Shown piece by piece: positions 1-64,000 of a stretch of DNA of 64,000 nucleotides; position 1 is the first letter of the stretch; each line of letters begins with the position of its first letter. The notes below the pieces were generated by a model. That model worked only from the letters and a program-made list of their open reading frames with translations, was not told the DNA's origin and made no database searches. The stretch comes from Falsiroseomonas bella (GTDB taxonomy: Bacteria; Pseudomonadota; Alphaproteobacteria; Acetobacterales; Acetobacteraceae). Location of the stretch: positions 62,001 through 126,000 of the forward strand of contig NZ_QGNA01000007.1 in NCBI RefSeq assembly GCF_003173615.1. The letters run 5' to 3'. The translations under genes and the position numbers were made by a program.

Positions 1-16
1 GCCCCGGCCACCGCTC

Positions 17-571
17 TCACGCCGCCCGTGTGCGCGGCGTCAGGCCGAAGTGCATGGCGAGCGTGCCGAGCGTCCCCACCAGGATGCCCTGCCCGACAGG
101 GCCGTGTACTGTCCGTCCCGCCCAGCCCTGGCGCATCGCCCACTCGCGGACCGAGAACTCCAGGCCGACGACGAACCATGCGCAGGAGCCGCCCGGGCTG
201 TCGTGCCCACCGAGCGCATCCAGCGCTGCCGCGACACGGCGCCGCGCGTCGATCTGCAGCGTCGAGAGCGTGTCGACACGCATGCCGGGGAGGCGCACGA
301 TCTGCGACGTCGACATGCCGTCGAAGCAAGCCGCGCGAAACAGCCCGCGGAAGATCTCGCCCGCTTCGTGCATCTGCGGCGTGATGGTGCCGTTGGCCAA
401 CATCTGCCCAAGCGTGTCCACCGCACGGCGATGTTGCGTCGGTGACCCGGTCTCTGGATCGGCCGCGCGGATCGGCCCCTCGAAGGTGCCGTGCTGAAGC
501 CGCCACTTCGACGGCTTCGCTAGATCCTCGTGCTTCGACGTTGCCCGCTTTGCCTTGCGCTTACCGGCCAT
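17..571 (-). CDS. phage-type protein with DUF6456-like C-terminus, 184 aa
   Basis: Last gene of the minus-strand phage module in this window. The start at 571 is chosen because a GGAGGGG ribosome site lies just upstream, whereas the frame could extend to 775 only through unrelated sequence. The N-terminus is Lys/Arg-rich (MAGKRKAKR). The C-terminal third (residues about 130-180) has the pattern W..VGLE.S.REWA.RQGW...T...V...L..LA.HFGL. This recalls the DUF6456 domain found in alphaproteobacterial phage and plasmid proteins; the match is by eye only. The start overlaps the end of the upstream 75-residue gene by 11 bp, so the two are probably translated together. Function unknown; a DNA-related or regulatory role is inferred only from its operon. 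Confidence 0.7.
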   Translation of the reverse strand: MAGKRKAKRATSKHEDLAKPSKWRLQHGTFEGPIRAADPETGSPTQHRRAVDTLGQMLANGTITPQMHEAGEIFRGLFRAACFDGMSTSQIVRLPGMRVDTLSTLQIDARRRVAAALDALGGHDSPGGSCAWFVVGLEFSVREWAMRQGWAGRTVHGPVGQGILVGTLGTLAMHFGLTPRTRAA

Positions 572-788
572 GCTGGTCCCCTCCGTGCCGACGCCCCCAG
601 CGCCGGCTTGCTTCGTTGATGACGGCCTGGCGGAGCCAGGGATCGGTGATGTCCTCCACGGCCAGGGCGGCGACGCCGTGCCGGTGCCAGGCGGCGGCGC
701 GCATGGCGTCGATGTCCATCGCCGTTGACGGGCTGCGTGCCAGGTCCAGACACGACCGGGGCGGACGCGGCGCATCGGGCAGCCTCAT
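561..788 (-). CDS. small phage-module protein, 75 aa
   Basis: A short gene whose ATG (788-786) overlaps the TGA of the RuvC-like gene (787-785) in an ATGA junction, the coupling seen repeatedly in this module. Its own end overlaps the start of the next gene by 11 bp. The frame fills the gap between two real genes with no other candidate. The middle reads as a short helical stretch (residues 24-65). No family recognised. The coupled start is the main support. Confidence 0.6.
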   Translation of the reverse strand: MRLPDAPRPPRSCLDLARSPSTAMDIDAMRAAAWHRHGVAALAVEDITDPWLRQAVINEASRRWGRRHGGDQHGR

Positions 789-1330
789 GCTCGACCACCC
801 TCCGGGTCGGTCGCCCAGAGCAACAGCGCCAGGGCGTCGGCCTCGTTGTCGTCGGCCGGCGCAAAGCCGCGGGCGCGCATGGCGGCGATGATCGCCGCCT
901 TGTCTGAGTTGCCACGGCCGGTGGCGTAGCGCTTGATGGTGCCGACGGGCACGCCCTCGTAGGGGACGTCATGCTCCTCGCACCACGAGGTCAGCGTCGC
1001 CAGGAAACCGCCGTAGACGTGCGCTGCATCGGTGCCGGCGTGTCGGCGGACTTCCTCGAACACCAAGCGGCGGATGCCGTGGGCGTGCGTGGCGATCTCG
1101 ACGAGCCAGTCGACGAAGCGGACATAGCGCATGCCGCCGCCCTCGAAGCGGCGGGGCTTGAATGTCTCGACGCCGGACGTGATCCGGCCGGTGTCGAAGC
1201 GCAGGGCCCAGCCGGTGGTGGTGCCCAGATCCAGGGCGAGGATGCCCGGCTTGCGCGGCAGAAAGAGCGCCGGCTCGGGCAGGGCGCCGCTTGCATCGGC
1301 CGAGGGCATGGGGAGAGTCGCGAGATCCAT
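785..1330 (-). CDS. RuvC-like Holliday-junction resolvase, 181 aa
   Basis: Predicted RNase H-fold resolvase of the phage RuvC-like group, which cuts branched DNA made during phage replication and recombination. The fold is visible as the first strand with its catalytic aspartate (LALDLGTTTGWAL, D34), the second acidic strand (LVFEE, E92/E93), the GNSDKAAII lysine segment (about 140-148) and the C-terminal DNEADALALL acidic helix (E163, D165). The start at 1330 has GGAG 8 bp upstream. A longer frame runs up to 1744 but passes through the repeat array and is not believed. The gene is coupled downstream to the 75-residue gene. It could equally be called a crossover-junction endodeoxyribonuclease. 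Confidence 0.85.
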   Translation of the reverse strand: MDLATLPMPSADASGALPEPALFLPRKPGILALDLGTTTGWALRFDTGRITSGVETFKPRRFEGGGMRYVRFVDWLVEIATHAHGIRRLVFEEVRRHAGTDAAHVYGGFLATLTSWCEEHDVPYEGVPVGTIKRYATGRGNSDKAAIIAAMRARGFAPADDNEADALALLLWATDPEGGRA

Positions 1331-1740
1331 GGTGGTCTCCGGGAGGGGACGGCTGTGGTGAGGGCGGCGACGGCGCGGTTCTTGGCGGAGCTCGCCGTCG
1401 CTGCCCGGCTTTCCGGGATGGCCCTCTCGGGGTGGACCACGAGCCCGAACCCGACCGCTCCGGGTGTGGTGTGCGCGCGCCGTTGAGGCGCGCACGCACA
1501 CCCCCCGTAGGGGGGTGGGATTTTGCGGAACTTGCGGAACTTGCCTAACCGATTGATCGGGTTGGATGTTTTCAAGTTCCGCAAGCCAGTTCCGCAAAGC
1601 CCGTTTGCGGAACTTGCGGAACTTGGCGAACCCGTTGATTCGCTTGGGCAAATCAAGTTCCGCAGCGAAGTTCCGCAGCGCTGCGGAACTTGCGGAACTG
1701 CCAAGTTCCGCACGGTGCGAGAGCGTTCCGATCGGGCCGA
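1331..1740. other. 410-bp gene-free region with hairpins and repeats
   Basis: This is the only long gap in the otherwise tightly packed minus-strand module. It separates the primase-helicase stop (1741) from the RuvC-like start (1330). Besides the 9-bp repeat array (1525-1711) it contains two perfect hairpins: GTGCGCGC/GCGCGCAC at 1471-1495, and a six-C/six-G stem with a 3-base loop at 1501-1515. All frames across it are low-complexity shadows of the repeats. It likely carries the promoter of resolvase and downstream genes and possibly an origin. Confidence 0.7.
1525..1711. repeat. iteron-like array of GCGGAACTT in direct and inverted copies
   Basis: The 9-mer GCGGAACTT occurs in head-to-tail pairs at 1525-1542, 1607-1624 and 1683-1700 (the last copy ends in G). 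Inverted copies lie at 1574-1582, 1587-1595 (imperfect), 1655-1663, 1668-1676 and 1703-1711. The layout is modular: direct pair, about 30-bp spacer with a related CCGNTTGATNCG core, then two inverted copies, with a period near 80 bp. The inverted copies can fold onto the direct pairs. Iterons of this kind bind replication initiators or repressors. Lying next to a primase-helicase gene, the array is a candidate phage or plasmid origin; a regulatory role is the alternative. Confidence 0.75.
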
Positions 1741-4092
1741 TCATGCCTCGACCTCCGGGTCGTTCAGCACCCAGACCTCGGGGTTCTCGACCGGCAGGAC
1801 GGCGCTGTTGGTGTCGGACTGGAAGTGGCTGGGCAGCAGGCGGACCAGCGTGGGCGTGATCTCGCCGGTCTCGGGATCCACTGTCTCCTCGCCGGTCGCG
1901 AAGAGCATGTCCTGCACCAGCAGATAGCCCTTGGAGGATTTGCTGGCAGGAATGCCGTGCTCCGGGGCGGCGCGCAGGAACTTTATGTAGCCCTTGTTGG
2001 CGAGGACGTTGATGCGGCGCGCGATGGTGTCGTTGCCACCGAGACCGTGGGTGTTCTCGAACTGCGCCGCGAAGGCGCCGCCCGTGAACACGCGCCCTTC
2101 GCGGGCCTCCTGCGCGATGATCTGCAGGATGACGTCGTGGCGACGGCTGCGCTCGGCATCGAGTCGGGCGCCGAGGTCACGCCGCACGATGCGCTCGCCC
2201 TTGCGGTCGAGCTCGACCCAGGCGCCGCCTCGTTTGTCGATGAGGAGCGGATTGAGGCCGGGCCCGTTGCGCAGCTCGACATGCAGCTCGCGCGGCGTCT
2301 CCTCCTCGTCGGGCCGGAAGAGGATCATGCCGGAGGTGTAGAAGCCGCGCAGGGCGGAGGCGCCGGAGAGCGACAGGAAGGGATCGTCCTTCACCTGCTG
2401 CTTGCTGAGCTTCTTCGTGTGGTGCGCGAGGATGATGCCCGCCTCGGTTGCCACCTCGTCGCGCAGCGCCTCGACGCGGCTCTGCAGAAAGAACAGCATC
2501 GCCGCGTTGTCGTTCTCGCCCTCGCCGCCCGGGCCGCCATCGAAGAGGTTGCGGATCGGGTCGATGCAGATCACGTCCGGCGGCGCGTCGGGGAAGGCTT
2601 GGCGGATGGCGGCGGCCACCAGCGGCACGCCGCGCTCATCGAGCAGCATCCGGAGCTTCGGGGTGACGACGAGGGTGTCGCGCGCGCGGGCAACGACGGC
2701 GCGGTCGAGGCGCAGCTGCTGCAGGCGCTCCCGCAGGTAGTGGTACTGGATCTCCGCCTGGAGATAGAACACGCGCAGCGGGCGCGGCGCCGTGAAGCGC
2801 AGGAACGGCGCGCCGGCGGCGGCGTGCACCAGCAGGCTGATCAGGAAGTCGGATTTGCCGACCTTCGGCGCGCCGCCGAGCACCAGCATCCCACCCGGGG
2901 TAAGCAGGCGGGGCCCGATGAGGTCGTCGGGCATCGGGGAGGTGTCGTCGAGCAGCGCGCCGAGCGTGTGGGCGGGGACGGCTGCTGGTGGTGCGCTGTC
3001 GGCGCGCAGCAGCGGCGGCCCGTTGCGATCGACGTGCAGCGCCCAGATCGCGTCGGCCTCGGCCTTGAGGCGATCGAGCGGCCAGGCGGGGCGCAGGCAG
3101 GCAGCGTTGTAGCCGCAGATCGCCTCCCAGCCCTGGTCCGGCGTGATGCGGCCTTCATGCACCTGGCGGACGAAGTGGCCGATGGCGGCGCTCGCCCCCT
3201 GGAAGCGCGTCCACCCATCCTGGGCGCCTTCTCGCACCGGCGTGGTCAGGACGGCATCGAGCCCTGGCCGATTGGCGCCAGCTGCGGCAGTGGGCGCCAC
3301 GAGGCCCGGCATGGTGGGCATGGCCGCGACGGCCGCGGCAAAGTCGGCGAGTTCCACCTCGACCCTGGGGCGGTGCTCCAGGATGGTGACGCGCCGCTGT
3401 GTGCCATGCTTCTGGTGGACCGTGCCTGGCACCCGGATCGGCTGGTGAGCGGAGCGGAAGTGAAGATCGCCACCAACCTTTTCCGCGATCTCGCCGCGCA
3501 GCGCGCAGACCCGCGCCAGGTCCTCACCCTCGGCCGGCTCGGTGAGGCGCCACCAGGCGTGCAGTTTGGCGGCGCCCTCGGGGGTGCGGCCGCCGCTCTC
3601 CACCACCAGGGTGGGCGCGCCGAGGTGGTGGACCAGATGCGCCAGCCTGGCGGCGATGTCGCCGGCATCAAGATCGACGACCACCGTCTGCATCTGCAGC
3701 ACATGCTCGGCGCGGGCCTGGCCCTGCTCGGCGACGGTGCCGGGAATGACATAGACCGCGCTGCCCTCACGTGCGGCCCAGGTGGCATACGCGCTGAGAG
3801 ATGCGGCGGCGTGCCGATCGGCCGGCACCCAGATGTTGTGCGGCTTGGTGTCGAGGCCTTGGCCCTGGTCGACGAAGCCGCGGACCGGGATCAGCCCGTC
3901 GCAATAGCCGAACACCACGTCGAGGAAGGTGGCGATCTGCTCGATGTCCGGCGCGATAGGCCCAGCGGCTTTCAGCATCGACAGCCCAGCGCCGGGAAAT
4001 TGATCGAGGGCGATCTGCCCAGCGGCGGGAAGTTCGCTCACGCAGTCATCCGGCAGCGGCGCGGCATCGTTGAAGTCGCCCCATGCCGTCAT
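1741..4092 (-). CDS. primase-helicase (RepB/AEP-like primase plus KaiC/RepA-like ATPase), 783 aa
   Basis: Two-domain replication protein. The N-terminal part (about 50-260) carries archaeo-eukaryotic primase features: VVVDLDAGD (D140, D142), a KLHAWWRL segment (H178) and an RVPGTVHQK segment near 220. The C-terminal part is a RecA-fold helicase with Walker A GGAPKVGKS (about 406-414), a Walker B strand VICIDPIRNLF, and a tail with helical/HTH character. The start at 4092 forms an ATGA overlap with the nuclease stop at 4089, so the longer frame to 4449 is rejected. This architecture is usual for phage and mobile-element replication proteins that prime and unwind at an origin. The iteron-like array begins just past its stop. 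Confidence 0.85.
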   Translation of the reverse strand: MTAWGDFNDAAPLPDDCVSELPAAGQIALDQFPGAGLSMLKAAGPIAPDIEQIATFLDVVFGYCDGLIPVRGFVDQGQGLDTKPHNIWVPADRHAAASLSAYATWAAREGSAVYVIPGTVAEQGQARAEHVLQMQTVVVDLDAGDIAARLAHLVHHLGAPTLVVESGGRTPEGAAKLHAWWRLTEPAEGEDLARVCALRGEIAEKVGGDLHFRSAHQPIRVPGTVHQKHGTQRRVTILEHRPRVEVELADFAAAVAAMPTMPGLVAPTAAAGANRPGLDAVLTTPVREGAQDGWTRFQGASAAIGHFVRQVHEGRITPDQGWEAICGYNAACLRPAWPLDRLKAEADAIWALHVDRNGPPLLRADSAPPAAVPAHTLGALLDDTSPMPDDLIGPRLLTPGGMLVLGGAPKVGKSDFLISLLVHAAAGAPFLRFTAPRPLRVFYLQAEIQYHYLRERLQQLRLDRAVVARARDTLVVTPKLRMLLDERGVPLVAAAIRQAFPDAPPDVICIDPIRNLFDGGPGGEGENDNAAMLFFLQSRVEALRDEVATEAGIILAHHTKKLSKQQVKDDPFLSLSGASALRGFYTSGMILFRPDEEETPRELHVELRNGPGLNPLLIDKRGGAWVELDRKGERIVRRDLGARLDAERSRRHDVILQIIAQEAREGRVFTGGAFAAQFENTHGLGGNDTIARRINVLANKGYIKFLRAAPEHGIPASKSSKGYLLVQDMLFATGEETVDPETGEITPTLVRLLPSHFQSDTNSAVLPVENPEVWVLNDPEVEA

Positions 4093-4856
4093 ACAGGCAG
4101 CGCCCAGCAGCGCTTGGCCCAGGGGCAGAAGCGGCACTCGAAGTGATCGGCCTGGGCGGCAACGCGGGGCAGCAACTCGCCGGCATCCGTCGCGGCCAGG
4201 ATGCGCACGGCGCGGTCCGACATGCGCTGCGCCAGTTCGGCGTTGAACGGCACCAGCTCGTGGTGCAGCTCCGCCGTATCCTTGTTGATGGCGGTGAACA
4301 GCGCCGGGTTGTCGGCGACGCCCGGGACACTGGCGTCCATGTACGCCTGGTAGACCGCGATCTGCGCCGCGTAGATCGGCTTGGCCGCGGCGACGCCCTT
4401 GCTGGACGTCTCGCGCCAGGCCTTGGCGTTCATGGTCTTGCACTCCCACAGGGCCGGGAACGCCATGCCGGGGATGGTCGGGCCGCCGGCGAAGACACCA
4501 TCGACATGGCCGCGGATGCGACCGCCGGCGACGGAGAAGCCGAACTGCTCGCCATGCTCGCCACCGCCGCGTCGGGTGTAGAGATCGAAGCCGGCGCCGC
4601 GGAGCCAGGCGACGGCGACGTCCTCCAGAGCGTGGCCGATCCCGAAGATGCGGAGCAGCCGGCCGTCGAAGTCGGCGCCCTCATCCTTCGGGGCCTTCAC
4701 GAACTCGAACTGCAGCGCCCGCTCGCAAGCATGGCCGAGGCGGGAGCCGCCCAGGTAGCTGCGCGGAGGCGTCGCCTGATTGGCGGCGACCAGCGCCGCG
4801 TCGATGGCGGCGTTCACATGCGTCGAGGTCTGGCTGCGGCTGTTGAAGTCGAGCAT
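4089..4856 (-). CDS. Cas4/RecB-like PD-(D/E)XK nuclease, 255 aa
   Basis: Predicted single-strand exonuclease with an iron-sulfur site. Nuclease motifs are visible: GHALE (H75, E78), GHVDGVF (D119) and LWECKTM (E138, K140). A single N-terminal cysteine (C44, HACERA) plus a C-terminal trio (C241, C244, C250, ECRFCPWAKRC) form the Cas4/AddB iron-staple pattern. It is coupled by ATGA on both sides (4856 and 4092). No CRISPR array or other cas gene is visible nearby, so a phage DNA end-processing role in recombination with the Sak4-like ATPase is more likely than spacer capture. Confidence 0.85.
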   Translation of the reverse strand: MLDFNSRSQTSTHVNAAIDAALVAANQATPPRSYLGGSRLGHACERALQFEFVKAPKDEGADFDGRLLRIFGIGHALEDVAVAWLRGAGFDLYTRRGGGEHGEQFGFSVAGGRIRGHVDGVFAGGPTIPGMAFPALWECKTMNAKAWRETSSKGVAAAKPIYAAQIAVYQAYMDASVPGVADNPALFTAINKDTAELHHELVPFNAELAQRMSDRAVRILAATDAGELLPRVAAQADHFECRFCPWAKRCWALPV

Positions 4857-5227
4857 CAGAAGGGCACCTCCGCCGCCGCGTCCTGCCGCGCGATCGCCTG
4901 CATCGCCTCCTGGAAGCCGCCGACGGCGACCTCGATCAGCGTCAGCACCTGCGCCTCGCTCAACTCCTGGAAGCGGGTGCCCCAGCCGATCTCGGCCATC
5001 GTCTCCGCGACGCGGCGCATGGCGGCGCGCATCGCGGCCTTCTCCTGCTCGGTGAGGTCAACCATGGCGGACGACTTCCCAGCCAAGCGCGACCAGAAGC
5101 CCTGGCAGGCGATGCAGCAGAAGGAGACCGAGGGCCGCGGCTTCTTCCGCGGCGCCGGGTCGAACCAGCCAAAGCCACGCGCCGGGCGGGAGCAGACGGC
5201 GCAGGGCGGCTCCGGGGAGCGGGCCAT
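4856..5227 (-). CDS. DUF6511-type phage protein, 123 aa
   Basis: Small protein with an N-terminal zinc-binding look (CAVC at 9-12, then CCIACQGFW near 37-45). A helical C-terminal half contains EIGWGTRFQELSEAQVLTLIEVAV. This layout matches the DUF6511 family common in alphaproteobacterial prophages; the assignment is from memory of the pattern. Its stop overlaps the start of the Cas4-like gene (ATGA at 4858-4854), and it starts 3 bp past the helicase stop. Function unknown. The Cys pairs suggest a small nucleic-acid-binding or adaptor protein. Confidence 0.75.
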   Translation of the reverse strand: MARSPEPPCAVCSRPARGFGWFDPAPRKKPRPSVSFCCIACQGFWSRLAGKSSAMVDLTEQEKAAMRAAMRRVAETMAEIGWGTRFQELSEAQVLTLIEVAVGGFQEAMQAIARQDAAAEVPF

Positions 5228-5230
5228 CGA

Positions 5231-6907
5231 TCATGCCGCCTGCCCCAGCGCCGCGGGCTGGGCGCTTCGCACGAGATGCTGGATGGCCTGGCGGTTGAAC
5301 TTGAAGGTCAGCAGCGCCGAGGCCTGGTACCGGGTCATGCCGAGATCGGCCCGTGCGGCGGCGGGCAGATGGATCAGCTGGCGTTCGGTCGGCGGCTCGC
5401 GCAGCCAGCGCCGGCTCTTATGGGCGCTCTCGTCGGTCTCGTAGGTGTTCAGCCAGTCATCCGCCGCGGCCAGCGCCACCAGCCGCTCGCCGATGGACAG
5501 CAGGCGGGGCCGCTCCTCCTTGGCGCCGCCGACGGCGTGCCAGGCTCCGTTCAGGAAGAAGATACCCGCCCAGCCGTTGAAGCCATTGGCCAGCAGTGCG
5601 GCGTCATCGCCGAACAGATCGCACCACTGGAAGGCGGAGCGCCGGAGGAGATCGATCTCCGTCATGATGAAGTCGGCGAGCGGCGCCGTCTCGCGCCCGC
5701 GGGGCTCGAAGGCGTGGCCGCAGATCGGGCACTCCATCACTGCGATCGGCACCTCGGCCTCGCAGGCGGGGCAAGTCTTGGTGGGCGGCTCGCCCTCGCC
5801 GGGCTGGCTGTCGAGATCGACGTCCTGCTCCATGCAGCCGTGGATCTGCGATGAGGTGCCGAAGTCGAGCACGATGCAGTCGCGCTTGACGATGCCGGGA
5901 TGCTCGACCGGATCGACGGTGCGCAGCCCGCGCCCGACCATCTGGATCATGGTGCATTTGAAGGAACTGGGCCGCAGCAGGATGACGCAGGAGGTGGGCG
6001 GGTGATCCCATCCCTCGGTCAGCACCGCGACATTCACGACGATGCGCGCCTCGCCCCGGGCGTAGGCGGCGAGGACCGAGCGTCGCTCGCCGTCCGGCAT
6101 GTCGCCGGTGACCATGACGGTGGGGACGCCGGCGGCGTTGAAAGCGGCGGCGACATGCTCGGCGTGCGCGACCGTCGAGCAGAAGGCCACCGTCTGGCGG
6201 CCGCCGGCCTTCTCCTGCCAGTGCTTCACCACGGCGTCGGTGACCGGCACCGTGTCCATCACGCGGGCGACCTCACCCATATCGAAGTCATCACCGCTGC
6301 GGCGCACCGCGCGCAGCTCGTCCTGCACACCGACATCGATGATGAAGGTGCGCGGCGGCACCAGGTGGCCGGAGGCGATCAGCTCGCCGAGCCGGATCTG
6401 ATCGGCGACGTTCGAGAAGACTTGGCGCAGCCCGATCTTGTCGCCGCGGTTCGGCGTCGCCGTGACGCCATAGATGCGACAGGCCGGGTTGCGATCCAGG
6501 GCGCGATCGATGATGCGGCGATAGCTGTCCGCGACGGCGTGGTGCGCCTCGTCGATCACCAGCAGGTCCAGCGCCGGCATCGCCTCCAGGTTCGCCTGGC
6601 GCGCCAGGGTCGGCACCATGGCGAAGGTGACCTGGCCGCCCCAGGACTTCTGGCCGGCATCCACCACCGAGGTGGCGATGCCAGGATTCACGCGGCGGAA
6701 CTTCGCCAGGTTCTGCGCGGTGAGCTCATCCCGATGCGCGAGGACCGCGGCCTTGGCGGCACTACCGCCGACATGCTCGCCCACCGCCGCCGACAGCATG
6801 ATCGTCTTGCCGGCGCCGGTCGGGGCGACGCCGAGGGTGTTGCCGCGCTGGCCGAGCGCACGAAGGCTGCGCTCGACGAAAAGCTTCTGGCGGGGGCGGA
6901 GCAGCAT
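5231..6907 (-). CDS. SF2 DEAD/DEAH-box helicase with C-terminal zinc ribbon, 558 aa
   Basis: Superfamily 2 ATP-dependent helicase. Walker A APTGAGKT lies at 28-35, the DEAH box LLVIDEAHH at about 116-123, a SAT-like motif (GVTATPNRG) follows, and motif VI reads MVGRGLRT. After the two RecA domains comes a CPACEAEV...CPICGHAF zinc ribbon and a C-terminal region of about 180 residues. The start at 6907 (MLLRPRQKL) sits where the helicase domain begins; sequence upstream in frame overlaps the SSB-like gene and looks non-coding. Helicases of this type accompany phage replication modules and may restart or unwind replication and recombination intermediates. Confidence 0.9.
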   Translation of the reverse strand: MLLRPRQKLFVERSLRALGQRGNTLGVAPTGAGKTIMLSAAVGEHVGGSAAKAAVLAHRDELTAQNLAKFRRVNPGIATSVVDAGQKSWGGQVTFAMVPTLARQANLEAMPALDLLVIDEAHHAVADSYRRIIDRALDRNPACRIYGVTATPNRGDKIGLRQVFSNVADQIRLGELIASGHLVPPRTFIIDVGVQDELRAVRRSGDDFDMGEVARVMDTVPVTDAVVKHWQEKAGGRQTVAFCSTVAHAEHVAAAFNAAGVPTVMVTGDMPDGERRSVLAAYARGEARIVVNVAVLTEGWDHPPTSCVILLRPSSFKCTMIQMVGRGLRTVDPVEHPGIVKRDCIVLDFGTSSQIHGCMEQDVDLDSQPGEGEPPTKTCPACEAEVPIAVMECPICGHAFEPRGRETAPLADFIMTEIDLLRRSAFQWCDLFGDDAALLANGFNGWAGIFFLNGAWHAVGGAKEERPRLLSIGERLVALAAADDWLNTYETDESAHKSRRWLREPPTERQLIHLPAAARADLGMTRYQASALLTFKFNRQAIQHLVRSAQPAALGQAA

Positions 6908-6924
6908 GCTGGTGCGGCCCTCCC

Positions 6925-7563
6925 TCAGCGCGCCCAGGCGGGACGCGGGTCGGCGCCGGCAGCGGCGGGCTGCGGCGCCGCGGCAGGGAAGGCGCCCTGG
7001 TGGATGGCCGGCGCGGCGGGCGGCGCGTAGGCCTGGGCGGGCGGTGCGTAACCCGCCGGCGCCACATGCCGCCCCATCAGCTTGGCGTAGTCCCGATGGT
7101 CCGGCGTCACCGCCATGCGGATCTCGTTCTTGGTCTCGCCGCCGGCGTCGGTGCCGTGCTCGATCTTCGCCACGAACTCGAGGCCATCGAGGTCCGCGAA
7201 GCCGCCGATGCGGCGCGCCGCCTGGGCCTGGGGCGAGACATCCTTGTCGGAGATGCCGCGCGCCGAGTTCAGCATCCCGCGAAGGAAGCTGCGGCCCATC
7301 CCCGCCCATTCCGGCCCCTTCGGGCTGTGGAGGCCGATCAGCGTGAAGATCTTCCGCTTGGCGTAGGGGCCTTCCAGCACAGTGAACTCGCCATTGAGAT
7401 AGACGGCGCCGGTGCTGCCGCGCGTGGCGTAGCCGCCGGTCCAGCCCTGGCTCGGATCGTCGAAGCCGCCGGGGCGGATGGTGAGGCGGACCTTGGCCAG
7501 CGTCCCCTTGGGGATCAGGTTCGGGTTCGACTGGGCGTCGTTGTAGTCGTTCCAGGCAGCCAT
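6925..7563 (-). CDS. SSB-like phage protein, 212 aa
   Basis: The first 170 residues look like a compact beta-rich domain (VRLTIRPGGFDD, GAVYLNGEFTVLEGPYAKRKIFTLIGL, GLEFVAKIEHGTD). It ends in a disordered Pro/Ala/Tyr-rich tail (about 170-212), the layout of single-strand-binding proteins. Placed directly downstream of the Sak4-like ATPase and upstream of a helicase, it is best read as the module's SSB, a usual partner of Sak4 proteins. No OB-fold family is named with certainty. The start at 7563 has GGAG about 10 bp upstream. Confidence 0.7.
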   Translation of the reverse strand: MAAWNDYNDAQSNPNLIPKGTLAKVRLTIRPGGFDDPSQGWTGGYATRGSTGAVYLNGEFTVLEGPYAKRKIFTLIGLHSPKGPEWAGMGRSFLRGMLNSARGISDKDVSPQAQAARRIGGFADLDGLEFVAKIEHGTDAGGETKNEIRMAVTPDHRDYAKLMGRHVAPAGYAPPAQAYAPPAAPAIHQGAFPAAAPQPAAAGADPRPAWAR

Positions 7564-7579
7564 GGTGCTTCTGCTCCGA

Positions 7580-8455
7580 TCAGGTGTTGGGGGTGGGGGC
7601 GGGCAGCGCGATCGACGGCGCGCCGTGCGCGTCGATCGGCGGCGATGGGCTGCGGATTTTCTGGAAGAGCTGCCCGAGATGCGGCGGCTCCAGCATGTCG
7701 AGCCGGCCGCTGCGATCCTTCGCGGGATATCCCCAAGGGTTCAGCGTCTGGCAGACCAGACCGCGGAAGGATGCGACGGAAGGCTGGCCGGGAGCGGCGT
7801 CCGGCTTGATCTCGGCCAGCGTCATGACCTGATCGACGATGCCGGGCAGTTCGAGGCCAGTCTTGTTGCCGTCGATCTGCGGCACGAAGACGCGGCGATT
7901 GAAGTCGTCGAGTTTCTCGTCGAGGATTCCGACGAAGATCACGTTGCGCCCGCGCGCATGCTGGAGATGCGTGAGCCAGGCGATCATCTCGCGTCCATGC
8001 AACCCATAGGCGCCGCGGATGTCGGGCTTGCCGGTCTTCTCCGAATGCGCCTCCGGCTGGCCCCGGCACCACTGGAAGCAGAGCCGACCGGCGACCGTGA
8101 TGCTGTCCACGAAGATCGTGGCGAAGCCGTCCATCCGCGTCGGATCGCCATAGGCCTGCAGGACGCGCGCATACTGCGCGGCGGAATAGGGCTGGTCGTC
8201 GCGCAGCGCGGGGTTGGGGCCGGCCAGGAACAGCGCGAGGTCTCGGCATTCCTCCCAGGTGCGCGGGCGGATCGACGCGCCACGCCAGTGCTGCACGGCG
8301 AGGTCGCCCGCCTCCAGGTCGATGAACAGCGTGCTGCCCTCATCGAGCGTCAGCAGGAGGTAGGTCTTGCCGATGCCGCTCTTGCCGAAGATCACGGCCT
8401 TGATGCCGCGGGCCTCCGCTTGCCGCTCATCGGCGGTGATGATGCGCAGCGCCAT
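7580..8455 (-). CDS. Sak4-like RecA-fold recombination ATPase, 291 aa
   Basis: Small RecA-fold NTPase of the type used by phages for single-strand annealing (Sak4/AAA_24 group). Walker A GKSGIGKT is at 24-31; an FIDLEAGD segment and a FATIFVDSIT Walker B strand follow. The C-terminus is Pro-rich and probably flexible. The start at 8455 overlaps the upstream stop by ATGA. Neighbours (SSB-like, Cas4-like nuclease, RuvC-like resolvase) make a coherent recombination set. Confidence 0.82.
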   Translation of the reverse strand: MALRIITADERQAEARGIKAVIFGKSGIGKTYLLLTLDEGSTLFIDLEAGDLAVQHWRGASIRPRTWEECRDLALFLAGPNPALRDDQPYSAAQYARVLQAYGDPTRMDGFATIFVDSITVAGRLCFQWCRGQPEAHSEKTGKPDIRGAYGLHGREMIAWLTHLQHARGRNVIFVGILDEKLDDFNRRVFVPQIDGNKTGLELPGIVDQVMTLAEIKPDAAPGQPSVASFRGLVCQTLNPWGYPAKDRSGRLDMLEPPHLGQLFQKIRSPSPPIDAHGAPSIALPAPTPNT

Positions 8456-8997
8456 CAGCGGCCTCCCCGCAGCGGGATGACGCCGGCGCCATGCGGACTG
8501 TCGCGCAGCGCCGTCTCGGACATGATGGCGAGGCGATAGGTGGCGCGGCCCGTGCGGACCGTGCGGGCCGGCTCAAAGGCCTGGCGGATGCGATCGGGCC
8601 AGGCGGTGTATGCCCGCTCGGAGACCTTGAAGCTGACCTCGACGTACTGGCCCGGATCCTCGCCGCCGGCGCGGATCTGCTCCGCCAGCGCGGCGAGCCG
8701 CGCCTGGTCCCATTCCACCTTCTTCGGCAAGTCGACCGCGATCTCCACGGCGCCGTCCTGGAAGCGCACCGTGCCGGTGTCCTTGCCGGCAGCAGCACGG
8801 GCGCCGATGGCGCGCTGCTCGTAGCGCAGCGCGATCGCGGCCTCGATCCAGTCCTGCATGCGCTTGGCGGCGTCCAGCGCCTCGCGCGCATCGGTCTGCA
8901 GGAGCGCCAGATGCTCGGCGGGCAGCGCCATGACGTCGCTCACCGGCATGTGGCGCAGCGCGTCGAGGCTGGGGCGGTTCGTGCGGAGCGCGTCCAT
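8455..8997 (-). CDS. conserved phage-module protein of unknown function, 180 aa
   Basis: The ATG at 8997 is chosen because it overlaps the upstream TGA (ATGA); a GTG one codon earlier is also possible. The first 70 residues are predicted helical (DVMALPAEHLALLQTDAREALDAAKRMQDWIEAAIALRYEQRA). The middle is a beta-type stretch (TVRFQDGAVEIAVDLPKKVEWDQ), and the protein ends in a conserved-looking VKVSERAY-type segment. This layout is frequent in alphaproteobacterial phage replication modules, but no function is recognised. Coupling to the Sak4-like ATPase suggests a partner role. Confidence 0.7.
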   Translation of the reverse strand: MDALRTNRPSLDALRHMPVSDVMALPAEHLALLQTDAREALDAAKRMQDWIEAAIALRYEQRAIGARAAAGKDTGTVRFQDGAVEIAVDLPKKVEWDQARLAALAEQIRAGGEDPGQYVEVSFKVSERAYTAWPDRIRQAFEPARTVRTGRATYRLAIMSETALRDSPHGAGVIPLRGGR

Positions 8998-9344
8998 CAC
9001 GCGGCCTCCGCGAGCAGCATCGGCAGGATGGCTGAGGCGGTACGGCGCGGGCGGCGGCGGGCGACGAGGATGTAGGCGTAGTCCTCATAGCCGTAGCGGC
9101 GCTGCACGATGTCGGCGAGGCCGAGCTCGGCCAGCTTCCAGGCACGGGCCGCCAGGCGCTGGAGCGCGGTGCGCTCGTTCTCGGGCAGGCACTGCAACTG
9201 CGGGCAGACCTGCCGGGCGAGCGCGCCACGGTGGTAGGTGATGCTGTCGCCGGGGGCCGCGGCGCCGAGCCAGGTGCAGAGCGAAGCCTCGGTGAGAGGC
9301 GTCACCACTGCGCGGATGTCGGTGATGCTGGTGTCCATGACCAT
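8997..9344 (-). CDS. small phage-module protein, 115 aa
   Basis: Two in-frame ATGs (9344 and 9338) with no clear ribosome site. The upstream leader (9345-9373) is shared in inverted orientation with the leader of the small gene at 12314. The protein is mostly helical (ERTALQRLAARAWKLAELGLADIVQRRYG) and resembles a short winged-helix or adaptor protein. It ends in an ATGA overlap with the next gene. No family recognised. Confidence 0.6.
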   Translation of the reverse strand: MVMDTSITDIRAVVTPLTEASLCTWLGAAAPGDSITYHRGALARQVCPQLQCLPENERTALQRLAARAWKLAELGLADIVQRRYGYEDYAYILVARRRPRRTASAILPMLLAEAA

Positions 9345-9373
9345 GATTACCGAGGCTGCAGGCGTTCTGTTTC
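9342..9373 (-). repeat. leader repeat, copy A
   Basis: Read on the minus strand, this leader runs GAAACAGAAC...GCAGCCTCGGTAATC straight into ATGG of the 115-residue gene. A matching leader lies on the plus strand at 12285-12317 before another small gene. The shared core is GCAGCC(T/C)CGGTAATCATGG. Confidence 0.55.
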
Positions 9374-9932
9374 AGGCCGCCGGGGCGATGCCGGCGGCGC
9401 GCAGCCGCAGTCGCATCTCGCGCACGCGCCGGAACGCCGTGGTGCGCGACAGGCCGGCGTGGCGGGCGGGATCGACGTCGCCACGCGCGAGGGCGGCGCA
9501 GAGGGGCGCATCCTCCTCCGTCAGCACGCCGGCGATCCGCTCGAGGTCCAGCCGGCGATTCACGTCCGCGAAGGCATCGGTCTGCTGGCCCATCCACGCG
9601 CCGTAGCCGTCTGCCTCCGACAGCATGGCGCCGACCGTGGCACCCTCCGGCAGCGGATCATCGAGGGAGGTGGCGTGGTGGAGGGCCCGGTGCCGGTGGG
9701 TGCGGTGCGCCAGAAGCGCGGCATGATGCCGGAAGCAGGTGAGCGCGAAGGCGCCGAGGTCGCCCTGGTCCGAGTTGAAGCCGGGCAGGCGGGCGAGCAG
9801 ATCGGTCAGGAGGTCCTGGGCGAAATCCTCGGCGTCATGCGCGGGCAGCCCGAGGCGGCGGCACAGGCCGCGCGCCATGCGCACGGCCATACGGTGCAGG
9901 GGTTCGAATTCGGCGAAGGTGAGCGAGGGCAT
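9372..9932 (-). CDS. sigma-70-like phage regulator, 186 aa
   Basis: Residues about 10-75 look like sigma region 2 (HRMAVRMARGLCRRLGLPAHDAEDFAQDLLTDLLARL). The C-terminal 45 residues look like a region 4 helix-turn-helix (HAGLSRTTAFRRVREMRLRLRAAG). Small sigma-like proteins with this layout control late or conjugative genes in some alphaproteobacterial elements. The start at 9932 has GGAG 6 bp upstream; a longer frame to 9989 lacks a ribosome site. Just upstream lies a cluster of helically phased TCCCACACC-type repeats, a possible operator. It could instead be a DNA-binding repressor without RNA polymerase contacts. Confidence 0.65.
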   Translation of the reverse strand: MPSLTFAEFEPLHRMAVRMARGLCRRLGLPAHDAEDFAQDLLTDLLARLPGFNSDQGDLGAFALTCFRHHAALLAHRTHRHRALHHATSLDDPLPEGATVGAMLSEADGYGAWMGQQTDAFADVNRRLDLERIAGVLTEEDAPLCAALARGDVDPARHAGLSRTTAFRRVREMRLRLRAAGIAPAA

Positions 9933-9984
9933 CGGCGGCTCCGGCTGGCTGGTGATGACCAGCCGAACCTGCCGGGGATGCTTT

Positions 9985-10022
9985 CCCACAGGGGTGGGAC
10001 GGGTGTGGGAGAGGTGTGGGAA
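9985..10022. promoter_or_regulatory. phased direct repeats upstream of the sigma-like gene
   Basis: On the minus strand the sequence shows three TCCCAC(A/C)CC units at 10-11 bp spacing (10012-10022, 10001-10010, 9991-10000), then an inverted TGTGGGAA (9983-9990). One-helical-turn spacing fits cooperative binding of a regulator. The site lies 50-90 bp upstream of the sigma-like gene start, in the short gap after the winged-helix gene. Confidence 0.45.
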
Positions 10023-10044
10023 CGGCCCTCACCGAGCCCGCCGC

Positions 10045-11013
10045 TTACTCCACCACCGCCACGGTGAGCGGAGGGAGATTGATGGCGTAGCCGGTCGTCG
10101 TGTGGGTGGTGATCAGCTGCTCAACCTCTGCGGCATCGCCAAAGGCCCGCTTCAGCTGCCGGCGGGTCTCGGACACCAGGTCGCGGACTGCGCCTTCGGC
10201 CGTGCTCGGCGTGAAGATCTCGTCCAGGAGGGCGTGCCGGCTGACGATCGGCTTTCCGCGCCGGTGCTGCCGCGCGAGGATGTGGAGCAGCTGGAACGGC
10301 CGCGGCGGCAGTGTCGCGGCCTTCCCGCCGATGAGGACCGTGCGCGTCTCGACGGTGAGCACGAGGCTGTGTCGGCCGGCGCGCCCATCTGGCAGTCGGG
10401 CGACGTCCAGTGCCAGGGGGATATCACCCACCGGCGGGAGAAGGGCGTGGATCGGCTGAACGTGATGGATGTTCTGTTCGGCCAGGTTGCCGCGCATCAG
10501 CGTGGGCAGTTCTGGCCCGACCAGGATGACCGTGCCTTCCTTGTGGGCGAGGCGAATCGCGCCGACCAGCCCTGGCTGCCGGATGCCAATGCGGGTGGGT
10601 GCGGCCACGATGATCCGCCCGTCCGCAAGCATGCCAAGGCTCCACAGCCCTGGCGCGATCTGGTCCGGACGGCCCAATCCCATGGACTCAGCCACGCCTT
10701 CCATGAAGGCCGACAGGACCACGTTGAAGCTGCGCACATCGTCCGCGCGCAGGCGCTCATCCCTTCGGCGATCGCCGGCGCATTTGGCAGTGGCGACATC
10801 GCCGTCCCACACGATTGCACGTTCATCAGCGCCGCAGTCGCAGTCGTCGCAGACAGCCCAGGACGCCTCGCGCCCGCGATGCAGGAGGATGCCGAGCTGG
10901 ATGAGGCGCTCGAAGGCAGCCTCCTCCTCCGCACCATGCTGCCGGCCGAGCATGACGACCGGCTCGCCGGCCTCACTCAGCCGCCAGAGCTGGTACGATA
11001 GGCCGCCGGTCAT
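10045..11013 (-). CDS. winged-helix (OmpR-type) DNA-binding protein, 322 aa
   Basis: The C-terminal 100 residues are an OmpR/PhoB-like winged helix (PPRPFQLLHILARQHRRGKPIVSRHALLDEIF, then a recognition stretch AVRDLVSETRRQLKRAFG and the wing TTHTTTGYAINLP). The N-terminal 220 residues are not a receiver domain: they carry a CDDCDCG cysteine cluster near 55-61 and an unrecognised alpha/beta region. The start at 11013 overlaps the end of the 410-residue gene by 41 bp, so the two genes form a pair. Likely a transcription regulator; the input it senses is unknown. Confidence 0.7.
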   Translation of the reverse strand: MTGGLSYQLWRLSEAGEPVVMLGRQHGAEEEAAFERLIQLGILLHRGREASWAVCDDCDCGADERAIVWDGDVATAKCAGDRRRDERLRADDVRSFNVVLSAFMEGVAESMGLGRPDQIAPGLWSLGMLADGRIIVAAPTRIGIRQPGLVGAIRLAHKEGTVILVGPELPTLMRGNLAEQNIHHVQPIHALLPPVGDIPLALDVARLPDGRAGRHSLVLTVETRTVLIGGKAATLPPRPFQLLHILARQHRRGKPIVSRHALLDEIFTPSTAEGAVRDLVSETRRQLKRAFGDAAEVEQLITTHTTTGYAINLPPLTVAVVE

Positions 11014-12205
11014 TCGTCAGCGCGTTCAGCTTGAGCAATGCCATGACCAGCTTTTTGTGCCGGACCCTGGGAAAGGTGACCGATCCGGGCGGCTTGATCG
11101 TGACGCTGATCGTCGGCGCGCGGCCGCTCGGCGTCTTCAGGACGATGCGCGCGATGATGTGGTCGAGGCGCCACGCATTGTCGCCATAGCTGATGTCAGC
11201 CCGGCTCTCATGCAGACGGCGCAGCGCGCTGCCCTCGGAGTCCTTCACCCGCACCGAGAACAGGGTCTTCTCGCGGCCGGTCCGGACATTGGTGGCGACG
11301 CGGTTGGCCTGCGCTTCCGTGATCTCGACCCGCTCGATCTGCTCCAGGTCACCGACACGGAAGGTGAAGGTGCCATGCGACTTCTCTGCCGGGGCCAGCG
11401 TGTAGAGGTTCTGCGAGCTGGCTGCCTTGAACACGCCGGGGCGCCCGAGAATCTCGGTGGCGAATGCTTCTGCCAGGTCGGCACGGCGCTTCTTCGCGCA
11501 GCCCCAGACGGTGAGCCGCCCCGTCGCCTCGACGAAGGAGATCACCGCGGTGTCGACTTCCTGGAAGCCGATGACCTCGTCCTCGTCGCCGCGAATGACC
11601 TCGGTCGAAACCGGCGGCGCCCCATGGCGGACTGCGATGCACAGCTCGCCATCATCGACATAGTCGCGGACGCGGCAGAACTTCCCGCGTAGGTCGGCGG
11701 CGAAGATGCCGGAGGCGCGGACGCGCAGGGCTTCTAGCGTTTCCTTGGTGATGCTGGCCGCAAGCCCATCCTCACCGGCATCGAACTCGGTGACGCTGGG
11801 CGGCGCGATGAAGACGGAGGTGTGCTCCGCCTCCTTGAACACGTCCGGGAACTTCACGAAGGCGACGAGGGCGTAGTCACGCGGAGTCGCTGTCGGGCAC
11901 TCGGCGGGGTCGATGATCACGACCCCCTGGCGCTCCGCCTCCTCCTGCAGCAGTCGCATCCCGGTCGGGCTGTCGAGTCGGACGATGCGATGCAGGTCCT
12001 GGATCAGGCCCTCCGGGTAGGAGTCCTTCGAGCCGAGCAGGTACTCGGTGATCCGCGTCCGCCCCTCCACCTCATCGGCGAGCAGGGCCTCCAGGTCGAG
12101 GCCCTTGATGCCTGCCCGGTGCGCCGTGAGCAGCTTGCCCAGAACTTCCCAGTCCACGGTCTTGAGGAACCGCTGGTTGGCGAACTTGGTGAAGTCCTTC
12201 TGCAC
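10973..12205 (-). CDS. unrecognised 410-aa protein paired with a winged-helix regulator
   Basis: The start is a GTG at 12205 (VQKDFTKFANQRFL) with AGGGA 6-7 bp upstream; an ATG at 12241 is an alternative. The N-terminal 100 residues are helical, the middle (about 110-230) is mixed alpha/beta (EVIRGDEDEVIGFQEVDTAVISFVEATGRLTVWG), and the end looks beta-rich (APTISVTIKPPGSVTF). No domain, nuclease motif or membrane segment is recognised. It overlaps the winged-helix gene by 41 bp and is the first gene of the minus-strand module, divergent from the recombinase cassette. It could be a regulator partner or a small defence component; both are guesses. Confidence 0.65.
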   Translation of the reverse strand: MQKDFTKFANQRFLKTVDWEVLGKLLTAHRAGIKGLDLEALLADEVEGRTRITEYLLGSKDSYPEGLIQDLHRIVRLDSPTGMRLLQEEAERQGVVIIDPAECPTATPRDYALVAFVKFPDVFKEAEHTSVFIAPPSVTEFDAGEDGLAASITKETLEALRVRASGIFAADLRGKFCRVRDYVDDGELCIAVRHGAPPVSTEVIRGDEDEVIGFQEVDTAVISFVEATGRLTVWGCAKKRRADLAEAFATEILGRPGVFKAASSQNLYTLAPAEKSHGTFTFRVGDLEQIERVEITEAQANRVATNVRTGREKTLFSVRVKDSEGSALRRLHESRADISYGDNAWRLDHIIARIVLKTPSGRAPTISVTIKPPGSVTFPRVRHKKLVMALLKLNALTNDRRPIVPALAAE

Positions 12206-12313
12206 GTGACGTCCCTGTAATGTGGAACGTATCAGGTACATGATTCGGCATGCCGCTGTCGAATCTAATCTGCAGCTCGGCGGTGAAACACCCCGGCGGC
12301 AGCCCCGGTAATC
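12206..12313. other. divergent promoter region between the two arms of the element
   Basis: Short gap between the minus-strand module (start 12205) and the plus-strand recombinase cassette. It must hold the promoters of both arms. Apart from the leader repeat no clear -35/-10 pair or large dyad is seen. Confidence 0.5.
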
Positions 12314-12317
12314 ATGG
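12285..12317 (+). repeat. leader repeat, copy B
   Basis: Plus-strand copy of the leader seen at 9342-9373: GAAACACCCC...GCAGCCCCGGTAATC followed by ATGG. It leads into the 74-residue gene at 12314. The repeat may be a shared translation leader or regulator site of the element. Confidence 0.55.
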
Positions 12318-12538
12318 GGATGGCGCCCCCATCCAAGCCCTCCGGCAACGCCCACCTCCCACCGCACCTCCGGGAGGTCTGTTCCATCCTGGCGCGCGGC
12401 CTGGTGCGGCTGCGCAGCCGCGCTGCCGAAGACGATGCGGGAGATGCCGAGATAGCTCGGGGCGCGGGAGACGTTCGCCTACACTCCACCGCCAGGCAGC
12501 GCCTGCATGCGAACCCCAACAGGAAGGGACTCGCATGA
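12314..12538 (+). CDS. small recombinase-cassette protein, 74 aa
   Basis: A short gene easily missed. Its TGA overlaps the DUF2924 start in an ATGA junction, and it begins directly after a leader repeat shared with copy A. The core LPPHLREVCSILARGLVRLRSRAAED is one amphipathic helix, and the tail RLHANPNRKGL is basic. Similar short proteins sit in front of DUF2924/recombinase pairs in other alphaproteobacteria, to my recollection. A second ATG at 12320 is possible. Function unknown; perhaps a directionality or accessory factor. Confidence 0.65.
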   Translation: MGMAPPSKPSGNAHLPPHLREVCSILARGLVRLRSRAAEDDAGDAEIARGAGDVRLHSTARQRLHANPNRKGLA

Positions 12539-13035
12539 CCAGGCGATCCACTACCGCGCCCGCGCCGGCGCCCACTATCCCGAAGATCCCGCCGACGCAG
12601 GTGCTGCCGCGCCTCGCCGCGCTGCAGACAGCGCCCACCGCGGACCTGAAACAGCAGTGGCGGGAGCTCTTCGGCAAGGAGCCGCCGCCCTGGAACCGCG
12701 CCTACATCCAGAGCCGGCTGGCGTATCGGATCCAGGAGCTCGCCTATGGCGGGCTGAAGCCCGAGACCGTCGATCGCCTGGTGGCGCTGGGCGAGCAGTT
12801 GGACGGCGGCAACGTGGTGCTGCGCCGCATCCGGGCTGACAGCCGGCCGCTGGCTGGCACCCGCCTCATCCGGGAATGGCAGGGCGTGCAGCACGTGGTC
12901 ACCGTTCGCGCCGATGACTTCGAATACGAGGGCCGGCCGTATCGGTCTCTATCCGCCATCGCGCGGCACATCACTGGCACGCGCTGGAACGGCTGGACCT
13001 TCTTCGGCCTGCGCCAGCCAGGCGGTGGCGCATGA
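12535..13035 (+). CDS. DUF2924 protein, 166 aa
   Basis: DUF2924 proteins almost always precede a large serine recombinase in alphaproteobacteria. Visible hallmarks are LQTAPTADLKQQWRELFG (35-47), NRAYIQSRLAYRIQELAYGGL, and the C-terminal GTRLIREWQGVQHVVTV ... YRSLSAIARHITGTRWNGWTFFGL segment. AGGAAGGGA precedes the ATG, and the stop overlaps the recombinase start (ATGA at 13032). The conserved pairing suggests a recombinase partner; its molecular role is not known. Confidence 0.9.
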   Translation: MTRRSTTAPAPAPTIPKIPPTQVLPRLAALQTAPTADLKQQWRELFGKEPPPWNRAYIQSRLAYRIQELAYGGLKPETVDRLVALGEQLDGGNVVLRRIRADSRPLAGTRLIREWQGVQHVVTVRADDFEYEGRPYRSLSAIARHITGTRWNGWTFFGLRQPGGGA

Positions 13036-14381
13036 AGACGCGTGCCACCACCGCTGCGATGCCCTCCAGCACGAAGAAGCTGCGCTGCGCGGTCTACACG
13101 CGGAAGAGCACCGACGAGGGCTTGGACAAGGAGTTCAACACGCTCGACGCGCAGCGCGACGCCTGCGAGGCGTACATCGCCAGCCAACGCGCCGAGGGCT
13201 GGGCGCTGCTCCGCGACCGCTACGACGACGGCGGCTTCTCCGGCGGCACGTTGGAGCGGCCGGCGCTGCAGCGGCTCCTGCGCGATATCCAGGCCGACCT
13301 CATCGATGTGATCGTGGTCTACAAGATCGATCGCCTGAGCCGCTCGCTGATGGATTTCGCCAAGCTTGTCGAGGTGATGGACGCGCATGGCGTCACCTTT
13401 GTGTCCGTGACGCAGAGCTTCAACACGACCACCAGCATGGGACGACTGACGCTCAACATCCTGCTCAGCTTTGCGCAGTTCGAGCGCGAGGTCATTGGCG
13501 AGCGCATCCGCGACAAATTTGCAGCGTCGCGGGCGCGAGGGATGTGGATGGGAGGCAAGGTGCCGCTCGGCTACGACGTCGTAGCCCGCAAACTGGTTGT
13601 GAACGAGGAGGAGGCCCCACGCGTCCGCCGCGTGTTCGAGATCTTCGCCGAGACCGGGTCGGGCATCGAGACGGTGGCCCGCCTTCGGGCCGAGGGCGCC
13701 ACCAGCAAGTCCGGGCGACTGCTCGACAAGGGTGATGTCTACAAGCTGCTGAACAATCGGACCTACGTCGGGGAGGCCTCGCACAAGGGGCAGGTCTACC
13801 CCGGCGAGCACCAGGCGATCGTGTCGCGGGATCTGTGGGACCGGGCACACGCAATCCTGCAGGTCAGCCCGCGGGTCCGCGCCAATCAAAATCGGGCCCA
13901 TACGCCGGCGCTGCTAAAGGGGCTGATCTTCGGGGTGGACGGACGTGCGCTTTCGCCCACCCACGCCCGGAAGAACGGCCGGCTCTATCGCTACTACGTG
14001 GCGCAGCGCGTGCTGAAGGGCGACGCCGCTGGCGACGACGGTATCGTCCGCCGGGTATCGGCGGCGGAGATCGAGACCGCGGTCGTGGACCAGGTGAGGG
14101 CGCTGCTGCGGCAGCCCGAGATCGTGGTCGGCACATGGCGCGCGGCGCGCGTGGAGGCGCCGGACCTGACCGAGGGCGAGACCCACGACGCGCTGCATCG
14201 GCTCGACCCGCTGTGGGAACACCTCTTTCCGGCGGAGCTGGCGCGGGTTGTGCGGTTGCTGGTGGAGCGGGTGGTGGTTGGCCCGGGGGGCGCGGACATT
14301 CGGCTGCGGCTGGACGGGCTCGGCGGCCTCGTCCGCGATCTCACTGCCATTCGGCCCGATGCGCTGAGGGCGGCGGCATGA
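13032..14381 (+). CDS. large serine recombinase, 449 aa
   Basis: Site-specific recombinase of the resolvase/invertase superfamily. The catalytic domain carries the nucleophile serine in VYTRKSTDEG (S26) and the active-site arginines in YKIDRLSRSL. A long E-helix (LSFAQFEREVIGERIRDKFAA) is followed by the recombinase domain (MGGKVPLGYDV...VRRVFEIFAETGSG...LLNNRTYVG). The C-terminal region lacks an obvious Cys4 zinc ribbon. It is coupled by ATGA at both ends. It is likely the integrase/excisionase of the element that holds the phage-type module, the restriction system, or both; no att site was found. Confidence 0.92.
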   Translation: MKTRATTAAMPSSTKKLRCAVYTRKSTDEGLDKEFNTLDAQRDACEAYIASQRAEGWALLRDRYDDGGFSGGTLERPALQRLLRDIQADLIDVIVVYKIDRLSRSLMDFAKLVEVMDAHGVTFVSVTQSFNTTTSMGRLTLNILLSFAQFEREVIGERIRDKFAASRARGMWMGGKVPLGYDVVARKLVVNEEEAPRVRRVFEIFAETGSGIETVARLRAEGATSKSGRLLDKGDVYKLLNNRTYVGEASHKGQVYPGEHQAIVSRDLWDRAHAILQVSPRVRANQNRAHTPALLKGLIFGVDGRALSPTHARKNGRLYRYYVAQRVLKGDAAGDDGIVRRVSAAEIETAVVDQVRALLRQPEIVVGTWRAARVEAPDLTEGETHDALHRLDPLWEHLFPAELARVVRLLVERVVVGPGGADIRLRLDGLGGLVRDLTAIRPDALRAAA

Positions 14382-14776
14382 CTGCCGCCACCAGCATCAC
14401 GGTCAGGGTGCCGCTGCAGATTCGCCACCGGCGGGGGCGAAAGACCGTCGTGACGCCGATGGCAGATGGCGCGGCGCCGGTCATGACAAGGGCCGATCCG
14501 GCGCTGGTGAAGGCTTTGGCCAGGGCTTTCCGCTATCAGCGGATGCTGGACGAGGGGCGCTACGCCTCGATCACCGAGATGGCTGCGGCGGAGCGAATCG
14601 AGCGGGGGTACCTGGGGTCCCTGCTGCGCCTGACCCTCCTGGCGCCCGACCTCGTAACCAACGCCGTCGATGGGCGGCAACCGCCCTCGGTAGCCCTGGC
14701 CGCCCTGTTGGAACCATTTCCGCTATGCTGGCGCAGCCAGGGCGAATTGTTCGGCAGTGACGGGTCGGGAAAGTAA
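14378..14776 (+). CDS. recombinase-associated HTH protein, 132 aa
   Basis: The start overlaps the recombinase stop (ATGA). The N-terminus is basic (VPLQIRHRRGRKTVV). Residues 60-95 form a helix-turn-helix (YASITEMAAAERIERGYLGSLLRLTLLAPDLV), followed by a short tail with GELFG. Such small proteins commonly close recombinase/DUF2924 cassettes. A DNA-binding role in recombination control or in gene regulation is inferred. Confidence 0.75.
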   Translation: MTAATSITVRVPLQIRHRRGRKTVVTPMADGAAPVMTRADPALVKALARAFRYQRMLDEGRYASITEMAAAERIERGYLGSLLRLTLLAPDLVTNAVDGRQPPSVALAALLEPFPLCWRSQGELFGSDGSGK

Positions 14777-14789
14777 CGGCCGCGGCCAC

Positions 14790-17700
14790 ATGGCCATTAT
14801 GCGAGGGCGAAGTCCGTGGCATCTTCGGGGCGTGACAGGCCCCGTGATCGACAATCCGATTCTCAACAGCCCCTTCGCGGAGCCATCCCGCCATTGGGAG
14901 CTCGACGAGAACGGCATCCCCACCGGCACCCCGGCGCTCGGCCGGCGGCGCAGCGAATTCATCGTCCCCGTCCCCCCGCCGAAGCACAAGGTGAAGGCCC
15001 AGGCCACCCTCGACCTCGAGGACGAGTACGGGAAGCGCCAGCCGAACGACTACATCAATGAAATCAGGGCCAAAGTCGCGCAATGGCGCTCCCTTGGCGA
15101 ACAGGGCCTGCGCCCCGTCACGCCCGTCACGGCCCGCCTGCTGCGCCACTGGCGGGAACACGGCCGGGCCCGCCCGCTCTTCTTCTGCCAGGTCGAGGCA
15201 GTCGAGACCGCCATCTGGCTGACCGAAGTCGCTCCCCGCGCCGAGACCGAGCGCCTGCGCACCCTCAATTCGGAAGCCAACCCGGACCTCCTGCGCATCG
15301 CCTTCAAGCTGGCGACCGGCGCCGGCAAGACCACCGTCATGGGGATGCTGATCGCCTGGCAGACCCTCAACGCCGCCCGCACGCGCAATTCGACCCGCTT
15401 CACGGACGCCTTCCTGATCGTGGCCCCCGGCCTGACGGTGAGGGACCGCCTGCGTGTGCTCCACCCGTCCGACCCATCCAACATCTATGCAGCCCTCGAC
15501 ATCGTGCCGCGGGAGCTGCGTGACGACCTCCAGCGCGCCCGGATCGTCATCACCAACTTCCACGCCTTCAAGAAGCGCGAAACGCTCGAGGCGCCGAAGC
15601 TGGCGAAGGAGATCCTGGCCGGCCGCACCGGCAAGGTGGAGCGCCCCGAAACCGATGGCCAGATGGCGCAGCGCATCTGCAAGGACCTGCTCGGCCGCAA
15701 GCGCATCATCGTCATCAACGACGAAGCCCACCACTGCTATCGCCAGAAGGTCGGCGCCGCGGATGACGCCGGCGCGAAGCTCGATGCTGAAGGCAAGGCG
15801 GAGGCCAAGAAGAACAATGCCGCCGCCCGCCTCTGGATCAGCGGGATTGAGGCTCTGCAACGCGTCGTCGGCCAGCCCGTCCTGGTCTACGACCTCTCCG
15901 CCACGCCCTTCTTCCTGCGCGGCTCAGGCTACCCCGAGGGCACGCTCTTCCCGTGGGTCGTCTCCGATTTCTCCCTGATCGACGCCATCGAATGCGGGAT
16001 CGTGAAGGTGCCGCGCGTGCCGGTGCAGGACCTGCCGGGCGCCGATGAGCCGGTCTATCGCCACGTCTATCGCTACATCCAGGAACATTCGGATGTGAAG
16101 CTGCCCAAGGCCGGCCGGGCCAAGCAGGGCAAGCCACTCACGCCCGACCAGCTTCCCTCCCAGCTCACCGGCGCGCTCCAGGCGCTCTACGGCCACTACC
16201 GCCAGGTGTTCGAGAACTGGGCCAGCCGCGGCGGCAGCACACCGCCGGTCTTCATCGTGGTGTGCAACAACACCGCGACCTCCAAGCTCGTGCACGACTG
16301 GATCGCCGGCTACGAGCGCATCGAGACCGACGCCGGGGGCGCCGAGCGCCGCGTGATCGTGCCTGGCAACCTGCCGCTCTTTTCCAACGTCACCCAGGCC
16401 GGCATCGGCCAGAGCAGCATGGTCGAGCGCCCCGTCACCATCCTCATCGACAGCGAGGAACTCGAATCCGGCGAGGCGCTGTCGGACAACTTCCGCAAGC
16501 TGGCCGGCCCGGAGATTGACGCCTTCAAGCGCGAACTCCGCGCCCGCGGCCGCCATGCGCAGGCCGAGACCGTCACCGACAGCGACCTGCTGCGCGAAGT
16601 GATGAACACCGTCGGCCAGCCCGGCCGGCTGGGCGAGCCGATCCGCTGCGTGGTCTCCGTCTCCATGCTGACCGAGGGATGGGACGCGCGCACGGTCACC
16701 CATGTGCTGGGCGTCCGCGCCTTCGGCACGCAACTGCTGTGCGAGCAGGTGATCGGCCGCGCGCTGCGCCGCGTTTCCTACGACCCGGTCGGCGTGGATG
16801 ACGCCGGCAACGCCATGTTCGCGCCCGAATATGCCGAGGTGCTGGGCATCCCCTTCAGCTTCGTGCCGGCCAATTCCAAGGCCGACTACACGCCCCCGAA
16901 GAAGACCACCCAGGTCCACGCCGTGCTGCCGGAGCGCGCGGCATTGGAAATCCGCTTCCCGCGCGTCATTGGCTACCGCACCGTTCTGCCGCCCGGCCGC
17001 ATCACCGCCGCCTTCACCAACGAAAGCCGCCTGACCATCACGCCCGAGGACGCGCCGCCTGAGGCCGTTAACGCCGCTATCATCGGCGCCGAGCACACGC
17101 TGACGCTCAACGATCTCCGCCACCAACGCGACACCACCATCGCCTTCCACCTGGCTGGCCACACGCTCCGTACCTGGTTTCGCGACAGCGAGGACCACCT
17201 GAAGCCCTGGCTGTTTCCGCCACTGCTGACCATCACGCGTCGCTGGATGGCGGAATGCCTGACCTGCCTGGGCGGCACCTTCCCGGCCTACCTGCTGTGG
17301 CGCGACATCGGCGACAAGGCGGCGGAGCGGATCTTCCGTGCTTGCACGCCCGAGGTCGCGGGCCCGGGCACGCTGCGGCCCATCCTGGACCCATACAACG
17401 AGGCGGGCAGCAGCCGCCATGTCAGCTTCGCCACCACCAAGACCAATTTCTGGCCGCCCGACGCGACCAAGTGCCAGGTCAACCTGATCGTCTGTGACGA
17501 GAATTGGGAGGCCGCGGCGGCGCAGGCGCTGGACGGCATGCCGGAGGTACTGCGCTACGTGAAGAACGACCGGCTGGGCTTCGAAGTGCCCTATGTGGAT
17601 GGCAGCACCGAGCGGCACTACCGGCCCGACTTCATCGTGGTGGTGGATGACGGTCGCGGCCCCGATGATCCGCTGCACCTCGTGCTGGAGGTGAAGGGCC

Positions 17701-17876
17701 GCCAGACCGCACAGGACGACGCAAAGCACGACACCATGCGCAAGCTCTGGGTGCCGGCGGTGAACGCGCTGGGGCGCTTCGGCCGCTGGGATTTTTGCCG
17801 GGTGGATGGACCCTATGGCGTGGATGAGATCATCCGGCGGCGGCTGAACGCCGACGCGCTCTCACGCGCCGCCTGA
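14790..17876 (+). CDS. type III-like restriction endonuclease subunit (Res), 1028 aa
   Basis: SF2 helicase-nuclease that would translocate and cut DNA unmodified by the neighbouring methyltransferase. Visible features: IDNPILNSPFAEP near the N-terminus; Walker A KLATGAGKT (near residue 185); a DEAH-type box VINDEAHHCY; a YDLSATPFF motif III; VSVSMLTEGWD and the motif VI segment CEQVIGRALRR; and near the C-terminus a PD-(D/E)XK-type end, YRPDFIVVVDD ... LVLEVKGRQ. This layout matches the BPTD_3080-type restriction family. The start at 14790 is chosen over a GTG at 14757 that would overlap the HTH gene. The gene lies before the methyltransferase, the reverse of the classical mod-res order. Confidence 0.88.
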   Translation: MAIMRGRSPWHLRGVTGPVIDNPILNSPFAEPSRHWELDENGIPTGTPALGRRRSEFIVPVPPPKHKVKAQATLDLEDEYGKRQPNDYINEIRAKVAQWRSLGEQGLRPVTPVTARLLRHWREHGRARPLFFCQVEAVETAIWLTEVAPRAETERLRTLNSEANPDLLRIAFKLATGAGKTTVMGMLIAWQTLNAARTRNSTRFTDAFLIVAPGLTVRDRLRVLHPSDPSNIYAALDIVPRELRDDLQRARIVITNFHAFKKRETLEAPKLAKEILAGRTGKVERPETDGQMAQRICKDLLGRKRIIVINDEAHHCYRQKVGAADDAGAKLDAEGKAEAKKNNAAARLWISGIEALQRVVGQPVLVYDLSATPFFLRGSGYPEGTLFPWVVSDFSLIDAIECGIVKVPRVPVQDLPGADEPVYRHVYRYIQEHSDVKLPKAGRAKQGKPLTPDQLPSQLTGALQALYGHYRQVFENWASRGGSTPPVFIVVCNNTATSKLVHDWIAGYERIETDAGGAERRVIVPGNLPLFSNVTQAGIGQSSMVERPVTILIDSEELESGEALSDNFRKLAGPEIDAFKRELRARGRHAQAETVTDSDLLREVMNTVGQPGRLGEPIRCVVSVSMLTEGWDARTVTHVLGVRAFGTQLLCEQVIGRALRRVSYDPVGVDDAGNAMFAPEYAEVLGIPFSFVPANSKADYTPPKKTTQVHAVLPERAALEIRFPRVIGYRTVLPPGRITAAFTNESRLTITPEDAPPEAVNAAIIGAEHTLTLNDLRHQRDTTIAFHLAGHTLRTWFRDSEDHLKPWLFPPLLTITRRWMAECLTCLGGTFPAYLLWRDIGDKAAERIFRACTPEVAGPGTLRPILDPYNEAGSSRHVSFATTKTNFWPPDATKCQVNLIVCDENWEAAAAQALDGMPEVLRYVKNDRLGFEVPYVDGSTERHYRPDFIVVVDDGRGPDDPLHLVLEVKGRQTAQDDAKHDTMRKLWVPAVNALGRFGRWDFCRVDGPYGVDEIIRRRLNADALSRAA

Positions 17877-17895
17877 ATCCGGAAGACAGCGCAGC

Positions 17896-20748
17896 ATGGC
17901 CCGTCCGAAGAAGCTCAAGCCCGACGCTCCCGCCACCGAGGTGGAGACGCTCGTCCACCCCGCCGATATCGCGCGCAAGAACATCCCGACCGCGGAGACT
18001 GCGGCACTGATGGCGGAGGAGGAAGCGCGGGCGGAACCGAAGCTCTATCCCCGCAACCCTGACCTCGATCCGCAACTGGTCTGGCGTGGGAAGGACGAGC
18101 AGGACAGCGCGCCGCTGCGCGTTGAGACGGTCCCTATCTACATCCAGGAGAAGCTGTATCCCGAGGCGCTGATCCGCGACCTGCAACGCGTCTCGGCGAC
18201 GGAAGCGGCACCGCAGGCCGATCTGTTCGGCAGCTTCGACCGCATCACGGATGAGGCGGCGCGGCTCGAATTCTACCAGCACGCCGAGAATTGGTCGAAC
18301 CGGATGATCCTGGGCGACAGCCTGCTGGTGATGAACAGCCTGGCGGAGAAGGAAGGGCTCCGCGGCCAGGTGCAGATGATCTACCTGGACCCGCCCTATG
18401 GCATCCGCTTCGCGAGCAACTGGCAGCCGAGCACGCGCAGTCGCGACGTTAAGGAGGGCAAGGCCGACGGCATGTCGCGGGAGCCGGAGCAGATCAAGGC
18501 TTTCCGGGATACCTGGAAGGACGGCATCCACAGCTACCTGGCCTACCTGCGTGATCGACTCATCGTGGCGCGGGAACTTCTGTCGGAAAGCGGCAGCATC
18601 TTCGTGCAGATTGGCGACGAGAACGTGCACCTCGTTCGCAATCTGCTCGATGAGGTGTTCGGGTCGGAGAATTTTCTCGGCTTGCTGGTGATCACGAAAA
18701 CGTCGGGGCAAACGTCAGAATTTCTCTCTGCCCCAGTGGATTATGTTGCGTGGTTCGCGAAAAATCGGTCTCAGGCAAAGTATCGGCCACTGTTTCTCGA
18801 TAAGCCTCGTGTATCCGGCGACGTCAGCTTGTACCCGCTTGCTCAAGATGACGCGGGTTGGAGAAGGCCCCTTTCGACTGAGGAGCGAACGAACCTCTCT
18901 CTGGTTCCAGAGAACGAACGGCTTGCCCGTCTTGGTGACCTCACGTCTGCGCGCCAGGGGCGCCCGAGCGGAGAAGGATCGGCCATGGCGTTCAGGTTCC
19001 CGTTTCGGGGCCGGGAGTACGCACCGAGCGGCACAAGAGGCTGGAGCACCACTGTCGAGGGGATCGCTCGGGCAGCGGCTTGTGGGCGAGTTGAAGTCGT
19101 AGGCGACAATCTTCGCCTCGTTCGGTTTTTCGACGATTTTCCAGTCCAGCCAATGACAACCGTGTGGGATGACACGCACACGGGCAGCTTCACTGACCCG
19201 AAGGTTTACGTGGTGCAGACGGGGAGCAAGGTCGTTCAGCGCTGCATGCTGATGACCACCGATCCCGGCGACCTCGTCCTCGACCCCACCTGCGGCTCAG
19301 GCACCACCGCCTTCGTGGCCGAGCAATGGGGCCGCCGCTGGATCACCACCGACACCTCACGCGTCGCTCTGGCGCTGGCGCGCACGCGCCTGATGGCTGG
19401 GCGCTTCCCTGCCTACCTGCTGCGCGACAGCCGTGAGGGCGCGGCGAAGGAGGGCGAGATCACCGGCCGCCCGCCCGAGGAAGGCCCATTCCGCCACGAC
19501 ATCCGCCAGGGCCTGGTGCTGGAGCGCGTGCCGCACGTCACCCTGAAATCCATCGCCAACAACGCCGAGATCGACGTCATCCACGCCAACTGGGTGCCGA
19601 AGATCGAGGCCGCGCTCGCCGCCCTGAACACCGCGCTCGGCACGCAGCACGCCGAATGGCAGGTCCCCCGCAACCTGCCCGAAGACGCGAAGCCGGCGGC
19701 GCAGGAGGCGCATGCGGCCTTCTGGGCCGCCCGCCGCGCCCGGCAGGCGGAGATGGACGCCTCCATCGCCCGCAATGCCGAGACCGAGTTCCTGCACGAC
19801 CGCCCCTACGCCAAGAAGAATGCCGTCCGCGTCACGGGCCCCTTCACCGTGGAGAGCCTCTCGCCCCACCGCGTCCTGCCCGCGGATGAGGACGACCAGG
19901 CCGTGATGGAGGCGCTCGCGCAGGAAGCGGGCGAGCCCGTGCCCGAACGCCGCCCGCTCCGCACCCGGCCGGACGCTGGCGATGACTTCGTGACCGCAGT
20001 GCTGGACAACCTCCAGAAGGCCGGCGTGCAGAACACCAAGAAGGATGAGCGCCTGACCTTCGCCACGCTGCGCCCCTGGCCTGGCGGCAGCCGAGTCTCG
20101 GCCGAGGGCGAATACGAGGAAGCCGGCGTGAAGAAGCGCGCCGCCATCGTCATCGGCCCCGAATACGGCACCGTCGGCCCCGACCTGGTGCGCGAGGCTG
20201 CGCGCGAATGCCGCGACTGGGCGGATGCCATGGTCGTCTGCGGCTTCGCCTTCGACCCGCAGGTGGGCGACAGCACGATGAACCTCGGGCGGCTCGTGGT
20301 GCTGAAGGCGCGCATGAGCCAGGAGCTGCGCGCCGCCGAAGCCTACAAGGCCGGCGGCGGCAACCTGTTCGTGGTGTTCGGCGAGCCGGATATCGCGCTC
20401 GACCAGGCCGACGGCGCATACGTCGTGCGCCTTAAGGGCGTGGACATTTTCGACCCCACCACGGGCGAGGTCCGCTCCTCCGGTCGCGTCGAGGATGACG
20501 TGGCCTGCTGGTTCGTGGACACGGACTACGACGGCGACAGCTTCTTCGTCCGCCACGCCTACTTCCTCGGCGGCAAGGACCCTTTCGAGAAGCTCAAGAC
20601 CGCGCTGAAGGCCGAAGTGGACGAGGACGCCTGGGCGAGCCTCTACCGCACGGAAAGCCGTCCCTTTGTGAAGCCGAAGTCGGGCCGGATCGCGGTGAAG
20701 GTGATCAACCACTACGGCGACGAGGCGATGCGGGTGTTCCGGCTATGA
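17896..20748 (+). CDS. type III-like adenine DNA methyltransferase (Mod), 950 aa
   Basis: N6-adenine methyltransferase that protects host DNA and probably sets target specificity for the Res subunit. The catalytic motif DPPY (165-168) precedes the SAM-binding motif DPTCGSGTTA (near 462), the beta-class order typical of Mod proteins. The segment between them (about 18690-19210) is visibly richer in A/T and less codon-biased than both flanks, as expected of an exchanged target-recognition domain. The C-terminal 400 residues form a large extra region with acidic patches, beyond the usual Mod length. It starts 19 bp after the Res stop. Confidence 0.9.
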   Translation: MARPKKLKPDAPATEVETLVHPADIARKNIPTAETAALMAEEEARAEPKLYPRNPDLDPQLVWRGKDEQDSAPLRVETVPIYIQEKLYPEALIRDLQRVSATEAAPQADLFGSFDRITDEAARLEFYQHAENWSNRMILGDSLLVMNSLAEKEGLRGQVQMIYLDPPYGIRFASNWQPSTRSRDVKEGKADGMSREPEQIKAFRDTWKDGIHSYLAYLRDRLIVARELLSESGSIFVQIGDENVHLVRNLLDEVFGSENFLGLLVITKTSGQTSEFLSAPVDYVAWFAKNRSQAKYRPLFLDKPRVSGDVSLYPLAQDDAGWRRPLSTEERTNLSLVPENERLARLGDLTSARQGRPSGEGSAMAFRFPFRGREYAPSGTRGWSTTVEGIARAAACGRVEVVGDNLRLVRFFDDFPVQPMTTVWDDTHTGSFTDPKVYVVQTGSKVVQRCMLMTTDPGDLVLDPTCGSGTTAFVAEQWGRRWITTDTSRVALALARTRLMAGRFPAYLLRDSREGAAKEGEITGRPPEEGPFRHDIRQGLVLERVPHVTLKSIANNAEIDVIHANWVPKIEAALAALNTALGTQHAEWQVPRNLPEDAKPAAQEAHAAFWAARRARQAEMDASIARNAETEFLHDRPYAKKNAVRVTGPFTVESLSPHRVLPADEDDQAVMEALAQEAGEPVPERRPLRTRPDAGDDFVTAVLDNLQKAGVQNTKKDERLTFATLRPWPGGSRVSAEGEYEEAGVKKRAAIVIGPEYGTVGPDLVREAARECRDWADAMVVCGFAFDPQVGDSTMNLGRLVVLKARMSQELRAAEAYKAGGGNLFVVFGEPDIALDQADGAYVVRLKGVDIFDPTTGEVRSSGRVEDDVACWFVDTDYDGDSFFVRHAYFLGGKDPFEKLKTALKAEVDEDAWASLYRTESRPFVKPKSGRIAVKVINHYGDEAMRVFRL
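18690..19210 (+). other. compositionally distinct target-recognition segment inside mod
   Basis: Across roughly these bases the codon usage changes from strongly G/C-ending to mixed, with A/T-ending codons such as aaa, tat, ttt and tct, and it returns abruptly to G/C-ending codons at about 19250. The reading frame is intact. In type III Mod proteins the segment between DPPY and the SAM motif recognises the target, so this looks like a swapped specificity cassette. Boundaries are approximate. Confidence 0.6.
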
Positions 20749-20916
20749 GGACGCCCCGCTGGGCGAGGCGGAGAGCAAGGCTTCTCCTGGAGCGTCGACC
20801 TGGGGTCGTTCTCGCTTGCGCCGCACGGCCCCACTAGCGGCCGCAGGCGCGATGCACCGACGCAGAGTTTCGGATCGTGCGAGGCCAAGCGTTCTGAAGC
20901 AGGACGGCGGGCTGGT
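20749..20916. other. intergenic gap after mod
   Basis: The 168 bp between mod and the nuclease-like gene contain no convincing frame or terminator. Composition is already less biased than in mod. It probably holds the promoter of the next gene. Confidence 0.4.
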
Positions 20917-23145
20917 GTGACAAGGCGACCAACTCGTCGTGGCCCCAAGTTCCGGGGTGCAGGCGCCCCATCGCCGCTCACCGCCATTCCAGGATATGGC
21001 GAGATTGACGAAGATCGCCTCCGGATCGAACGCATTGAAGGCGATGCTCTGGCCGTCGTAGCTGAGACCAGCGCAAGCCTCGTCCGCTTCCTTGGCGCCC
21101 GGGATTCGGTTGCCCTTCTGGCGAAGTCCGGCGAGCAGCTCCTCAAGGAGATGGTGCCGGCTGCGCTCGGCCCCGGACCCTCGGAACTCGAGCAAGTCCA
21201 CGTGGAACTGCTGCAGGCATTTGTGCTCGCCGCAGGCCCCGGACGGCGGGTGGCTGCGTCACCGAAATCTATGGTGCGCTTATGGAACCTCCTTCAGCGA
21301 AATCTGGCTGCGTACCTGACCTCGACTGCGCCTGGCCAGGAGGCCGGCCCTGATGCCGTGCTTGCGCGAAACATCCGCCTCCGGACCGTCTACTACCGCA
21401 ACGTCTTCAACAGCGACGACGCTGCCGAGGTAGTGCCCGCCTTGCTGTCCCAAATGGATGCTGTGTCTGAGGCTGAGCTCGGCTACCGGCTCTCCGACTT
21501 CGCGAGAGCGCTGTTCTCGCTGTTGGATGAGGTCCGCGCGCGCTTCGCTGAGCGCCTCGACCGAGAGGAGATACTTCGCCAGGGGACCGACGTAGACGAG
21601 GTCGTGCAGAGCATGCTCGACGGCTCCGAATGGGCGCGGCGAATGTGGCGCAAGGCTGCCGCTTGTCCCCTTCAGCAGAAAGGTCGAGGCCTAGCGGGCT
21701 TCCAGGTGGCGGAGATGCTTTGCGCGCCCCTCTTCACGTTCCATCGGGAGGAGCTCGCTGCCTGGTTTGGCGAGAAGATATCCAAGGCGCTGTTCTCCTG
21801 TTCAATCCCCCTGGGTTCGCTGACCGAGGAGGACCTGCAGCGCGTCTACCTCGCAAACCCGATATGGGAACGGCCCTTCGTCGCTCTGACTGACGACACC
21901 CTGTTTCTGCCGTTACCGGTGTTGATCGTGAGCTTCCCGTTCGCCATCGTCGAACGCTTACAGGGCGCCAACCAGAAGCTCAGAGCCGCGTATGCGCGTG
22001 CTCGAACCCTCTATCTTGAAGAGGACGTTGAGCGGATCATCCGCCGTTCGCTGCCGTCCGCCGCCGTGTATCGCAGCGTGACGTGGACCGATCCAGACAC
22101 GAAGGTCCTATACGAGCACGACGTCGTTGCCGTCCTCGGGATGCGAGTGCTCATCTTCGAGGCGAAGTCCGGCAAGCTGGCCGCTGCTGGCCGCCGCGGC
22201 GGGCTCGCGAGTCTGAAGACCGACTTCGAGAGACTGTTCGTCGAGCCGGGCGTCCAGGCCTCGCGTCTCGAGGCGTTACTGGCAAGCCGGCGGCATGACG
22301 TAAGCCTCACTGACCACGCGGGGGAGACCGTACGGTTTGACACGTCGGGACCGAGCGTCGTCCACAAGTTTGGCGTTTGCATTGAGCACTTTGCGTCGGT
22401 CACAAGCAGCCGCCGTTTGTTCCGAGATATGGGCTTGTTACGGAGCGATCAGGAGTGGGCGCCAGTGCTGTCCCTCGCCGAGCTCCGGATGCTGTCCGAG
22501 CGCCTCGACACCGAGATATCCTTCCTGCACTACCTGACGCGGCGGGCAACGGCGGACGATGTGCTTGACTTCGTTGCCGATGAACAGGACCTCCTCTCGC
22601 TGTATCTCACCAATGGGTTCGTGGTTGACACGCGGGGACTTGAAGGACGCCAGGTGCTTTTCCTCCAGGCCGACGCAGCCGTCCGCGGACGTGCTTCGCC
22701 CCGCACTGACCGGCGCGAGTTCGCGACGCCGGGGATCGACCTGCCACCAATGTGGAGCCTGGTCGCCCGGGAGGTCTACGCGTCAAATCATCGGCATCGG
22801 TTCGATATCCTCATATCGATTTTGAATCAGCTCCCCGGCTCGCTCCATGCGATCGCGCAGAAAGCACAACGCTGGCGGGCAGGAACCGGCTCGAAGAATG
22901 GCGACACGGCCGTGTGCCGGATGGAGATCGCCGATCGCGTGTTCGTCGTTGGTGTCCACATGACCAAGGAGCCACCGCTTGACGAGCGGTCGTGGGCCGA
23001 CACGGCGCGGTTCATCGGGCACGATTTGGCCCGGCAGTTTGGTGCGACGGACTGCGTGGTCATGCTCAGGGTACGCCGGTCGAGTTTTCTGACGTTCGAC
23101 GGAATCAGCTTCTTTCGCTTCATGCGCGGCGCGTCGCGCGCCTAA
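20917..23145 (+). CDS. unrecognised 742-aa protein with PD-(D/E)XK nuclease signature
   Basis: No family name is recognised. The GTG start at 20917 follows an AGGACGG stretch. The N-terminal half (1-350) appears mostly helical. Near the centre stands a nuclease-type hairpin YEHDVVAVLGMRVLIFEAKSGK with D402, E415 and K417 in PD-(D/E)XK spacing, the pattern of NERD-like and restriction-type nucleases. The C-terminal 250 residues are mixed alpha/beta. There are no membrane segments or signal peptide. Codon usage is less biased than in neighbours, suggesting transfer. Sitting beside the type III restriction genes, it may be an accessory effector or an independent defence protein. Confidence 0.7.
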   Translation: MTRRPTRRGPKFRGAGAPSPLTAIPGYGEIDEDRLRIERIEGDALAVVAETSASLVRFLGARDSVALLAKSGEQLLKEMVPAALGPGPSELEQVHVELLQAFVLAAGPGRRVAASPKSMVRLWNLLQRNLAAYLTSTAPGQEAGPDAVLARNIRLRTVYYRNVFNSDDAAEVVPALLSQMDAVSEAELGYRLSDFARALFSLLDEVRARFAERLDREEILRQGTDVDEVVQSMLDGSEWARRMWRKAAACPLQQKGRGLAGFQVAEMLCAPLFTFHREELAAWFGEKISKALFSCSIPLGSLTEEDLQRVYLANPIWERPFVALTDDTLFLPLPVLIVSFPFAIVERLQGANQKLRAAYARARTLYLEEDVERIIRRSLPSAAVYRSVTWTDPDTKVLYEHDVVAVLGMRVLIFEAKSGKLAAAGRRGGLASLKTDFERLFVEPGVQASRLEALLASRRHDVSLTDHAGETVRFDTSGPSVVHKFGVCIEHFASVTSSRRLFRDMGLLRSDQEWAPVLSLAELRMLSERLDTEISFLHYLTRRATADDVLDFVADEQDLLSLYLTNGFVVDTRGLEGRQVLFLQADAAVRGRASPRTDRREFATPGIDLPPMWSLVAREVYASNHRHRFDILISILNQLPGSLHAIAQKAQRWRAGTGSKNGDTAVCRMEIADRVFVVGVHMTKEPPLDERSWADTARFIGHDLARQFGATDCVVMLRVRRSSFLTFDGISFFRFMRGASRA

Positions 23146-23309
23146 TTTCTGCCAAGCGGTGTCCATCCTGCCTTTGGGTGCCGCTGACTACGACCTCCGG
23201 TAGCCTCTGCCAGGCGGTCGGCTTCCGAACTTGCCCCGTGCTTGGAGTGGGGAATCCCGTTTAATTTCAACGGAATACGGCTTGAGGGTTAAATCGGGCT
23301 ACCCCCGAG

Positions 23310-23335
23310 CTTCGGAGACTTTCGAGTCTCCGGAG
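23310..23335 (+). terminator. strong hairpin downstream of the nuclease-like gene
   Basis: CTTCGGAGACT and AGTCTCCGGAG pair around a TTCG tetraloop, with one wobble pair in 11 bp. ATTTT follows after a few bases. It fits a transcription terminator, though the T-run is short and offset. A group II intron begins not far downstream, and some intron classes prefer terminator stems. Confidence 0.6.
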
Positions 23336-23847
23336 AGCGATTTTAGGGGTCGTTGCGTTCTCCAAACCCCAAGCCAGTGCGGCGAAACCCCAGGAAACCT
23401 GCGGTTCACGGCGCCGTCGACGCATTGAAAATGCGAGGTTGGAAGACCGACTGGAGCAGCGGTGGGAACTGGGAACACAACCGTCTCTGCGCGCCGGGAG
23501 ATCGGTGGATGGAAGCGGATGAAAGAGCCGCACGTTGAAGGTGTAGCCGACCACGACGGCCCCGAGTCATGCGCTGGCGCCCGCGAGGGCGGCGGCGAAG
23601 CGTTGACAGGGGAAACCGCGGGCTGGGTATTGAGCCGCGAAATGTTTGTACTCCAGGGCGCCGACGCTGTAGAGATAAGCGGAAGGCCACACGACGCGCA
23701 CCATCATGGCGAGGTGCATGTCGGCCCTGCGCGGTCCGAGACCCCATGCACGCGGGGACACCATCCACACGAGAACCGGGAGATCCATGGGCTGCCTGGC
23801 ATGAGTGCGCCAGGCCGCGGCGGGAAGGCTTCGGCCGAAATCCGCTG

Positions 23848-25377
23848 ATGCACGGCCCAGGGAAGTCAGACCCGTCCATAGTACCAGGGAAGCGGCCGAA
23901 CAGACCCGGGCGACCAGGCGCGGAGGCTGTGGAGGGAAGGGGCGGGGCCAAGGGAACCGCGGGGCAGCAAAGCACGGTCCGGACGCTGAGCCGGGACGCC
24001 GTGTCACAGGCGCTGGCCCGCGTACGAGAAGCGGCGAAGCGGAACAAGCGTGAACGGTTCACCGCGCTGATGCACCACATCACACCGGACCTGCTGGCCT
24101 GGGCCTTCCATCAGCTCAAGCCGAAGGCTGCTCCCGGCGTCGATGGGGTGACGTGGGACGAATATGCGGTGTCGCTCGATGCCAACATCGACGACCTGCA
24201 CCGCCGCGTGATGCACGGCGGCTACCGGGCGAAGCCGTCGCGGCGGCAGTACATCCCGAAGCCCGACGGCCGGCAACGGCCGCTCGGCATCGCGTCGCTG
24301 GAGGACAAGATCGTCCAGCGTGCGATGGTGGAAGTGCTGAACGCCATCTACGAGACGGACTTCCTCGGCTTCTCCTACGGGTTCCGACCCGGGCGCTCTC
24401 AGCACGATGCGCTGGATGCGCTCGCGTACGGGATCAATCTGCGGCAAGTGAACTGGGTCCTGGACGCCGACATCCGGGCCTTCTTCGACTGCATCAGCCA
24501 TGAGTGGCTGGTGCGGTTCCTGGGGCACCGGGTCGGCGACCGCCGTGTGCTCCGGCTGGTGGCCAAATGGCTGAAGGCCGGGGTCATGGAGGAGGGGAGA
24601 TGGACGGAAGGCACGGAGGGGACGCCGCAGGGCGCGGTCATCTCGCCGCTGCTGGCGAACATCTACCTGCACTACGTCTACGACCTCTGGGTGGAGCAGT
24701 GGCGCAAGCGCAGGGCGATCGGCGAGGTCATCGTCATCCGCTATGCCGACGACACCATCGTCGGCTTCCAGCGGCATGCCGATGCCGAGCGGTTCCTCCG
24801 CGATCTGCGGGAGCGGCTGGCGACGTTTGGCCTGGACCTGCATCCCGAGAAAACCCGACTGATCGAGTTCGGCCGCTTTGCGGTTCCGCGCCGGTCGGTG
24901 AAGGGGCTCGGGAAGCCGGAGACCTTCGACTTCCTCGGCTTCACGCATATCTGCGGGAAGCGGCAGGACGGCAAGTTCATCCTGGTGCGGCAGACCATCA
25001 CCAAGCGGATGCGGGACAAGCTTCGGGAGATCAAGGAGACGCTCTACCGCATGTGCCACCTGCCGGTGCCCGAGCAGGGGCGCTGGCTGGGGCAGGTGCT
25101 GCGCGGCTACTTCGCGTATCACGCGGTGCCCACCAACTCGCGGCGGATGACCGCATTCGCTTTTCACGTGGTTCGGCACTGGCGGCGCGCGCTGATGCGG
25201 CGCAGCCAGAAGGCCTTCGTCACGTGGCAGCGGATGAAGCTGTTCATCGCGCGCTGGATACCATCCGCCAGGGTCCGGCATCCTTGGCCGCAAGCACGCT
25301 TCCTCGTCAAATACCCGAGGTGGGAGCCGAGTGCGTTAGCAGCGCACGCTCGGATCTGTCCGGGGGGCGCGGGGTAA
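23848..25377 (+). CDS. ltrA: group II intron reverse transcriptase/maturase, 509 aa
   Basis: Intron-encoded protein that promotes splicing and retrohoming. The start at 23848 (MHGPGKSDPS) is the usual one for this family. RT blocks are visible: GVDGVTWDEY, YIPKPDGRQRPLGI, FSYGFRPGRSQHDAL, LDADIRAFFD, GTPQGAVISPLLANIYLHY, and the catalytic YADD at about 24742-24753. The X/maturase domain follows (LGKPETFDFLGFTHICG ... GRWLGQVLRGYFAYHAVPTNSRRM). No HNH endonuclease domain is seen. The last codons overlap domain V (HARICPGGAG), a common arrangement. The frame is intact, so the element may be active. Confidence 0.93.
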   Translation: MHGPGKSDPSIVPGKRPNRPGRPGAEAVEGRGGAKGTAGQQSTVRTLSRDAVSQALARVREAAKRNKRERFTALMHHITPDLLAWAFHQLKPKAAPGVDGVTWDEYAVSLDANIDDLHRRVMHGGYRAKPSRRQYIPKPDGRQRPLGIASLEDKIVQRAMVEVLNAIYETDFLGFSYGFRPGRSQHDALDALAYGINLRQVNWVLDADIRAFFDCISHEWLVRFLGHRVGDRRVLRLVAKWLKAGVMEEGRWTEGTEGTPQGAVISPLLANIYLHYVYDLWVEQWRKRRAIGEVIVIRYADDTIVGFQRHADAERFLRDLRERLATFGLDLHPEKTRLIEFGRFAVPRRSVKGLGKPETFDFLGFTHICGKRQDGKFILVRQTITKRMRDKLREIKETLYRMCHLPVPEQGRWLGQVLRGYFAYHAVPTNSRRMTAFAFHVVRHWRRALMRRSQKAFVTWQRMKLFIARWIPSARVRHPWPQARFLVKYPRWEPSALAAHARICPGGAG

Positions 25378-25396
25378 CCCGCGTCCCTACCGGGAT
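25354..25396 (+). ncRNA. group II intron domain V
   Basis: The catalytic hairpin of the ribozyme: outer arms TCCGG/CCGGGA, inner stem GGGGCGCGGG/CCCGCGTCCC, GNRA tetraloop GTAA, and a short bulge. It overlaps the last codons of the maturase. This is the strongest RNA-level evidence that a full intron is present. Confidence 0.7.
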
Positions 25397-25515
25397 GCAA
25401 GTTGCGCGCGGCACCTGGCGTCTCGCTGGGCGGCGTCACCGGCCGGGGACCAGTCCCGGCGGTCTCTGTCGCAGCATCGCGGGAGCCCTCTGTGTCATCG
25501 CTCCCGTTGTAGGTA

Positions 25516-27048
25516 TCAAGCGGCGCCTTCGACATTGCGCGGTCGTGTCCCGCTGATGCTTCGGATGGCGCGCCGAAGCAGCGTCACGCCCTCGCGCATG
25601 CGTTCCGGCGCCGTACCCGCGAAGCCGAGCACCAGGCCGCGCTTCGGCGGGCCGAGGAAAGAGCCGGAGAGCGGCGGCGTCTGCAGGCCAATGCGCCGTG
25701 CGACGTCGTAGACGGCGACGTCGTCCAGCGCCGGGTCGCGAAAGAGTGCCGTGAGGTGCAGCCCCGCCTGCGGCCCGTCGGCCTCCCAGGCGACGAGGTC
25801 GGCCGCGCCCTCGGCCAAGGCCTCGAGCAGCGCGGCGCGTCGCGCGGCGTAGAGCACGCGCATGCGCCGCAGATGCTGCGCCAGGTGCCCCTCGGCGATG
25901 AAGGCGGCGAGGATGGCCTGCTCGGGCCCGGCCGACTGCCGGTCGGTCAGCGCGCGTGCGGTGGCGAAGGCCTCCGCCAGCGCGCGCGGCACTACCACGA
26001 AGCCGAGGCGCAACCCCGGCGCCAGCACCTTGGCGAAGGTTCCGATGTAGATCACGCGCGCCGCGCCGTGCCGCGGCAGCGCGCGCAGCGGCTGCAGCGG
26101 GCGGCCCGCGTAGCGGAAGTCGCCGTCGTAATCGTCTTCTAGGATCCAGGCGCCGGTGCGCTCCGCCCAATCCAGCAGCGCAAGGCGCCGCCGCAGGCTC
26201 ATCGTCACGCCGAGCGGATACTGGTGCGAGGGCGTGACCAGCGCGAGCCGGGCATGCGGAGCCAGCGCCTCGCCGGCGCCGACATCCAGCCCCTCCTGAT
26301 CCACCGGCACGGGCACCAGGCGCGCGCCGTTCGCGGCCAGCGCGCTGCGCCCGCTGACATAGGCGGGGTCCTCGACCCAGGCCGCGTCGCCGGGGTCGAG
26401 CAGCAGCCGCGCCGCGAGCGCGATCCCCTGCTGCGAGCCCGAGGTGATCAGCACCTCCTCGGCCGTGCAGGCCAGGCCGCGCGCGGCGCCCAGATGGGCG
26501 GCGACCGCCTCGCGCAGCGGCAGGTGGCCCGCCGGTTCCATGTAGCCCAGCAACTCCGAAGTCGGCCGGTCGCGCCAGAGTTGCGCCGACAGGCGGCCCC
26601 ATATCTCGGCCGGGAAGGCGTCGAAGGCCGGCAGGCCGGGCGAGAGCAGGCCCGGGCCGCGGCGCGCCGGGGTGATCGGCAGCGTCGCGATGGCGCGGCC
26701 ACGGGGGGAGAGGCTGCCGCTCGGCGCATCCGGCGCGACCGGCACGGCGGGGCGGCCGACCTGCAGCAGCGCCTCGGGCAGCAGGGCGGGGACGTACATG
26801 CCGGCGCCGGCGCGGCCCTCCGCGTAGCCCTCGGCGACCAGGCGCTCATAGGCGAGCACGGCGGTCTGGCGCGAAACGCCGGCCTCGGCGGCCAGGGCGC
26901 GGGTGGAGGGCAGCTGCGCGCCCGGCTTCAGCCGTCCCTCCAGCACGGCGCCGCGGAAATGCGCTGCGAGCTGCTCCTGCAGCGGCACACCGCTGGCGTG
27001 GTCGGGCGCGAAGCTGCCCCAGACCGGCGGCGCCTGGCGTCTCGGCAT
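25516..27048 (-). CDS. MocR-type GntR regulator with aminotransferase domain, 510 aa
   Basis: PLP-dependent transcription regulator. An N-terminal GntR winged helix (about 20-85: LQEQLAAHFRGAVLEGRLKPGAQLPSTRALAAEAGVSRQTAVLAYERL) is joined to a fold-type I aminotransferase-like domain. The PLP lysine region is GTFAKVLAPGLRLGF, with upstream LLITSGSQQGIALAARLLLDPGD and ILEDDYDGDFRY. Length is normal for the family. It is divergent from the PaiB-like gene with a 98-bp gap, so it probably regulates that gene. The 3' end is close to the group II intron but intact. Confidence 0.92.
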   Translation of the reverse strand: MPRRQAPPVWGSFAPDHASGVPLQEQLAAHFRGAVLEGRLKPGAQLPSTRALAAEAGVSRQTAVLAYERLVAEGYAEGRAGAGMYVPALLPEALLQVGRPAVPVAPDAPSGSLSPRGRAIATLPITPARRGPGLLSPGLPAFDAFPAEIWGRLSAQLWRDRPTSELLGYMEPAGHLPLREAVAAHLGAARGLACTAEEVLITSGSQQGIALAARLLLDPGDAAWVEDPAYVSGRSALAANGARLVPVPVDQEGLDVGAGEALAPHARLALVTPSHQYPLGVTMSLRRRLALLDWAERTGAWILEDDYDGDFRYAGRPLQPLRALPRHGAARVIYIGTFAKVLAPGLRLGFVVVPRALAEAFATARALTDRQSAGPEQAILAAFIAEGHLAQHLRRMRVLYAARRAALLEALAEGAADLVAWEADGPQAGLHLTALFRDPALDDVAVYDVARRIGLQTPPLSGSFLGPPKRGLVLGFAGTAPERMREGVTLLRRAIRSISGTRPRNVEGAA

Positions 27049-27146
27049 GGCGAACTGGACCGATCGGTTTCGAGGAACCGGTCATAGGGCATGGCGCCGG
27101 TCCGGCGTAGCGGAATGGCGTCCCAACCCGCCCCGGAGATGCCGCC

Positions 27147-27803
27147 ATGTATGTCCACCCCGCCTTCCGCACCGAGACCGCCGACGCGCTGGCGATGCTC
27201 GGCGCGCGCGGCTTCGGGCTGCTGGTGATCGCCGACGCAGCCGGCCTGCCGCACGCCGTGCACATTCCCTTCCTGGCAAAGCTGCAGGCCGACGGGCTCC
27301 GCATCGAGCTACACGTCGCGCGCGCCAACCCGATCCACGGGCTGCTGACCGAGGCCGGCCGGCCCGCGTTGCTCGCCGTGCAGGGGCCGGACGCCTATCT
27401 GTCGCCCGACTGGTACGACGTGCCGAACCAGGTGCCGACCTGGACCTACACCGCCGTCCATCTTTCCGGCACCGCGCGCACCCTGCCGGCCGAGGCGCTG
27501 CCCGGCCATCTCGAGCGCCTGTCCGACGCCTTCGAAGGCCGCCTCGCGCCCAAGGCGCCGTGGCGGATGGAAAAGGTCGAGCCGCACCGGCTGGAGGCGA
27601 TGATGCGCGCCATCGTCGGCATCGAGATCCTGGTGCCGGCCGAGGGCATCGAGGCGCAGCGCAAGCTGATCCAGCACAAGGGTGAGACCGAGCATCGCGG
27701 CGCCATCGCCGGTCTCTCCGCCCGGCCCGATCCCGCTGCGCACGCCGTCGCGGCGCTGATGGGGGAAAGCCTCGCCACGAAGCAGGCCGCGAAAGGCGCT
27801 TGA
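27147..27803 (+). CDS. PaiB-like FMN-binding protein, 218 aa
   Basis: Member of the PaiB/FMN-binding split-barrel family, often annotated as a negative transcriptional regulator. Marks: MYVHPAFRTE at the N-terminus, LPHAVHIPFL, HVARANPIHGLL, GPDAYLSPDWY, VPTWTYTAVHLSGTARTL and KAPWRMEKVEPHRLEAMMRAIVGIEI. Length is typical. Divergent from MocR. Its stop codon overlaps the -35 hexamer of a CueR-type box that serves the next gene. Confidence 0.88.
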   Translation: MYVHPAFRTETADALAMLGARGFGLLVIADAAGLPHAVHIPFLAKLQADGLRIELHVARANPIHGLLTEAGRPALLAVQGPDAYLSPDWYDVPNQVPTWTYTAVHLSGTARTLPAEALPGHLERLSDAFEGRLAPKAPWRMEKVEPHRLEAMMRAIVGIEILVPAEGIEAQRKLIQHKGETEHRGAIAGLSARPDPAAHAVAALMGESLATKQAAKGA

Positions 27804-27821
27804 CCCTCCCAAGCTGGGAGG
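27800..27821 (+). promoter_or_regulatory. CueR-type promoter box upstream of RND pump
   Basis: TTGACC (27800-27805) followed by the dyad CCTCCCA-AGC-TGGGAGG (27805-27821), the layout of MerR/CueR operators inside an elongated -35/-10 spacer. No clear -10 is seen. It lies 44 bp before the membrane-fusion gene start and overlaps the paiB stop. Related boxes lie at 33418, 46775 and 62746. Confidence 0.75.
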
Positions 27822-27864
27822 CCCGCAGCCTCCGGCACCGACAATGTCCAGAGGACCAACGACC

Positions 27865-29019
27865 ATGCCTCGCCTGCTTCCCCTCGCCCTTGCGGCCGCC
27901 ATGGCGGCCGGCGGAGGTTTCGCCTGGCACCAGTCCGGCCGCCCGGCCCAGGCCGACACGCCGGCCGTCGCGCCGCCGCCCATGCCCGTCCCGGTCGCGC
28001 CGGTGCTGGTCCGCGAACTGGCCGAGATCGCCGAATTCACCGGCTTCCTGCACGCCGCGCGCAGCGTGGATCTGCGCCCGCGCGTCGGCGGCATGATCGA
28101 GGCCGTGGAGGTGCCGGAGGGCGGGCTGGTGCAGCCCGGCCAGGTGCTGTTCCGCCTCGACCAGCGGCCCTATCGCGCCGCGCTCGCCCGCGCGGAGGCG
28201 GCGCTGGCCGAGGCGCGCGAGCGCCATGCCTTCGCCGGCCGCCAGCATGCCCGCACGCGCAGCCTCGCCGGCGAGGGCTATGCGCCGCGCGACCGTCTCG
28301 ACCAGCAGGCCGCCGAGCGCGAGGCGCTGGCCGCGCAGGTGCAGGCCGCCGAGGCTGCGGTCGCCAGCGCACGGCTCGACCTTGACTTCACAGTGATCGC
28401 CGCGCCCATCGCCGGCCGCGTCGGCCGTGCGCTGGTGACCGAGGGGAATCTGGTCGCGGCCGGCGAGACGCTGCTGGCCGGCATTGTCGCGGTGGACCCG
28501 ATCCATCTGCTCTTCGACGTGGATGAGCCCACCTACCTCCGCTTGCTCGCCGCCGCCGCGGAAGCGGGCGACGCGCCGGTCGAGGTGGACATCGGGCTGA
28601 CGGGCGAAGAGGGCTTCCCGCGCCGCGGCCGGCTCGACTTCCTCGACATCCAGGCGGACCGCGCGACCGGCACGGCGCGGCTGCGCGCGGTGCTGCCGAA
28701 CGCCGATGGCCGCCTCGCACCGGGCCTCTTCGCCCGCGTCCGCGTGCCGCTCTCCGCGCCACGGCCGATGGTGCTGGTGGCGGAGGTGGCGATCGGCGCG
28801 GCGCAGGGCGGGCGCTACGTGCTGGTCGCCGCGCCGGAGGGGGTCGCGGCGTTCCGCCCGGTCCGCCTCGGCCCCGCGGCCGGCGAGGGGCTGCGCGTGG
28901 TGCGGGAGGGGCTTTCGCCCGGCGAGAGCGTGGTCGCCCGCGGCATGGTCCGCCCCGGCACGCGCATCGCCCCGCTGCCGGCTTCCGTTGCCGCGAATGC
29001 AGGGGAACCCCGGTCGTGA
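27865..29019 (+). CDS. RND efflux membrane-fusion protein (AcrA-like), 384 aa
   Basis: Periplasmic adaptor linking the RND pump to an outer-membrane channel. The start at 27865 gives a clean signal/anchor (MPRLLPLALAAAMAAGGGFAW) with AGAGGA upstream; an ATG at 27844 is possible. Lipoyl halves are visible as VGGMIEAVEVPEGGLVQPGQVLFRL and VIAAPIAGRVGRALVTEGNLV, with a helical hairpin between (about 100-170) and beta-barrel segments after. The stop overlaps the pump's GTG start. A CueR-type box precedes it. No TolC partner is encoded in this operon. Confidence 0.93.
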   Translation: MPRLLPLALAAAMAAGGGFAWHQSGRPAQADTPAVAPPPMPVPVAPVLVRELAEIAEFTGFLHAARSVDLRPRVGGMIEAVEVPEGGLVQPGQVLFRLDQRPYRAALARAEAALAEARERHAFAGRQHARTRSLAGEGYAPRDRLDQQAAEREALAAQVQAAEAAVASARLDLDFTVIAAPIAGRVGRALVTEGNLVAAGETLLAGIVAVDPIHLLFDVDEPTYLRLLAAAAEAGDAPVEVDIGLTGEEGFPRRGRLDFLDIQADRATGTARLRAVLPNADGRLAPGLFARVRVPLSAPRPMVLVAEVAIGAAQGGRYVLVAAPEGVAAFRPVRLGPAAGEGLRVVREGLSPGESVVARGMVRPGTRIAPLPASVAANAGEPRS

Positions 29020-32000
29020 ACGCGATCCCTCGCTTCTTCGTGGACCGGCCGATCTTCGCGGTCGTGCTCTCGGTCCTGATGCTGGTGGCCGGCGGGCTGG
29101 CGCTGCTGCGCCTGCCGCTGTCGGAATACCCCGCCGTGACGCCCCCCACGGTGCAGGTCGTCGCGCAATTCCCCGGCGCCTCCCCGCGCGAGCTGGCGGA
29201 GACCGTCGCCGCGCCGATCGAGCAGGAGGTGAACGGCGTCGAGGGCATGCTCTACATGACCTCGCAATCGGTGGACGGGCAGGTGACGCTCGCCGTCACC
29301 TTCGCGCATGGCACGGATCCGGACCTCGCGCAGATCCGCGTGCAGAACCGGATCCAGCGCGCCCTGCCGCGGCTGCCGGAGGAGGTGCAGCGCCAGGGCG
29401 TCGTCGCGCGCAAGGTCTCGCCCGACATGCTGATGGTGGTGCACCTCGTCTCGCCGGACGGGCGCTACGACGCGCTGCATCTGGCGAATTTCGCGACGCT
29501 GCAGGTGCGCGACCGGCTGCAGCGCATCCCGGGCGTCGGCGAGGTGAATGTCTGGGGCGCCGGCGACTACGCGATGCGCATCTGGCTCGACCCGGAACGG
29601 ATGGCCGCGCGCGGCCTGACGGCGGCGGAGGTGGTGCGCGCCGTGCGCGCCCAGAACCTGCAGGTCGCCGCCGGCGCCGTCGGCCGCCAGCCCGGCGCGG
29701 GCATGGCGCCGCAGCTCGCGCTTGACCTGCGCGGCCGCCTGGCGGAGCCGGAGGAATTCGCCGCCATCGTGCTCAGGACCGGCGCGGAGGGCCGCATGGT
29801 GCGGCTCGGCGACGTCGCGCGGGTGGAGCTCGGCGCGGAAGGCTATGCGCTGCGCTCGCTGCTCGATGGCGAGCCGGCCGCCGCGCTGCAGATCATCCAG
29901 GCGCCCGATGCGAACGCACTCGACGTCGCGGCCGCCGTACGGCGCGCCATGGCGGAGATGGCCGCGGAATTCCCGCAGGGGATCGAGCAGCGCATCGCCT
30001 ATGACCCGACCATCTTCGTCCGCGCGTCGATCTCGGCCGTGCTGGTCACGCTGCTGGAGGCGGTGGCCCTGGTCGTGCTGGTGGTGGTGCTGTTCCTGCA
30101 GGATTGGCGGTCCTCGCTGATCCCGCTGGTGGCGGTGCCCGTCTCGCTGGTCGGCACGCTCGCGGTGATGCTGGCGCTCGGCTATTCGCTCAACACGCTC
30201 TCGCTGTTCGGCCTGGTGCTGGCGATCGGCATCGTGGTGGACGACGCGATCGTGGTGGTGGAGAACGTCGAGCGGCACATGGCCGCCGGCCTCGCGCCGA
30301 AGGACGCCGCGCGACGCGCCATGGAGGAGGTGACAGGGCCGATCGTCGCCATCACCTCGGTCCTCGCCGCGGTCTTCATCCCCGCCGCCTTCCTCTCCGG
30401 CCTGCAGGGCGAGTTCTACCGGCAGTTCGCGGTGACCATCGCCGTCTCCACCGTGCTGTCGGCGGTCAACTCCCTCACGCTGAGCCCTGCGCTGGCGGGC
30501 GTGCTGCTGAAGCCGCACGGCGCGCCGCGGCGCGGGCCGCTCGGCTGGTTCTTCGGCCGGTTCAACCGCGGCTTCGAGGCGACCGCCCGAGGCTATGCCG
30601 GCTTCGTGAAGCGTTCGGCGCGCATGGGCGCAGTGGCGCTCACGCTGTATGCGGGCATTCTCGGCCTCGGCTGGCAGGGCTTCCAGCATGTGCCGACCGG
30701 CTTCGTGCCGCAGCAGGACAAGTACTACCTGGTCGGCATCGCGATGCTGCCCGCCGGCACTTCGATCGAGCGGTCGGAGGCGGTGGCCCGGCAGATGTCG
30801 CAGATCATGCTGGACGAGCCCGGCGTGGAGAGCGTCGTCGCCTTCCCCGGCCTTTCGATCGACGGCTTCGTCACGCTGCCCAACGCCGCCGTCGTCTTCA
30901 CCATGCTCGACCCCTTCGAGCAGCGGCGGACGCCGGAGCTCTCCGCCAACGCCATCGCGCAGCGGCTGCAGGGCAAGCTGTTCGGCATCCAGGAGGGCCT
31001 TGCCCTGGTCTTCCCGCCGCCGCCCGTGCCCGGGCTCGGCGCGGTCGGCGGCTTCAAGCTCCAGGTGCAGGACCGCGCCGGGCTGGGGCTGGAGGCGCTG
31101 GCGGAAGCCACGCAGAAGCTGGTCGCCGCGGCGGCGCAGCGGCCGGAACTCGCCGGCGTGATGGCGAGCTTCCACGTCTCCGCGCCGCAGCTGCGGGTCG
31201 AGCTCGACCGTGATCGCGCGCTGGCGCTCGGCGTCGCGCCCGCCGATGTCGCGCAGGCGCTGCAGCTGGCGATGGGATCGCTCTACGTGAACGACTTCCA
31301 GCGGCAAGGCCGCACCTACCGCGTCATCGCCCAGGCCGACGCCGCCTTCCGCCTGCGGGAGGAGGACCTGGCGCGGCTGCGCGTGCGCAGCGCGACCGGG
31401 GCGATGGTGCCGCTCGCCTCGCTGGTGACGGTGCAGGTCTCGACCGGACCGGACCGCGTGGTGCGCCACAACGGCTATCCCTCGGCCGAGGTCGGCGGCG
31501 CGCCTGCGCCGGGCTATGGCTCGGGCCAGGCGCAGGCGGCGATGGAGGCGCTGGCGCGCGAGGTGCTGCCGCCCGGCATGGGCGTCGAATGGACCGAGCT
31601 CGCCCTGCAGGAGAGGCTGGCCGGCAACGCGGCGATCTACGTCTTCCCCGTCGCGGTGCTGCTCGCCTTCCTGATCCTGGCGGCGCAGTACGGCAGCTGG
31701 TCGCTGCCGCTCGCGGTGCTGCCCGTCGCGCCGCTCGCGGTGGTCAGCGCGCTGGCCGGCGTGCTGGCGAACGGGGGCGACAGCAACGTCTTCACGCAGA
31801 TCGCCTGGCTGGTACTGGTCGGGCTAGCGGCGAAGAACGCGATCCTCGTCGTCGAGTTCGCCCGCGAGCGGGAGATGGCGGGCGCCGATCCCCTGGACGC
31901 CGTGATCGAGGCGGCGCGGCTCCGGCTGCGGCCGATCCTGATGACCTCCATCGCCTTCATCGCCGGCGCGGTGCCGCTCGCCATCGCGACGGGGGCAGGG

Positions 32001-32147
32001 GCGGAGATGCGCCGCGCCATGGGCATCGCGGTCGCCTCGGGCATGGCCGGCGTCACGCTGCTCGGCCTGGTCTTCACGCCTGTCTTCTACCTGCTGCTGC
32101 GCCGCATGGCGCAGCAGCGGGGCGCGGCGCAGCCGGTGAAGGCGTGA
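29016..32147 (+). CDS. RND multidrug transporter (AcrB/HAE1-like), 1043 aa
   Basis: Proton-driven inner-membrane pump of the HAE-1 class. Twelve-TM layout with two large periplasmic loops. The proton-relay helix reads GIVVDDAIVVVENVERHM, with adjacent aspartates as in AcrB. Others: FFVDRPIFAVVLSVLM start, FVPQQDKYYLVGIAMLPAGTS and VLVGLAAKNAILVVEFARE. GTG start overlapping the adaptor stop (GTGA). Normal length. The substrate is likely organic compounds rather than metal, yet the CueR-type box upstream of the operon suggests copper-linked expression. Confidence 0.95.
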   Translation: MNAIPRFFVDRPIFAVVLSVLMLVAGGLALLRLPLSEYPAVTPPTVQVVAQFPGASPRELAETVAAPIEQEVNGVEGMLYMTSQSVDGQVTLAVTFAHGTDPDLAQIRVQNRIQRALPRLPEEVQRQGVVARKVSPDMLMVVHLVSPDGRYDALHLANFATLQVRDRLQRIPGVGEVNVWGAGDYAMRIWLDPERMAARGLTAAEVVRAVRAQNLQVAAGAVGRQPGAGMAPQLALDLRGRLAEPEEFAAIVLRTGAEGRMVRLGDVARVELGAEGYALRSLLDGEPAAALQIIQAPDANALDVAAAVRRAMAEMAAEFPQGIEQRIAYDPTIFVRASISAVLVTLLEAVALVVLVVVLFLQDWRSSLIPLVAVPVSLVGTLAVMLALGYSLNTLSLFGLVLAIGIVVDDAIVVVENVERHMAAGLAPKDAARRAMEEVTGPIVAITSVLAAVFIPAAFLSGLQGEFYRQFAVTIAVSTVLSAVNSLTLSPALAGVLLKPHGAPRRGPLGWFFGRFNRGFEATARGYAGFVKRSARMGAVALTLYAGILGLGWQGFQHVPTGFVPQQDKYYLVGIAMLPAGTSIERSEAVARQMSQIMLDEPGVESVVAFPGLSIDGFVTLPNAAVVFTMLDPFEQRRTPELSANAIAQRLQGKLFGIQEGLALVFPPPPVPGLGAVGGFKLQVQDRAGLGLEALAEATQKLVAAAAQRPELAGVMASFHVSAPQLRVELDRDRALALGVAPADVAQALQLAMGSLYVNDFQRQGRTYRVIAQADAAFRLREEDLARLRVRSATGAMVPLASLVTVQVSTGPDRVVRHNGYPSAEVGGAPAPGYGSGQAQAAMEALAREVLPPGMGVEWTELALQERLAGNAAIYVFPVAVLLAFLILAAQYGSWSLPLAVLPVAPLAVVSALAGVLANGGDSNVFTQIAWLVLVGLAAKNAILVVEFAREREMAGADPLDAVIEAARLRLRPILMTSIAFIAGAVPLAIATGAGAEMRRAMGIAVASGMAGVTLLGLVFTPVFYLLLRRMAQQRGAAQPVKA

Positions 32148-32149
32148 CG

Positions 32150-33034
32150 ATGCAACGCGGCGCGCGCGGCGCGGACCTGCTGCTGACCGCCCTTGCGCCG
32201 GCGGTCTGGGGCAGCACCTACATCGTCACGACCGAGATGCTGGCCGGCTGGCATCCGCTGGTCGTTGCGCTGCTGCGCGCGCTGCCGGCCGGGCTGCTGC
32301 TGACCCTGCTGGTGCGGCAGCTGCCGCAGGGGATCTGGTGGGGCCGCAGCGCGCTGCTCGGCGCGCTGAACTTCTCGGTGTTCTGGGCGCTGCTCTTCGT
32401 CTCGGCCTACCGGCTGCCCGGCGGCGTCGCGGCGACGGTCGGCGCCATCCAGCCGCTCATCGTGGTGCTGCTCTCGCGCGCCGTGCTGGGCACGCCGATC
32501 CGCGCGCTGGCCGTGCTGGCCGCACTCGGAGGCATCGCGGGCGTTGCCATGCTGGTGCTCGCGCCAGGCGCCGCGCTCGATCCGCTCGGCGTCGCCGCGG
32601 GGCTCGGCGGCGCCGTCTCCATGGCCTTCGGCACCGTGCTGACGCGCAGCTGGCAGCCGCCGGTGCCGGCGCTGACCTTCACCGCCTGGCAACTGGCGGC
32701 GGGCGGCCTGCTGCTGCTGCCCGTGGTGCTCTGGCTGCAGCCGCCCCTGCCGGCGCCGAGCGCGCTCAATCTGCTTGGCCTCGCCTGGCTCGGCCTCGTG
32801 GGCGCGGCGCTGACCTACATCCTGTGGTTCCGCGGCATCGCACGGCTCGGCCCGACCGCGGCCGCGCCGCTAGCCCTGCTGAGCCCGGTCGCCGCGGTGC
32901 TGCTTGGCTGGTGGGGGCTCGGCGAGACGCTGACCCCGGTTCAGCTTGCCGGCATGCTCGTCGTCATCGGCAGCATCGTGGCGAGCCAGCTCGCGCAGGG
33001 CGGGCGGAGCGCATCACGCCGTTCCGCCGGCTGA
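32150..33034 (+). CDS. DMT-family (EamA) exporter, 294 aa
   Basis: Ten-TM drug/metabolite transporter with two EamA repeats (about 10-138 and 145-285). Marks: LAPAVWGSTYIVTTEML, AAPLALLSPVAAVLLGWWGLGETLTPVQLAGMLVVIGSIV. It starts 2 bp after the RND stop, so it is part of the same transcript. The 3' end overlaps the LysR remnant on the other strand by 21 bp. Substrate unknown. Confidence 0.9.
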   Translation: MQRGARGADLLLTALAPAVWGSTYIVTTEMLAGWHPLVVALLRALPAGLLLTLLVRQLPQGIWWGRSALLGALNFSVFWALLFVSAYRLPGGVAATVGAIQPLIVVLLSRAVLGTPIRALAVLAALGGIAGVAMLVLAPGAALDPLGVAAGLGGAVSMAFGTVLTRSWQPPVPALTFTAWQLAAGGLLLLPVVLWLQPPLPAPSALNLLGLAWLGLVGAALTYILWFRGIARLGPTAAAPLALLSPVAAVLLGWWGLGETLTPVQLAGMLVVIGSIVASQLAQGGRSASRRSAG

Positions 33035-33335
33035 GCCCGCGCCCTCGATCAGCGCGCGCTGCGCGGCGATGCCCTCGCCGATCACGTCGAGGCAGGCGCG
33101 CACCCGCGCGGTGCGGCGCAGATCCTCATGCGTCACCACCCACAGCTCGCGCGTCAGCGCGGGTACCGGCTCCGCCAGCACGCGCACCAGCCTGGGCTCG
33201 GGATCGCCGTGGTAGCAGGGCAGCACGGCGAGCCCGATGCCCTCCCGCGCCGCTGGCGCGACCGTAGAAACGCGATCGTGCGCTTCGCCCGCGAAGATGC
33301 GGCGGAGCATGCACGCCTTGCCCGGCTGCGGCATC
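33014..33335 (-). pseudogene. 3' remnant of a LysR-type regulator
   Basis: About the last 105 residues of a LysR protein survive: RVSTVAPAAREGIGLAVLPCYHGD, then LWVVTHEDLRRTARVRACLDVIGEGIAAQ. The helix-turn-helix and the first two thirds are missing. Upstream the frame runs into the CueR-type promoter repeat of the copper island, so the junction lies near 33335-33368. The lost 5' part is not found elsewhere in the window. LysR genes usually sit beside DMT exporters like the one here, so this was probably its regulator before the island arrived. Confidence 0.75.
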
Positions 33336-33368
33336 GGGCCAAAGGCGCCTCGGCGCATGCCACAGCGC

Positions 33369-33453
33369 TGAGCGTTATCACGAACGCGTGACCTTCGACG
33401 AGGCAGGTTGCACGCGCTTGACCCTCCCAACTTGGGAGCCGTGACGGTCGCCT
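33369..33453 (+). repeat. duplicated CueR promoter region, copy 1
   Basis: Aligns without gaps to 46726-46810. Both copies contain TGAGCG(T/C)TATCACGAA, a TCACG...CGTGA dyad (33378-33391), a variable 20-bp stretch, GCGCTTGACC, the CTCCCAA-C-TTGGGAG dyad and TGACGGTCGC. Copy 2 begins at the stop codon of the copper-storage gene; copy 1 begins at the scar of the truncated LysR gene. A duplication or recombination event is the simplest explanation. Confidence 0.7.
33418..33438 (+). promoter_or_regulatory. CueR-type promoter box upstream of small periplasmic gene
   Basis: TTGACC (33418-33423) plus CTCCCAA-C-TTGGGAG (33424-33438), identical in core to the copA box at 46775. GACGGT sits 19 bp after the -35, at the same place as in the copA copy. 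It lies 79 bp before the gene at 33518. Confidence 0.8.
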
Positions 33454-33517
33454 CTGCCAATGCCAGCGCCCCGATCCCGGCGGCGACCGCAGCGGCGGAC
33501 TGCGAAAGGAATCCCTC

Positions 33518-33886
33518 ATGTCCACTCTCTCCCGGGCCGCGCTGCGCGCGGCGGCCCTGCTGCTTGGCGCCACGCTCACCGCGCCCGCTCTTGCCACGGA
33601 CGGCCCGGCCTGGCCGCGCACCATCGGCAGCGGCGAGAATGTCGAGATCGAGTACGGCCCCGGCCCGCGCGGCAATATCGTCGGCGGCGGCGCGGTGCAT
33701 GTCAGCGGCTCCGGCGATAGCATCGAGATCCACCACCTCGATCCGTCCTTCGTCCAGCTCCCGCCCGCCGGCCAGGTGCCGGTGGCTGTTGGCAGCGGCG
33801 AGAACGTCAGCACCGTCTGGGTCCCGGCTGACACCGCGACGACCAGCCTCGGGCTGCTGTTCCAGCACATCGCCTCGCGCGGCTGA
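33518..33886 (+). CDS. unrecognised CueR-linked periplasmic protein, 122 aa
   Basis: The N-terminus is a clear Sec signal peptide (MSTLSRAALRAAALLLGATLTAPALA, cut near 26). The mature part is beta-type and repeats an SGEN motif: IGSGENVEIEYGPG, HVSGSGDSIEIHHLD and VAVGSGENVSTVWVP, with a Gly-rich turn GNIVGGG between. There are few metal-type ligands (two adjacent His in IEIHHLD, no Cys). No family recognised. Its promoter is nearly identical to that of copA, so it should be copper-induced. Possibly a periplasmic copper-handling or envelope protein. Confidence 0.75.
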   Translation: MSTLSRAALRAAALLLGATLTAPALATDGPAWPRTIGSGENVEIEYGPGPRGNIVGGGAVHVSGSGDSIEIHHLDPSFVQLPPAGQVPVAVGSGENVSTVWVPADTATTSLGLLFQHIASRG

Positions 33887-33960
33887 GCCTGAGGCGCGGC
33901 GACCCTGCTGCGGTCGCCGCGCCCCGGCGCCCTCCTCCCCGTTCCCAAGGACAACGTCCG

Positions 33961-34178
33961 ATGGCCCGCCTCGAACTGGTGCGCTTCACGGCCTTCCGCT
34001 GCGTCGACCTGATCGACCCCGCCATCGGCGAGGACAGCTTCGACCGGCTGCCGCGCGTCGCGCGCTGGCGCCCGACTTCGCCGTGCGGCTGGCGGCCTTC
34101 CTCGGCAGCCGGGCCACGCGCCTCACCGCGCTGATCTCTGCCGGCACGGCCTGCGCGCCGGCCCACCTCGGCGCCTGA
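33961..34178 (+). pseudogene. frameshifted small gene
   Basis: An ATG at 33961 with AAGGA upstream opens MARLELVRFTAFRCVDLIDP ... DRLPRVAR, then the frame drifts into Arg/Pro-rich noise and stops at 34134. From about 34065 a different frame continues sensibly as APDFAVRLAAFLGSRATRLTALISAG to a stop at 34178. A one-base slip in the GCGCGC run near 34055-34065 would join them into one protein of about 72 residues. Either a true frameshift or a sequencing error. Function unknown. Confidence 0.5.
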
Positions 34179-34216
34179 CACAACCACCACCACCGCCCAA
34201 CCCCAAGGAGAGACCC

Positions 34217-35290
34217 ATGCCCACCCAAGCCGGACTGTTCACGCCGCTCCGCCTCGGCGCGCTCGACTTGCCGCACCGCGTCGTCATGGCGCCGATGACG
34301 CGCAACCGCTCGCCCGGCAACCTGGCGAACGCGCTCAACGCGACCTACTACGCGCAGCGCGCCGCCGCGGCGCTGATCATCACGGAAGGCACCGCGCCGG
34401 ACGCGATGGGGCGGGGCTACATCGACATCCCCGGCCTCTACGATGCCGCGCAGGTCGCCGCCTGGCGGCAGGTGACGGATGCCGTCCACGCGCGCGGCGG
34501 GCTGATCGCCGTGCAGCTGATGCATGTCGGGCGCATCTCGCATCCCGACTTCCTCGAGGGCGCGACGCCGGTCGCGCCGTCCGCCGTCGCGGCGGCCGGG
34601 GCGATCCACACATGGACCGGGCCGAAGCCGCATCCGGTGCCCCGCGCGCTCGACGCCGCGGAGATCCCGGGCGTGATCGCGACCTATGCCCGCGCGGCGC
34701 GGCTGGCGCGCGAGGCCGGCTTCGACGCCGTGGAGATCCACGGCGCGAATGGCTATCTGCCCAACCAGTTCCTGGCGCCGAACGCCAATCTGCGGCGCGA
34801 CGCCTGGGGCGGCAGCGTCGAGAAGCGCGCGCGCTTCCTGCTAGCCGCCACCGACGCCGCGATCGCCGAGATCGGCGCCGGGCGCGTCGGTGTGCGCCTC
34901 AGCCCAGGGAGCGGCTTCAACGACATCGCCGATCCGGAGGCCGAGGCGACCTATGCGCATGTGATCTCGGCGCTCGACCGGCGCGAACTCGCCTGGCTGC
35001 ATGTGGTGGACGCGCGTCCCGGCTTCGACGTGCCGGCGCTGGTCGCGCAGCACTACCGCGGCGCCGTGATGCTGAACGGCGGCTACGACGGCGCCCGCGC
35101 GGAGGCGGACATCGCCGCCGGCCGCGCTGCGCTGGTCTCCTTCGGCACACCCTTCATCTCCAACCCCGACCTGCCGGTGCGGCTGCGGAGCGGCGCGCCG
35201 CTGGCCGCGGCCGACCGCGGGACCTTCTACGGCGGCGATGCAAGGGGCTATGTGGACTATCCGCTGCTGGATCCGGTTTTGGCAGCGTGA
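34217..35290 (+). CDS. Old Yellow Enzyme family alkene reductase (NemA-like), 357 aa
   Basis: FMN enzyme reducing activated C=C or nitro groups with NAD(P)H. TIM-barrel marks: LFTPLRLGALDLPHRVVMAPMTRNRS, IQ/VQLMHVGRISHP, the catalytic pair EIHGANGYLPNQFL, and GGSVEKRARFLL. C-terminal FMN phosphate site: LNGGYD...LVSFGTPFISNPDLP. AAGGAGAG precedes the start. OYE genes of this type are often induced by electrophiles; why it sits in a copper island is unclear, though copper causes thiol and quinone stress. Confidence 0.93.
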   Translation: MPTQAGLFTPLRLGALDLPHRVVMAPMTRNRSPGNLANALNATYYAQRAAAALIITEGTAPDAMGRGYIDIPGLYDAAQVAAWRQVTDAVHARGGLIAVQLMHVGRISHPDFLEGATPVAPSAVAAAGAIHTWTGPKPHPVPRALDAAEIPGVIATYARAARLAREAGFDAVEIHGANGYLPNQFLAPNANLRRDAWGGSVEKRARFLLAATDAAIAEIGAGRVGVRLSPGSGFNDIADPEAEATYAHVISALDRRELAWLHVVDARPGFDVPALVAQHYRGAVMLNGGYDGARAEADIAAGRAALVSFGTPFISNPDLPVRLRSGAPLAAADRGTFYGGDARGYVDYPLLDPVLAA

Positions 35291-35616
35291 TGTGCGTGGG
35301 CGGAGCGGCGCCATGTGCGCTCCAGCGCCGCTTCGTCGTGCCCAGCACCGAAAGTGCCCTGAGCCCGAAGCCTGCTGCCGACGCCCTGTGTTTCCTCGCC
35401 TCAACGCGCTTCGTGTTGCTGACAGCAGGCGCTGATCGAGGCGATGCTCTTGCTGACCGGCGACAGGCTCGGCGACTCCGGCCGGCGCGGGACGGGCACT
35501 GGAGGTGTCGATGCGTCGTCCACCTGGCGCGTGCAATCTTTTGTCATACTTGCGCAACCCGGGTGACGTGAATGCCCAGCATGTTCCCGACCGGGGAAAC
35601 CGGGCCGGGGGTCTAT
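35291..35616. other. intergenic region before the efflux operon
   Basis: The first 240 bp hold no gene I can support; short open frames on both strands look degenerate. The last 90 bp carry the GMMA-N5-YGTC box (35533-35545) and the leader of the TolC-like gene. No terminator was identified after the OYE gene. Confidence 0.45.
35533..35545 (+). promoter_or_regulatory. candidate CusR-type box upstream of efflux operon
   Basis: GCAA-TCTTT-TGTC followed by AT. It is one of five related sites (also 45869, 46194, 51003, 58771). Its end is 71 bp from the GTG at 35617, matching the 66-77 bp distances of the other sites and supporting that start over the ATG at 35572. Confidence 0.55.
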
Positions 35617-36813
35617 GTGCTTGCTCGATGGCTGATGGGCGCCGCTCTGGCGCTGGCGGTGGCGCCGGCGCTTGCCTCGCCCCTGCGTGAGGCCTTCGAT
35701 GCGGCGGCAAGCCTGAACGCCGAGATCCAGGCGCTGGAAGGGCGCCGGGCGGAGATCGACGCGCGGCTGCGCGGCGCCAATGCCCTGACCCCGGGCGCGC
35801 CGAGCATCGCCTTCGGCTACACCTCAGATCGCCTCACGCAGAACCGGGGGTTCCGCGAGGCGGAGGTCGAGCTCGGCGTGCCGGTCTGGCTGCCCGGCCA
35901 GTCGCGTGCGCAGCGCGACCTGGCCGGGGCGGAAGCGCAGCGGCTGGCGGCGAGGATCGCCCTCCAGCGCCTCACACTCGCCGGCGAGGTGCGCGACGCC
36001 TACTGGACCTGGGCGACCGCCGAGGCCGCGCTCACCGCCGCCAGGGCGCGTGCCGCGAGCGCATCGGCCTTGGCACGGGACGTCGCGCGGCAGGCACGGG
36101 GCGGGCAGGTCGCCCGCGCCGACGAGCTGCTGGCCTCCGCCGACGCGCGCGAGGCGGAGGCCGGTCTGCGCGAAGCGGAGATCGCGGTCCGCGAGGCGCG
36201 CCTCGCGTTCCATGCGCTGACCGGCCGAGACCCGCGCCCCGGCTGGGAGGAGGCGGCGCGCGAGGGCGCGGCCCTGGCCGCCGAGCACCCCCGCTTGGCC
36301 GCCGCACGGCTCGGCCAGGATGTCGGCCGGGCATCGCTGCGCGTGGCGACGGTCGAGGACCGCGACAACCCCGAGGTGTCCATCTTCGGGCGCCAAGAGC
36401 AGGACGAGCGTGGCGCGGGCTGGGACAGCCGGCTAGGCGTGCGTGTCCGCATCCCCTTCGCGCATGAGCCGCGCAACGCCGAACGGCGCGCCGCCGCCCA
36501 GACGGAGTTGACCACGGCGGCGGCCGAGACGGCGACCGCGCAGCGGCTGATCGCGGCGGAGCAGCAGCGGGCCCGCACCGCGCTCGCGGATGCCAGGGCC
36601 GCGGTCCGCCTCGCAGACGAGAGACACCGCTCCCTCACCGAAGCGGCCGGCCTGTCCGAGGCGGCCTATCGCGCCGGCCAGACCGGCCTTGCGGAGACGC
36701 TCCGGATCCGCGCCGCGCTCGCGGCCGCGGATGCGGACCGCCGGCGCAGCCAGGTCGCGCTGCGGCAGGCCGCGTCCCGATACAACCAGGCGCTCGGAGT
36801 GGAGCCGCGATAG
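35617..36813 (+). CDS. TolC-family outer-membrane efflux protein (CusC/CzcC-like), 398 aa
   Basis: Outer-membrane channel of the tripartite metal pump. The GTG at 35617 gives an ideal signal peptide (VLARWLMGAALALAVAPALAS); ATGs at 35572 and 35581 would add an acidic N-terminus. Two long helical repeats with Ala/Arg/Glu-rich coiled coil are visible (LREAFDAAASLNAEIQALEGRRAEI; LVAAEQQRARTALADARAAVRLADERHRSLTEAAGLSEAAYRAG). It lacks the lipobox of some CusC proteins. It is followed after 2 bp by the adaptor and then the pump. A GMMA-N5-YGTC box lies upstream. Confidence 0.88.
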   Translation: MLARWLMGAALALAVAPALASPLREAFDAAASLNAEIQALEGRRAEIDARLRGANALTPGAPSIAFGYTSDRLTQNRGFREAEVELGVPVWLPGQSRAQRDLAGAEAQRLAARIALQRLTLAGEVRDAYWTWATAEAALTAARARAASASALARDVARQARGGQVARADELLASADAREAEAGLREAEIAVREARLAFHALTGRDPRPGWEEAAREGAALAAEHPRLAAARLGQDVGRASLRVATVEDRDNPEVSIFGRQEQDERGAGWDSRLGVRVRIPFAHEPRNAERRAAAQTELTTAAAETATAQRLIAAEQQRARTALADARAAVRLADERHRSLTEAAGLSEAAYRAGQTGLAETLRIRAALAAADADRRRSQVALRQAASRYNQALGVEPR

Positions 36814-36815
36814 AG

Positions 36816-38516
36816 ATGACGTCACGTTCGCTCCGTGCCCTAACCTACGTCGGGCTGCTCCTCGGTGCCCTGCTGCTGTTCCGCCAAGCCCTGGCTCATG
36901 AGGGCCATTCGCATGGCGACGAGCCGCCGCCGCCGGCAGCCGCGGCCCCACGCGCGGAGGCGCATTCGGACCTCTTCGAGCTGGTCGCCGTGCTCGGGAC
37001 CGACGCGCGGCTGTGGATCTATCTGGACCGCCACGCCTCGAACGAGCCGATCGATGGTGCGACGCTCGCCATGAGCGTCGACGGGCAAGAGGTCGCCGTC
37101 GAGCGTGCCGGCGAGGCGGTTTATGTCGCGTCCCCCCCGGCGTTCGCCACGCCCGGTCCCCGAAACCTCCTCTTCACGATCACGGCCGGCGAGGAGATGG
37201 ACCTCCTGCCCGCGACGCTCGAGGTGCCGGCCGTGGCGGCTGGCGTCGCGGCGCCGCACGGCATCGCCGAGGATGCCGCGGCCCTTCTGCGCAACCCGCT
37301 GGTCTGGGGCTTCGCGGGCGTGTCGCTGCTGCTCGGCCTCCTGCTCGGCCGGCTTGCCTCGCCGCGCCGCCTGCCGGCGCTGGTCGAGGAGGAACCGGCA
37401 CCGGCGCCTGCTGCGGCGAAGCACGGTCCGACGCCGCTGCCGAAGCGCGCCGCCGCCCTGGTCCCGGCGCTGCTCCTGGTGGGCCTACTGCTGCCGACGG
37501 CGGCCTCCGCGCAGCCGATGGACGCGCCGCGCCGCCAGCCCGACGGAAGCGTCTTCGTGCCGAAGCCGACCCAGCGCCTGCTGGGCGTCCGCACAGTCAT
37601 GGCGGAACGCGCCGAAGCGCCGGTGGCGGTGCAGATCGTCGGTCAGGTCATCGCCGATCCCAATGCCTCCGGGCGCGTCCAGTCCCCGCAGGCCGGCCGC
37701 ATCGAGCCGCCGGAGGGCGGCTTCCCGACGCTGGGCTCCCGCGTCGAGCGCGGCCAGGTGCTGGCCTGGATCATCCCCGTCCTCGCCGCGCAGGAGCGCA
37801 GCGGCGTGCAGGCGAGCCTCGCCGAGCTCGACGCGCAGATCGCCATCGCGCAGGCGCGCGTGCAGCGCCTGTCGGGGTTGGCCGGCAGCGTCTCCGCCCG
37901 GGAGATCAGCGAGGCCAGGGCCGAGCTGGACGGGTTGCGCCAGCGCCGCGCGGCGGTGGAATCCGGGCTGAACGGCCGGGAGGCCGTGCGCGCCTCGGCC
38001 TCCGGCGTGTTGAGCGTGGTGAACGCGGTCGCCGGGCAGATCGTGGACGCCCGTGAGCCGCTCTTCGAGGTCGTGGATCCCGCCCGGCTCTGGATCGAGG
38101 CGGTCGCCTTCGACGCCGCGCTGGTCGCCGAGATCGCCGGCGCCTCCGCCGTCACCACCGGCGGCCAGCCGTTGGCCCTCTCCTTCATCGGCCGTGGCCT
38201 CGCGCTGAGGCAGCAGGCCGTGCCCCTGCAGTTCCGCATCGAGCAGGTGCCCCCGGGCCTGTCCGTCGGCACCCCCGTGACCGTGACGGTGCAGACGCCG
38301 CGGCGCGCGGGCGGAATCGTGCTGCCGTCCGAGGCGGTGGTGCGCAGCCCCGAAGGCAGCCAGATCGTGTTCGAGATGCCGGGCGCCGAGCGCTTCGTGC
38401 CGCGCCCGGTGCGCGTGCAGCCGCTCGATGGCAGGACGGTGCTCGTGACCGCCGGTCTCGATCGCGGCGCGCGCGTCGTGACGCAAGCGGCCGGCCTGAT
38501 CGCCCAGGTCCGCTGA
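36816..38516 (+). CDS. CusB/CzcB-like adaptor with N-terminal extension, 566 aa
   Basis: Membrane-fusion protein of the heavy-metal pump. The first 220 residues are an extra module: signal/TM, His-rich AHEGHSHGDE, a beta domain (about 50-140), a second TM (LVWGFAGVSLLLGLLLGRL), and a third hydrophobic stretch (RAAALVPALLLVGLLLPTAASAQ) before the canonical adaptor starts. The adaptor part has the RVQSPQAGRIE...ERGQVLAWI lipoyl half, a helical hairpin and the barrel. The internal signal-like segment ahead of the adaptor suggests a fusion of two proteins. Overlap-free, 3 bp before the pump gene. Confidence 0.87.
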   Translation: MTSRSLRALTYVGLLLGALLLFRQALAHEGHSHGDEPPPPAAAAPRAEAHSDLFELVAVLGTDARLWIYLDRHASNEPIDGATLAMSVDGQEVAVERAGEAVYVASPPAFATPGPRNLLFTITAGEEMDLLPATLEVPAVAAGVAAPHGIAEDAAALLRNPLVWGFAGVSLLLGLLLGRLASPRRLPALVEEEPAPAPAAAKHGPTPLPKRAAALVPALLLVGLLLPTAASAQPMDAPRRQPDGSVFVPKPTQRLLGVRTVMAERAEAPVAVQIVGQVIADPNASGRVQSPQAGRIEPPEGGFPTLGSRVERGQVLAWIIPVLAAQERSGVQASLAELDAQIAIAQARVQRLSGLAGSVSAREISEARAELDGLRQRRAAVESGLNGREAVRASASGVLSVVNAVAGQIVDAREPLFEVVDPARLWIEAVAFDAALVAEIAGASAVTTGGQPLALSFIGRGLALRQQAVPLQFRIEQVPPGLSVGTPVTVTVQTPRRAGGIVLPSEAVVRSPEGSQIVFEMPGAERFVPRPVRVQPLDGRTVLVTAGLDRGARVVTQAAGLIAQVR

Positions 38517-38519
38517 GCG

Positions 38520-41500
38520 ATGTTCAACCTGCTCGTCACCGCGAGCCTGCGGAACCGGCTCTTCGTGCTCGCGGCTGCGCTGGTGCTCGTCATCTACGGC
38601 GCGATGACGCTGCAGCGCCTGCCGGTGGACGTCTTCCCGGACCTCAACAAGCCCGTCGTCACCCTGATGACGGAAGCGGAGGGGCTGGCGCCGGAGGAGG
38701 TGGAGCTGCTCGTCTCCTTCCCGCTCGAGACGGCCATGAACGGCATGCCGGGCGTGACGCGCGTGCGGTCCGTCTCCGGCGTCGGCCTCTCCATCGTCTT
38801 CGTCGAGTTCGACTGGGGCACCGACATCTGGATCAACCGCCAGCAGGTGAGCGAGCGGCTGTCCCTGGTTCGCGCCCAGCTGCCGCCCAACGTCCTGCCG
38901 CAAATGGCGCCCGTCTCCTCTATCATGGGCGAGATCATGCTGGTGGCGATGTCCACTGACGGACGCGCCAGCCCGATGGAGCTGCGCGAGCTGGCGGACT
39001 GGGTGGTGCGGCCGCAGCTGCTGACGATCCCCGGGGTTTCGCAGGTCATCCCGATCGGCGGCGAGGTGCGCCAGTACCGGGTCACGCCTGACGTCGCGCG
39101 CATGAACGCGCTCGACGTCACGCATGAGCAGCTGGTCGCGGCGCTGCGCCAGTTCGGCGCCAACACCGGCGGCGGCTACGTGGACCAGGCCGGGCGGGAA
39201 TACCTGATCCGCAATATCGGCCGCACCGCGCGCCTGCAGGACCTTGCCGGCACGCCCGTCGCCTTTCGCGCTGGCCAGCCGATCCTGCTGCACCAGGTCG
39301 CGACCGTGGACTTCGCGGCCCGCCTGAAGCGGGGCGAGGCCGGCAGCATGGGGCGGCCGGCGGTGATCCTCTCCATCCAGAAGCAGCCCTCGGCCGATAC
39401 GGTGCGGCTGACCCAGCAGGTCGAGGCGGCGCTGCGCGACCTGCAGCGCGCCATGCCGCCCGGCGTGGTCGCGGACAAGGTGCAGTTCCGTCAGGCCGAC
39501 TTCATCCAGGCCTCGATCGGCAACGTGCAGAAGGTGCTGCTGGAGGCGGTGGCGGTCGTCGCGGTGGTCCTGTTCATCTTCCTGCTGAACGGGCGCACCA
39601 CCTTCATCTCGCTGACCGCCATCCCGCTCTCCGTGCTGATCACGGTCGTCGTCTTCCACCTGCTCGGGCTGTCCATCAACACGATGACGCTCGGCGGCCT
39701 CGCCATCGCCATCGGCGAGCTGGTGGACGACGCCGTGGTGGACGTGGAGAACGTGTTCCGGCGGCTGCGCGAGAACCGGCAGGCGCCGCACCCGCTGCCC
39801 GCTCTGACCGTGATCGCGCGGGCGAGCCAGGAGGTCCGCTCCGGCATCGTCTACGCGACGATGATCGTCATCCTCGTCTTCGTGCCGCTCTTCGCGTTGT
39901 CCGGCATCGAGGGCCGGCTCTTCGCGCCGCTCGGCGTGGCCTACATCGTCTCCATCCTCGCCTCGCTCATCGTCTCCATCACCGTGACGCCGGTGCTCTG
40001 CTACTACCTCCTGCCGCGCATGAAGCGAATGGAGCACGGCGACAGCTGGCTGGTGCGGGTGCTGAAGCGCTGGAACGAGCGCGCGCTGCTCTGGGCCTTC
40101 GCGCGCGCGCGGCTGGTCTACCTGGCGGCCGGGCTCGGCGTCGCCGGCGCGATCGCCACCGTCCCCTTACTGCCGCGTTCCTTCCTGCCGCCCTTCAACG
40201 AGGGCACGCTGACCATCAGCCTGCAGTTCCAGCCCGGCATCAGCCTGGCCGAGGCCGACCGGCTGGGCCGCGAGGCGGAGCGGCTGATCATGCAGGTGCC
40301 GGAGGTGCGCACCGTCGGGCGCCGCACGGGCCGGGCCGAGCTCGACGAGCATGCGGAAGGCGTCCATTCCTCCGAGATCGACGTCTCGCTGCATCCCTCG
40401 GAGCGGGGCAAGCAGGCGATCGCCGCGGACATCCGCGCGCGGCTCGGCGTGCTGCCCGGCAACGCCAATGTCGGCCAGCCCATCGGCCATCGCCTCGACC
40501 ACATGCTCTCGGGCGTGCGAGCCGAGATCGCGCTCAAGATCTACGGCGATGACCTCGACACGCTGCGGGTCCTCGCCGACACCATGCAGCAGCGCCTTGC
40601 TGCCGTGCCCGGGCTGCGCGACCTGCAGGTCGAGCGGCAGGTGCGGGTGCCGCAGTTGCAGGTCGCGGTCAATCACGAGCGCGCCGCGCTCTATGGCGTT
40701 TCGGCGACCGCCGTCGCGGAAGCCCTCCAGTCGCTCTCCGGCGGGCAGGTGGTGAGCGAGGTGGTGGACCGTTCGCGCCGCTTCGACATCGTGCTGCGCC
40801 TCGCCGACGCCGACCGCACCGGGGCCGGCCTCTCCGCGGTGATGATCGAGACGCCTGGCGGCCGTGTCCCGCTTTCGCTGCTGGCCGAGATCCGCGACAC
40901 CGACGGTCCCAACCAGATCCTGCGCGAGAACGGGCGGCGCCGGATCGTGGTGCTGGCCAACACCGACGGCTCCGACATGGCCGGCATCGTCGCGCGCATC
41001 CGCGCCGAGATGGCGGCCGCGCAACTCCCATCAGGGTATTTCTTCGCCCTCGAAGGCACCTTCCAGGCGCAGGAGGAGGCGTCGCAGCTCATCGCGCTGC
41101 TCTCGCTCGTCTCGCTCTCGATGATCTTCGTTGTGCTCTACGGCCGCTACCGCTCCGCGGTCCTGGCGCTGATCATCATGGGCAACGTGCCGCTGGCGCT
41201 GGTGGGCGCGATCGCGGCACTGTGGATCGCCGGGCAGCCCCTCTCGGTCGCCTCGATGATCGGGTTCATCACGCTCGCCGGCATCGCGACGCGCAACGGC
41301 ATCCTCAAGGTCAGCCACTATCTGAACCTCGCGCTGTTGGAGGGCGAGCGGTGGGGGCTCGCGCTCGTCATCCGCGGCAGCCTGGAGCGGCTGACGCCGG
41401 TGCTGATGACCGCGCTCTCGGCAGGCTTCGCGCTGATCCCGCTGATGATCGGCGCCAGCGAGCCGGGCAAGGAGATCCTGCACCCGGTCGCCATCACCAT

Positions 41501-41633
41501 CTTCGGCGGCCTGATCACGGCGACCCTGCTCGACACCTTCCTCACGCCGCTTCTCTTCCACCGCTTCGGCCGACCGGCGCTCGAGCGCCTGCGCGCGCGC
41601 CAGGGCGAGCTGACGGTGGCCGAGGCCTACTGA
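38520..41633 (+). CDS. CusA/CzcA-type heavy-metal RND pump, 1037 aa
   Basis: Proton-driven metal exporter of the HME class. Marks: LVTASLRNRLFVLAAALVLVIYG start, DVFPDLNKPVVTLMTEAEGLAPEEVE, the TM4 relay IGELVDDAVVDVENVFRRL with acidic residues in the CzcA pattern, and TGRAELDEHAEGVHSSEIDVSL of this subfamily. Full length. Operon and neighbours point to copper (or silver); the exact ion cannot be read from sequence alone, and the classical CusA methionine triad was not located by eye. Confidence 0.93.
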   Translation: MFNLLVTASLRNRLFVLAAALVLVIYGAMTLQRLPVDVFPDLNKPVVTLMTEAEGLAPEEVELLVSFPLETAMNGMPGVTRVRSVSGVGLSIVFVEFDWGTDIWINRQQVSERLSLVRAQLPPNVLPQMAPVSSIMGEIMLVAMSTDGRASPMELRELADWVVRPQLLTIPGVSQVIPIGGEVRQYRVTPDVARMNALDVTHEQLVAALRQFGANTGGGYVDQAGREYLIRNIGRTARLQDLAGTPVAFRAGQPILLHQVATVDFAARLKRGEAGSMGRPAVILSIQKQPSADTVRLTQQVEAALRDLQRAMPPGVVADKVQFRQADFIQASIGNVQKVLLEAVAVVAVVLFIFLLNGRTTFISLTAIPLSVLITVVVFHLLGLSINTMTLGGLAIAIGELVDDAVVDVENVFRRLRENRQAPHPLPALTVIARASQEVRSGIVYATMIVILVFVPLFALSGIEGRLFAPLGVAYIVSILASLIVSITVTPVLCYYLLPRMKRMEHGDSWLVRVLKRWNERALLWAFARARLVYLAAGLGVAGAIATVPLLPRSFLPPFNEGTLTISLQFQPGISLAEADRLGREAERLIMQVPEVRTVGRRTGRAELDEHAEGVHSSEIDVSLHPSERGKQAIAADIRARLGVLPGNANVGQPIGHRLDHMLSGVRAEIALKIYGDDLDTLRVLADTMQQRLAAVPGLRDLQVERQVRVPQLQVAVNHERAALYGVSATAVAEALQSLSGGQVVSEVVDRSRRFDIVLRLADADRTGAGLSAVMIETPGGRVPLSLLAEIRDTDGPNQILRENGRRRIVVLANTDGSDMAGIVARIRAEMAAAQLPSGYFFALEGTFQAQEEASQLIALLSLVSLSMIFVVLYGRYRSAVLALIIMGNVPLALVGAIAALWIAGQPLSVASMIGFITLAGIATRNGILKVSHYLNLALLEGERWGLALVIRGSLERLTPVLMTALSAGFALIPLMIGASEPGKEILHPVAITIFGGLITATLLDTFLTPLLFHRFGRPALERLRARQGELTVAEAY

Positions 41634-41652
41634 CCCCATGACGGAGCGCAGC

Positions 41653-42048
41653 ATGATGACGACACGTCGCACCCTCGGCATCGGGCTGGCTGCCCTGGCG
41701 CTGACCCCCGGAGTGGCCGGCGCGCACGAGCCGCGCCGCGGGCCGAACGGCGGGCAGAAGGTGGATATCGGCCAGAACCACGGCGAGCTGGTCGCGCAGG
41801 GCGGCACGCTGCGGCTGTTCCTGTTCGACGGAGCCGACCGCCCGCTCCCCGCGGCCGGCGCCAGCGCCCAGGCCGTGGTGCTCGCCGGCGGCCGGCAGGC
41901 GACCGTGGCGCTCACGCCGGCGGGCGCCAACGTCCTGGCGGGTAGCGGCGACTTCACCGCGGCGCGCGGCATGCGGGCCGTCGTCACCTTGACGCTGCCG
42001 AACCAGCGCCCCGTCCAGGCACGCTTCACGCCGATGGATCAGGACTGA
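41653..42048 (+). CDS. small periplasmic protein of the efflux operon, 131 aa
   Basis: The start at 41653 (MMTTRRTLGIGLAALALTPGVAGA) has GGAG 6 bp upstream; an earlier ATG at 41638 is less likely. A signal peptide is followed by HEPRRGPNGGQKVDIGQNHGELVAQGGTLRLFLFDGADRPL, the His/Gly start and beta-sandwich seen in small proteins that close metal-RND operons. Possibly a periplasmic metal carrier acting like CusF, without CusF's Met/Trp site. It follows the pump after 19 bp. Confidence 0.8.
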   Translation: MMTTRRTLGIGLAALALTPGVAGAHEPRRGPNGGQKVDIGQNHGELVAQGGTLRLFLFDGADRPLPAAGASAQAVVLAGGRQATVALTPAGANVLAGSGDFTAARGMRAVVTLTLPNQRPVQARFTPMDQD

Positions 42049-42120
42049 GGCGGCGGAGCGGATGCTGCCTGTGCGGACCGCCCGGCTGACGTCCGGGCGC
42101 GCGGCGGCGTATGGTCCGAC

Positions 42121-42936
42121 ATGCGGCGCGATCCGGCCAGCGTGCCGGGCGTCGCCCGACCTGACCACGGTTGCATGATGGACCCCGCACGCGGCACCAC
42201 GCCCCCGCTCGACCCCGAGGCGCACATCCTTGTCGTGGAGGACGACGGCGAGATGCGCGCCCTCATCGTGAAGCTGCTGCGTCAGAGCGGCTTCCGGGTC
42301 ACGGGTGCGCGCGACGGGCGCGAGATGTGGGAGACGCTGGGCAACGCGCAGGTGGACCTCGTGCTGCTCGACGTGATGCTGCCGGGGCAGTCCGGGCTCG
42401 ACCTCTGCCGTGCGCTGCGCGCGAAGTCCGGCGTGCCGATCATCATGGTCACGGCGCGTGGCGGCGAGACGGACCGCGTGCTCGGGCTCGAGCTCGGCGC
42501 CGACGACTACATCCCGAAGCCGTTCGGCCCGGCCGAGCTTCTCGCCCGCGTCCGCGCCCTACTGCGTCGCTCGCGGGGCGCGGCCGGGGAACCTGTCGCC
42601 GGCTCGGCCGGGGAGAGCATCACCTTCGGAGGCTGGACGCTCGACACGCGGCGGAGGGAGCTGGCCGCTCCGGACGGCACCGTGGTGGATCTCTCGGGTG
42701 GCGAGTACGACCTCCTGCTGGCGTTCTGCGAGCATCCCCAGCGGGTGCTGAGCCGCGACCAGCTGCTGGACCTCGCGCGCAACCGCATGGCCTACAACGG
42801 CACCGAGCGATCGGTGGACGTGATGGTCAGCCGCCTGCGCCGCAAGCTCGAGCCGACGGAGGACAGCCCGGCGGTCATCAAGACCATCCGCGGGGCCGGC
42901 TACATGCTCGTGCCGGCGGTGCGGCGCGGATCGTGA
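42121..42936 (+). CDS. OmpR-family response regulator (CusR/CopR-like), 271 aa
   Basis: Receiver domain (about 36-150) with acidic pair EDD, phosphate acceptor aspartate in VLLDVMLPG, and KPFGPAELLARV. OmpR winged helix follows (about 170-265: SGGEYDLLLAFCEHPQRVLSRDQLLDLA...SVDVMVSRLRRKLEP...IKTIRGAGYMLV). The start at 42121 has no clear ribosome site; ATG 42175 is an alternative. Coupled to the kinase by GTGA. Placed behind a metal-efflux operon, it most likely responds to periplasmic copper and is the best candidate to bind the GMMA-N5-YGTC boxes. Confidence 0.93.
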   Translation: MRRDPASVPGVARPDHGCMMDPARGTTPPLDPEAHILVVEDDGEMRALIVKLLRQSGFRVTGARDGREMWETLGNAQVDLVLLDVMLPGQSGLDLCRALRAKSGVPIIMVTARGGETDRVLGLELGADDYIPKPFGPAELLARVRALLRRSRGAAGEPVAGSAGESITFGGWTLDTRRRELAAPDGTVVDLSGGEYDLLLAFCEHPQRVLSRDQLLDLARNRMAYNGTERSVDVMVSRLRRKLEPTEDSPAVIKTIRGAGYMLVPAVRRGS

Positions 42937-44297
42937 GCCGCCTGCGGCGCCTGCTGCCCGACACGCTCGGCGGGCGCATCATGCTCGTGCTGCTTGTCGG
43001 CCTGATGGCGTTTCACCTGGGAAGCCTCTGGCTGCACCAGGTCGGCACGGACGCGCTGCTGGGCAGCACGCGCGAGGCGCAGCTGGCCGAGCAGCTGGCC
43101 GGCGCGAAGCGCGCGGTCGCCGAGCTGCCGCAGGCCGAGCGGGACCGCACGGCCCACGCGCTCTCCTCCGCGAGCCTCGACATCCATTGGACGCCGCAAC
43201 CGACGGTCCGGCTGGTGGACGAGACGAGCCCGCGCATCGAGGCGCTCAGGGCACGGCTTGTCGAACTGGTCCCGGATCTTGACGTGGCCGACCTCCGGCT
43301 GGGTTACGCCGAGGAGGGCACCCCTGGCCACGACCCCGCGCGGCACCAGCTGCTCGGCGCGATTCCACTTCCGGACGGGAGCTGGCTGAACTTCTCCGCC
43401 GCGCTGTTCCGTTCCACCGCGCCGGAGCACGCGACGCTCGCCTCCACCACGGCGATGGGCGTCGGCATCCTGCTCCTCGGCCTCGTCGTCGTCCGGCTGA
43501 TCGGGCGGCCGCTGCGCGCGCTATCCGAGGCCGCGGACCGCATCGGCGGCTCCGGCCCGTCGGCGCCGGTCGCCGAGGTCGGCCCGCGGGAGATCAGGCA
43601 CGCGGCGCAGGCCTTCAACCGCATGCAGGCGAGGATCGACACGCTGATCGCCGACCGCACCCAGGCGCTCGCGGCCGTCAGCCACGATCTGCGGACGCCG
43701 ATCGCGCGGCTGCGGCTGCGGGCCGGCTTTCTCGAGGACACCGAGGCCGCGCGGGCGATCGACGCCGACCTCGACGAGATGGAGGCGATGATATCCTCGA
43801 CGCTGGCCTATCTGCGCGGCGAGACCGAAAGCGAGAAGCGGCGGCCCGCGGACCTCGTGGCCATGCTGGAGACGCTGTGCGACGCCGCCGTCGACGCGGG
43901 CGCCGCCGTCTCGTTCCAGGGGCCGCCGCAGGCGCGGCTGGTCTGCAGCCCCGTGCTGCTGAAGCGGGCCTTCGCGAACCTGATCGACAACGCGGTGAAG
44001 TATGGCGGTGCGGCGCGGGTCGCGCTCGAGGACCGGGACAGCGAGGCGGTCGTCGCCATCGAGGATGACGGGCCTGGCATCCCCGAGGCGGAGATGGACG
44101 CCGTGTTCGAGCCGTTCCGCCGTCTCGAGCAGTCGCGCAACCGGGGCACCGGGGGCAGCGGGCTCGGGCTCACCATCGCCCGCCGCGCGGTGGAGTCGCA
44201 TGGCGGGACGGTCGTGCTGGCCAACCGGCTCGGCGGCGGGCTGGTGGCGACGGTCCGGCTCCCCAGATCGTCGGAACATGAGAGGAGGCAGGCATGA
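42933..44297 (+). CDS. sensor histidine kinase (CusS-like), 454 aa
   Basis: Membrane sensor. TM1 near 12-32 (IMLVLLVGLMAFHLGSLWL), a periplasmic domain of about 135 residues, TM2 (TAMGVGILLLGLVVVRLIG), HAMP, then the H-box AAVSHDLRTPIARLRLR, N-box NLIDNAVKYGG, DDGPGIPEAEM and GTGGSGLGLTIARR. The GTG start overlaps the regulator stop; its own stop overlaps the DUF411 start (ATGA), tying copper handling to the same transcript. Confidence 0.92.
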   Translation: MSRLRRLLPDTLGGRIMLVLLVGLMAFHLGSLWLHQVGTDALLGSTREAQLAEQLAGAKRAVAELPQAERDRTAHALSSASLDIHWTPQPTVRLVDETSPRIEALRARLVELVPDLDVADLRLGYAEEGTPGHDPARHQLLGAIPLPDGSWLNFSAALFRSTAPEHATLASTTAMGVGILLLGLVVVRLIGRPLRALSEAADRIGGSGPSAPVAEVGPREIRHAAQAFNRMQARIDTLIADRTQALAAVSHDLRTPIARLRLRAGFLEDTEAARAIDADLDEMEAMISSTLAYLRGETESEKRRPADLVAMLETLCDAAVDAGAAVSFQGPPQARLVCSPVLLKRAFANLIDNAVKYGGAARVALEDRDSEAVVAIEDDGPGIPEAEMDAVFEPFRRLEQSRNRGTGGSGLGLTIARRAVESHGGTVVLANRLGGGLVATVRLPRSSEHERRQA

Positions 44298-44761
44298 TCG
44301 CACGTCGCGGTCTGCTCACGGTGGGTCTGGCCGGACTGGCGGCGCCGCGCGTCGTGCGTGCCGAGCCACTGCCGAAGCTGCAGGTCTGGCGCGATGCCGG
44401 ATGCGGCTGCTGCGGGGGCTGGGTCGAGCACATGCGCGCCGCCGGCTTCGCGGTGGAGGACAACGTCGTGCGCTCGGTGGCGGCGGCGCGACGGATGCTG
44501 GGCACGCCGGCCGACCTGCTGTCCTGCCACGCCGGCCTCGTCGGCGGCTTCGTGCTGGAGGGGCATGTGCCGGCTCTCGCGGTGAAGCGACTGCTTGCGG
44601 AGCGGCCGGCCGGCATCCGCGGCCTCGCCGTGCCTGAGATGCCGCTCGGCTCACCGGGCATGGAAGTGCCTGGCCGGGCACCGGACACTTATGACTTGGT
44701 GGCATTCGGCGAGGGGCCGCACCGGACCTTCATGCGCTTCCGGGGCGGCGAGCCGGTCTGA
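44294..44761 (+). CDS. DUF411 metal-binding protein, 155 aa
   Basis: Periplasmic protein with a signal (MIARRGLLTVGLAGLAAPRVVRA). DUF411 marks: LQVWRDAGCGCCGGWVEHMRAAGF (CxCC cluster near 37-40), TPADLLSCHAGLVGGFVLEGHVPALAVKRLL, AVPEMPLGSPGME. DUF411 genes accompany copper operons widely; a copper-binding role is inferred from the Cys cluster and the family. It is coupled to the kinase by ATGA. Confidence 0.92.
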   Translation: MIARRGLLTVGLAGLAAPRVVRAEPLPKLQVWRDAGCGCCGGWVEHMRAAGFAVEDNVVRSVAAARRMLGTPADLLSCHAGLVGGFVLEGHVPALAVKRLLAERPAGIRGLAVPEMPLGSPGMEVPGRAPDTYDLVAFGEGPHRTFMRFRGGEPV

Positions 44762-44770
44762 TCCTCGGCC

Positions 44771-45802
44771 TCACCCGATCCAGGTGATGCCGTTAGGTGT
44801 TCGCCCTGTGCGGAAGCGCCGGGTGACACGCTGGGCCGCTACGTCGATCTCCGCGACCGTGCTGTCGTAGATATTGGTCACGAAGGCACGGCTGCCGTCG
44901 GCGCAGATCGCGACCCCATGTGCGCCACGGCCGGTCTCCGTCGTCGCGATGACCGCCCCCGCCGCGACGTCCACCACCGACACGCCCGTGCCCGGCGCCG
45001 CCCGCGTTCCCTCATTGGCGACGTAGACCAGCCTGCCATCCGGTGTCGCGAAGACCTGCACCGGCCCTCGACCGACCGGGATACGGCGCATTACGCGCTG
45101 CGTGGCCACCTCGATCTCCGCCACCGCGTCGGCGCCGCGCAGCGAGACATAGGCGCGCGATCCGTCGGGCAGGAAGGCGACCTGGACCGGCGAGGGCCCG
45201 ACCTGGATCCTCGCGACCTCCTTCGACTGCAAGACGTCCACGACCGACACCGTGCCGTCGCGGACGTTCGCGACCCAGGCCTCGCGCCCGTCCGGGGAGA
45301 GGCGCAGGCCGTGCGGGTAGTCGCCCAGCTGCACGGTCGCGGACACGCGGCGGCGCTCGAGGTCGACGACCTGCAGGGCATCGGCCTCTGAATCCGTGAC
45401 GAAGGCGCGCGTTGCGGTGCTGTCGGCAACCACATGCGCGGGGTGCCGCCCGACCGGCACCTCCGCGACGAGGCGCGGCGCGGCGCCGGGCACCGGTTCC
45501 AGGACCACGAGCAGCGCGGCAGAGGGGCCGTGACCGGCACCGTGGGCTGTCGGCGCATTGCCGACCGCCAGCAGCCATCGTCCCCCGCCGGCGGCTTCGA
45601 CGTTGTGGGGCGCAACGGACAGGCGGGTGGTGCTCGTGCGGCCCGTGGCGAGGTCGATGGCGGTGATGCCGGGCGCGCCCTCATCCGCGGTGAAGACCGT
45701 CCCACCACAGGCCGCGGCGGCATGAGCCGGCGGCAGGCCCAGGGCGAGCGCCCCGCCGGCGAGCAGCGGGATCATCTGGCGGCGCGATAGCCTGTGTGTC
45801 AT
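44771..45802 (-). CDS. YncE-like seven-bladed beta-propeller, periplasmic, 343 aa
   Basis: Twin-arginine-type signal (SRRQMIPLLAGGALALGLPPAHA) then repeated blades with the pattern G..P..V...PDG...YV.N....VSVVD (for example VGPSPVQVAFLPDGSRAYVSL and TGRGAHGVAICADGSRAFVTNIYD). YncE-type propellers bind DNA or metal-related ligands in various systems; no enzyme site is evident. A GMMA-N5-YGTC box sits 66 bp upstream on this strand, placing it in the copper regulon. Ends 9 bp from the DUF411 stop, convergent. Confidence 0.87.
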   Translation of the reverse strand: MTHRLSRRQMIPLLAGGALALGLPPAHAAAACGGTVFTADEGAPGITAIDLATGRTSTTRLSVAPHNVEAAGGGRWLLAVGNAPTAHGAGHGPSAALLVVLEPVPGAAPRLVAEVPVGRHPAHVVADSTATRAFVTDSEADALQVVDLERRRVSATVQLGDYPHGLRLSPDGREAWVANVRDGTVSVVDVLQSKEVARIQVGPSPVQVAFLPDGSRAYVSLRGADAVAEIEVATQRVMRRIPVGRGPVQVFATPDGRLVYVANEGTRAAPGTGVSVVDVAAGAVIATTETGRGAHGVAICADGSRAFVTNIYDSTVAEIDVAAQRVTRRFRTGRTPNGITWIG

Positions 45803-45868
45803 CGAAGCTGCTCCTTGGCGGCGCAGCGACCCTGCGCCGCCAGGATGTCGCTGGCGTGCCGGGCGCGC

Positions 45869-45881
45869 GACAAACCATTGC
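45869..45881 (-). promoter_or_regulatory. candidate CusR-type box upstream of YncE gene
   Basis: On the minus strand GCAA-TGGTT-TGTC-GC, 66 bp before the propeller gene start. Same form as the sites at 35533, 46194, 51003 and 58771. Confidence 0.5.
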
Positions 45882-45909
45882 AGCGCGTCCGACGAAGCCT
45901 CCCCGTGCC

Positions 45910-46116
45910 TCAGTCGGCGAGGCGCTCGGTCTTCCAGCCCGCCGAGGTGAGCGCCGTCTCGAGAATGGCGGGATCGGCAGCGGCCTTCTCCACCGCGACT
46001 TCGCGGCGTTCGAGGTCGAAGCGCAGCTCGGCGGCCGGGTCGATCTCCTTCAACGTGGCGGTGACGCCCTTGGCGCAGCCGCCGCAGGTCATGTTCGCGA
46101 TGCGGAACCGGATCAT
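45910..46116 (-). CDS. CopZ-like HMA copper chaperone, 68 aa
   Basis: Single heavy-metal-associated domain with the binding loop MTCGGC (residues about 8-13) and the ferredoxin-like pattern GVTATLKEIDPAAELRFDLERREVAVEK. Cytosolic; would deliver Cu(I) to the P1B ATPases. The start at 46116 has GAGGAG upstream. A degenerate CueR-like element (TTGACCCTGCC, reading from about 46178) and a GMMA-N5-YGTC box (46194-46206) lie upstream on its side. Confidence 0.9.
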   Translation of the reverse strand: MIRFRIANMTCGGCAKGVTATLKEIDPAAELRFDLERREVAVEKAAADPAILETALTSAGWKTERLAD

Positions 46117-46193
46117 CGTGGTCTCCTCTGGCTGATGTCCGGGAAGACAGGTGGGGCTTGCTATCCTGGCAGGGTCAAGAGCCGGCCAGGGAT

Positions 46194-46206
46194 GACATCT
46201 TTTGTC
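46194..46206. promoter_or_regulatory. candidate CusR-type box between copZ-like and copper-store genes
   Basis: GACA-TCTTT-TGTC, a perfect GACA/TGTC dyad with a 5-bp centre. It is 77 bp from the chaperone start (minus) and 114 bp from the copper-store start (plus), so it could serve either or both. Confidence 0.55.
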
Positions 46207-46320
46207 GCAAAGCGGGACCAAACCGCCGCGGTCGCCCCCGTGTTCGGAAAGGGGCGATCGGCAGCGACTTCATCGCATCACGCGCCACCGATCGCACCAG
46301 CGACACGACAAGGAGGCCCC

Positions 46321-46728
46321 ATGCACGTCCAGCAGATGATCAGCACCCATCCGCATGTCCGCGGCAACCCGAACGACGCGCTGATCCGGTGCATCGAGGA
46401 ATGCTACGATTGCGCGCAGGTCTGCACCTCCTGCGCCGATGCCTGCCTCGGCGAGGACATGGTGAAGCAGCTCGCCCAGTGCATCCGCCTCGACCTCGAC
46501 TGCGCCGATGTCTGTGCTGCTACGGGCACCGTCGCATCGCGCCGGACCGGGTCGAACGAGGAGGTCATCCGCCAAATGCTGGCGGCCTGCGAGACGGCCT
46601 GCCGGCTCTGCGGCGACGAGTGCGAGAAGCACGCGAAGATGCACGCGCACTGCCGGGTCTGCACCGAGGCGTGCCGCCGCTGCCAGCAGGCCTGCGCCGA
46701 GGCGATGCGGAGCATGGCGCGGCACTGA
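46321..46728 (+). CDS. four-helix-bundle copper-storage protein (Csp-like), 135 aa
   Basis: Cys-rich helical protein with 18 cysteines in CxxxC/CxxC spacing (for example RCIEECYDCAQVCTSCADACLG and CRVCTEACRRCQQAC). No signal peptide, so it resembles cytosolic Csp3 proteins that store many Cu(I) ions inside the bundle. Fits the DUF326-type family. The next gene is the copper ATPase, with a CueR box starting 47 bp after this stop. Confidence 0.93.
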   Translation: MHVQQMISTHPHVRGNPNDALIRCIEECYDCAQVCTSCADACLGEDMVKQLAQCIRLDLDCADVCAATGTVASRRTGSNEEVIRQMLAACETACRLCGDECEKHAKMHAHCRVCTEACRRCQQACAEAMRSMARH

Positions 46729-46810
46729 GCGCTATCACGAAAGCGTGATCGGCGTCGGGGTCGGTCGGATGCGCTTGACCCTCCCAACTTGGGAGACATG
46801 ACGGTCGCGT
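46726..46810 (+). repeat. duplicated CueR promoter region, copy 2
   Basis: Gap-free match to 33369-33453. It contains a TCACG-AAAG-CGTGA dyad (46735-46748), extended to ATCACG/CGTGAT, just after the copper-store stop, and then the CueR box. The upstream dyad could be a terminator stem for the copper-store gene or another operator. Confidence 0.7.
46775..46795 (+). promoter_or_regulatory. CueR-type promoter box upstream of copA
   Basis: TTGACC (46775-46780) then CTCCCAA-C-TTGGGAG (46781-46795). Position and dyad are those expected for CueR activation of copA, with a stretched spacer. Ends 43 bp before the start codon. Confidence 0.85.
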
Positions 46811-46838
46811 CCGACCACTCAGATCCCAGGAGGGACAC

Positions 46839-49373
46839 ATGGCTCCGGACACGAACTTCGCGGCCCATTCCGGCGGGCCGCTCCCCGGAACGGCGGGCGT
46901 CACCGCCGTTTCCTTCCCCATCGAGGGCATGACCTGCGCGTCCTGCGTCGGCCGTGTCGAACGCGCGCTGGCCGCCGTGCCCAGCGTGCAGGCCGCGACG
47001 GTCAACCTCGCGACCGAGCGTGCCGAGGTCCGCTTCGCCGGGGCGCCTGATGTCGGCGCCGCGGTCGGCGCGGTCGCGCGCGCCGGCTACGCGGTGCCGG
47101 AGGAGACGACCGAACTCGCGATCAAGGGTATGACCTGCGCCTCCTGCGTCGGGCGCGTCGAGCGTGCGCTGCGCGGCGTGCCGGGGGTCGTTGACGCCTC
47201 CGTCAACCTCGCCACCGAGCGGGCGACCGTGCGGCACCTTACCGGCGTGGTGACGGTCGGCGCGCTCCAGGCGGCGGTGAGCAAGGCGGGCTACGAGGCC
47301 AGCCCCATCGCCCTGGAGGCCGCCGGCGCGCGCGAGGATCGCGAACGCGAGGCACGCGCCAGGGAACTCCGCTCGCTCGCGCGCGCCACGCTGCTCGCGG
47401 CCGCGCTCACGCTGCCGCTCTTCCTGCTGGAGATGGTCGGGCACCTGGTGCCGGCGGTGCATCACTGGGTCGCCGGCACCATCGGCATGCAGGGCTCCTG
47501 GTATCTCCAGTTCGCGCTGGCCACCGTCGTGCTGTTCGGCCCTGGCCTGCGCTTCCACCGCAAGGGTTGGCCGAACCTGCTGCGTGGCGCGCCCGACATG
47601 AACTCCCTGGTGGCGATCGGCACCGGCGCCGCCTGGGCCTATTCGGTCGTCGCGACCTTCGCACCCTCGCTGCTGCCCAGCCAGGCGCTCGCGGTCTACT
47701 TCGAGGCGGCGGCGGTCATCGTGACACTCATCCTGCTCGGCCGACTGCTCGAGGCGCGCAGCAAGGGCCGCACATCGGAGGCGATCAAGCGGCTGATGGG
47801 ACTGCAGGCCCGCACCGCACGGATCGAGCGCGACGGCGAGGCCATCGAGGTGCCCGTGGCCGAGGTCCGCACCCGCGACACCGTGCTGGTCCGCCCCGGC
47901 GAGCGCGTGCCCGTGGATGGCGAGGTGCTGGACGGCCACTCCTACGTGGATGAGAGCATGGTGACCGGCGAGCCGGTGCCGGTGGCGAAGGCGGAAGGCG
48001 CGCGCGTCGTCGGCGGCACGGTGAACAAGACCGGCGCCTTCCGCTTCCGCGCGACTGCCGTCGGCGCCGACACGGTGCTGGCGCAGATCGTGAAGATGGT
48101 CGAGGCGGCGCAGGGCTCGAAGCTGCCGATCCAGGCGCTGGTCGATCGCGTGACCATGTGGTTCGTGCCGGCCGTGATGGCCGTCGCGGCGCTGACCGGG
48201 CTGATCTGGCTCGTCTTCGGCCCCGACCCGGCACTGACCTTCGCGCTGGTGAATGCGGTCGCCGTGCTGATCATCGCCTGCCCCTGTGCCATGGGGCTCG
48301 CCACGCCGACCTCCATCATGGTGGGCACGGGGCGCGCGGCCGAGATGGGCGTGCTGTTCCGCAAGGGAGAGGCGCTGCAGACGCTCCGCGAGGCCGAGGT
48401 GGTCGCGCTCGACAAGACCGGCACGCTGACCAGGGGCCGGCCGGAGCTCACCGATCTCATCCCCGCACCGGGCTTCGGCGCGGACGAGGTGCTGGCGCTG
48501 GTCGCCGCCGTCGAGGCGCGCTCCGAGCACCCGGTGGCCGAGGCGATCGTGGAGGCAGCGAAGGCACGCGGCCTTGCGATCGGCGAGCCCGAGGCCTTCG
48601 AGGCGGTCGCCGGCTACGGCGTGCAGGCGGCGGTCGCCGGGCGGCGCATCGCGGTCGGCGCCGACCGCTTCATGGCCCGGCTAGGCATCCAGGTCTTCCC
48701 CTTCGCCGAGGAGGCGGCCCGGCTGGCCGACGAGGGCAAGACGCCGCTCTACGCGGCCGTGGACGGCAGGCTCGCCGCGGCGATCGCGGTCGCCGATCCG
48801 ATCCGGGAGACGACGCCGGCGGCGATCGCCGCGCTGCACGCGCTCGGCCTCAAGGTCGCGATGGTGACCGGCGACAACCGGCGCACCGCCGAGGCGATCG
48901 CTCGCCAGCTCGGCATCGACGAGGTCGAGGCCGAGGTCCTGCCGGACGGCAAGGTCGCGGTGGTCGAGCGGCTGAAGGCGGGCGGCACGCGCAAGGTCGC
49001 CTTCGTCGGCGACGGCATCAACGACGCGCCGGCGCTGGCGGCGGCCGATGTCGGCCTGGCCATCGGCACCGGCACCGACATCGCGATCGAGAGCGCGGAC
49101 GTCGTGCTGATGGGCGGCGACCTGCGCGGTGTGCCGAATGCGATCGCGCTCAGCCAGGCGACGATCCGCAACATCCGGCAGAACCTGTTCTGGGCCTTCG
49201 CCTACAACGCGGCACTGATCCCGGTCGCGGCGGGCGTGCTCTGGCCCGCCTTCGGGATCCTGCTCTCCCCGATCCTGGCGGCGGCCGCGATGGGGCTTTC
49301 GAGCGTCTTCGTGCTGAGCAACGCGCTCCGCCTGCGCGGCTTCGCGCCGCCGCTGGCCGCATCGCGCGGCTGA
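46839..49373 (+). CDS. copA: Cu(I)-exporting P1B ATPase (CopA-like), 844 aa
   Basis: Exports Cu(I) from the cytosol. Two HMA domains with GMTCASC loops (C33/C36 and C100/C103), six to eight TM helices, the transport motif CPC (481-483), the phosphorylation site DKTGT (D525), TGE in [14 protein letters not shown] and GDGINDAP. Full length. A CueR-type box lies directly upstream and a 13-bp stem terminator follows. Confidence 0.96.
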
Positions 49374-49390
49374 ACGCCACCTGCGGGCTG

Positions 49391-49422
49391 TCGGCCCCGA
49401 CCCTGCCCAGGGTCGGGGCCGA
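49391..49422. terminator. bidirectional hairpin terminator between copA and the RTX gene
   Basis: A perfect 13-bp stem (TCGGCCCCGACCC / GGGTCGGGGCCGA) with a 6-base loop lies between the two convergent stops. No T-run on either side, as is common in GC-rich genomes. Confidence 0.75.
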
Positions 49423-49427
49423 TGCAT

Positions 49428-50858
49428 TCAGGCGAAGATGTAGTCCGACCCGTCGGCCGAGATCCCGGCTACGAAGCCGGGTTCCTCGATGAACATGAAG
49501 TCGCTCTGCCGCAGATCGGCACGCGCGACGCCCAGCAGCAAGGCGGAGCCTTCGTCGGTCCCGTCGCCATCCGTGTCCCAGCTGACCAGCGCGCCTTCGT
49601 CGGAGTCGCTCACCGAGACCTCGTCCGGCCTTATGTCGCGCAGGGCGAGGTGGTCGAAGGCGCCCTCGGCGAGCCCGGTCACCTCGAGATCGGTGATCAC
49701 GTCGTGGCCGCTGTCGGGCGTGACGATGAAGGCATCGGCACCGGTGCCGCCCGTCATCGTGTCGTTGCCGGTGCCGCCCTCCAGCATGCCGTGACCGCCG
49801 CCTTCGTCCAGCACATCGTCGCCGTCCCCGCCCATGAGCTCGTCGGCCATCGCGCCGCCGGCCAGGCTGTCCGCCCCGTCCCCGCCGTCGAGCCGGTCCA
49901 TGCCGTCGCCGCCGTCGAGCGTGTCCCGGCCGATGTCGCCTTGGAGGATATCGTCGCCGCCCCCACCGGCGAGGGCGTCGTCGCCGTTACGGCCGATGAC
50001 GTGGTCGTTGCCCTCGCCCCCGACGAGCTCGTCGGCGCGGGCGCGGCCGATCATCGCCTCTCCGCCATCCACGGCCAGCGTGACGCCGCCTGGCCCGATG
50101 TTGCGCGTCGCGATGTCGTCGCCCTCGATCTCCGGGCCAGCCTGGCTGGGCGTCGGCGCCTCGCCGGTCGGCGCGGTGGCATCCCGGCTCGCGGAGGGCA
50201 GGTCGGGGCTGTCGGCGAACATGAAGTCGTCCTGCGCGAGGTCGGCCATCCGCACGCCTTCCAGCAGGACCGAGCCGCCGTCCCAGAACACGCGCACGCC
50301 GGTGGCGGCGTCCTCGAAGCCGAGATCCTCCCAGCGCAGGTCGCGCAGCGCCAGGTGGTCGAACATGCCGGGCCCCGCCGTGAAGTCCCGGATCACGTCG
50401 TCGCCGCTCTCCGGATCCACCATGAAGGCATCAGGGCCCGCTCCGCCGATCAGGGTATCGTTGCCGGGGCCGCCATCCAGACCGCTATGCCCCGCGCCCT
50501 CGTCCAGCACGTCGTCGCCCGACCCGCCGAACAGCATATCGGCCATCGCACCGCCGTAGATCGTGTCCGCGCCGTCGCCGCCGTGCAGATGATCCATGCC
50601 GTCGTTGCCCGAGAGCAGGTCATTGCCGCCGCCGCCGTCGATGACGTCATCCTCCGCGCCGCCGCCGATCGCGTCATCGCCGCCCTGGCCCCAGACGTGA
50701 TCGCGTGCCTCCGTGCCGGCGATGCGACCTGGCTCGTCGCCATCGAGCAGCAGCCGGTATTCATGGTGGGCAGCCGGCACACGGATCGCGAAAGGTGGGC
50801 TGGCGTCGTCCCAGTGGCGACCGTCGGCGGGGTTCGTCTGGTGGCGGTTGGTGTGCAT
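49428..50858 (-). CDS. RTX calcium-binding protein with internal duplication, 476 aa
   Basis: Probable type I-secreted protein with no Sec signal. Glycine-rich nonapeptides (GGxGxDxUx) form two blocks, about 52-145 and 275-375. Each is followed by a matching tail: DAFMVDPESGDDVIRDF...FDHLALRD and DAFIVTPDSGHDVITDL...FDHLALRD. So the protein is two tandem copies of a roughly 200-residue unit. The start at 50858 has GAGGA upstream; the long frame beyond it is not coding. No secretion genes (HlyB/HlyD type I) are visible here. Function in a copper island is unknown; it shares a divergent upstream region with DUF305. Confidence 0.82.
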   Translation of the reverse strand: MHTNRHQTNPADGRHWDDASPPFAIRVPAAHHEYRLLLDGDEPGRIAGTEARDHVWGQGGDDAIGGGAEDDVIDGGGGNDLLSGNDGMDHLHGGDGADTIYGGAMADMLFGGSGDDVLDEGAGHSGLDGGPGNDTLIGGAGPDAFMVDPESGDDVIRDFTAGPGMFDHLALRDLRWEDLGFEDAATGVRVFWDGGSVLLEGVRMADLAQDDFMFADSPDLPSASRDATAPTGEAPTPSQAGPEIEGDDIATRNIGPGGVTLAVDGGEAMIGRARADELVGGEGNDHVIGRNGDDALAGGGGDDILQGDIGRDTLDGGDGMDRLDGGDGADSLAGGAMADELMGGDGDDVLDEGGGHGMLEGGTGNDTMTGGTGADAFIVTPDSGHDVITDLEVTGLAEGAFDHLALRDIRPDEVSVSDSDEGALVSWDTDGDGTDEGSALLLGVARADLRQSDFMFIEEPGFVAGISADGSDYIFA

Positions 50859-51002
50859 CTGGCCTGTCCTCGCGCTTGCCTGTGCGGTGCGCGCTGCGGC
50901 GGGCGTTCGAAATCGCTCGCGGGACAGCGCGTCGCCCTGGTGCGTCGCGGAACGGCGTGAGTTCCGGCCGGTTGCACGGAGCCAGACGCAGCCCGGTATC
51001 CG

Positions 51003-51015
51003 GACATACTTTGTC
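51003..51015 (+). promoter_or_regulatory. candidate CusR-type box upstream of DUF305 gene
   Basis: GACA-TACTT-TGTC followed by AT, 71 bp before the DUF305 start and 144 bp from the divergent RTX gene. Confidence 0.55.
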
Positions 51016-51086
51016 ATGAACCGCTGACGGCGCCGACATGAAGCCGCGCGAAGATGTGCGAGGTTCATCGGCCGGGAGAAAAGTAG

Positions 51087-51653
51087 ATGGTTGGTCTTCG
51101 CGCTGCTCTTGCGGTCATGGGTGCCGTGAGCGTTGCCGTCGCAGCGGGCACAGTGCTCGCGCAAGGAATGCCGCATCACGGCGGTCATCGCTCGGCCACG
51201 CCGGTGCAGGCATCGCCGGCGCAGAGCCCGCCCACGCAGCAGGAGATGGAGCGGATGATGCAGATGATGCAGCGGATGACGCCGCAGCAGATGCAGCAGA
51301 TGCAGTCGATGACGCAGCACATGCAGGGCAACATGATGGGCGGAGGCCGGTCCACCGATCCGCACGCGGGTCACGGGCAGGCCGCGCAGCGCGCGGCGAG
51401 TTCGCCCTCGACAGCGGCCTTCCTGGCCGCGAACGAGAAGATGCATCGCGAGATGGCGCTGCAGTTCACCGGTGACGCCGACCGCGACTTCGCGGCCGCG
51501 ATGATCCCGCACCACCAGGGCGCCATCGACATGGCCCGCATCCAGATCCAGTACGGCCGCGACCCCGACATGCGCCGCCTCGCCGAGGCGGTGATCCGCG
51601 AGCAGGAGCGCGAGATCGCCGAGCTGCGCGCCTTCCTCGCCAGGTATCGCTGA
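51087..51653 (+). CDS. DUF305 periplasmic protein with Met/Gln-rich linker, 188 aa
   Basis: Signal peptide (MVGLRAALAVMGAVSVAVAAGTVLA), then a low-complexity Met/Gln/His-rich stretch (QQEMERMMQMMQRMTPQQMQQM, DPHAGHG), then the DUF305 four-helix domain (FTGDADRDFAAAMIPHHQGAIDMARIQIQYG). DUF305 proteins are frequent in copper islands; the Met and His residues suggest periplasmic Cu binding. A GMMA-N5-YGTC box is upstream. Confidence 0.9.
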   Translation: MVGLRAALAVMGAVSVAVAAGTVLAQGMPHHGGHRSATPVQASPAQSPPTQQEMERMMQMMQRMTPQQMQQMQSMTQHMQGNMMGGGRSTDPHAGHGQAAQRAASSPSTAAFLAANEKMHREMALQFTGDADRDFAAAMIPHHQGAIDMARIQIQYGRDPDMRRLAEAVIREQEREIAELRAFLARYR

Positions 51654-51787
51654 CCGTGACGGAGGCGCGGAAACCGGCGCTGACCCGCACACCGGCCGGC
51701 GCGGGTTCGATGCGCCGGCGTCGCTTGCCGCTGTCGCGCGCCGCGCCCGGTCGCCGCCGGGACCGCCGTTCAGAGGAGGAGGACGAC

Positions 51788-52246
51788 ATGGCCTCGAGGA
51801 CTGAGGAGGCGCCGCTGGCCGAGACGCTCTGGCGCCTCGGCGCCGTCGCGCCGTGGTTTGGCGGCGGCGGGCTGGCTGAGATGGCTGAGCCGTCCCGCCG
51901 CCATCCGGTTGCGCTGGCGATGCTGCGCGGCATGCAACAGGGGCAGCAGGATGCCGTCCAGGGTGCTCTGGCGATGGCCGATACGGCGGTACGCCATGCG
52001 CTGGATGCCGGGCAGCGCCTGATGGCGGCCCGCGACCCGGTCGAAGCCATGGCGGCGCAGACCGGCCTCGCGCTGGCCTTTGGCGAGTTGGCCGGCGCAC
52101 CGGTCCGCGCCTGGCTCGACGCGCTGCCGAAGCTGCACGAGTGCTGCATCGATGCGGCCAGGCAGGCCAAGGACACCGACCATGGTGCCGCCCCTGAGCG
52201 GCGCACCGGGGCCGACGGCACCGGACCGGCTGCTGCGACAGGCTGA
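51788..52246 (+). CDS. unrecognised helical protein, perhaps phasin-like, 152 aa
   Basis: Start at 51788 with an excellent GGAGGAGGA ribosome site. Helical and Ala-rich throughout (MLRGMQQGQQDAVQGALAMADTAVRHALDAGQRLMAARDPVEAMAAQTGLALAFGEL). The pattern of a long amphipathic helix with a DPxEAxxxQ stretch recalls phasins, but this is weak. It lies between DUF305 and the second copper ATPase on the same strand. Confidence 0.65.
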   Translation: MASRTEEAPLAETLWRLGAVAPWFGGGGLAEMAEPSRRHPVALAMLRGMQQGQQDAVQGALAMADTAVRHALDAGQRLMAARDPVEAMAAQTGLALAFGELAGAPVRAWLDALPKLHECCIDAARQAKDTDHGAAPERRTGADGTGPAAATG

Positions 52247-52326
52247 CCATGCCGAGCGTTTGAGCTGGAGCCGTGGTCCGTCGCCCCGGCGGTCCTGAAG
52301 TCCGGGCAGCATCGTGGGACACCGGA

Positions 52327-54480
52327 ATGAACCCGAACGACAGCCACGCCCGTCACTCAGGCCATCACGGGCACGCACCGCCGAAAGATCCTGCGCCCGC
52401 GTCGCGTGGCACGCACCAGCATCCTGCGCGCGCGGCGAGCGCGTCGAAAGCCGCCCACGGCCATGAGGGCCACGACCACGGTGCGATGGTCGCCGACTTC
52501 CAGCGACGCTTCTGGATCTGCCTGCCGCTGACGGTCGCCGTGGTGCTGCTCTCGGAGCACATCCAGATGCTCGTCGGGCTCCCGGGCCTCATCGACTTCC
52601 CCGGCGCAAGGCTCGTCGAGGCGCTGCTCGCCAGCATCGTCTTCTTCTACGGCGGCTGGCCGTTCCTCGCCGGCCTCCTTGGCGAGCTGCGGCGCGGCAA
52701 GCCCGCCATGATGACGCTGGTCAGCCTCGCCATCGTCTCGGCCTACGTCTACTCGCTCGCGGTGCTGCTCGGCCTCCCGGGCGAGGTGTTCTTCTGGGAG
52801 ACGGTGACGCTGATCCTGGTCATGCTGCTCGGCCACTGGATCGAGGCGAAATCCGTGCTCGGCGCCTCTGGCGCGCTGCAGGCGCTGGTGCGCCTGATGC
52901 CGTCCACGGCGACGCGCCTCGGCCCCGGCGGGGCGACGGAGGAAGTGCCACTGTCGGAGCTCCGGGCCGGGGACGCCGTGCTGGTGCGGCCCGGCGCCAA
53001 GGTCCCGGTGGACGGCAGCGTGACGGAGGGCCGCTCCTCCGTGGACGAATCCATGCTGACCGGCGAGTCCAAGCCGGTGGAGAAGTCACCGGGCGCGCGC
53101 GTCGTCGGCGGATCGGTGAACGGCGAGGGTGCGCTCACCGTCGCGATCGACCGCACCGGCGGCGAGACCTACCTTTCCCAGGTCATCACGCTGGTCGAGC
53201 GTGCCCAGGCCAGCCGCTCGCGCACGCAGGACCTGGCGAACCGGGCCGCCGGCGTCCTCACCTGGGTCGCGATCGTCGTGGGTGGCGGCACCTTCGTCGC
53301 GTGGCTCGTGCTCGGCGCCCCGCTCGCCTTCGCGCTGGAGCGGATGGTGACGGTGATGGTCATCTCCTGTCCGCACGCGCTGGGCCTGGCCGTGCCGCTC
53401 GTCGTCGCAGTGAGTACGGAGCTTACCGCGCGCAACGGCCTCCTGGTGCGAGACCGCGCGGCGTTCGAGCGCGCGCGGGGTCTGCAGGCCGTGGTCTTCG
53501 ACAAGACCGGCACGCTGACCGAGGGCGCCTTCTCGGTCGCCGCTGTCGTCCCGCTGGACGCGGGGCTCGGCGAGGCGGAGGTGCTGCGCCTGGCGGCCGG
53601 GCTCGAGGCCCAGTCCGAACATCCGATCGCCAAGGGCGTCCTGCGCGGCGCCGCCGAGCGCGGGATCGCGTCGCCGGCGGCAGCGGATTTCCGCAATCTG
53701 CCTGGCGAAGGGGCACGGGCAACGGTCGAGGGGCGCGAGGTGGAGGTGGTCAGCCCCGGCACTCTGCGCCGGCGCGGAATCGAGGTGAAGGACCAGCGTG
53801 TCGCTGCCGAGCAGGCCGCGGGCCGTACCGTGGTCTTCGTGACGCTGGACGGCACGGTCGCAGGCGCCGTTGCGCTGGCGGACGTCGTCCGCCCGGAAAG
53901 CCGGGAGGCGATCCGGCAGCTCCAGGCACTCGATCTGCGGTGCATGATGCTGACCGGCGACGCGCGCCCGGTGGCCGAGCAGGTCGGCCGCGAGCTCGGG
54001 CTCGACGAGGTCCGCGCCGAGGTGCTGCCGCACCAGAAGTCCGAGACGGTCCAGGCGATCCAGGCCACCGGCCTGTCGGTCGCGATGGTCGGCGACGGCG
54101 TGAACGACGCGCCGGCGCTGGCGCAGTCCGACCTCGGCATCGCGATCGGCGCCGGCACGGATGTCGCGGCCGAAGCAGCCGACATCGTGCTCGTCAGGAA
54201 CGACCCGCGCGACGTGGTGGCGATCCTCGCGCTCGCGCGCGCCACCTACAATCGCATGGCGCAGAACCTCGCCTGGGCAACGGGCTACAACGTGATCGCC
54301 ATCCCGCTTGCGGCGGGCGTCGCCATGCCCTGGGGGGTTCTGCTGTCCCCCGCGCTCGGCGCGGCGCTGATGTCGCTCTCGACGGTGGTGGTGGCGGTGA
54401 ACGCACGCCTGCTCGGCCGGCAGGGCGCCAGGCGGCTCGCGGCGCTGCGTCGCGAGGTTGCCTGGAGCCAGCCGGGATGA
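52327..54480 (+). CDS. copB: P1B-type copper ATPase of CPH class (CopB-like), 717 aa
   Basis: The N-terminus is His-rich instead of an HMA domain ([20 protein letters not shown]). The transport motif is CPH (348-350), the phosphorylation site DKTGT (D392), then SEHP and GDGVNDAP. These are the marks of the CopB group, associated with Cu export and distinct from the CPC CopA. The start at 52327 is weakly supported by its ribosome site but gives the compact His-rich start. Stop overlaps the next start (ATGA). Confidence 0.94.
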
Positions 54481-54947
54481 CGGCGCGAACGCGCCCGGGT
54501 CGGGCCGACCTGGCGTGGCTGCGCACGCTGCGGGCGTACCTCGCCGTGCTGGTGGCGCTGATGCTGGCGTGGGAGGTGGCGCAGCTTCCCCTCTACACGC
54601 TCTGGCGTGAGCGCACAGCCGGCGAGATCGCCTGGGCGGTGATCCACTGCACCGCCGGCGACGCGATCATCGGCATGAGTTCCCTTGGCGCCGCGCTGCT
54701 GCTCGCCGGCGCGCCGGAATGGCCGCGGGCGCGCTTCGGCCCGGTGCTGTTGCTGACTCTTGGGATCGGTCTCGCCGTCACCGTCTACCTCGAATGGCTG
54801 AACGTCGAGGTGAAGCGCGCCTGGGCCTATGCGGAGGCAATGCCGCGCCTGCCGCCGTTCGGGACGGGCCTGACGCCTTTCCTGCAATGGGTGTTGCTGC
54901 CGCCCGCCGCGCTGCTTGTCGCACGTTGGCGCGGCGGTGGCGCGTGA
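54477..54947 (+). CDS. small membrane protein coupled to copB, 156 aa
   Basis: Start overlaps the copB stop (ATGA). About four hydrophobic segments: [61 protein letters not shown] and [20 protein letters not shown]. No metal-ligand cluster. No family recognised. The coupling implies a role with the CopB ATPase or the following hydrolase. Confidence 0.75.
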
Positions 54948-54960
54948 CGGGGGACATCGG

Positions 54961-56358
54961 ATGAGGGCGAAGCAGCAGGGCAGGGCGGTGACGGGTCCCG
55001 CCAGCCTCACCTTCCTGGGCGGCGCCGGCACCGTCACGGGGTCGAAGTACCTGGTTGAGCTGCGCGGTTCCAGACTGCTCGTCGATTGCGGCCTGTTCCA
55101 GGGCTTCAAGCAGCTCCGCCTGCGCAACTGGGATCCGTTCCCGGTGGAGCCGCGCAGCATCGACGCGGTGGTCCTGACCCATGCGCATCTGGACCATACG
55201 GGCTATCTCCCGCTCCTGGTCCGGAACGGCTTCCGCGGGCCGATCTACTGCACGCCGCCCACGCTGGACCTTTCCGCGCTGATCCTCCCGGACAGCGGGC
55301 ACCTGCAGGAGAAGGACGCCGACTTCGCCAACCGGCACGGCTTCTCGAAGCACAAGCCGGCGCTGCCGCTCTACACGCAGGCGGACGCGGAGCGCTCGCT
55401 GCGCCAGTTCCGCACGCTCGACTTCGGGCGCGAGCACGAGATCCTGCCCAGTGTGACGATCCGCTACCGCCTGGCAGGGCACATCCTCGGCGCCGCCAGT
55501 GTCGAGTTGGTGCATGACGGGGTCCGCACCGTCTTCTCGGGCGACATCGGCCGTTTCGACAGCCCGACCATGCCGGACCCCGAGACGTTGCCGCTCGCCG
55601 ACCACCTGCTGGTCGAGTCCACCTACGGCAACCGCCGCCACGATCCGAAATCGCCCGAGGATGCGCTGGCCGAGGTCATCACCCGCACCTCGGCCCGCGG
55701 CGGCACGGTGCTGATCCCCTCCTTCGCAGTCGGGCGGGCCCAGGCGCTGCTGTTCCACCTGCAGCGTCTGAAGGCGGCGCGCCGCATCCCGGACCTGCCG
55801 GTCTTCCTCGACAGCCCGATGGCCCAGGATGCGAGCGATATCCTCTGCCGCTACCCCGGGCTGACGCGGCTGAGCGAGGGCGAGTGCCGCGCCGCCTGCG
55901 GCGTCGCCCGCTACGTGCGCGACGTCGAGGAGTCGAAGTCGCTCGACGTCACCCCCATGCCCAAGGTCATCATCTCCGCGAGCGGTATGGCCACCGGCGG
56001 CCGCGTGCTGCACCACCTGAAGGTCTTCGCGCCCGACCGCCGCAACACGATCCTCTTCAGCGGCTTCCAGGCCGGCGGCACCCGCGGCGCCGCGATGGTG
56101 GCCGGCGCCGAAGCCGTGAAGATCCACGGAAGCTACATCCCCGTCCGGGCCGAGATCGCCAACCTGCCGATGCTCTCGGCGCATGCCGATGCGGACGAAC
56201 TGCTCCGCTGGCTCAAGGGCTTCGAGCGCCCGCCGAAGGCGACCTGGGTCGTGCACGGCGAGCCCGAGGCGTCCGACACGCTTCGGCATCGCATCGAGGA
56301 GGAGTTGGGCTGGCCCTGCCGGGTCGCGGAGCACGGCGGCCGCGCGGTGCTGTCGTGA
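54961..56358 (+). CDS. beta-CASP metallo-beta-lactamase hydrolase, 465 aa
   Basis: MBL-fold nuclease-type enzyme of the bacterial CPSF/Ysh1-like group. Zinc motif THAHLDHTG (H74, H76, D78, H79), LAGHILGAAS, FSGDIGRFDSP, then the beta-CASP insert and C-terminal LSAHADADELLRWL. The group includes RNA endo/exonucleases, but substrates of this branch are not established. Start ATG at 54961; the stop overlaps the phosphorylase GTG. First gene of a coupled trio with nucleotide-salvage enzymes. Confidence 0.9.
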   Translation: MRAKQQGRAVTGPASLTFLGGAGTVTGSKYLVELRGSRLLVDCGLFQGFKQLRLRNWDPFPVEPRSIDAVVLTHAHLDHTGYLPLLVRNGFRGPIYCTPPTLDLSALILPDSGHLQEKDADFANRHGFSKHKPALPLYTQADAERSLRQFRTLDFGREHEILPSVTIRYRLAGHILGAASVELVHDGVRTVFSGDIGRFDSPTMPDPETLPLADHLLVESTYGNRRHDPKSPEDALAEVITRTSARGGTVLIPSFAVGRAQALLFHLQRLKAARRIPDLPVFLDSPMAQDASDILCRYPGLTRLSEGECRAACGVARYVRDVEESKSLDVTPMPKVIISASGMATGGRVLHHLKVFAPDRRNTILFSGFQAGGTRGAAMVAGAEAVKIHGSYIPVRAEIANLPMLSAHADADELLRWLKGFERPPKATWVVHGEPEASDTLRHRIEEELGWPCRVAEHGGRAVLS

Positions 56359-57872
56359 GCGGCGCCGCCGACGGCAGGCTGGCCGCGAAGCGGACAGGCA
56401 TCGACACGCAGCACGAGACGGTCGCCTACATGAGCACCGACTGCCCGCTCTGCCGTTCCGAGGGCTTCGCCGCCCACGCCCGCGTCAAGCTGACCACCGC
56501 GGCCGGTCGGACGATCCTCGCCACGTTGCACCATGTCGCGGACGGGCTGGTGTCCCTCCATGAGGTCGGTCTGTCGGAATCGGCCTGGCGGCGCCTCGGC
56601 GTGATCCCCGGCGAGCCGGTGGCCGTGAGCCATCCGCCTCCGCTCCGGTCGCTCGGCCATGTCCGCGGCAAGATGTACGGCCGGCGGCTGGGCGAGGAGG
56701 CCCTGACGGACATCATCGCCGACATCGTCGCCGGGCACTACGATGACATCGCGCTCTCGGCCTTCCTGACGGCCTGCACGGCGCGGCCGCTCGACGACCA
56801 CGAGACCGTCGGCCTGACGCGGGCCATGGTCGAGGCCGGCGATCGCCTGGGCTGGCAAGGAGCTCCCATAGCCGACAAGCACAGTGTCGGCGGGCTGCCG
56901 GGCAACCGCACCACGCCGGTGGTGGTCGCCATCGCCGCCGCCTGCGGGCTGACCATGCCGAAGACCTCCTCGCGTGCCATTACCTCCCCGGCCGGCACGG
57001 CAGACACCATGGAGACGCTGGCGCCTGTGGATCTCGACCTGCCGGCGATGCGGCGCGTGGTCGAGAGTGAAGGCGGATGCATCGTCTGGGGCGGTGCCGT
57101 GCGGCTCAGCCCCGCGGACGACACGCTGATCCGGGTCGAGCGCGCGCTGGACCTCGACAGCGAGGGGCAGCTCGTCGCCTCGGTGCTGTCGAAGAAGATC
57201 GCCGCAGGCTCGACGCATGTCGTGCTGGACGTCCCGGTCGGCCCCACCGCCAAGGTGCGCAGCGCCGCGGCCGCCGAGGCGCTCGGCGCGAGCCTGGAGC
57301 GCGTCGCGGCGGCGTTCGGGCTGGCGACCCGGATCGTCACCAGCGACGGCACGCAGCCGGTCGGAAGGGGAATAGGACCGGCACTCGAGGCGCACGACGT
57401 GCTGGCGGTATTGCAGGGGACCGCTGACGCGCCCGCCGACCTGCGGGCGCGCGCGCTGGCGCTGGCCGGGGCCCTGCTCGAGCTGACGGGGGCCGCCGCG
57501 CGCGGCAGGGGCCAGGAGGTGGCGGGCGCCGCCCTGGCCGATGGCAGGGCCTGGGCAAAGTTCCAGCGCATCTGCGAGGCGCAGGGCGGCATGCGGCGGC
57601 CGCCCAGGGCGGCCTTCCGAAGGCCCGTCCTGGCGTGCCAGGGCGGGCGTGTTGCGAGCATCGACAACCGCCGCCTCGCCCGCGTCGCCAAGCTCGCCGG
57701 CGCGCCGGCCGACAAGGCGGCGGGGCTGGAGTTGCATGCGGCCGTCGGCCAGCGCGTCGCCGTCGGCGAGCCGCTGTTCACGGTGCACGCCGAGAACGCC
57801 GGCGAGCTGGATTACGCGCTCGCCTACGTGGCGGCGAACCCCGACATCCTGGCGCTGGGGGATCCGTCGTGA
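56355..57872 (+). CDS. AMP/thymidine phosphorylase family protein, 505 aa
   Basis: Nucleoside or nucleotide phosphorylase of the AMPpase branch, longer than DeoA because of an N-terminal domain of about 90 residues (AAKRTGIDTQHETVAYM, VKLTTAAGRTILATLHHV). Core motifs: KMYGRRLGEEALTDIIADIVAG, IADKHSVGGLPGNRTTPVVVAIAAACG, KTSSRAITSPAGTADTMETLAPVD. In archaea AMP phosphorylase makes ribose-1,5-bisphosphate from AMP; the bacterial role here is inferred. GTG start overlapping the MBL stop; its stop overlaps the PRPP synthetase GTG. Confidence 0.88.
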   Translation: MSGAADGRLAAKRTGIDTQHETVAYMSTDCPLCRSEGFAAHARVKLTTAAGRTILATLHHVADGLVSLHEVGLSESAWRRLGVIPGEPVAVSHPPPLRSLGHVRGKMYGRRLGEEALTDIIADIVAGHYDDIALSAFLTACTARPLDDHETVGLTRAMVEAGDRLGWQGAPIADKHSVGGLPGNRTTPVVVAIAAACGLTMPKTSSRAITSPAGTADTMETLAPVDLDLPAMRRVVESEGGCIVWGGAVRLSPADDTLIRVERALDLDSEGQLVASVLSKKIAAGSTHVVLDVPVGPTAKVRSAAAAEALGASLERVAAAFGLATRIVTSDGTQPVGRGIGPALEAHDVLAVLQGTADAPADLRARALALAGALLELTGAAARGRGQEVAGAALADGRAWAKFQRICEAQGGMRRPPRAAFRRPVLACQGGRVASIDNRRLARVAKLAGAPADKAAGLELHAAVGQRVAVGEPLFTVHAENAGELDYALAYVAANPDILALGDPS

Positions 57873-58777
57873 CCCGGCCGCTGGTGGTTCCCCTCGATGT
57901 TGACGATCCCCTGGCCCCCGGGCTCGCCATGGCGCTCAGCGGCGAACTGGCCTCGGCCGAGATCCGGCGCTTCCCGGACCGCGAGACCTACCTGCGCTAC
58001 GGCTCGTCGCCGCAAGGCCGGGAGGTCGTCCTGCTCTGCACCCTCGACCGGCCGGACCCGAAGGCGCTGCCCCTCATGTTCGCGGCGGAAACCGCGCGTG
58101 AGCTCGGCGCCGCCGGCGTCGGACTGGTCGCACCCTATCTCGCCTACATGCGCCAGGACCGGCGATTCCGGGAGGGTGAGGCCGTGACCTCGCTGCTCTT
58201 CGCCGGCTTCGTCTCGCGCTGCGTGGACTGGCTGGTGACGGTGGATCCCCATCTGCACCGGCACGCCTCCCTCGCGGCGCTGTACGGCATCCCGGCGGTA
58301 GCTGCGCACGCGGCCCCTCTGCTCTCGGCGTGGATCGCGCGGGAGGTGCCGAGCCCTCTGGTCGTCGGTCCCGACGAGGAGAGCGAGCAATGGGCCGCCG
58401 AAGTCGCACGGGCGGCCGGGGCGCCCCACACCGTGCTGCGCAAGGTGCGGCGCGGCGACCGGGACGTCGAGGTGACCCCCCCCGATCCGGCGCTCCTGGA
58501 GGGGAGGACGCCAGTCCTCGTCGATGACATCGTCTCCACGGCGCGGACCATGATCGAGACCGTCGGGCATCTGCGGGCGGCGGGGGCCGCCGCCCCAGTC
58601 TGCATGGCCGTCCACGGCGTCTTCGCGGAGGGCGCCCACGATGCACTGCTGGGCGCCGGCGCGGCCCGCGTGCTGACGACGAACACGATTCCCCACGCGA
58701 GCAATGCGATCGACGTGACGGCGCTGCTCGGCGCGGCCGTGGTCGACCTGCTGCTACAGCGCGGGCGGCAGCATTGA
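57869..58777 (+). CDS. ribose-phosphate pyrophosphokinase (PRPP synthetase)-like, 302 aa
   Basis: Phosphoribosyltransferase fold of the PRPP synthetase type. Marks: RRFPDRETYLRY, APYLAYMRQDRRFREGEAVTS, TVDPHLHRH, and the PRPP loop PVLVDDIVSTARTMIETV. It differs from the housekeeping enzyme, where the loop usually reads DDIISTGGT. Third gene of the coupled trio, so it likely works with the phosphorylase on ribose phosphates. The stop overlaps the GMMA-N5-YGTC box of the multicopper oxidase. Confidence 0.9.
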   Translation: MTRPLVVPLDVDDPLAPGLAMALSGELASAEIRRFPDRETYLRYGSSPQGREVVLLCTLDRPDPKALPLMFAAETARELGAAGVGLVAPYLAYMRQDRRFREGEAVTSLLFAGFVSRCVDWLVTVDPHLHRHASLAALYGIPAVAAHAAPLLSAWIAREVPSPLVVGPDEESEQWAAEVARAAGAPHTVLRKVRRGDRDVEVTPPDPALLEGRTPVLVDDIVSTARTMIETVGHLRAAGAAAPVCMAVHGVFAEGAHDALLGAGAARVLTTNTIPHASNAIDVTALLGAAVVDLLLQRGRQH

Positions 58778-58783
58778 TTCGTC
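58771..58783 (+). promoter_or_regulatory. candidate CusR-type box upstream of multicopper oxidase
   Basis: GCAT-TGATT-CGTC followed by AT; most divergent member of the set. Ends 66 bp before the oxidase start and overlaps the end of the PRPP synthetase gene. Confidence 0.45.
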
Positions 58784-58849
58784 ATAATCGAGCAACGCTG
58801 ACGACGTGATGCGGACCGAGAATGATCGCAGCAGTCGAAGGGCTTCAAA

Positions 58850-60268
58850 ATGATATCGCTGTCTCGTCGGTCCGTCCTGGCGCTGGGTGGCGCGATGCTC
58901 GGCGGGATCGGAGCCGGCGGCCGGTCGGCGGTGGCGGGCACCGACGCGCCGGTCATCCGGGCCACGACGCGGATACTGGAGATCGGCGGCCGTCCGGCCC
59001 GGGTGCTCGGTCTGCTGCAGCCCGACGGCACGGCCGGCATGACCCTCGAGCCCGGCATGCGCTTCCGTGCAGCGCTGACGAACGGCCTCGACGAGCCGAC
59101 CATCATCCACTGGCACGGGCAAATCCCGCCTGTGGAGCAGGACGGGGTGGGCGACATGCCGGCGCCGATGCTGCGGCCCGGCGAGACGCGCCGCTACGAC
59201 TTCGCCGCCGATCCGGGCACGCACTGGATGCACGCCCACGTCCCCGACCAGGAGATGCGGCTACTCGCTGCGCCGCTGATCGTGCGCAGCGCGGAGGACC
59301 TGCGGGCCGACCGGCAGGAGGTCACCCTGCTCCTGCACGACTTTTCCTTCACCCCGCTCGCCGAGCACCTGGCCCGGCTGAACGCCGCACCCGCCGACCC
59401 CCATGCCGGGCACGCGGGTCACGGCGCACCCGCCGGCGGCGCGACGGCGGCGGCGGCGATGGACCTGAACGACATCGACTTCGACGCCTACCTCGCGAAC
59501 GACCGCACCCTCAGTGACCCGCAGGTGGTCCGCGTCGAGCGGGGCGGCCGCGTCCTGCTGCGGATCATCAATGGGGCCTCCGCGACGGTCTTCCGCATCG
59601 ACACGGGCGGCCTTTCCGCACGCATCCTCGCGGTGGACGGCCAGCCCGTGCTCCCCATCGCGGCGCAGCGGTTCGCGCTGGCGATGGGGCAGCGGGCCGA
59701 CCTGCTGGTCGAGATCCCCGCCGGCGGCGGGGCCTTCCCGATGCTCGCCCTGCGCGAGGGCGCGACGGAGCGGACCGGAATCGTGCTCGCCACTGCAGGC
59801 GCCGAGATCCGCCGGATCGCGCCCCTCGGCGAGGCGAACGCGGCGCCCTATGCGAGTGCCCAGGAGGCGGCTCTCCGCGCGGCCCTGCCGCTCGCGAGTC
59901 GGCCACCCCAGCGCCGCTTCGACGTGGCCCTGACCGGAACCATGGCGCCGTACGCCTGGACGATCGACGGCCGCGCCTGGGGGCGGCACCGGCCGCTGCA
60001 GGCGCGCTCCGGGGAGCGGATCGAGATCGCGCTCACGAACCGCAGCGGCATGGCGCACCCGATGCACCTGCACGGCCACCGCTTCCAGGTCGTGGAGGCG
60101 GGCGGGCGTCGGATCGCGGGTGCGGTGCGCGACACGGTGCAGGTTCCCGCTAACGAGCGCCTGGTCCTGGCGCTGGATGCCGGCCAGCCGGGGCGGTGGA
60201 TGTTCCACTGCCACCACATGCCCCACCTCGCGACCGGCATGATGACCGAGTTCGTGGTGGAGGGGTGA
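58850..60268 (+). CDS. multicopper oxidase (CueO/CopA-like), periplasmic, 472 aa
   Basis: Oxidises Cu(I) to less toxic Cu(II) using O2. Tat-type signal SRRSVLALGGAMLGGIG. All copper motifs are present: HWHG (H87, H89), HWMHAH (H128, H130), HPMHLHGH and HCHHMPHLATGMM with the type 1 cysteine. A His/Gly-rich loop (DPHAGHAGHGAPAGG) and the short length fit a compact three-domain enzyme. A GMMA-N5-YGTC box is upstream. Confidence 0.95.
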   Translation: MISLSRRSVLALGGAMLGGIGAGGRSAVAGTDAPVIRATTRILEIGGRPARVLGLLQPDGTAGMTLEPGMRFRAALTNGLDEPTIIHWHGQIPPVEQDGVGDMPAPMLRPGETRRYDFAADPGTHWMHAHVPDQEMRLLAAPLIVRSAEDLRADRQEVTLLLHDFSFTPLAEHLARLNAAPADPHAGHAGHGAPAGGATAAAAMDLNDIDFDAYLANDRTLSDPQVVRVERGGRVLLRIINGASATVFRIDTGGLSARILAVDGQPVLPIAAQRFALAMGQRADLLVEIPAGGGAFPMLALREGATERTGIVLATAGAEIRRIAPLGEANAAPYASAQEAALRAALPLASRPPQRRFDVALTGTMAPYAWTIDGRAWGRHRPLQARSGERIEIALTNRSGMAHPMHLHGHRFQVVEAGGRRIAGAVRDTVQVPANERLVLALDAGQPGRWMFHCHHMPHLATGMMTEFVVEG

Positions 60269-60395
60269 TGTCCCGCCAAAGGGCAGCCCCTGCTCGGCGC
60301 GCGTCTTGGATGGATCCTCGCGCGTTACGGCGTTTGCGCTGACCCGCCGAACAGGGCCTCGGTTGCTGGCGGTGAGAAGAACGGAGGAAGGCAAG

Positions 60396-61070
60396 ATGGT
60401 TGCACGTATCGGCTCGGTCCTCGCGACAGCTGCACTCGGGATGACGCTCGCGCTCGGCAATGCGCACGCCCAGGCGCCCGCGCAGGACGACCAGGACCAC
60501 TCCGCCCACCACCCGCCCGGAAGCGAAGCTCAGGCACAGGCGACGCCGCCCGCCCCGCCGACCATTGTGCCTCCACAGCCAGGCCGGCCGGCGACCTCCG
60601 GCATGGGCATGATGCCCGGCCCCGATGGGCAGCCCGGCATGATGGGCGGCGACATGGGCCAGATGATGCAGATGATGCAGCGCATGATGTCGATGCGTCA
60701 GGGCGGCATGTCCCCGGGCACGCTGAGGGCCTTCGAACGCATCGAGGGACAGCTGGCCTACTTCCGCACCGAGCTGCGCGTGACCGACGCCCAGATGCCG
60801 CAATGGAACGCCTTCGCCGATGCGGTGCGCGCCCAGTCGGGTCGGCTCCGTCAGGCGTACACGCAGGCGATGCAGTCGGCCAGTCAGCTGGCCTCCGCCC
60901 CGGCCCAGCTCGAGCGCCGCGCCGCGCTGCTGCGGGCGCAGCTGGACACAACCCAGGCGATGGCCGCCGCCACCTCGGCGCTCTACGCCGTGCTAAGCGA
61001 CGAGCAGAAGCGCCTCGCCGACGAGCTGATGGCGGAGCACCTCCGTGACATGCGGATGCGAGGGTTGTGA
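60396..61070 (+). CDS. Spy/CpxP-like Met-rich periplasmic protein, 224 aa
   Basis: Signal peptide (MVARIGSVLATAALGMTLALGNAHA), a His/Met/Pro-rich linker (GMGMMPGPDG, MGGDMGQMMQMMQRMM) and a helical LTxxQ-type domain (ELRVTDAQMPQWNAFADAVR...VLSDEQKRLADELM). The LTxxQ family includes periplasmic chaperones Spy and CpxP. The Met clusters suggest Cu(I) binding. Strong ribosome site GGAGGAAGG. Confidence 0.85.
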   Translation: MVARIGSVLATAALGMTLALGNAHAQAPAQDDQDHSAHHPPGSEAQAQATPPAPPTIVPPQPGRPATSGMGMMPGPDGQPGMMGGDMGQMMQMMQRMMSMRQGGMSPGTLRAFERIEGQLAYFRTELRVTDAQMPQWNAFADAVRAQSGRLRQAYTQAMQSASQLASAPAQLERRAALLRAQLDTTQAMAAATSALYAVLSDEQKRLADELMAEHLRDMRMRGL

Positions 61071-61071
61071 C

Positions 61072-61344
61072 ATGGCCGGTGGTGATGCGGTGCCGCCGGC
61101 ACGGCCGGCTTGGTGGCGGACCTCGACCGGAATCACGGTGCTGGGTTTCGCGCTGGTGGCGGCCTTCTACGTCCTGCGGGAGCACTACGCGCACGCGCTT
61201 GGCCTGCTGCCCTACCTGATCATCCTCGCGTGCCCGCTGCTGCACCTGTTCGGCCACGGCCGCCACGGCCGCAACGGCAACCATCGTCAGAGCGCTGGCG
61301 CGGAAGGCGACGTTGCGCGGAGCGACAAGGCGGGGCTCGGCTGA
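61072..61344 (+). CDS. DUF2933 small membrane protein, 90 aa
   Basis: One or two TM segments (TGITVLGFALVAAFYVLREHYAHALGLLPYLIILACPLLHLF) followed by HGRHGRNGNH. The pattern LLPYLIILACPLLHLFxHG.H is that of DUF2933 proteins, common in copper and mercury islands. The Cys and His residues may bind metal. It begins 1 bp after the Spy-like stop. Confidence 0.88.
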   Translation: MAGGDAVPPARPAWWRTSTGITVLGFALVAAFYVLREHYAHALGLLPYLIILACPLLHLFGHGRHGRNGNHRQSAGAEGDVARSDKAGLG

Positions 61345-61458
61345 CGGCCTGAGGTCATCGCGGAAGGGAGATTTGCGGCTCGCGGCGCAGCGTGCCCCGC
61401 TTGTCGAGGGATGTCCGATAGGACGCCCGCCACACTGACGGGAGGAAGGAGAAGCCAG

Positions 61459-62223
61459 ATGCGCAAGACGATCCTGACCGGGGCGGTAGCCCTGCTTCTG
61501 ACCTGGCCGGCGGTGGCACAGCAGACATCTCCGCAGCCGCCGGCCGCTTCCTCGCCCACGGCGCCGCGCGGCCCGACGGGTGGGCAGGGGCCCGGCAGCG
61601 GGATGGGCATGATGGGCGGCCAGGGACCGGGCATGGGCATGATGGGTGGCCAGGCGCCCGGCGCAGGCATGGGGATGATGGGCGGCCGCCCCGGCACGCG
61701 GTATGTCGATGACGACGACGACGGCTGGCCGATGCGGGGTGGGCGGGGCGGCATGCGGGACGCGCCGATGCAGATCATCATCAACATCGGACCGAACAAC
61801 CGGGTCGAGGTCGAGGACGCTGAGGAGCGCGGCTACCGCCGCGGCGCGCGCGGCATGGGCGGCCGCATGGGCCCTCGTGACGAGGCCGGCCCGGCGCGCT
61901 TCATGGACGCCCATCTCGGCGCGCTGCGCGGTGCCCTGCAGCTGCGGCCGGACCAGCTTACCGCCTGGGACCGCTTCGCCGCCGCAGCGCGCGACGCGGC
62001 AGGCAACATGATGCGCGCCCATCGCCAAGCAATGTCGCAGCCGCGCAGCCTCGACGAGCGCGTCGCGATCTACGAGTCCGCCCTGTCGGCACGACTGGAC
62101 GCGATGCGCGCGCTGCGCTCCGCGCTCGGCGCGCTCACCGCCGTGCTGGACGAGGGACAGCGGCGCACGCTGGACGACGCCGCCGACGGCTTCGGGCCGG
62201 GCATGCGCTCCGGCATGCGCTGA
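61459..62223 (+). CDS. Met-rich LTxxQ periplasmic protein, 254 aa
   Basis: Signal peptide (MRKTILTGAVALLLTWPAVAQQ), then a threefold Gly/Met repeat (GSGMGMMGGQ, GPGMGMMGGQ, AGMGMMGGR), a short VEVEDAEERGYRRGARG segment, and an LTxxQ-like helical domain (LQLRPDQLTAWDRFAAAARD). It is a second Spy-like protein with a stronger methionine repeat. Excellent ribosome site GGAGGAAGGAG. Likely a periplasmic Cu(I) binder. Confidence 0.82.
   Translation: MRKTILTGAVALLLTWPAVAQQTSPQPPAASSPTAPRGPTGGQGPGSGMGMMGGQGPGMGMMGGQAPGAGMGMMGGRPGTRYVDDDDDGWPMRGGRGGMRDAPMQIIINIGPNNRVEVEDAEERGYRRGARGMGGRMGPRDEAGPARFMDAHLGALRGALQLRPDQLTAWDRFAAAARDAAGNMMRAHRQAMSQPRSLDERVAIYESALSARLDAMRALRSALGALTAVLDEGQRRTLDDAADGFGPGMRSGMR
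61595..61689 (+). repeat. in-frame triple repeat encoding Gly/Met units
   Basis: Three near-identical DNA units centred on ATGGGCATGATGGGCGGCCA encode GMGMMGG. Spacing varies, as expected from slippage or duplication. Met clusters of this kind bind Cu(I). Confidence 0.65.
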
Positions 62224-62244
62224 ACGGGCCGCGGCGACGGCTGC

Positions 62245-62712
62245 CTACACCCCGATGCGCGCGTAGGTGGCCGAGGCCGCGCTCGCCGGGCGCCGCGCGG
62301 ACCGGCTGGTCGGGGCAGGCTGCGCGCTGCCCGCCAGCCCGTCGATGATGGGGCAGTCCGGCCTGTCGTCGCCGTGGCAATGCGCGGCGAGGTGCCGCAG
62401 CGCGTCGCGCATCTGCTGGAGCACCGCGATCTTCTCGTCGAGATCGGCGACGTGCGCCTCGGCATGGAGCTTTACCTCGGCACTCGCGCGCGTGCGGTCG
62501 CGCCAGAGCCCGAGCAGCGCCTCGATCCTGTCGAGCGGGAAGCCGAGGTCGCGCGCGTTGCGGATGAACCGCAGCGCGGTCACATCCTCGGCACGGTACA
62601 CCCGGTAGCCGCTCTCGGTGCGCTGCGCGCGCGGCAACAGGCCGATGCTCTCGTAATAGCGCAGCATCTTCACCGAAACGCCCGAGGCCTTGGAGGCTTC
62701 GCCGATGTTCAT
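62245..62712 (-). CDS. cueR: CueR-type MerR regulator, 155 aa
   Basis: MerR winged helix (MNIGEASKASGVSVKMLRYYESIGLLPRA), dimer helix, and the metal loop CHGDDRPDC, the C-x7-C of Cu(I)-sensing CueR. Start at 62712 with GGGAGA upstream. The CueR-type box 62746-62768 sits over its own promoter, so it is autoregulated. It probably controls the boxes at 27800, 33418 and 46775. Confidence 0.94.
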   Translation of the reverse strand: MNIGEASKASGVSVKMLRYYESIGLLPRAQRTESGYRVYRAEDVTALRFIRNARDLGFPLDRIEALLGLWRDRTRASAEVKLHAEAHVADLDEKIAVLQQMRDALRHLAAHCHGDDRPDCPIIDGLAGSAQPAPTSRSARRPASAASATYARIGV

Positions 62713-62745
62713 AGCCGGTCTCCCGTCTTCAGCGGCATGGATGCT

Positions 62746-62768
62746 CCCTCCCAAGGTGGGAGGGTCAA
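62746..62768 (-). promoter_or_regulatory. CueR-type box in the cueR promoter
   Basis: Minus strand: TTGACC (62768-62763) and the dyad CCCTCCCA-CCT-TGGGAGGG (62764-62746), 8-bp arms. It ends 33 bp before the cueR start codon. Confidence 0.8.
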
Positions 62769-62830
62769 GCGTACAGATGCGGAGTCACGATCTTGTGTGC
62801 AGCGCCCCGACGCTGAGGGAGACCGGCGCC

Positions 62831-63736
62831 TTAATCCGGGCCGGGCGGCAGCGCCGCGATCCCAGCGCGCAAGGCCGCGACGAACTCATCCACAAGCACC
62901 GAGCGCGCCGGCCGCGGCGGCAGCAGCAGGAGCGCCCGGAACTCGATGGCCGGGCGGAAGGGGCGCGCCACCAAGCCACGCTCGGCGAAGCCCCCCGCCG
63001 CATAGGCCACCCAGTTCGCAAGCCCGACGCCGAGCCCCTGCATGGCCAGCTCGCAGACCGTCGCCGAGAAGGGCGTCTCCGCCACCATGACCGGCTTCGC
63101 CCCTGCGCGCGCCAGCAACGCGGCAAGCCGCTGCCGCGCGCGGTCCTCGGGCGCGAGGGCGACCATCGCCACGCCGTCGAGGTCGCCCGGTCCCACCGTT
63201 CCTGCGCTGGCCATCCTGTGCCCGGGCGGCACCACCAGCACGCCCGGGGAGCGGAGAAGGAACTGCGCGGTCACGTTCGACCGGTCCACCTCGTCGGCCG
63301 AGACGCCGAGATCGAAGGTGCCGCCCGCGACGCCGTCCCGCACCGCGGCGGAACTCGTGACCTCGAGGCTGACGGACACGCCGGGCCGGCTGTCGAGGAA
63401 GCGCCGCATCGCCTGCGGGATCAGGTGCAGGCCGAGCGCGGCGGAGCTGCCCACGCGGATCAGGCCCGTCCCCACCTCCCGCAGCCGCGCCGCCGCCTGG
63501 CGCACGCGGTCCAGCCCGGCCTTCGCGGCCAGCACCTCCCGGTAGAGCGCCTCCGCCTCCGGCGTCGGGGCGATGCGCTTCCCGGTCCGCTCGAACAGCC
63601 GGAGCCGCGTCGTGTCCTCGAGCCGCAGGAGCGCGCGGCTGACGGCGGGCTGCGACACGCCGAGCAGCGCCGCGGCGCGCGTCGCCGAGCCGGTCTTCAT
63701 CACCGCCGCGAAGGTGTCGAGCAGGGCGAGGTTCAC
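62831..63736 (-). CDS. LysR-type regulator, 301 aa
   Basis: Intact LysR protein: N-terminal HTH (LALLDTFAAVMKTGSATRAAALLGVSQPAVSRALLRLE) and a two-lobed effector domain. The start is a GTG at 63736. Divergent from a metC-like gene with an 82-bp gap holding an imperfect dyad, so it likely regulates that gene. It is not related to the LysR remnant at 33014 in any obvious way. Confidence 0.9.
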   Translation of the reverse strand: MNLALLDTFAAVMKTGSATRAAALLGVSQPAVSRALLRLEDTTRLRLFERTGKRIAPTPEAEALYREVLAAKAGLDRVRQAAARLREVGTGLIRVGSSAALGLHLIPQAMRRFLDSRPGVSVSLEVTSSAAVRDGVAGGTFDLGVSADEVDRSNVTAQFLLRSPGVLVVPPGHRMASAGTVGPGDLDGVAMVALAPEDRARQRLAALLARAGAKPVMVAETPFSATVCELAMQGLGVGLANWVAYAAGGFAERGLVARPFRPAIEFRALLLLPPRPARSVLVDEFVAALRAGIAALPPGPD

Positions 63737-63753
63737 GCGCCTTTATAACCAAA

Positions 63754-63778
63754 GCGCATGATCACTGCATCATTGCGC
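63754..63778. promoter_or_regulatory. dyad between LysR and metC-like genes
   Basis: GCGCATGAT-CACTGC-ATCATTGCGC, an inverted repeat with one extra base in the right arm. Position and type suit a LysR operator (T-N11-A class). Confidence 0.6.
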
Positions 63779-63818
63779 AGGTGCTGGCATATGCCTGCCC
63801 GCCCCTAAGCTGCCGGGC

Positions 63819-64000
63819 ATGGACGAGCTTCCGCTTCCCGCATCGGCGCATCCGCAGGCGTTCCGCAGCCTCGCACCTGCCGTCCACCGCGGCTCGACCG
63901 TGGTCTTCGGCAGCATGGCCGAATACGGCAGCCGCCGGGAGCGCTTCTACGACGGCTATTCCTACGGCCTCTACGGCACGCCGACGTCGCGCGAGCTGGA
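63819..64000 (+). CDS. metC: cystathionine beta-lyase-like protein (MetC), 5' part only
   Basis: The first 60 residues are present: FRSLAPAVHRGSTVVFGSMAEYG and FYDGYSYGLYGTPTSRELE. This is the usual N-terminus of Cys/Met-metabolism PLP enzymes, with the pattern P.VHRGSTV.F and Y.YG..GTPT. The gene runs out of the window. Divergent from the LysR gene. Confidence 0.8.
   Translation, partial: MDELPLPASAHPQAFRSLAPAVHRGSTVVFGSMAEYGSRRERFYDGYSYGLYGTPTSREL

Follow-up and report, generated by a model that had tools for sequence, protein, structure and literature searches.

The window, a 64,000-nucleotide stretch of the Falsiroseomonas bella genome, holds an island of copper-handling genes (Table 1), comprising a cus operon that includes a two-component system and separate units for a β-propeller protein, a cysteine-rich DUF326 protein, a CopM-family metallochaperone and a multicopper oxidase. 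The cusA-like pump has a 90% identical counterpart in one of the relative loci (L016). In front of these five units the original prediction placed a 13-bp box resembling the CusR box of E. coli, and we find that a second copper box is indeed present beside a CueR-type palindrome, in front of copper genes, and that most copper-handling units of the island have in common a conserved DNA switch that is longer than first described. The accompanying proposal, that the second box serves periplasmic functions and the CueR box cytosolic export, does not hold up: the DUF326 protein encoded behind the site at 46194 has, by eye, no signal peptide, and, of the four CueR-type palindromes, the one at 27806 lies in front of a gene for an RND-type adaptor (27844).

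Table 1. Genes, candidate operators and predicted -10 elements of the copper island (half-sites at offsets 1/11/22/33; PWM, position-weight matrix score).
Feature	Position	Strand	Details
cusC-like outer membrane channel, GTG start preferred	35617..36813	+	PF02321 (scanned from 35572)
cusB-like adaptor	36816..38516	+	PF16576, PF13437
cusA-like RND pump	38520..41633	+	PF00873, 837.9 bits
OmpR-subfamily response regulator, here named CopR	42121..42936	+	PF00072, PF00486
EnvZ-like sensor kinase, here named CopS	42933..44297	+	HAMP, HisKA, HATPase_c
DUF411 protein, end of operon	44294..44761	+	PF04214
YVTN/YncE-type β-propeller protein	44771..45802	-	TIGR02276, PF21783
DUF326 cysteine-rich protein	46321..46728	+	PF03860
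CopM-family (DUF305) metallochaperone	51087..51653	+	NF049983, 106.9 bits (cut-off 90); PF03713
Multicopper oxidase	58850..60268	+	PF07731, PF07732, PF00394
Candidate operator, cus operon	35533..35569	+	GCAAT, GTCAT, GCAAC, GACGT; 0 mismatches; PWM 41.7
Candidate operator, β-propeller gene	45845..45881	-	GCAAT, GTCGC, GGCAC, GACAT; 0 mismatches; PWM 31.0
Candidate core site, DUF326 (csp-like) gene	46194..46206	+	GACATCTTTTGTC; exact 13-mer, one of 2 in genome; PWM 17.1
Candidate operator, CopM/DUF305 gene	51003..51039	+	GACAT, GTCAT, CTGAC, GACAT; 1 mismatch; PWM 41.5
Candidate operator, multicopper oxidase gene	58771..58807	+	GCATT, GTCAT, GCAAC, GACGT; 1 mismatch; PWM 29.5
Predicted -10, CATGTT	35580..35585	+	start about 35592
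Predicted -10, CAGGGT	45829..45834	-	start about 45822
Predicted -10, GAAGAT	51050..51055	+	start about 51062
Predicted -10, GAGAAT	58818..58823	+	start about 58830

A 37-bp element of direct half-sites

All five sites were recovered, in sequence and position alike: GCAATCTTTTGTC at 35533, GACATCTTTTGTC at 46194, GACATACTTTGTC at 51003 and GCATTGATTCGTC at 58771 on the forward strand, and GCAATGGTTTGTC at 45869 on the reverse strand. Four of them fit the common form GMMA-N5-YGTC, and 58771 falls outside it because its fourth base is T. The consensus as written carries no signal, since its 19 matches in the window compare with 19.8 expected from shuffles; it is thus too loose, although the five sites are real. 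Strict GACAN5TGTC occurs at 15 places genome-wide, two of them in the island, against 9 for the reversed control, and with one mismatch allowed it is useless on its own (701 matches vs 611 for the control). More discriminating is GACATNNTTTGTC, found at exactly two places in the organism's own genome, 46194 and 51003, and nowhere as the control; across the family it is found in 156 of 299 genomes, but we set these counts aside because the reversed control matches many of the same genomes.

The sites at 35533, 45869, 51003 and 58771 have in common a 37-bp element, GNMAT-N5-GTCAY-N6-GNNAY-N6-GACRT, and a pattern scan places their half-sites at offsets 1, 11, 22 and 33, that is, as direct half-sites 10-11 bp apart on one face of the helix, as in operators of the OmpR/PhoB type. 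Although drawn up, like the relaxed core used below, after viewing the window and relatives and partly on the same genomes, the pattern at up to one mismatch picks out the four island sites and no other place in the 5.94-Mb genome (reversed control, 0). Two other near matches in the genome were rejected because neither resembles copper control: C1:1043705, between genes that by eye resemble an XRE-type regulator and an apolipoprotein N-acyltransferase, and C1:581626, with two mismatches, inside an RTX-repeat open reading frame. A position-weight matrix trained on relatives, with the window excluded, places exactly the five reported sites first (Table 1), the next scoring 6.3. The site at 46194, whose 17.1 is below the highest control locus (18.8), has an exact first half only: half-sites 3 and 4 are not recognisable, which marks a csp-type subclass, and the -10 spacing is absent.

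In the other four, the element ends 10 bp upstream of a predicted -10, whose place is fixed at columns 48-53, and the predicted leaders are 20-25 nt long; A at column 49, a column not selected for, is found in all four and in 26 of 33 sites. With this spacing, the position of each transcription start can be predicted to a few bases. We also weighed an ECF sigma promoter and rejected it, since the distance from GCAAC to the conserved A does not match the ECF consensus. The reported distance of 66-77 bp to a start codon stands outright for 45869 (66 from the core end), 51003 (71) and 58771 (66), and for 35533 (71) if cusC starts at GTG 35617, but not for 46194, where 114 bp separate the core end from ATG 46321, which follows AAGGAGG. 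The GTG is supported because the predicted transcription start at 35592 falls downstream of ATG 35572, and because cusC of another relative locus (L198) begins at the equivalent place.

The regulator, the kinase and conservation among relatives

The window encodes a single OmpR-type regulator, as originally predicted (next tblastn match, E 0.44). CopR combines a receiver with a Trans_reg_C winged helix, the architecture of OmpR/PhoB-type response regulators, and is 38% identical to E. coli CusR and 48% to OmpR. Its nearest among 88 NCBIfam models is OmpR (230.5 bits, below the 331 required for the equivalogue NF007005), and it scores 140 bits against the heavy-metal response regulator model TIGR01387 (cztR_silR_copR), below the cut-off of 279.2. 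Likewise, CopS is nearest to EnvZ among 68 models (204.8 bits, below the 415 required for the equivalogue NF007004) and reaches 124.5 bits against the heavy-metal sensor kinase model TIGR01386 (cut-off 292.55). Both proteins are thus nearest to OmpR/EnvZ and lie outside the heavy-metal models of CusR/CopR and CusS/CopS. A tree, drawn open, unites 21 copR rows with support 87/99 and keeps both the housekeeping paralogue and E. coli OmpR outside that group. Two histidines of CopS, His28 and His166, lie one near each end of the sensor region and are conserved in 38 and 36, respectively, of 41 aligned CopS rows; in 20 paralogues the three commonest residues at these positions are Q/E/A and E/P/D. 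Earlier work describes two invariant periplasmic sensor histidines, CopS His41 and His140, in a homology model built on CusS (PMC7763554).

Of 40 copR loci in relatives, 27 contain the relaxed core and 13 lack it, whereas none of 20 loci around OmpR-type paralogues contains it (p=1.5e-7). Among 41 genomes that have copR (counted at E<=1e-90), 14 contain the 37-bp element at up to one mismatch and 27 do not, vs 5 of 258 other genomes (p=6.7e-10). Both p-values overstate the case because the patterns postdate the viewing of the window and relatives, and because the loci share ancestry. In the relatives, GACA-Nk-TGTC peaks at k=5 (27, vs 0-13 at every other k from 0 to 12). With the left half unconstrained, GNNAY lies exactly in place in 39 of 60 anchors and never in more than 4 at any of 13 other offsets; GNNAT does so in 32 of 60, vs 0 of 15 in the control. 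Among columns that played no part in the selection, GACRT occurs at 33 in 8 of 39 relatives' sites (no more than 1 at any of 40 other offsets) and GNNAY at 22 in 15 of 39, with GCAAY enriched there; half-sites 3 and 4 are therefore enriched in relatives, yet present in a minority of their sites. Of 32 downstream open reading frames, 22 come from families that commonly occur in copper loci and 10 from families that are not copper-linked. β-propeller genes preceded by a site recur in two relative loci (L194 and L196).

A predicted copper two-component circuit

We propose, with a probability of roughly 0.8, that the genes at 42121-44297 encode a copper two-component system of the EnvZ/OmpR type, CopS-CopR, and that the sites serve as its operators. 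CopS would sense periplasmic copper, perhaps through the conserved pair His28/His166, and phosphorylated CopR would bind head to tail on the direct half-sites GNNAY/GACRT, spaced 10, 11 and 11 bp. In each promoter these would extend from about -59 to about -23 and overlap or replace a -35. Pho boxes are built of 11-bp repeats and lie 10 bp before the -10; since the half-sites here end at the same distance, CopR would recruit RNA polymerase as PhoB does. It would activate its own cus-copRS operon and the β-propeller, CopM and multicopper oxidase genes, and, by way of a shorter and differently arranged site, the DUF326 gene.

The chief alternative has CopR sitting on GACA-N5-TGTC as a symmetric head-to-head dimer, like CusR, with the downstream half-sites incidental. 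Two window sites have perfect arms, 16 of the 60 anchors from relatives have a GACA left half, and only a minority of sites there show half-sites 3 and 4; in GACAT-type sites, half-sites 1 and 2 come close to a palindrome, so that inverted binding is possible at these. AgrR too is reported with an inverted repeat plus flanking direct repeats (PMC7380067). However, 23 more left halves fit only the direct, admittedly looser, form GNNAY, 11 of them being exactly GCAAT, GACRT and GCAAY are enriched at 33 and 22, the regulator is OmpR-like, not CusR-like, and the CusR-spaced TGACAN4TGTCA is absent from the 713 kb that surround 40 relatives of this regulator. A palindromic operator is thus unlikely, and the sequences read better as OmpR/PhoB-type direct repeats.

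Quite improbable is a different binder, be it the housekeeping OmpR-type paralogue, PhoB or a regulator from outside the island. The genome does hold two matches to CopR at E<=1e-60, and GTCAT resembles half of a Pho box; against this stand the lack of the relaxed core at the 20 paralogue loci, 17 of which form one housekeeping group in the tree, the enrichment of copR among element-bearing genomes and a site immediately before copR itself in one genome (G038). By locus and genome association, the regulator at 42121 remains the best candidate, and probably binds the predicted operator. That short patterns simply recur by chance in GC-rich DNA, as the GMMA-N5-YGTC and one-mismatch counts might suggest, is scarcely credible given the ranking of the five sites by the relatives-trained matrix, the rarity of GACATNNTTTGTC, the association with copR loci and the enrichment of spacing and columns.

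Copper sensing may have arisen in roseomonads within the EnvZ/OmpR branch, separately from CusRS/CopRS and convergent with that branch in signal and operator, a reading to which we give even odds. The kinase would have gained a histidine pair at the membrane faces, and the regulator a Pho-box-like operator of four half-sites whose likeness to the CusR box is superficial. For roseomonad Acetobacteraceae, the result is a predicted operator with its copper regulon, which helps show how copper defence may be turned on in these bacteria, and a testable case for copper sensing in this branch. Our literature search found no paper combining copper, OmpR and Acetobacteraceae, and the titles and abstract openings retrieved for copper, Roseomonas and two-component systems name no such system.

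Comparison with known systems

The CusR, PcoR, CopR and AgrR boxes resemble the present operator in their OmpR/PhoB-family regulators, RND or oxidase targets and GACA/TGTC-like arms. However, the CusR box is an inverted repeat, AAAATGACAAnnTTGTCATTTT (PMC11195947), as is the AgrR box, ATKACAN4TGTMAT (PMC7380067), both with ACA and TGT arms 4 bp apart, whereas the centre here is 5 bp; the E. coli K-12 cusR-cusC region itself reads TGACAATTTTGTCA. The known boxes are inverted, whereas up to four half-sites follow one another in what reads here as a direct array, and the regulator fails TIGR01387, a warning that arms resembling those of the CusR box are no proof of a CusR-type system. The copper regulator CopR of C. 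glutamicum uses a direct repeat, TGAAGATTTnnTGAAGATTT (PMC3140484), but differs in sequence and spacing and has a single operator reported in that genome. RstA binds tandem direct half-sites, TACATNTNGTTACA, at a 10-bp pitch (PMC4117788); this box and the Pho box of PhoB share the tandem layout with the present element and differ in half-site sequence, the targets here being copper genes. Compared by features, Synechocystis CopRS differs in the sequence and number of its half-sites, but is likewise a two-component system for copper whose sites are direct repeats (TTCATN4-5TTCAT; PMC4182526), and its targets include a copM of the DUF305 family together with an operon for an RND system (PMC4335983).

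Predicted operators of the CopS-CopR system

With a probability of about 0.80, the five sites at window positions 35533, 45869, 46194, 51003 and 58771 are predicted operators of CopS-CopR, an EnvZ/OmpR-type copper two-component system. All five 13-mers singled out in the original prediction are present in the window sequence, and GACATNNTTTGTC occurs at exactly two places in the genome, 46194 and 51003. The form they were said to share, GMMA-N5-YGTC, matches 19 times in the window where 19.8 matches are expected in shuffles, and site 58771 lies outside it, so that the observation is genuine but its description wrong. The most independent test used a position matrix derived from relatives alone (32 deduplicated sites, window excluded). 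Run over the window, it puts the five reported sites, and no others, in the top five places; the next position scores 6.3 (top of 20 Markov windows, each on a single strand, 15.0; top of 20 control loci, 18.8). Since its score falls below the control-locus top, 46194 is marginal by matrix, though its 13-mer is exact.

Predicted operators in the window, with matrix score and predicted -10 element (alignment columns 48-53), and exact matches to the CueR-like palindrome
Feature	Position (strand)	Gene behind	Matrix score	Predicted -10	Predicted start	Leader (nt)
CopR site	35533 (+)	cus operon	41.7	CATGTT	35592	25
CopR site	45869 (-)	beta-propeller	31.0	CAGGGT	45822	20
CopR site	46194 (+)	DUF326	17.1			
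CopR site	51003 (+)	CopM/DUF305	41.5	GAAGAT	51062	25
CopR site	58771 (+)	multicopper oxidase	29.5	GAGAAT	58830	20
CTCCCAASNTGGGAG	27806-27820					
CTCCCAASNTGGGAG	33424-33438					
CTCCCAASNTGGGAG	46781-46795					
CTCCCAASNTGGGAG	62748-62762					

GACAT-NNTTT-GTCAY is the form that recurs among relatives. The 42121 regulator's 40 best matches in other genomes marked out 40 copR loci, totalling 713 kb from 33 genomes. As controls, 20 loci with OmpR-type paralogues (385 kb in all) were hand-picked among its weaker matches; in the tree, 17 of these 20 regulators fall into a single housekeeping group. A spacer scan, which relies on the GACA and TGTC arms only, found GACA-Nk-TGTC 27 times in the copR loci at k=5 and 0 to 13 times at each other k from 0 to 12, and GACA-N5-TGTC once in the control loci. 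There are 37 instances of the relaxed core G[ACT][AC]ATNNTTTGTCA in the copR loci, spread over 27 of the 40; it is absent from the other 13 and from all 20 control loci. The Fisher p is 1.5e-7, which overstates the case because the core was picked after seeing relatives, some from the same genomes. When 60 deduplicated TTTGTCRY anchors were taken with the left half unconstrained, GNNAY stood at the exact expected place in 39 and in at most 4 at each of 13 other offsets; GNNAT stood there in 32 of the 60, vs 0 of 15 control anchors.

Half-site arrangement and predicted promoter layout

An alignment of 47 sites, deduplicated to 33 for column conservation and 35 for offset peaks, has the unselected conserved columns A14, Y15, R16, G22 and A25 and a striking, likewise unselected A at column 49 (26/33). 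Offset 33 is the peak for GACRT (8/35 sites, against a background of 0.16 per offset) and offset 22 the peak for GCAAY (6/35, against 0.12). Of the 39 anchors that have a first half-site, 8 carry GACRT at 33 and at most one does so at each of 40 other offsets (16 to 56); 15 carry GNNAY at 22. The predicted element is thus one of up to four direct half-sites, GNMAT at 1, GTCAY at 11 and further ones at 22 and 33, with a pitch of 10, 11 and 11 bp. Half-sites 3 and 4 are a minority feature among relatives' sites, which slightly lowers confidence in the main reading. In the window, GACRT at 33 is present at 35533, 45869, 51003 and 58771, which rescues two sites that are weak as 13-mers; at 46194 neither half-site 3 nor half-site 4 can be recognised.

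The 37-bp pattern GNMATNNTTYGTCNY-N6-GNNAY-N6-GACRT was derived from these sites and finds all four by construction. At up to 1 mismatch it has no place in the 5.94-Mb genome beyond these four; at up to 3, there is one extra match, inside an RTX-repeat ORF (reversed control, 6). Across 299 family genomes, up to 1 mismatch gives 29 matches in 19 genomes (reversed control pattern, 3 matches), with the element in 14 of the 41 genomes with copR, own genome included (best copR match E<=1e-90), vs 5 of 258 others (p=6.7e-10). It was not found in 27 of the 41 copR genomes at that stringency, and the full pattern is therefore a conservative description.

GACAT-type sites are near-palindromic and direct at once, so either mode of binding could be read from them. 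The 60 unconstrained left halves fit direct GNNAY in 39 cases and palindromic GACA in 16, no fair contest given that GNNAY is the looser of the two. Exact GCAAT, which breaks the palindrome, stands in 11 left halves; this, half-sites 3 and 4 and the kinship to OmpR jointly favour head-to-tail over palindromic binding of CopR.

If the column-49 A is the -11 A of a predicted -10 element, the four hexamers in the table all have A second and T last, a final T that is not general in relatives (9/33). A 10-bp gap separates the last half-site from the predicted -10, and the third half-site overlaps the -35 position. Pho boxes have the same layout. Because the predicted start of the cus operon falls past the ATG at 35572, and because the GTG at 35617 corresponds to the gene start in a relative's locus (L198), the GTG is preferred. 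The proposed 66-77 bp from site to start fails for 46194, whose gene begins at 46321, a distance of 114 bp. This site resembles a subclass, GACATNTTTTGTCGC, of relatives' loci L025, L213, L220 and L222 (sites 9612, 9300, 10518 and 9347), with GTCGC as second half. Members often carry AAACC or GAACC near columns 27-32 and precede DUF326-type and other genes. The subclass suggests a second promoter layout.

Genes behind the sites and the CueR-like palindrome

For the 32 deduplicated relatives' sites, a Pfam scan of the most gene-like downstream ORF gave CusB-type (3), outer-membrane efflux (4), DUF305 (6), cupredoxin (4), beta-propeller (2), HMA (1) and LTXXQ (2) families in 22. The other 10 comprise a thiolase, a PEMT/ICMT protein, an ArsP_1-like fragment scoring under the family cut-off, a DUF3141 protein, an RTX protein and five ORFs without family, some of which are probably not genuine genes.

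An RTX calcium-binding-repeat gene (49428-50858, minus strand) lies divergent from the CopM gene, with a possible start ~145 bp from site 51003. Relatives' RTX genes with a copper box in front are seen at L025 (site 6985, by eye) and L222 (site 6516, by Pfam), and a copper-controlled RTX protein may recur. Amid the copper genes, 54916-58777 encodes an RNA-processing-type beta-CASP metallo-hydrolase, a nucleoside-phosphorylase-like protein and a ribose-phosphate pyrophosphokinase-like protein; the predicted oxidase operator overlaps the end of the last of these three genes. Several loci also have a good core site that points into a cueR-like gene from its 3' end: L024 (9194; gene identified by tblastn), L214 (8843), L216 (11239) and L224 (11241; these last three genes by eye).

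The second, CueR-like palindrome reported for the island, CTCCCAASNTGGGAG, is indeed present: its exact form has four places in the 5.94-Mb genome, all within the window, and with at most 1 mismatch allowed the two strands of the window hold 8 matches vs 0.01 expected. The four are likely operators for the MerR-family regulator encoded at 62245-62754. The proposed division between periplasmic functions (second box) and cytosolic export (CueR box) is not clean, because the DUF326 protein behind 46194 (N-terminus MHVQQMISTHPHVRG) has no signal peptide by eye and palindrome 27806 stands before an RND-type adaptor gene.

CopR, CopS and known copper systems

The 42121 regulator, with receiver and winged-helix domains, is the one OmpR-type regulator in the window, as originally stated (next match, E 0.44); its closest relatives in the named collection are from roseomonads (Acetobacteraceae/Roseomonadaceae). 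It shares 48% identity with E. coli OmpR, 42% with PhoB and 38% with CusR. The nearest NCBIfam model is OmpR, at 230.5 bits under a cut-off of 331, so that CopR is no OmpR equivalogue, and the heavy-metal regulator model gives 140 bits (cut-off 279.2). CopS is likewise nearest to the EnvZ model (204.8 bits, cut-off 415) and reaches 124.5 bits with the heavy-metal kinase model (cut-off 292.55). A tree of 54 regulators places 21 copR rows in a single group (support 87/99, drawn open), separate from the paralogue; the branch of E. coli CusR lies outside and is very long. As copR sits inside the cus operon (gaps 2, 3, 4, 72, -4 and -4 bp), positive feedback by CopR would be expected; in one family genome (G038) a site lies directly before copR.

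His28 is found in 38/41 and His166 in 36/41 CopS rows, window included; the commonest residues of 20 paralogous kinases are Q/E/A and E/P/D at these positions. Inspection by eye puts His28 close to where the first membrane helix ends on the outer side, and His166 just ahead of the second helix. CopS-type kinases also share Trp33 and Trp86, positions at which other residues are commonest in the paralogues. In a model of P. aeruginosa CopS based on E. coli CusS, the sensor (residues 34-151) has invariant metal-binding His41 and His140 (PMC7763554); the analogy is suggestive of His28/His166 as a putative metal-sensing pair of the same kind.

In the CusR branch, the boxes known for copper and silver control are described as inverted repeats with a 4-bp centre (PMC11195947; PMC7380067), whereas the window array favours direct half-sites. 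Direct-repeat copper operators are already known from Synechocystis CopR (TTCATN4-5TTCAT; PMC4182526) and C. glutamicum CopR (PMC3140484), and the predicted array would be a variant of that kind.
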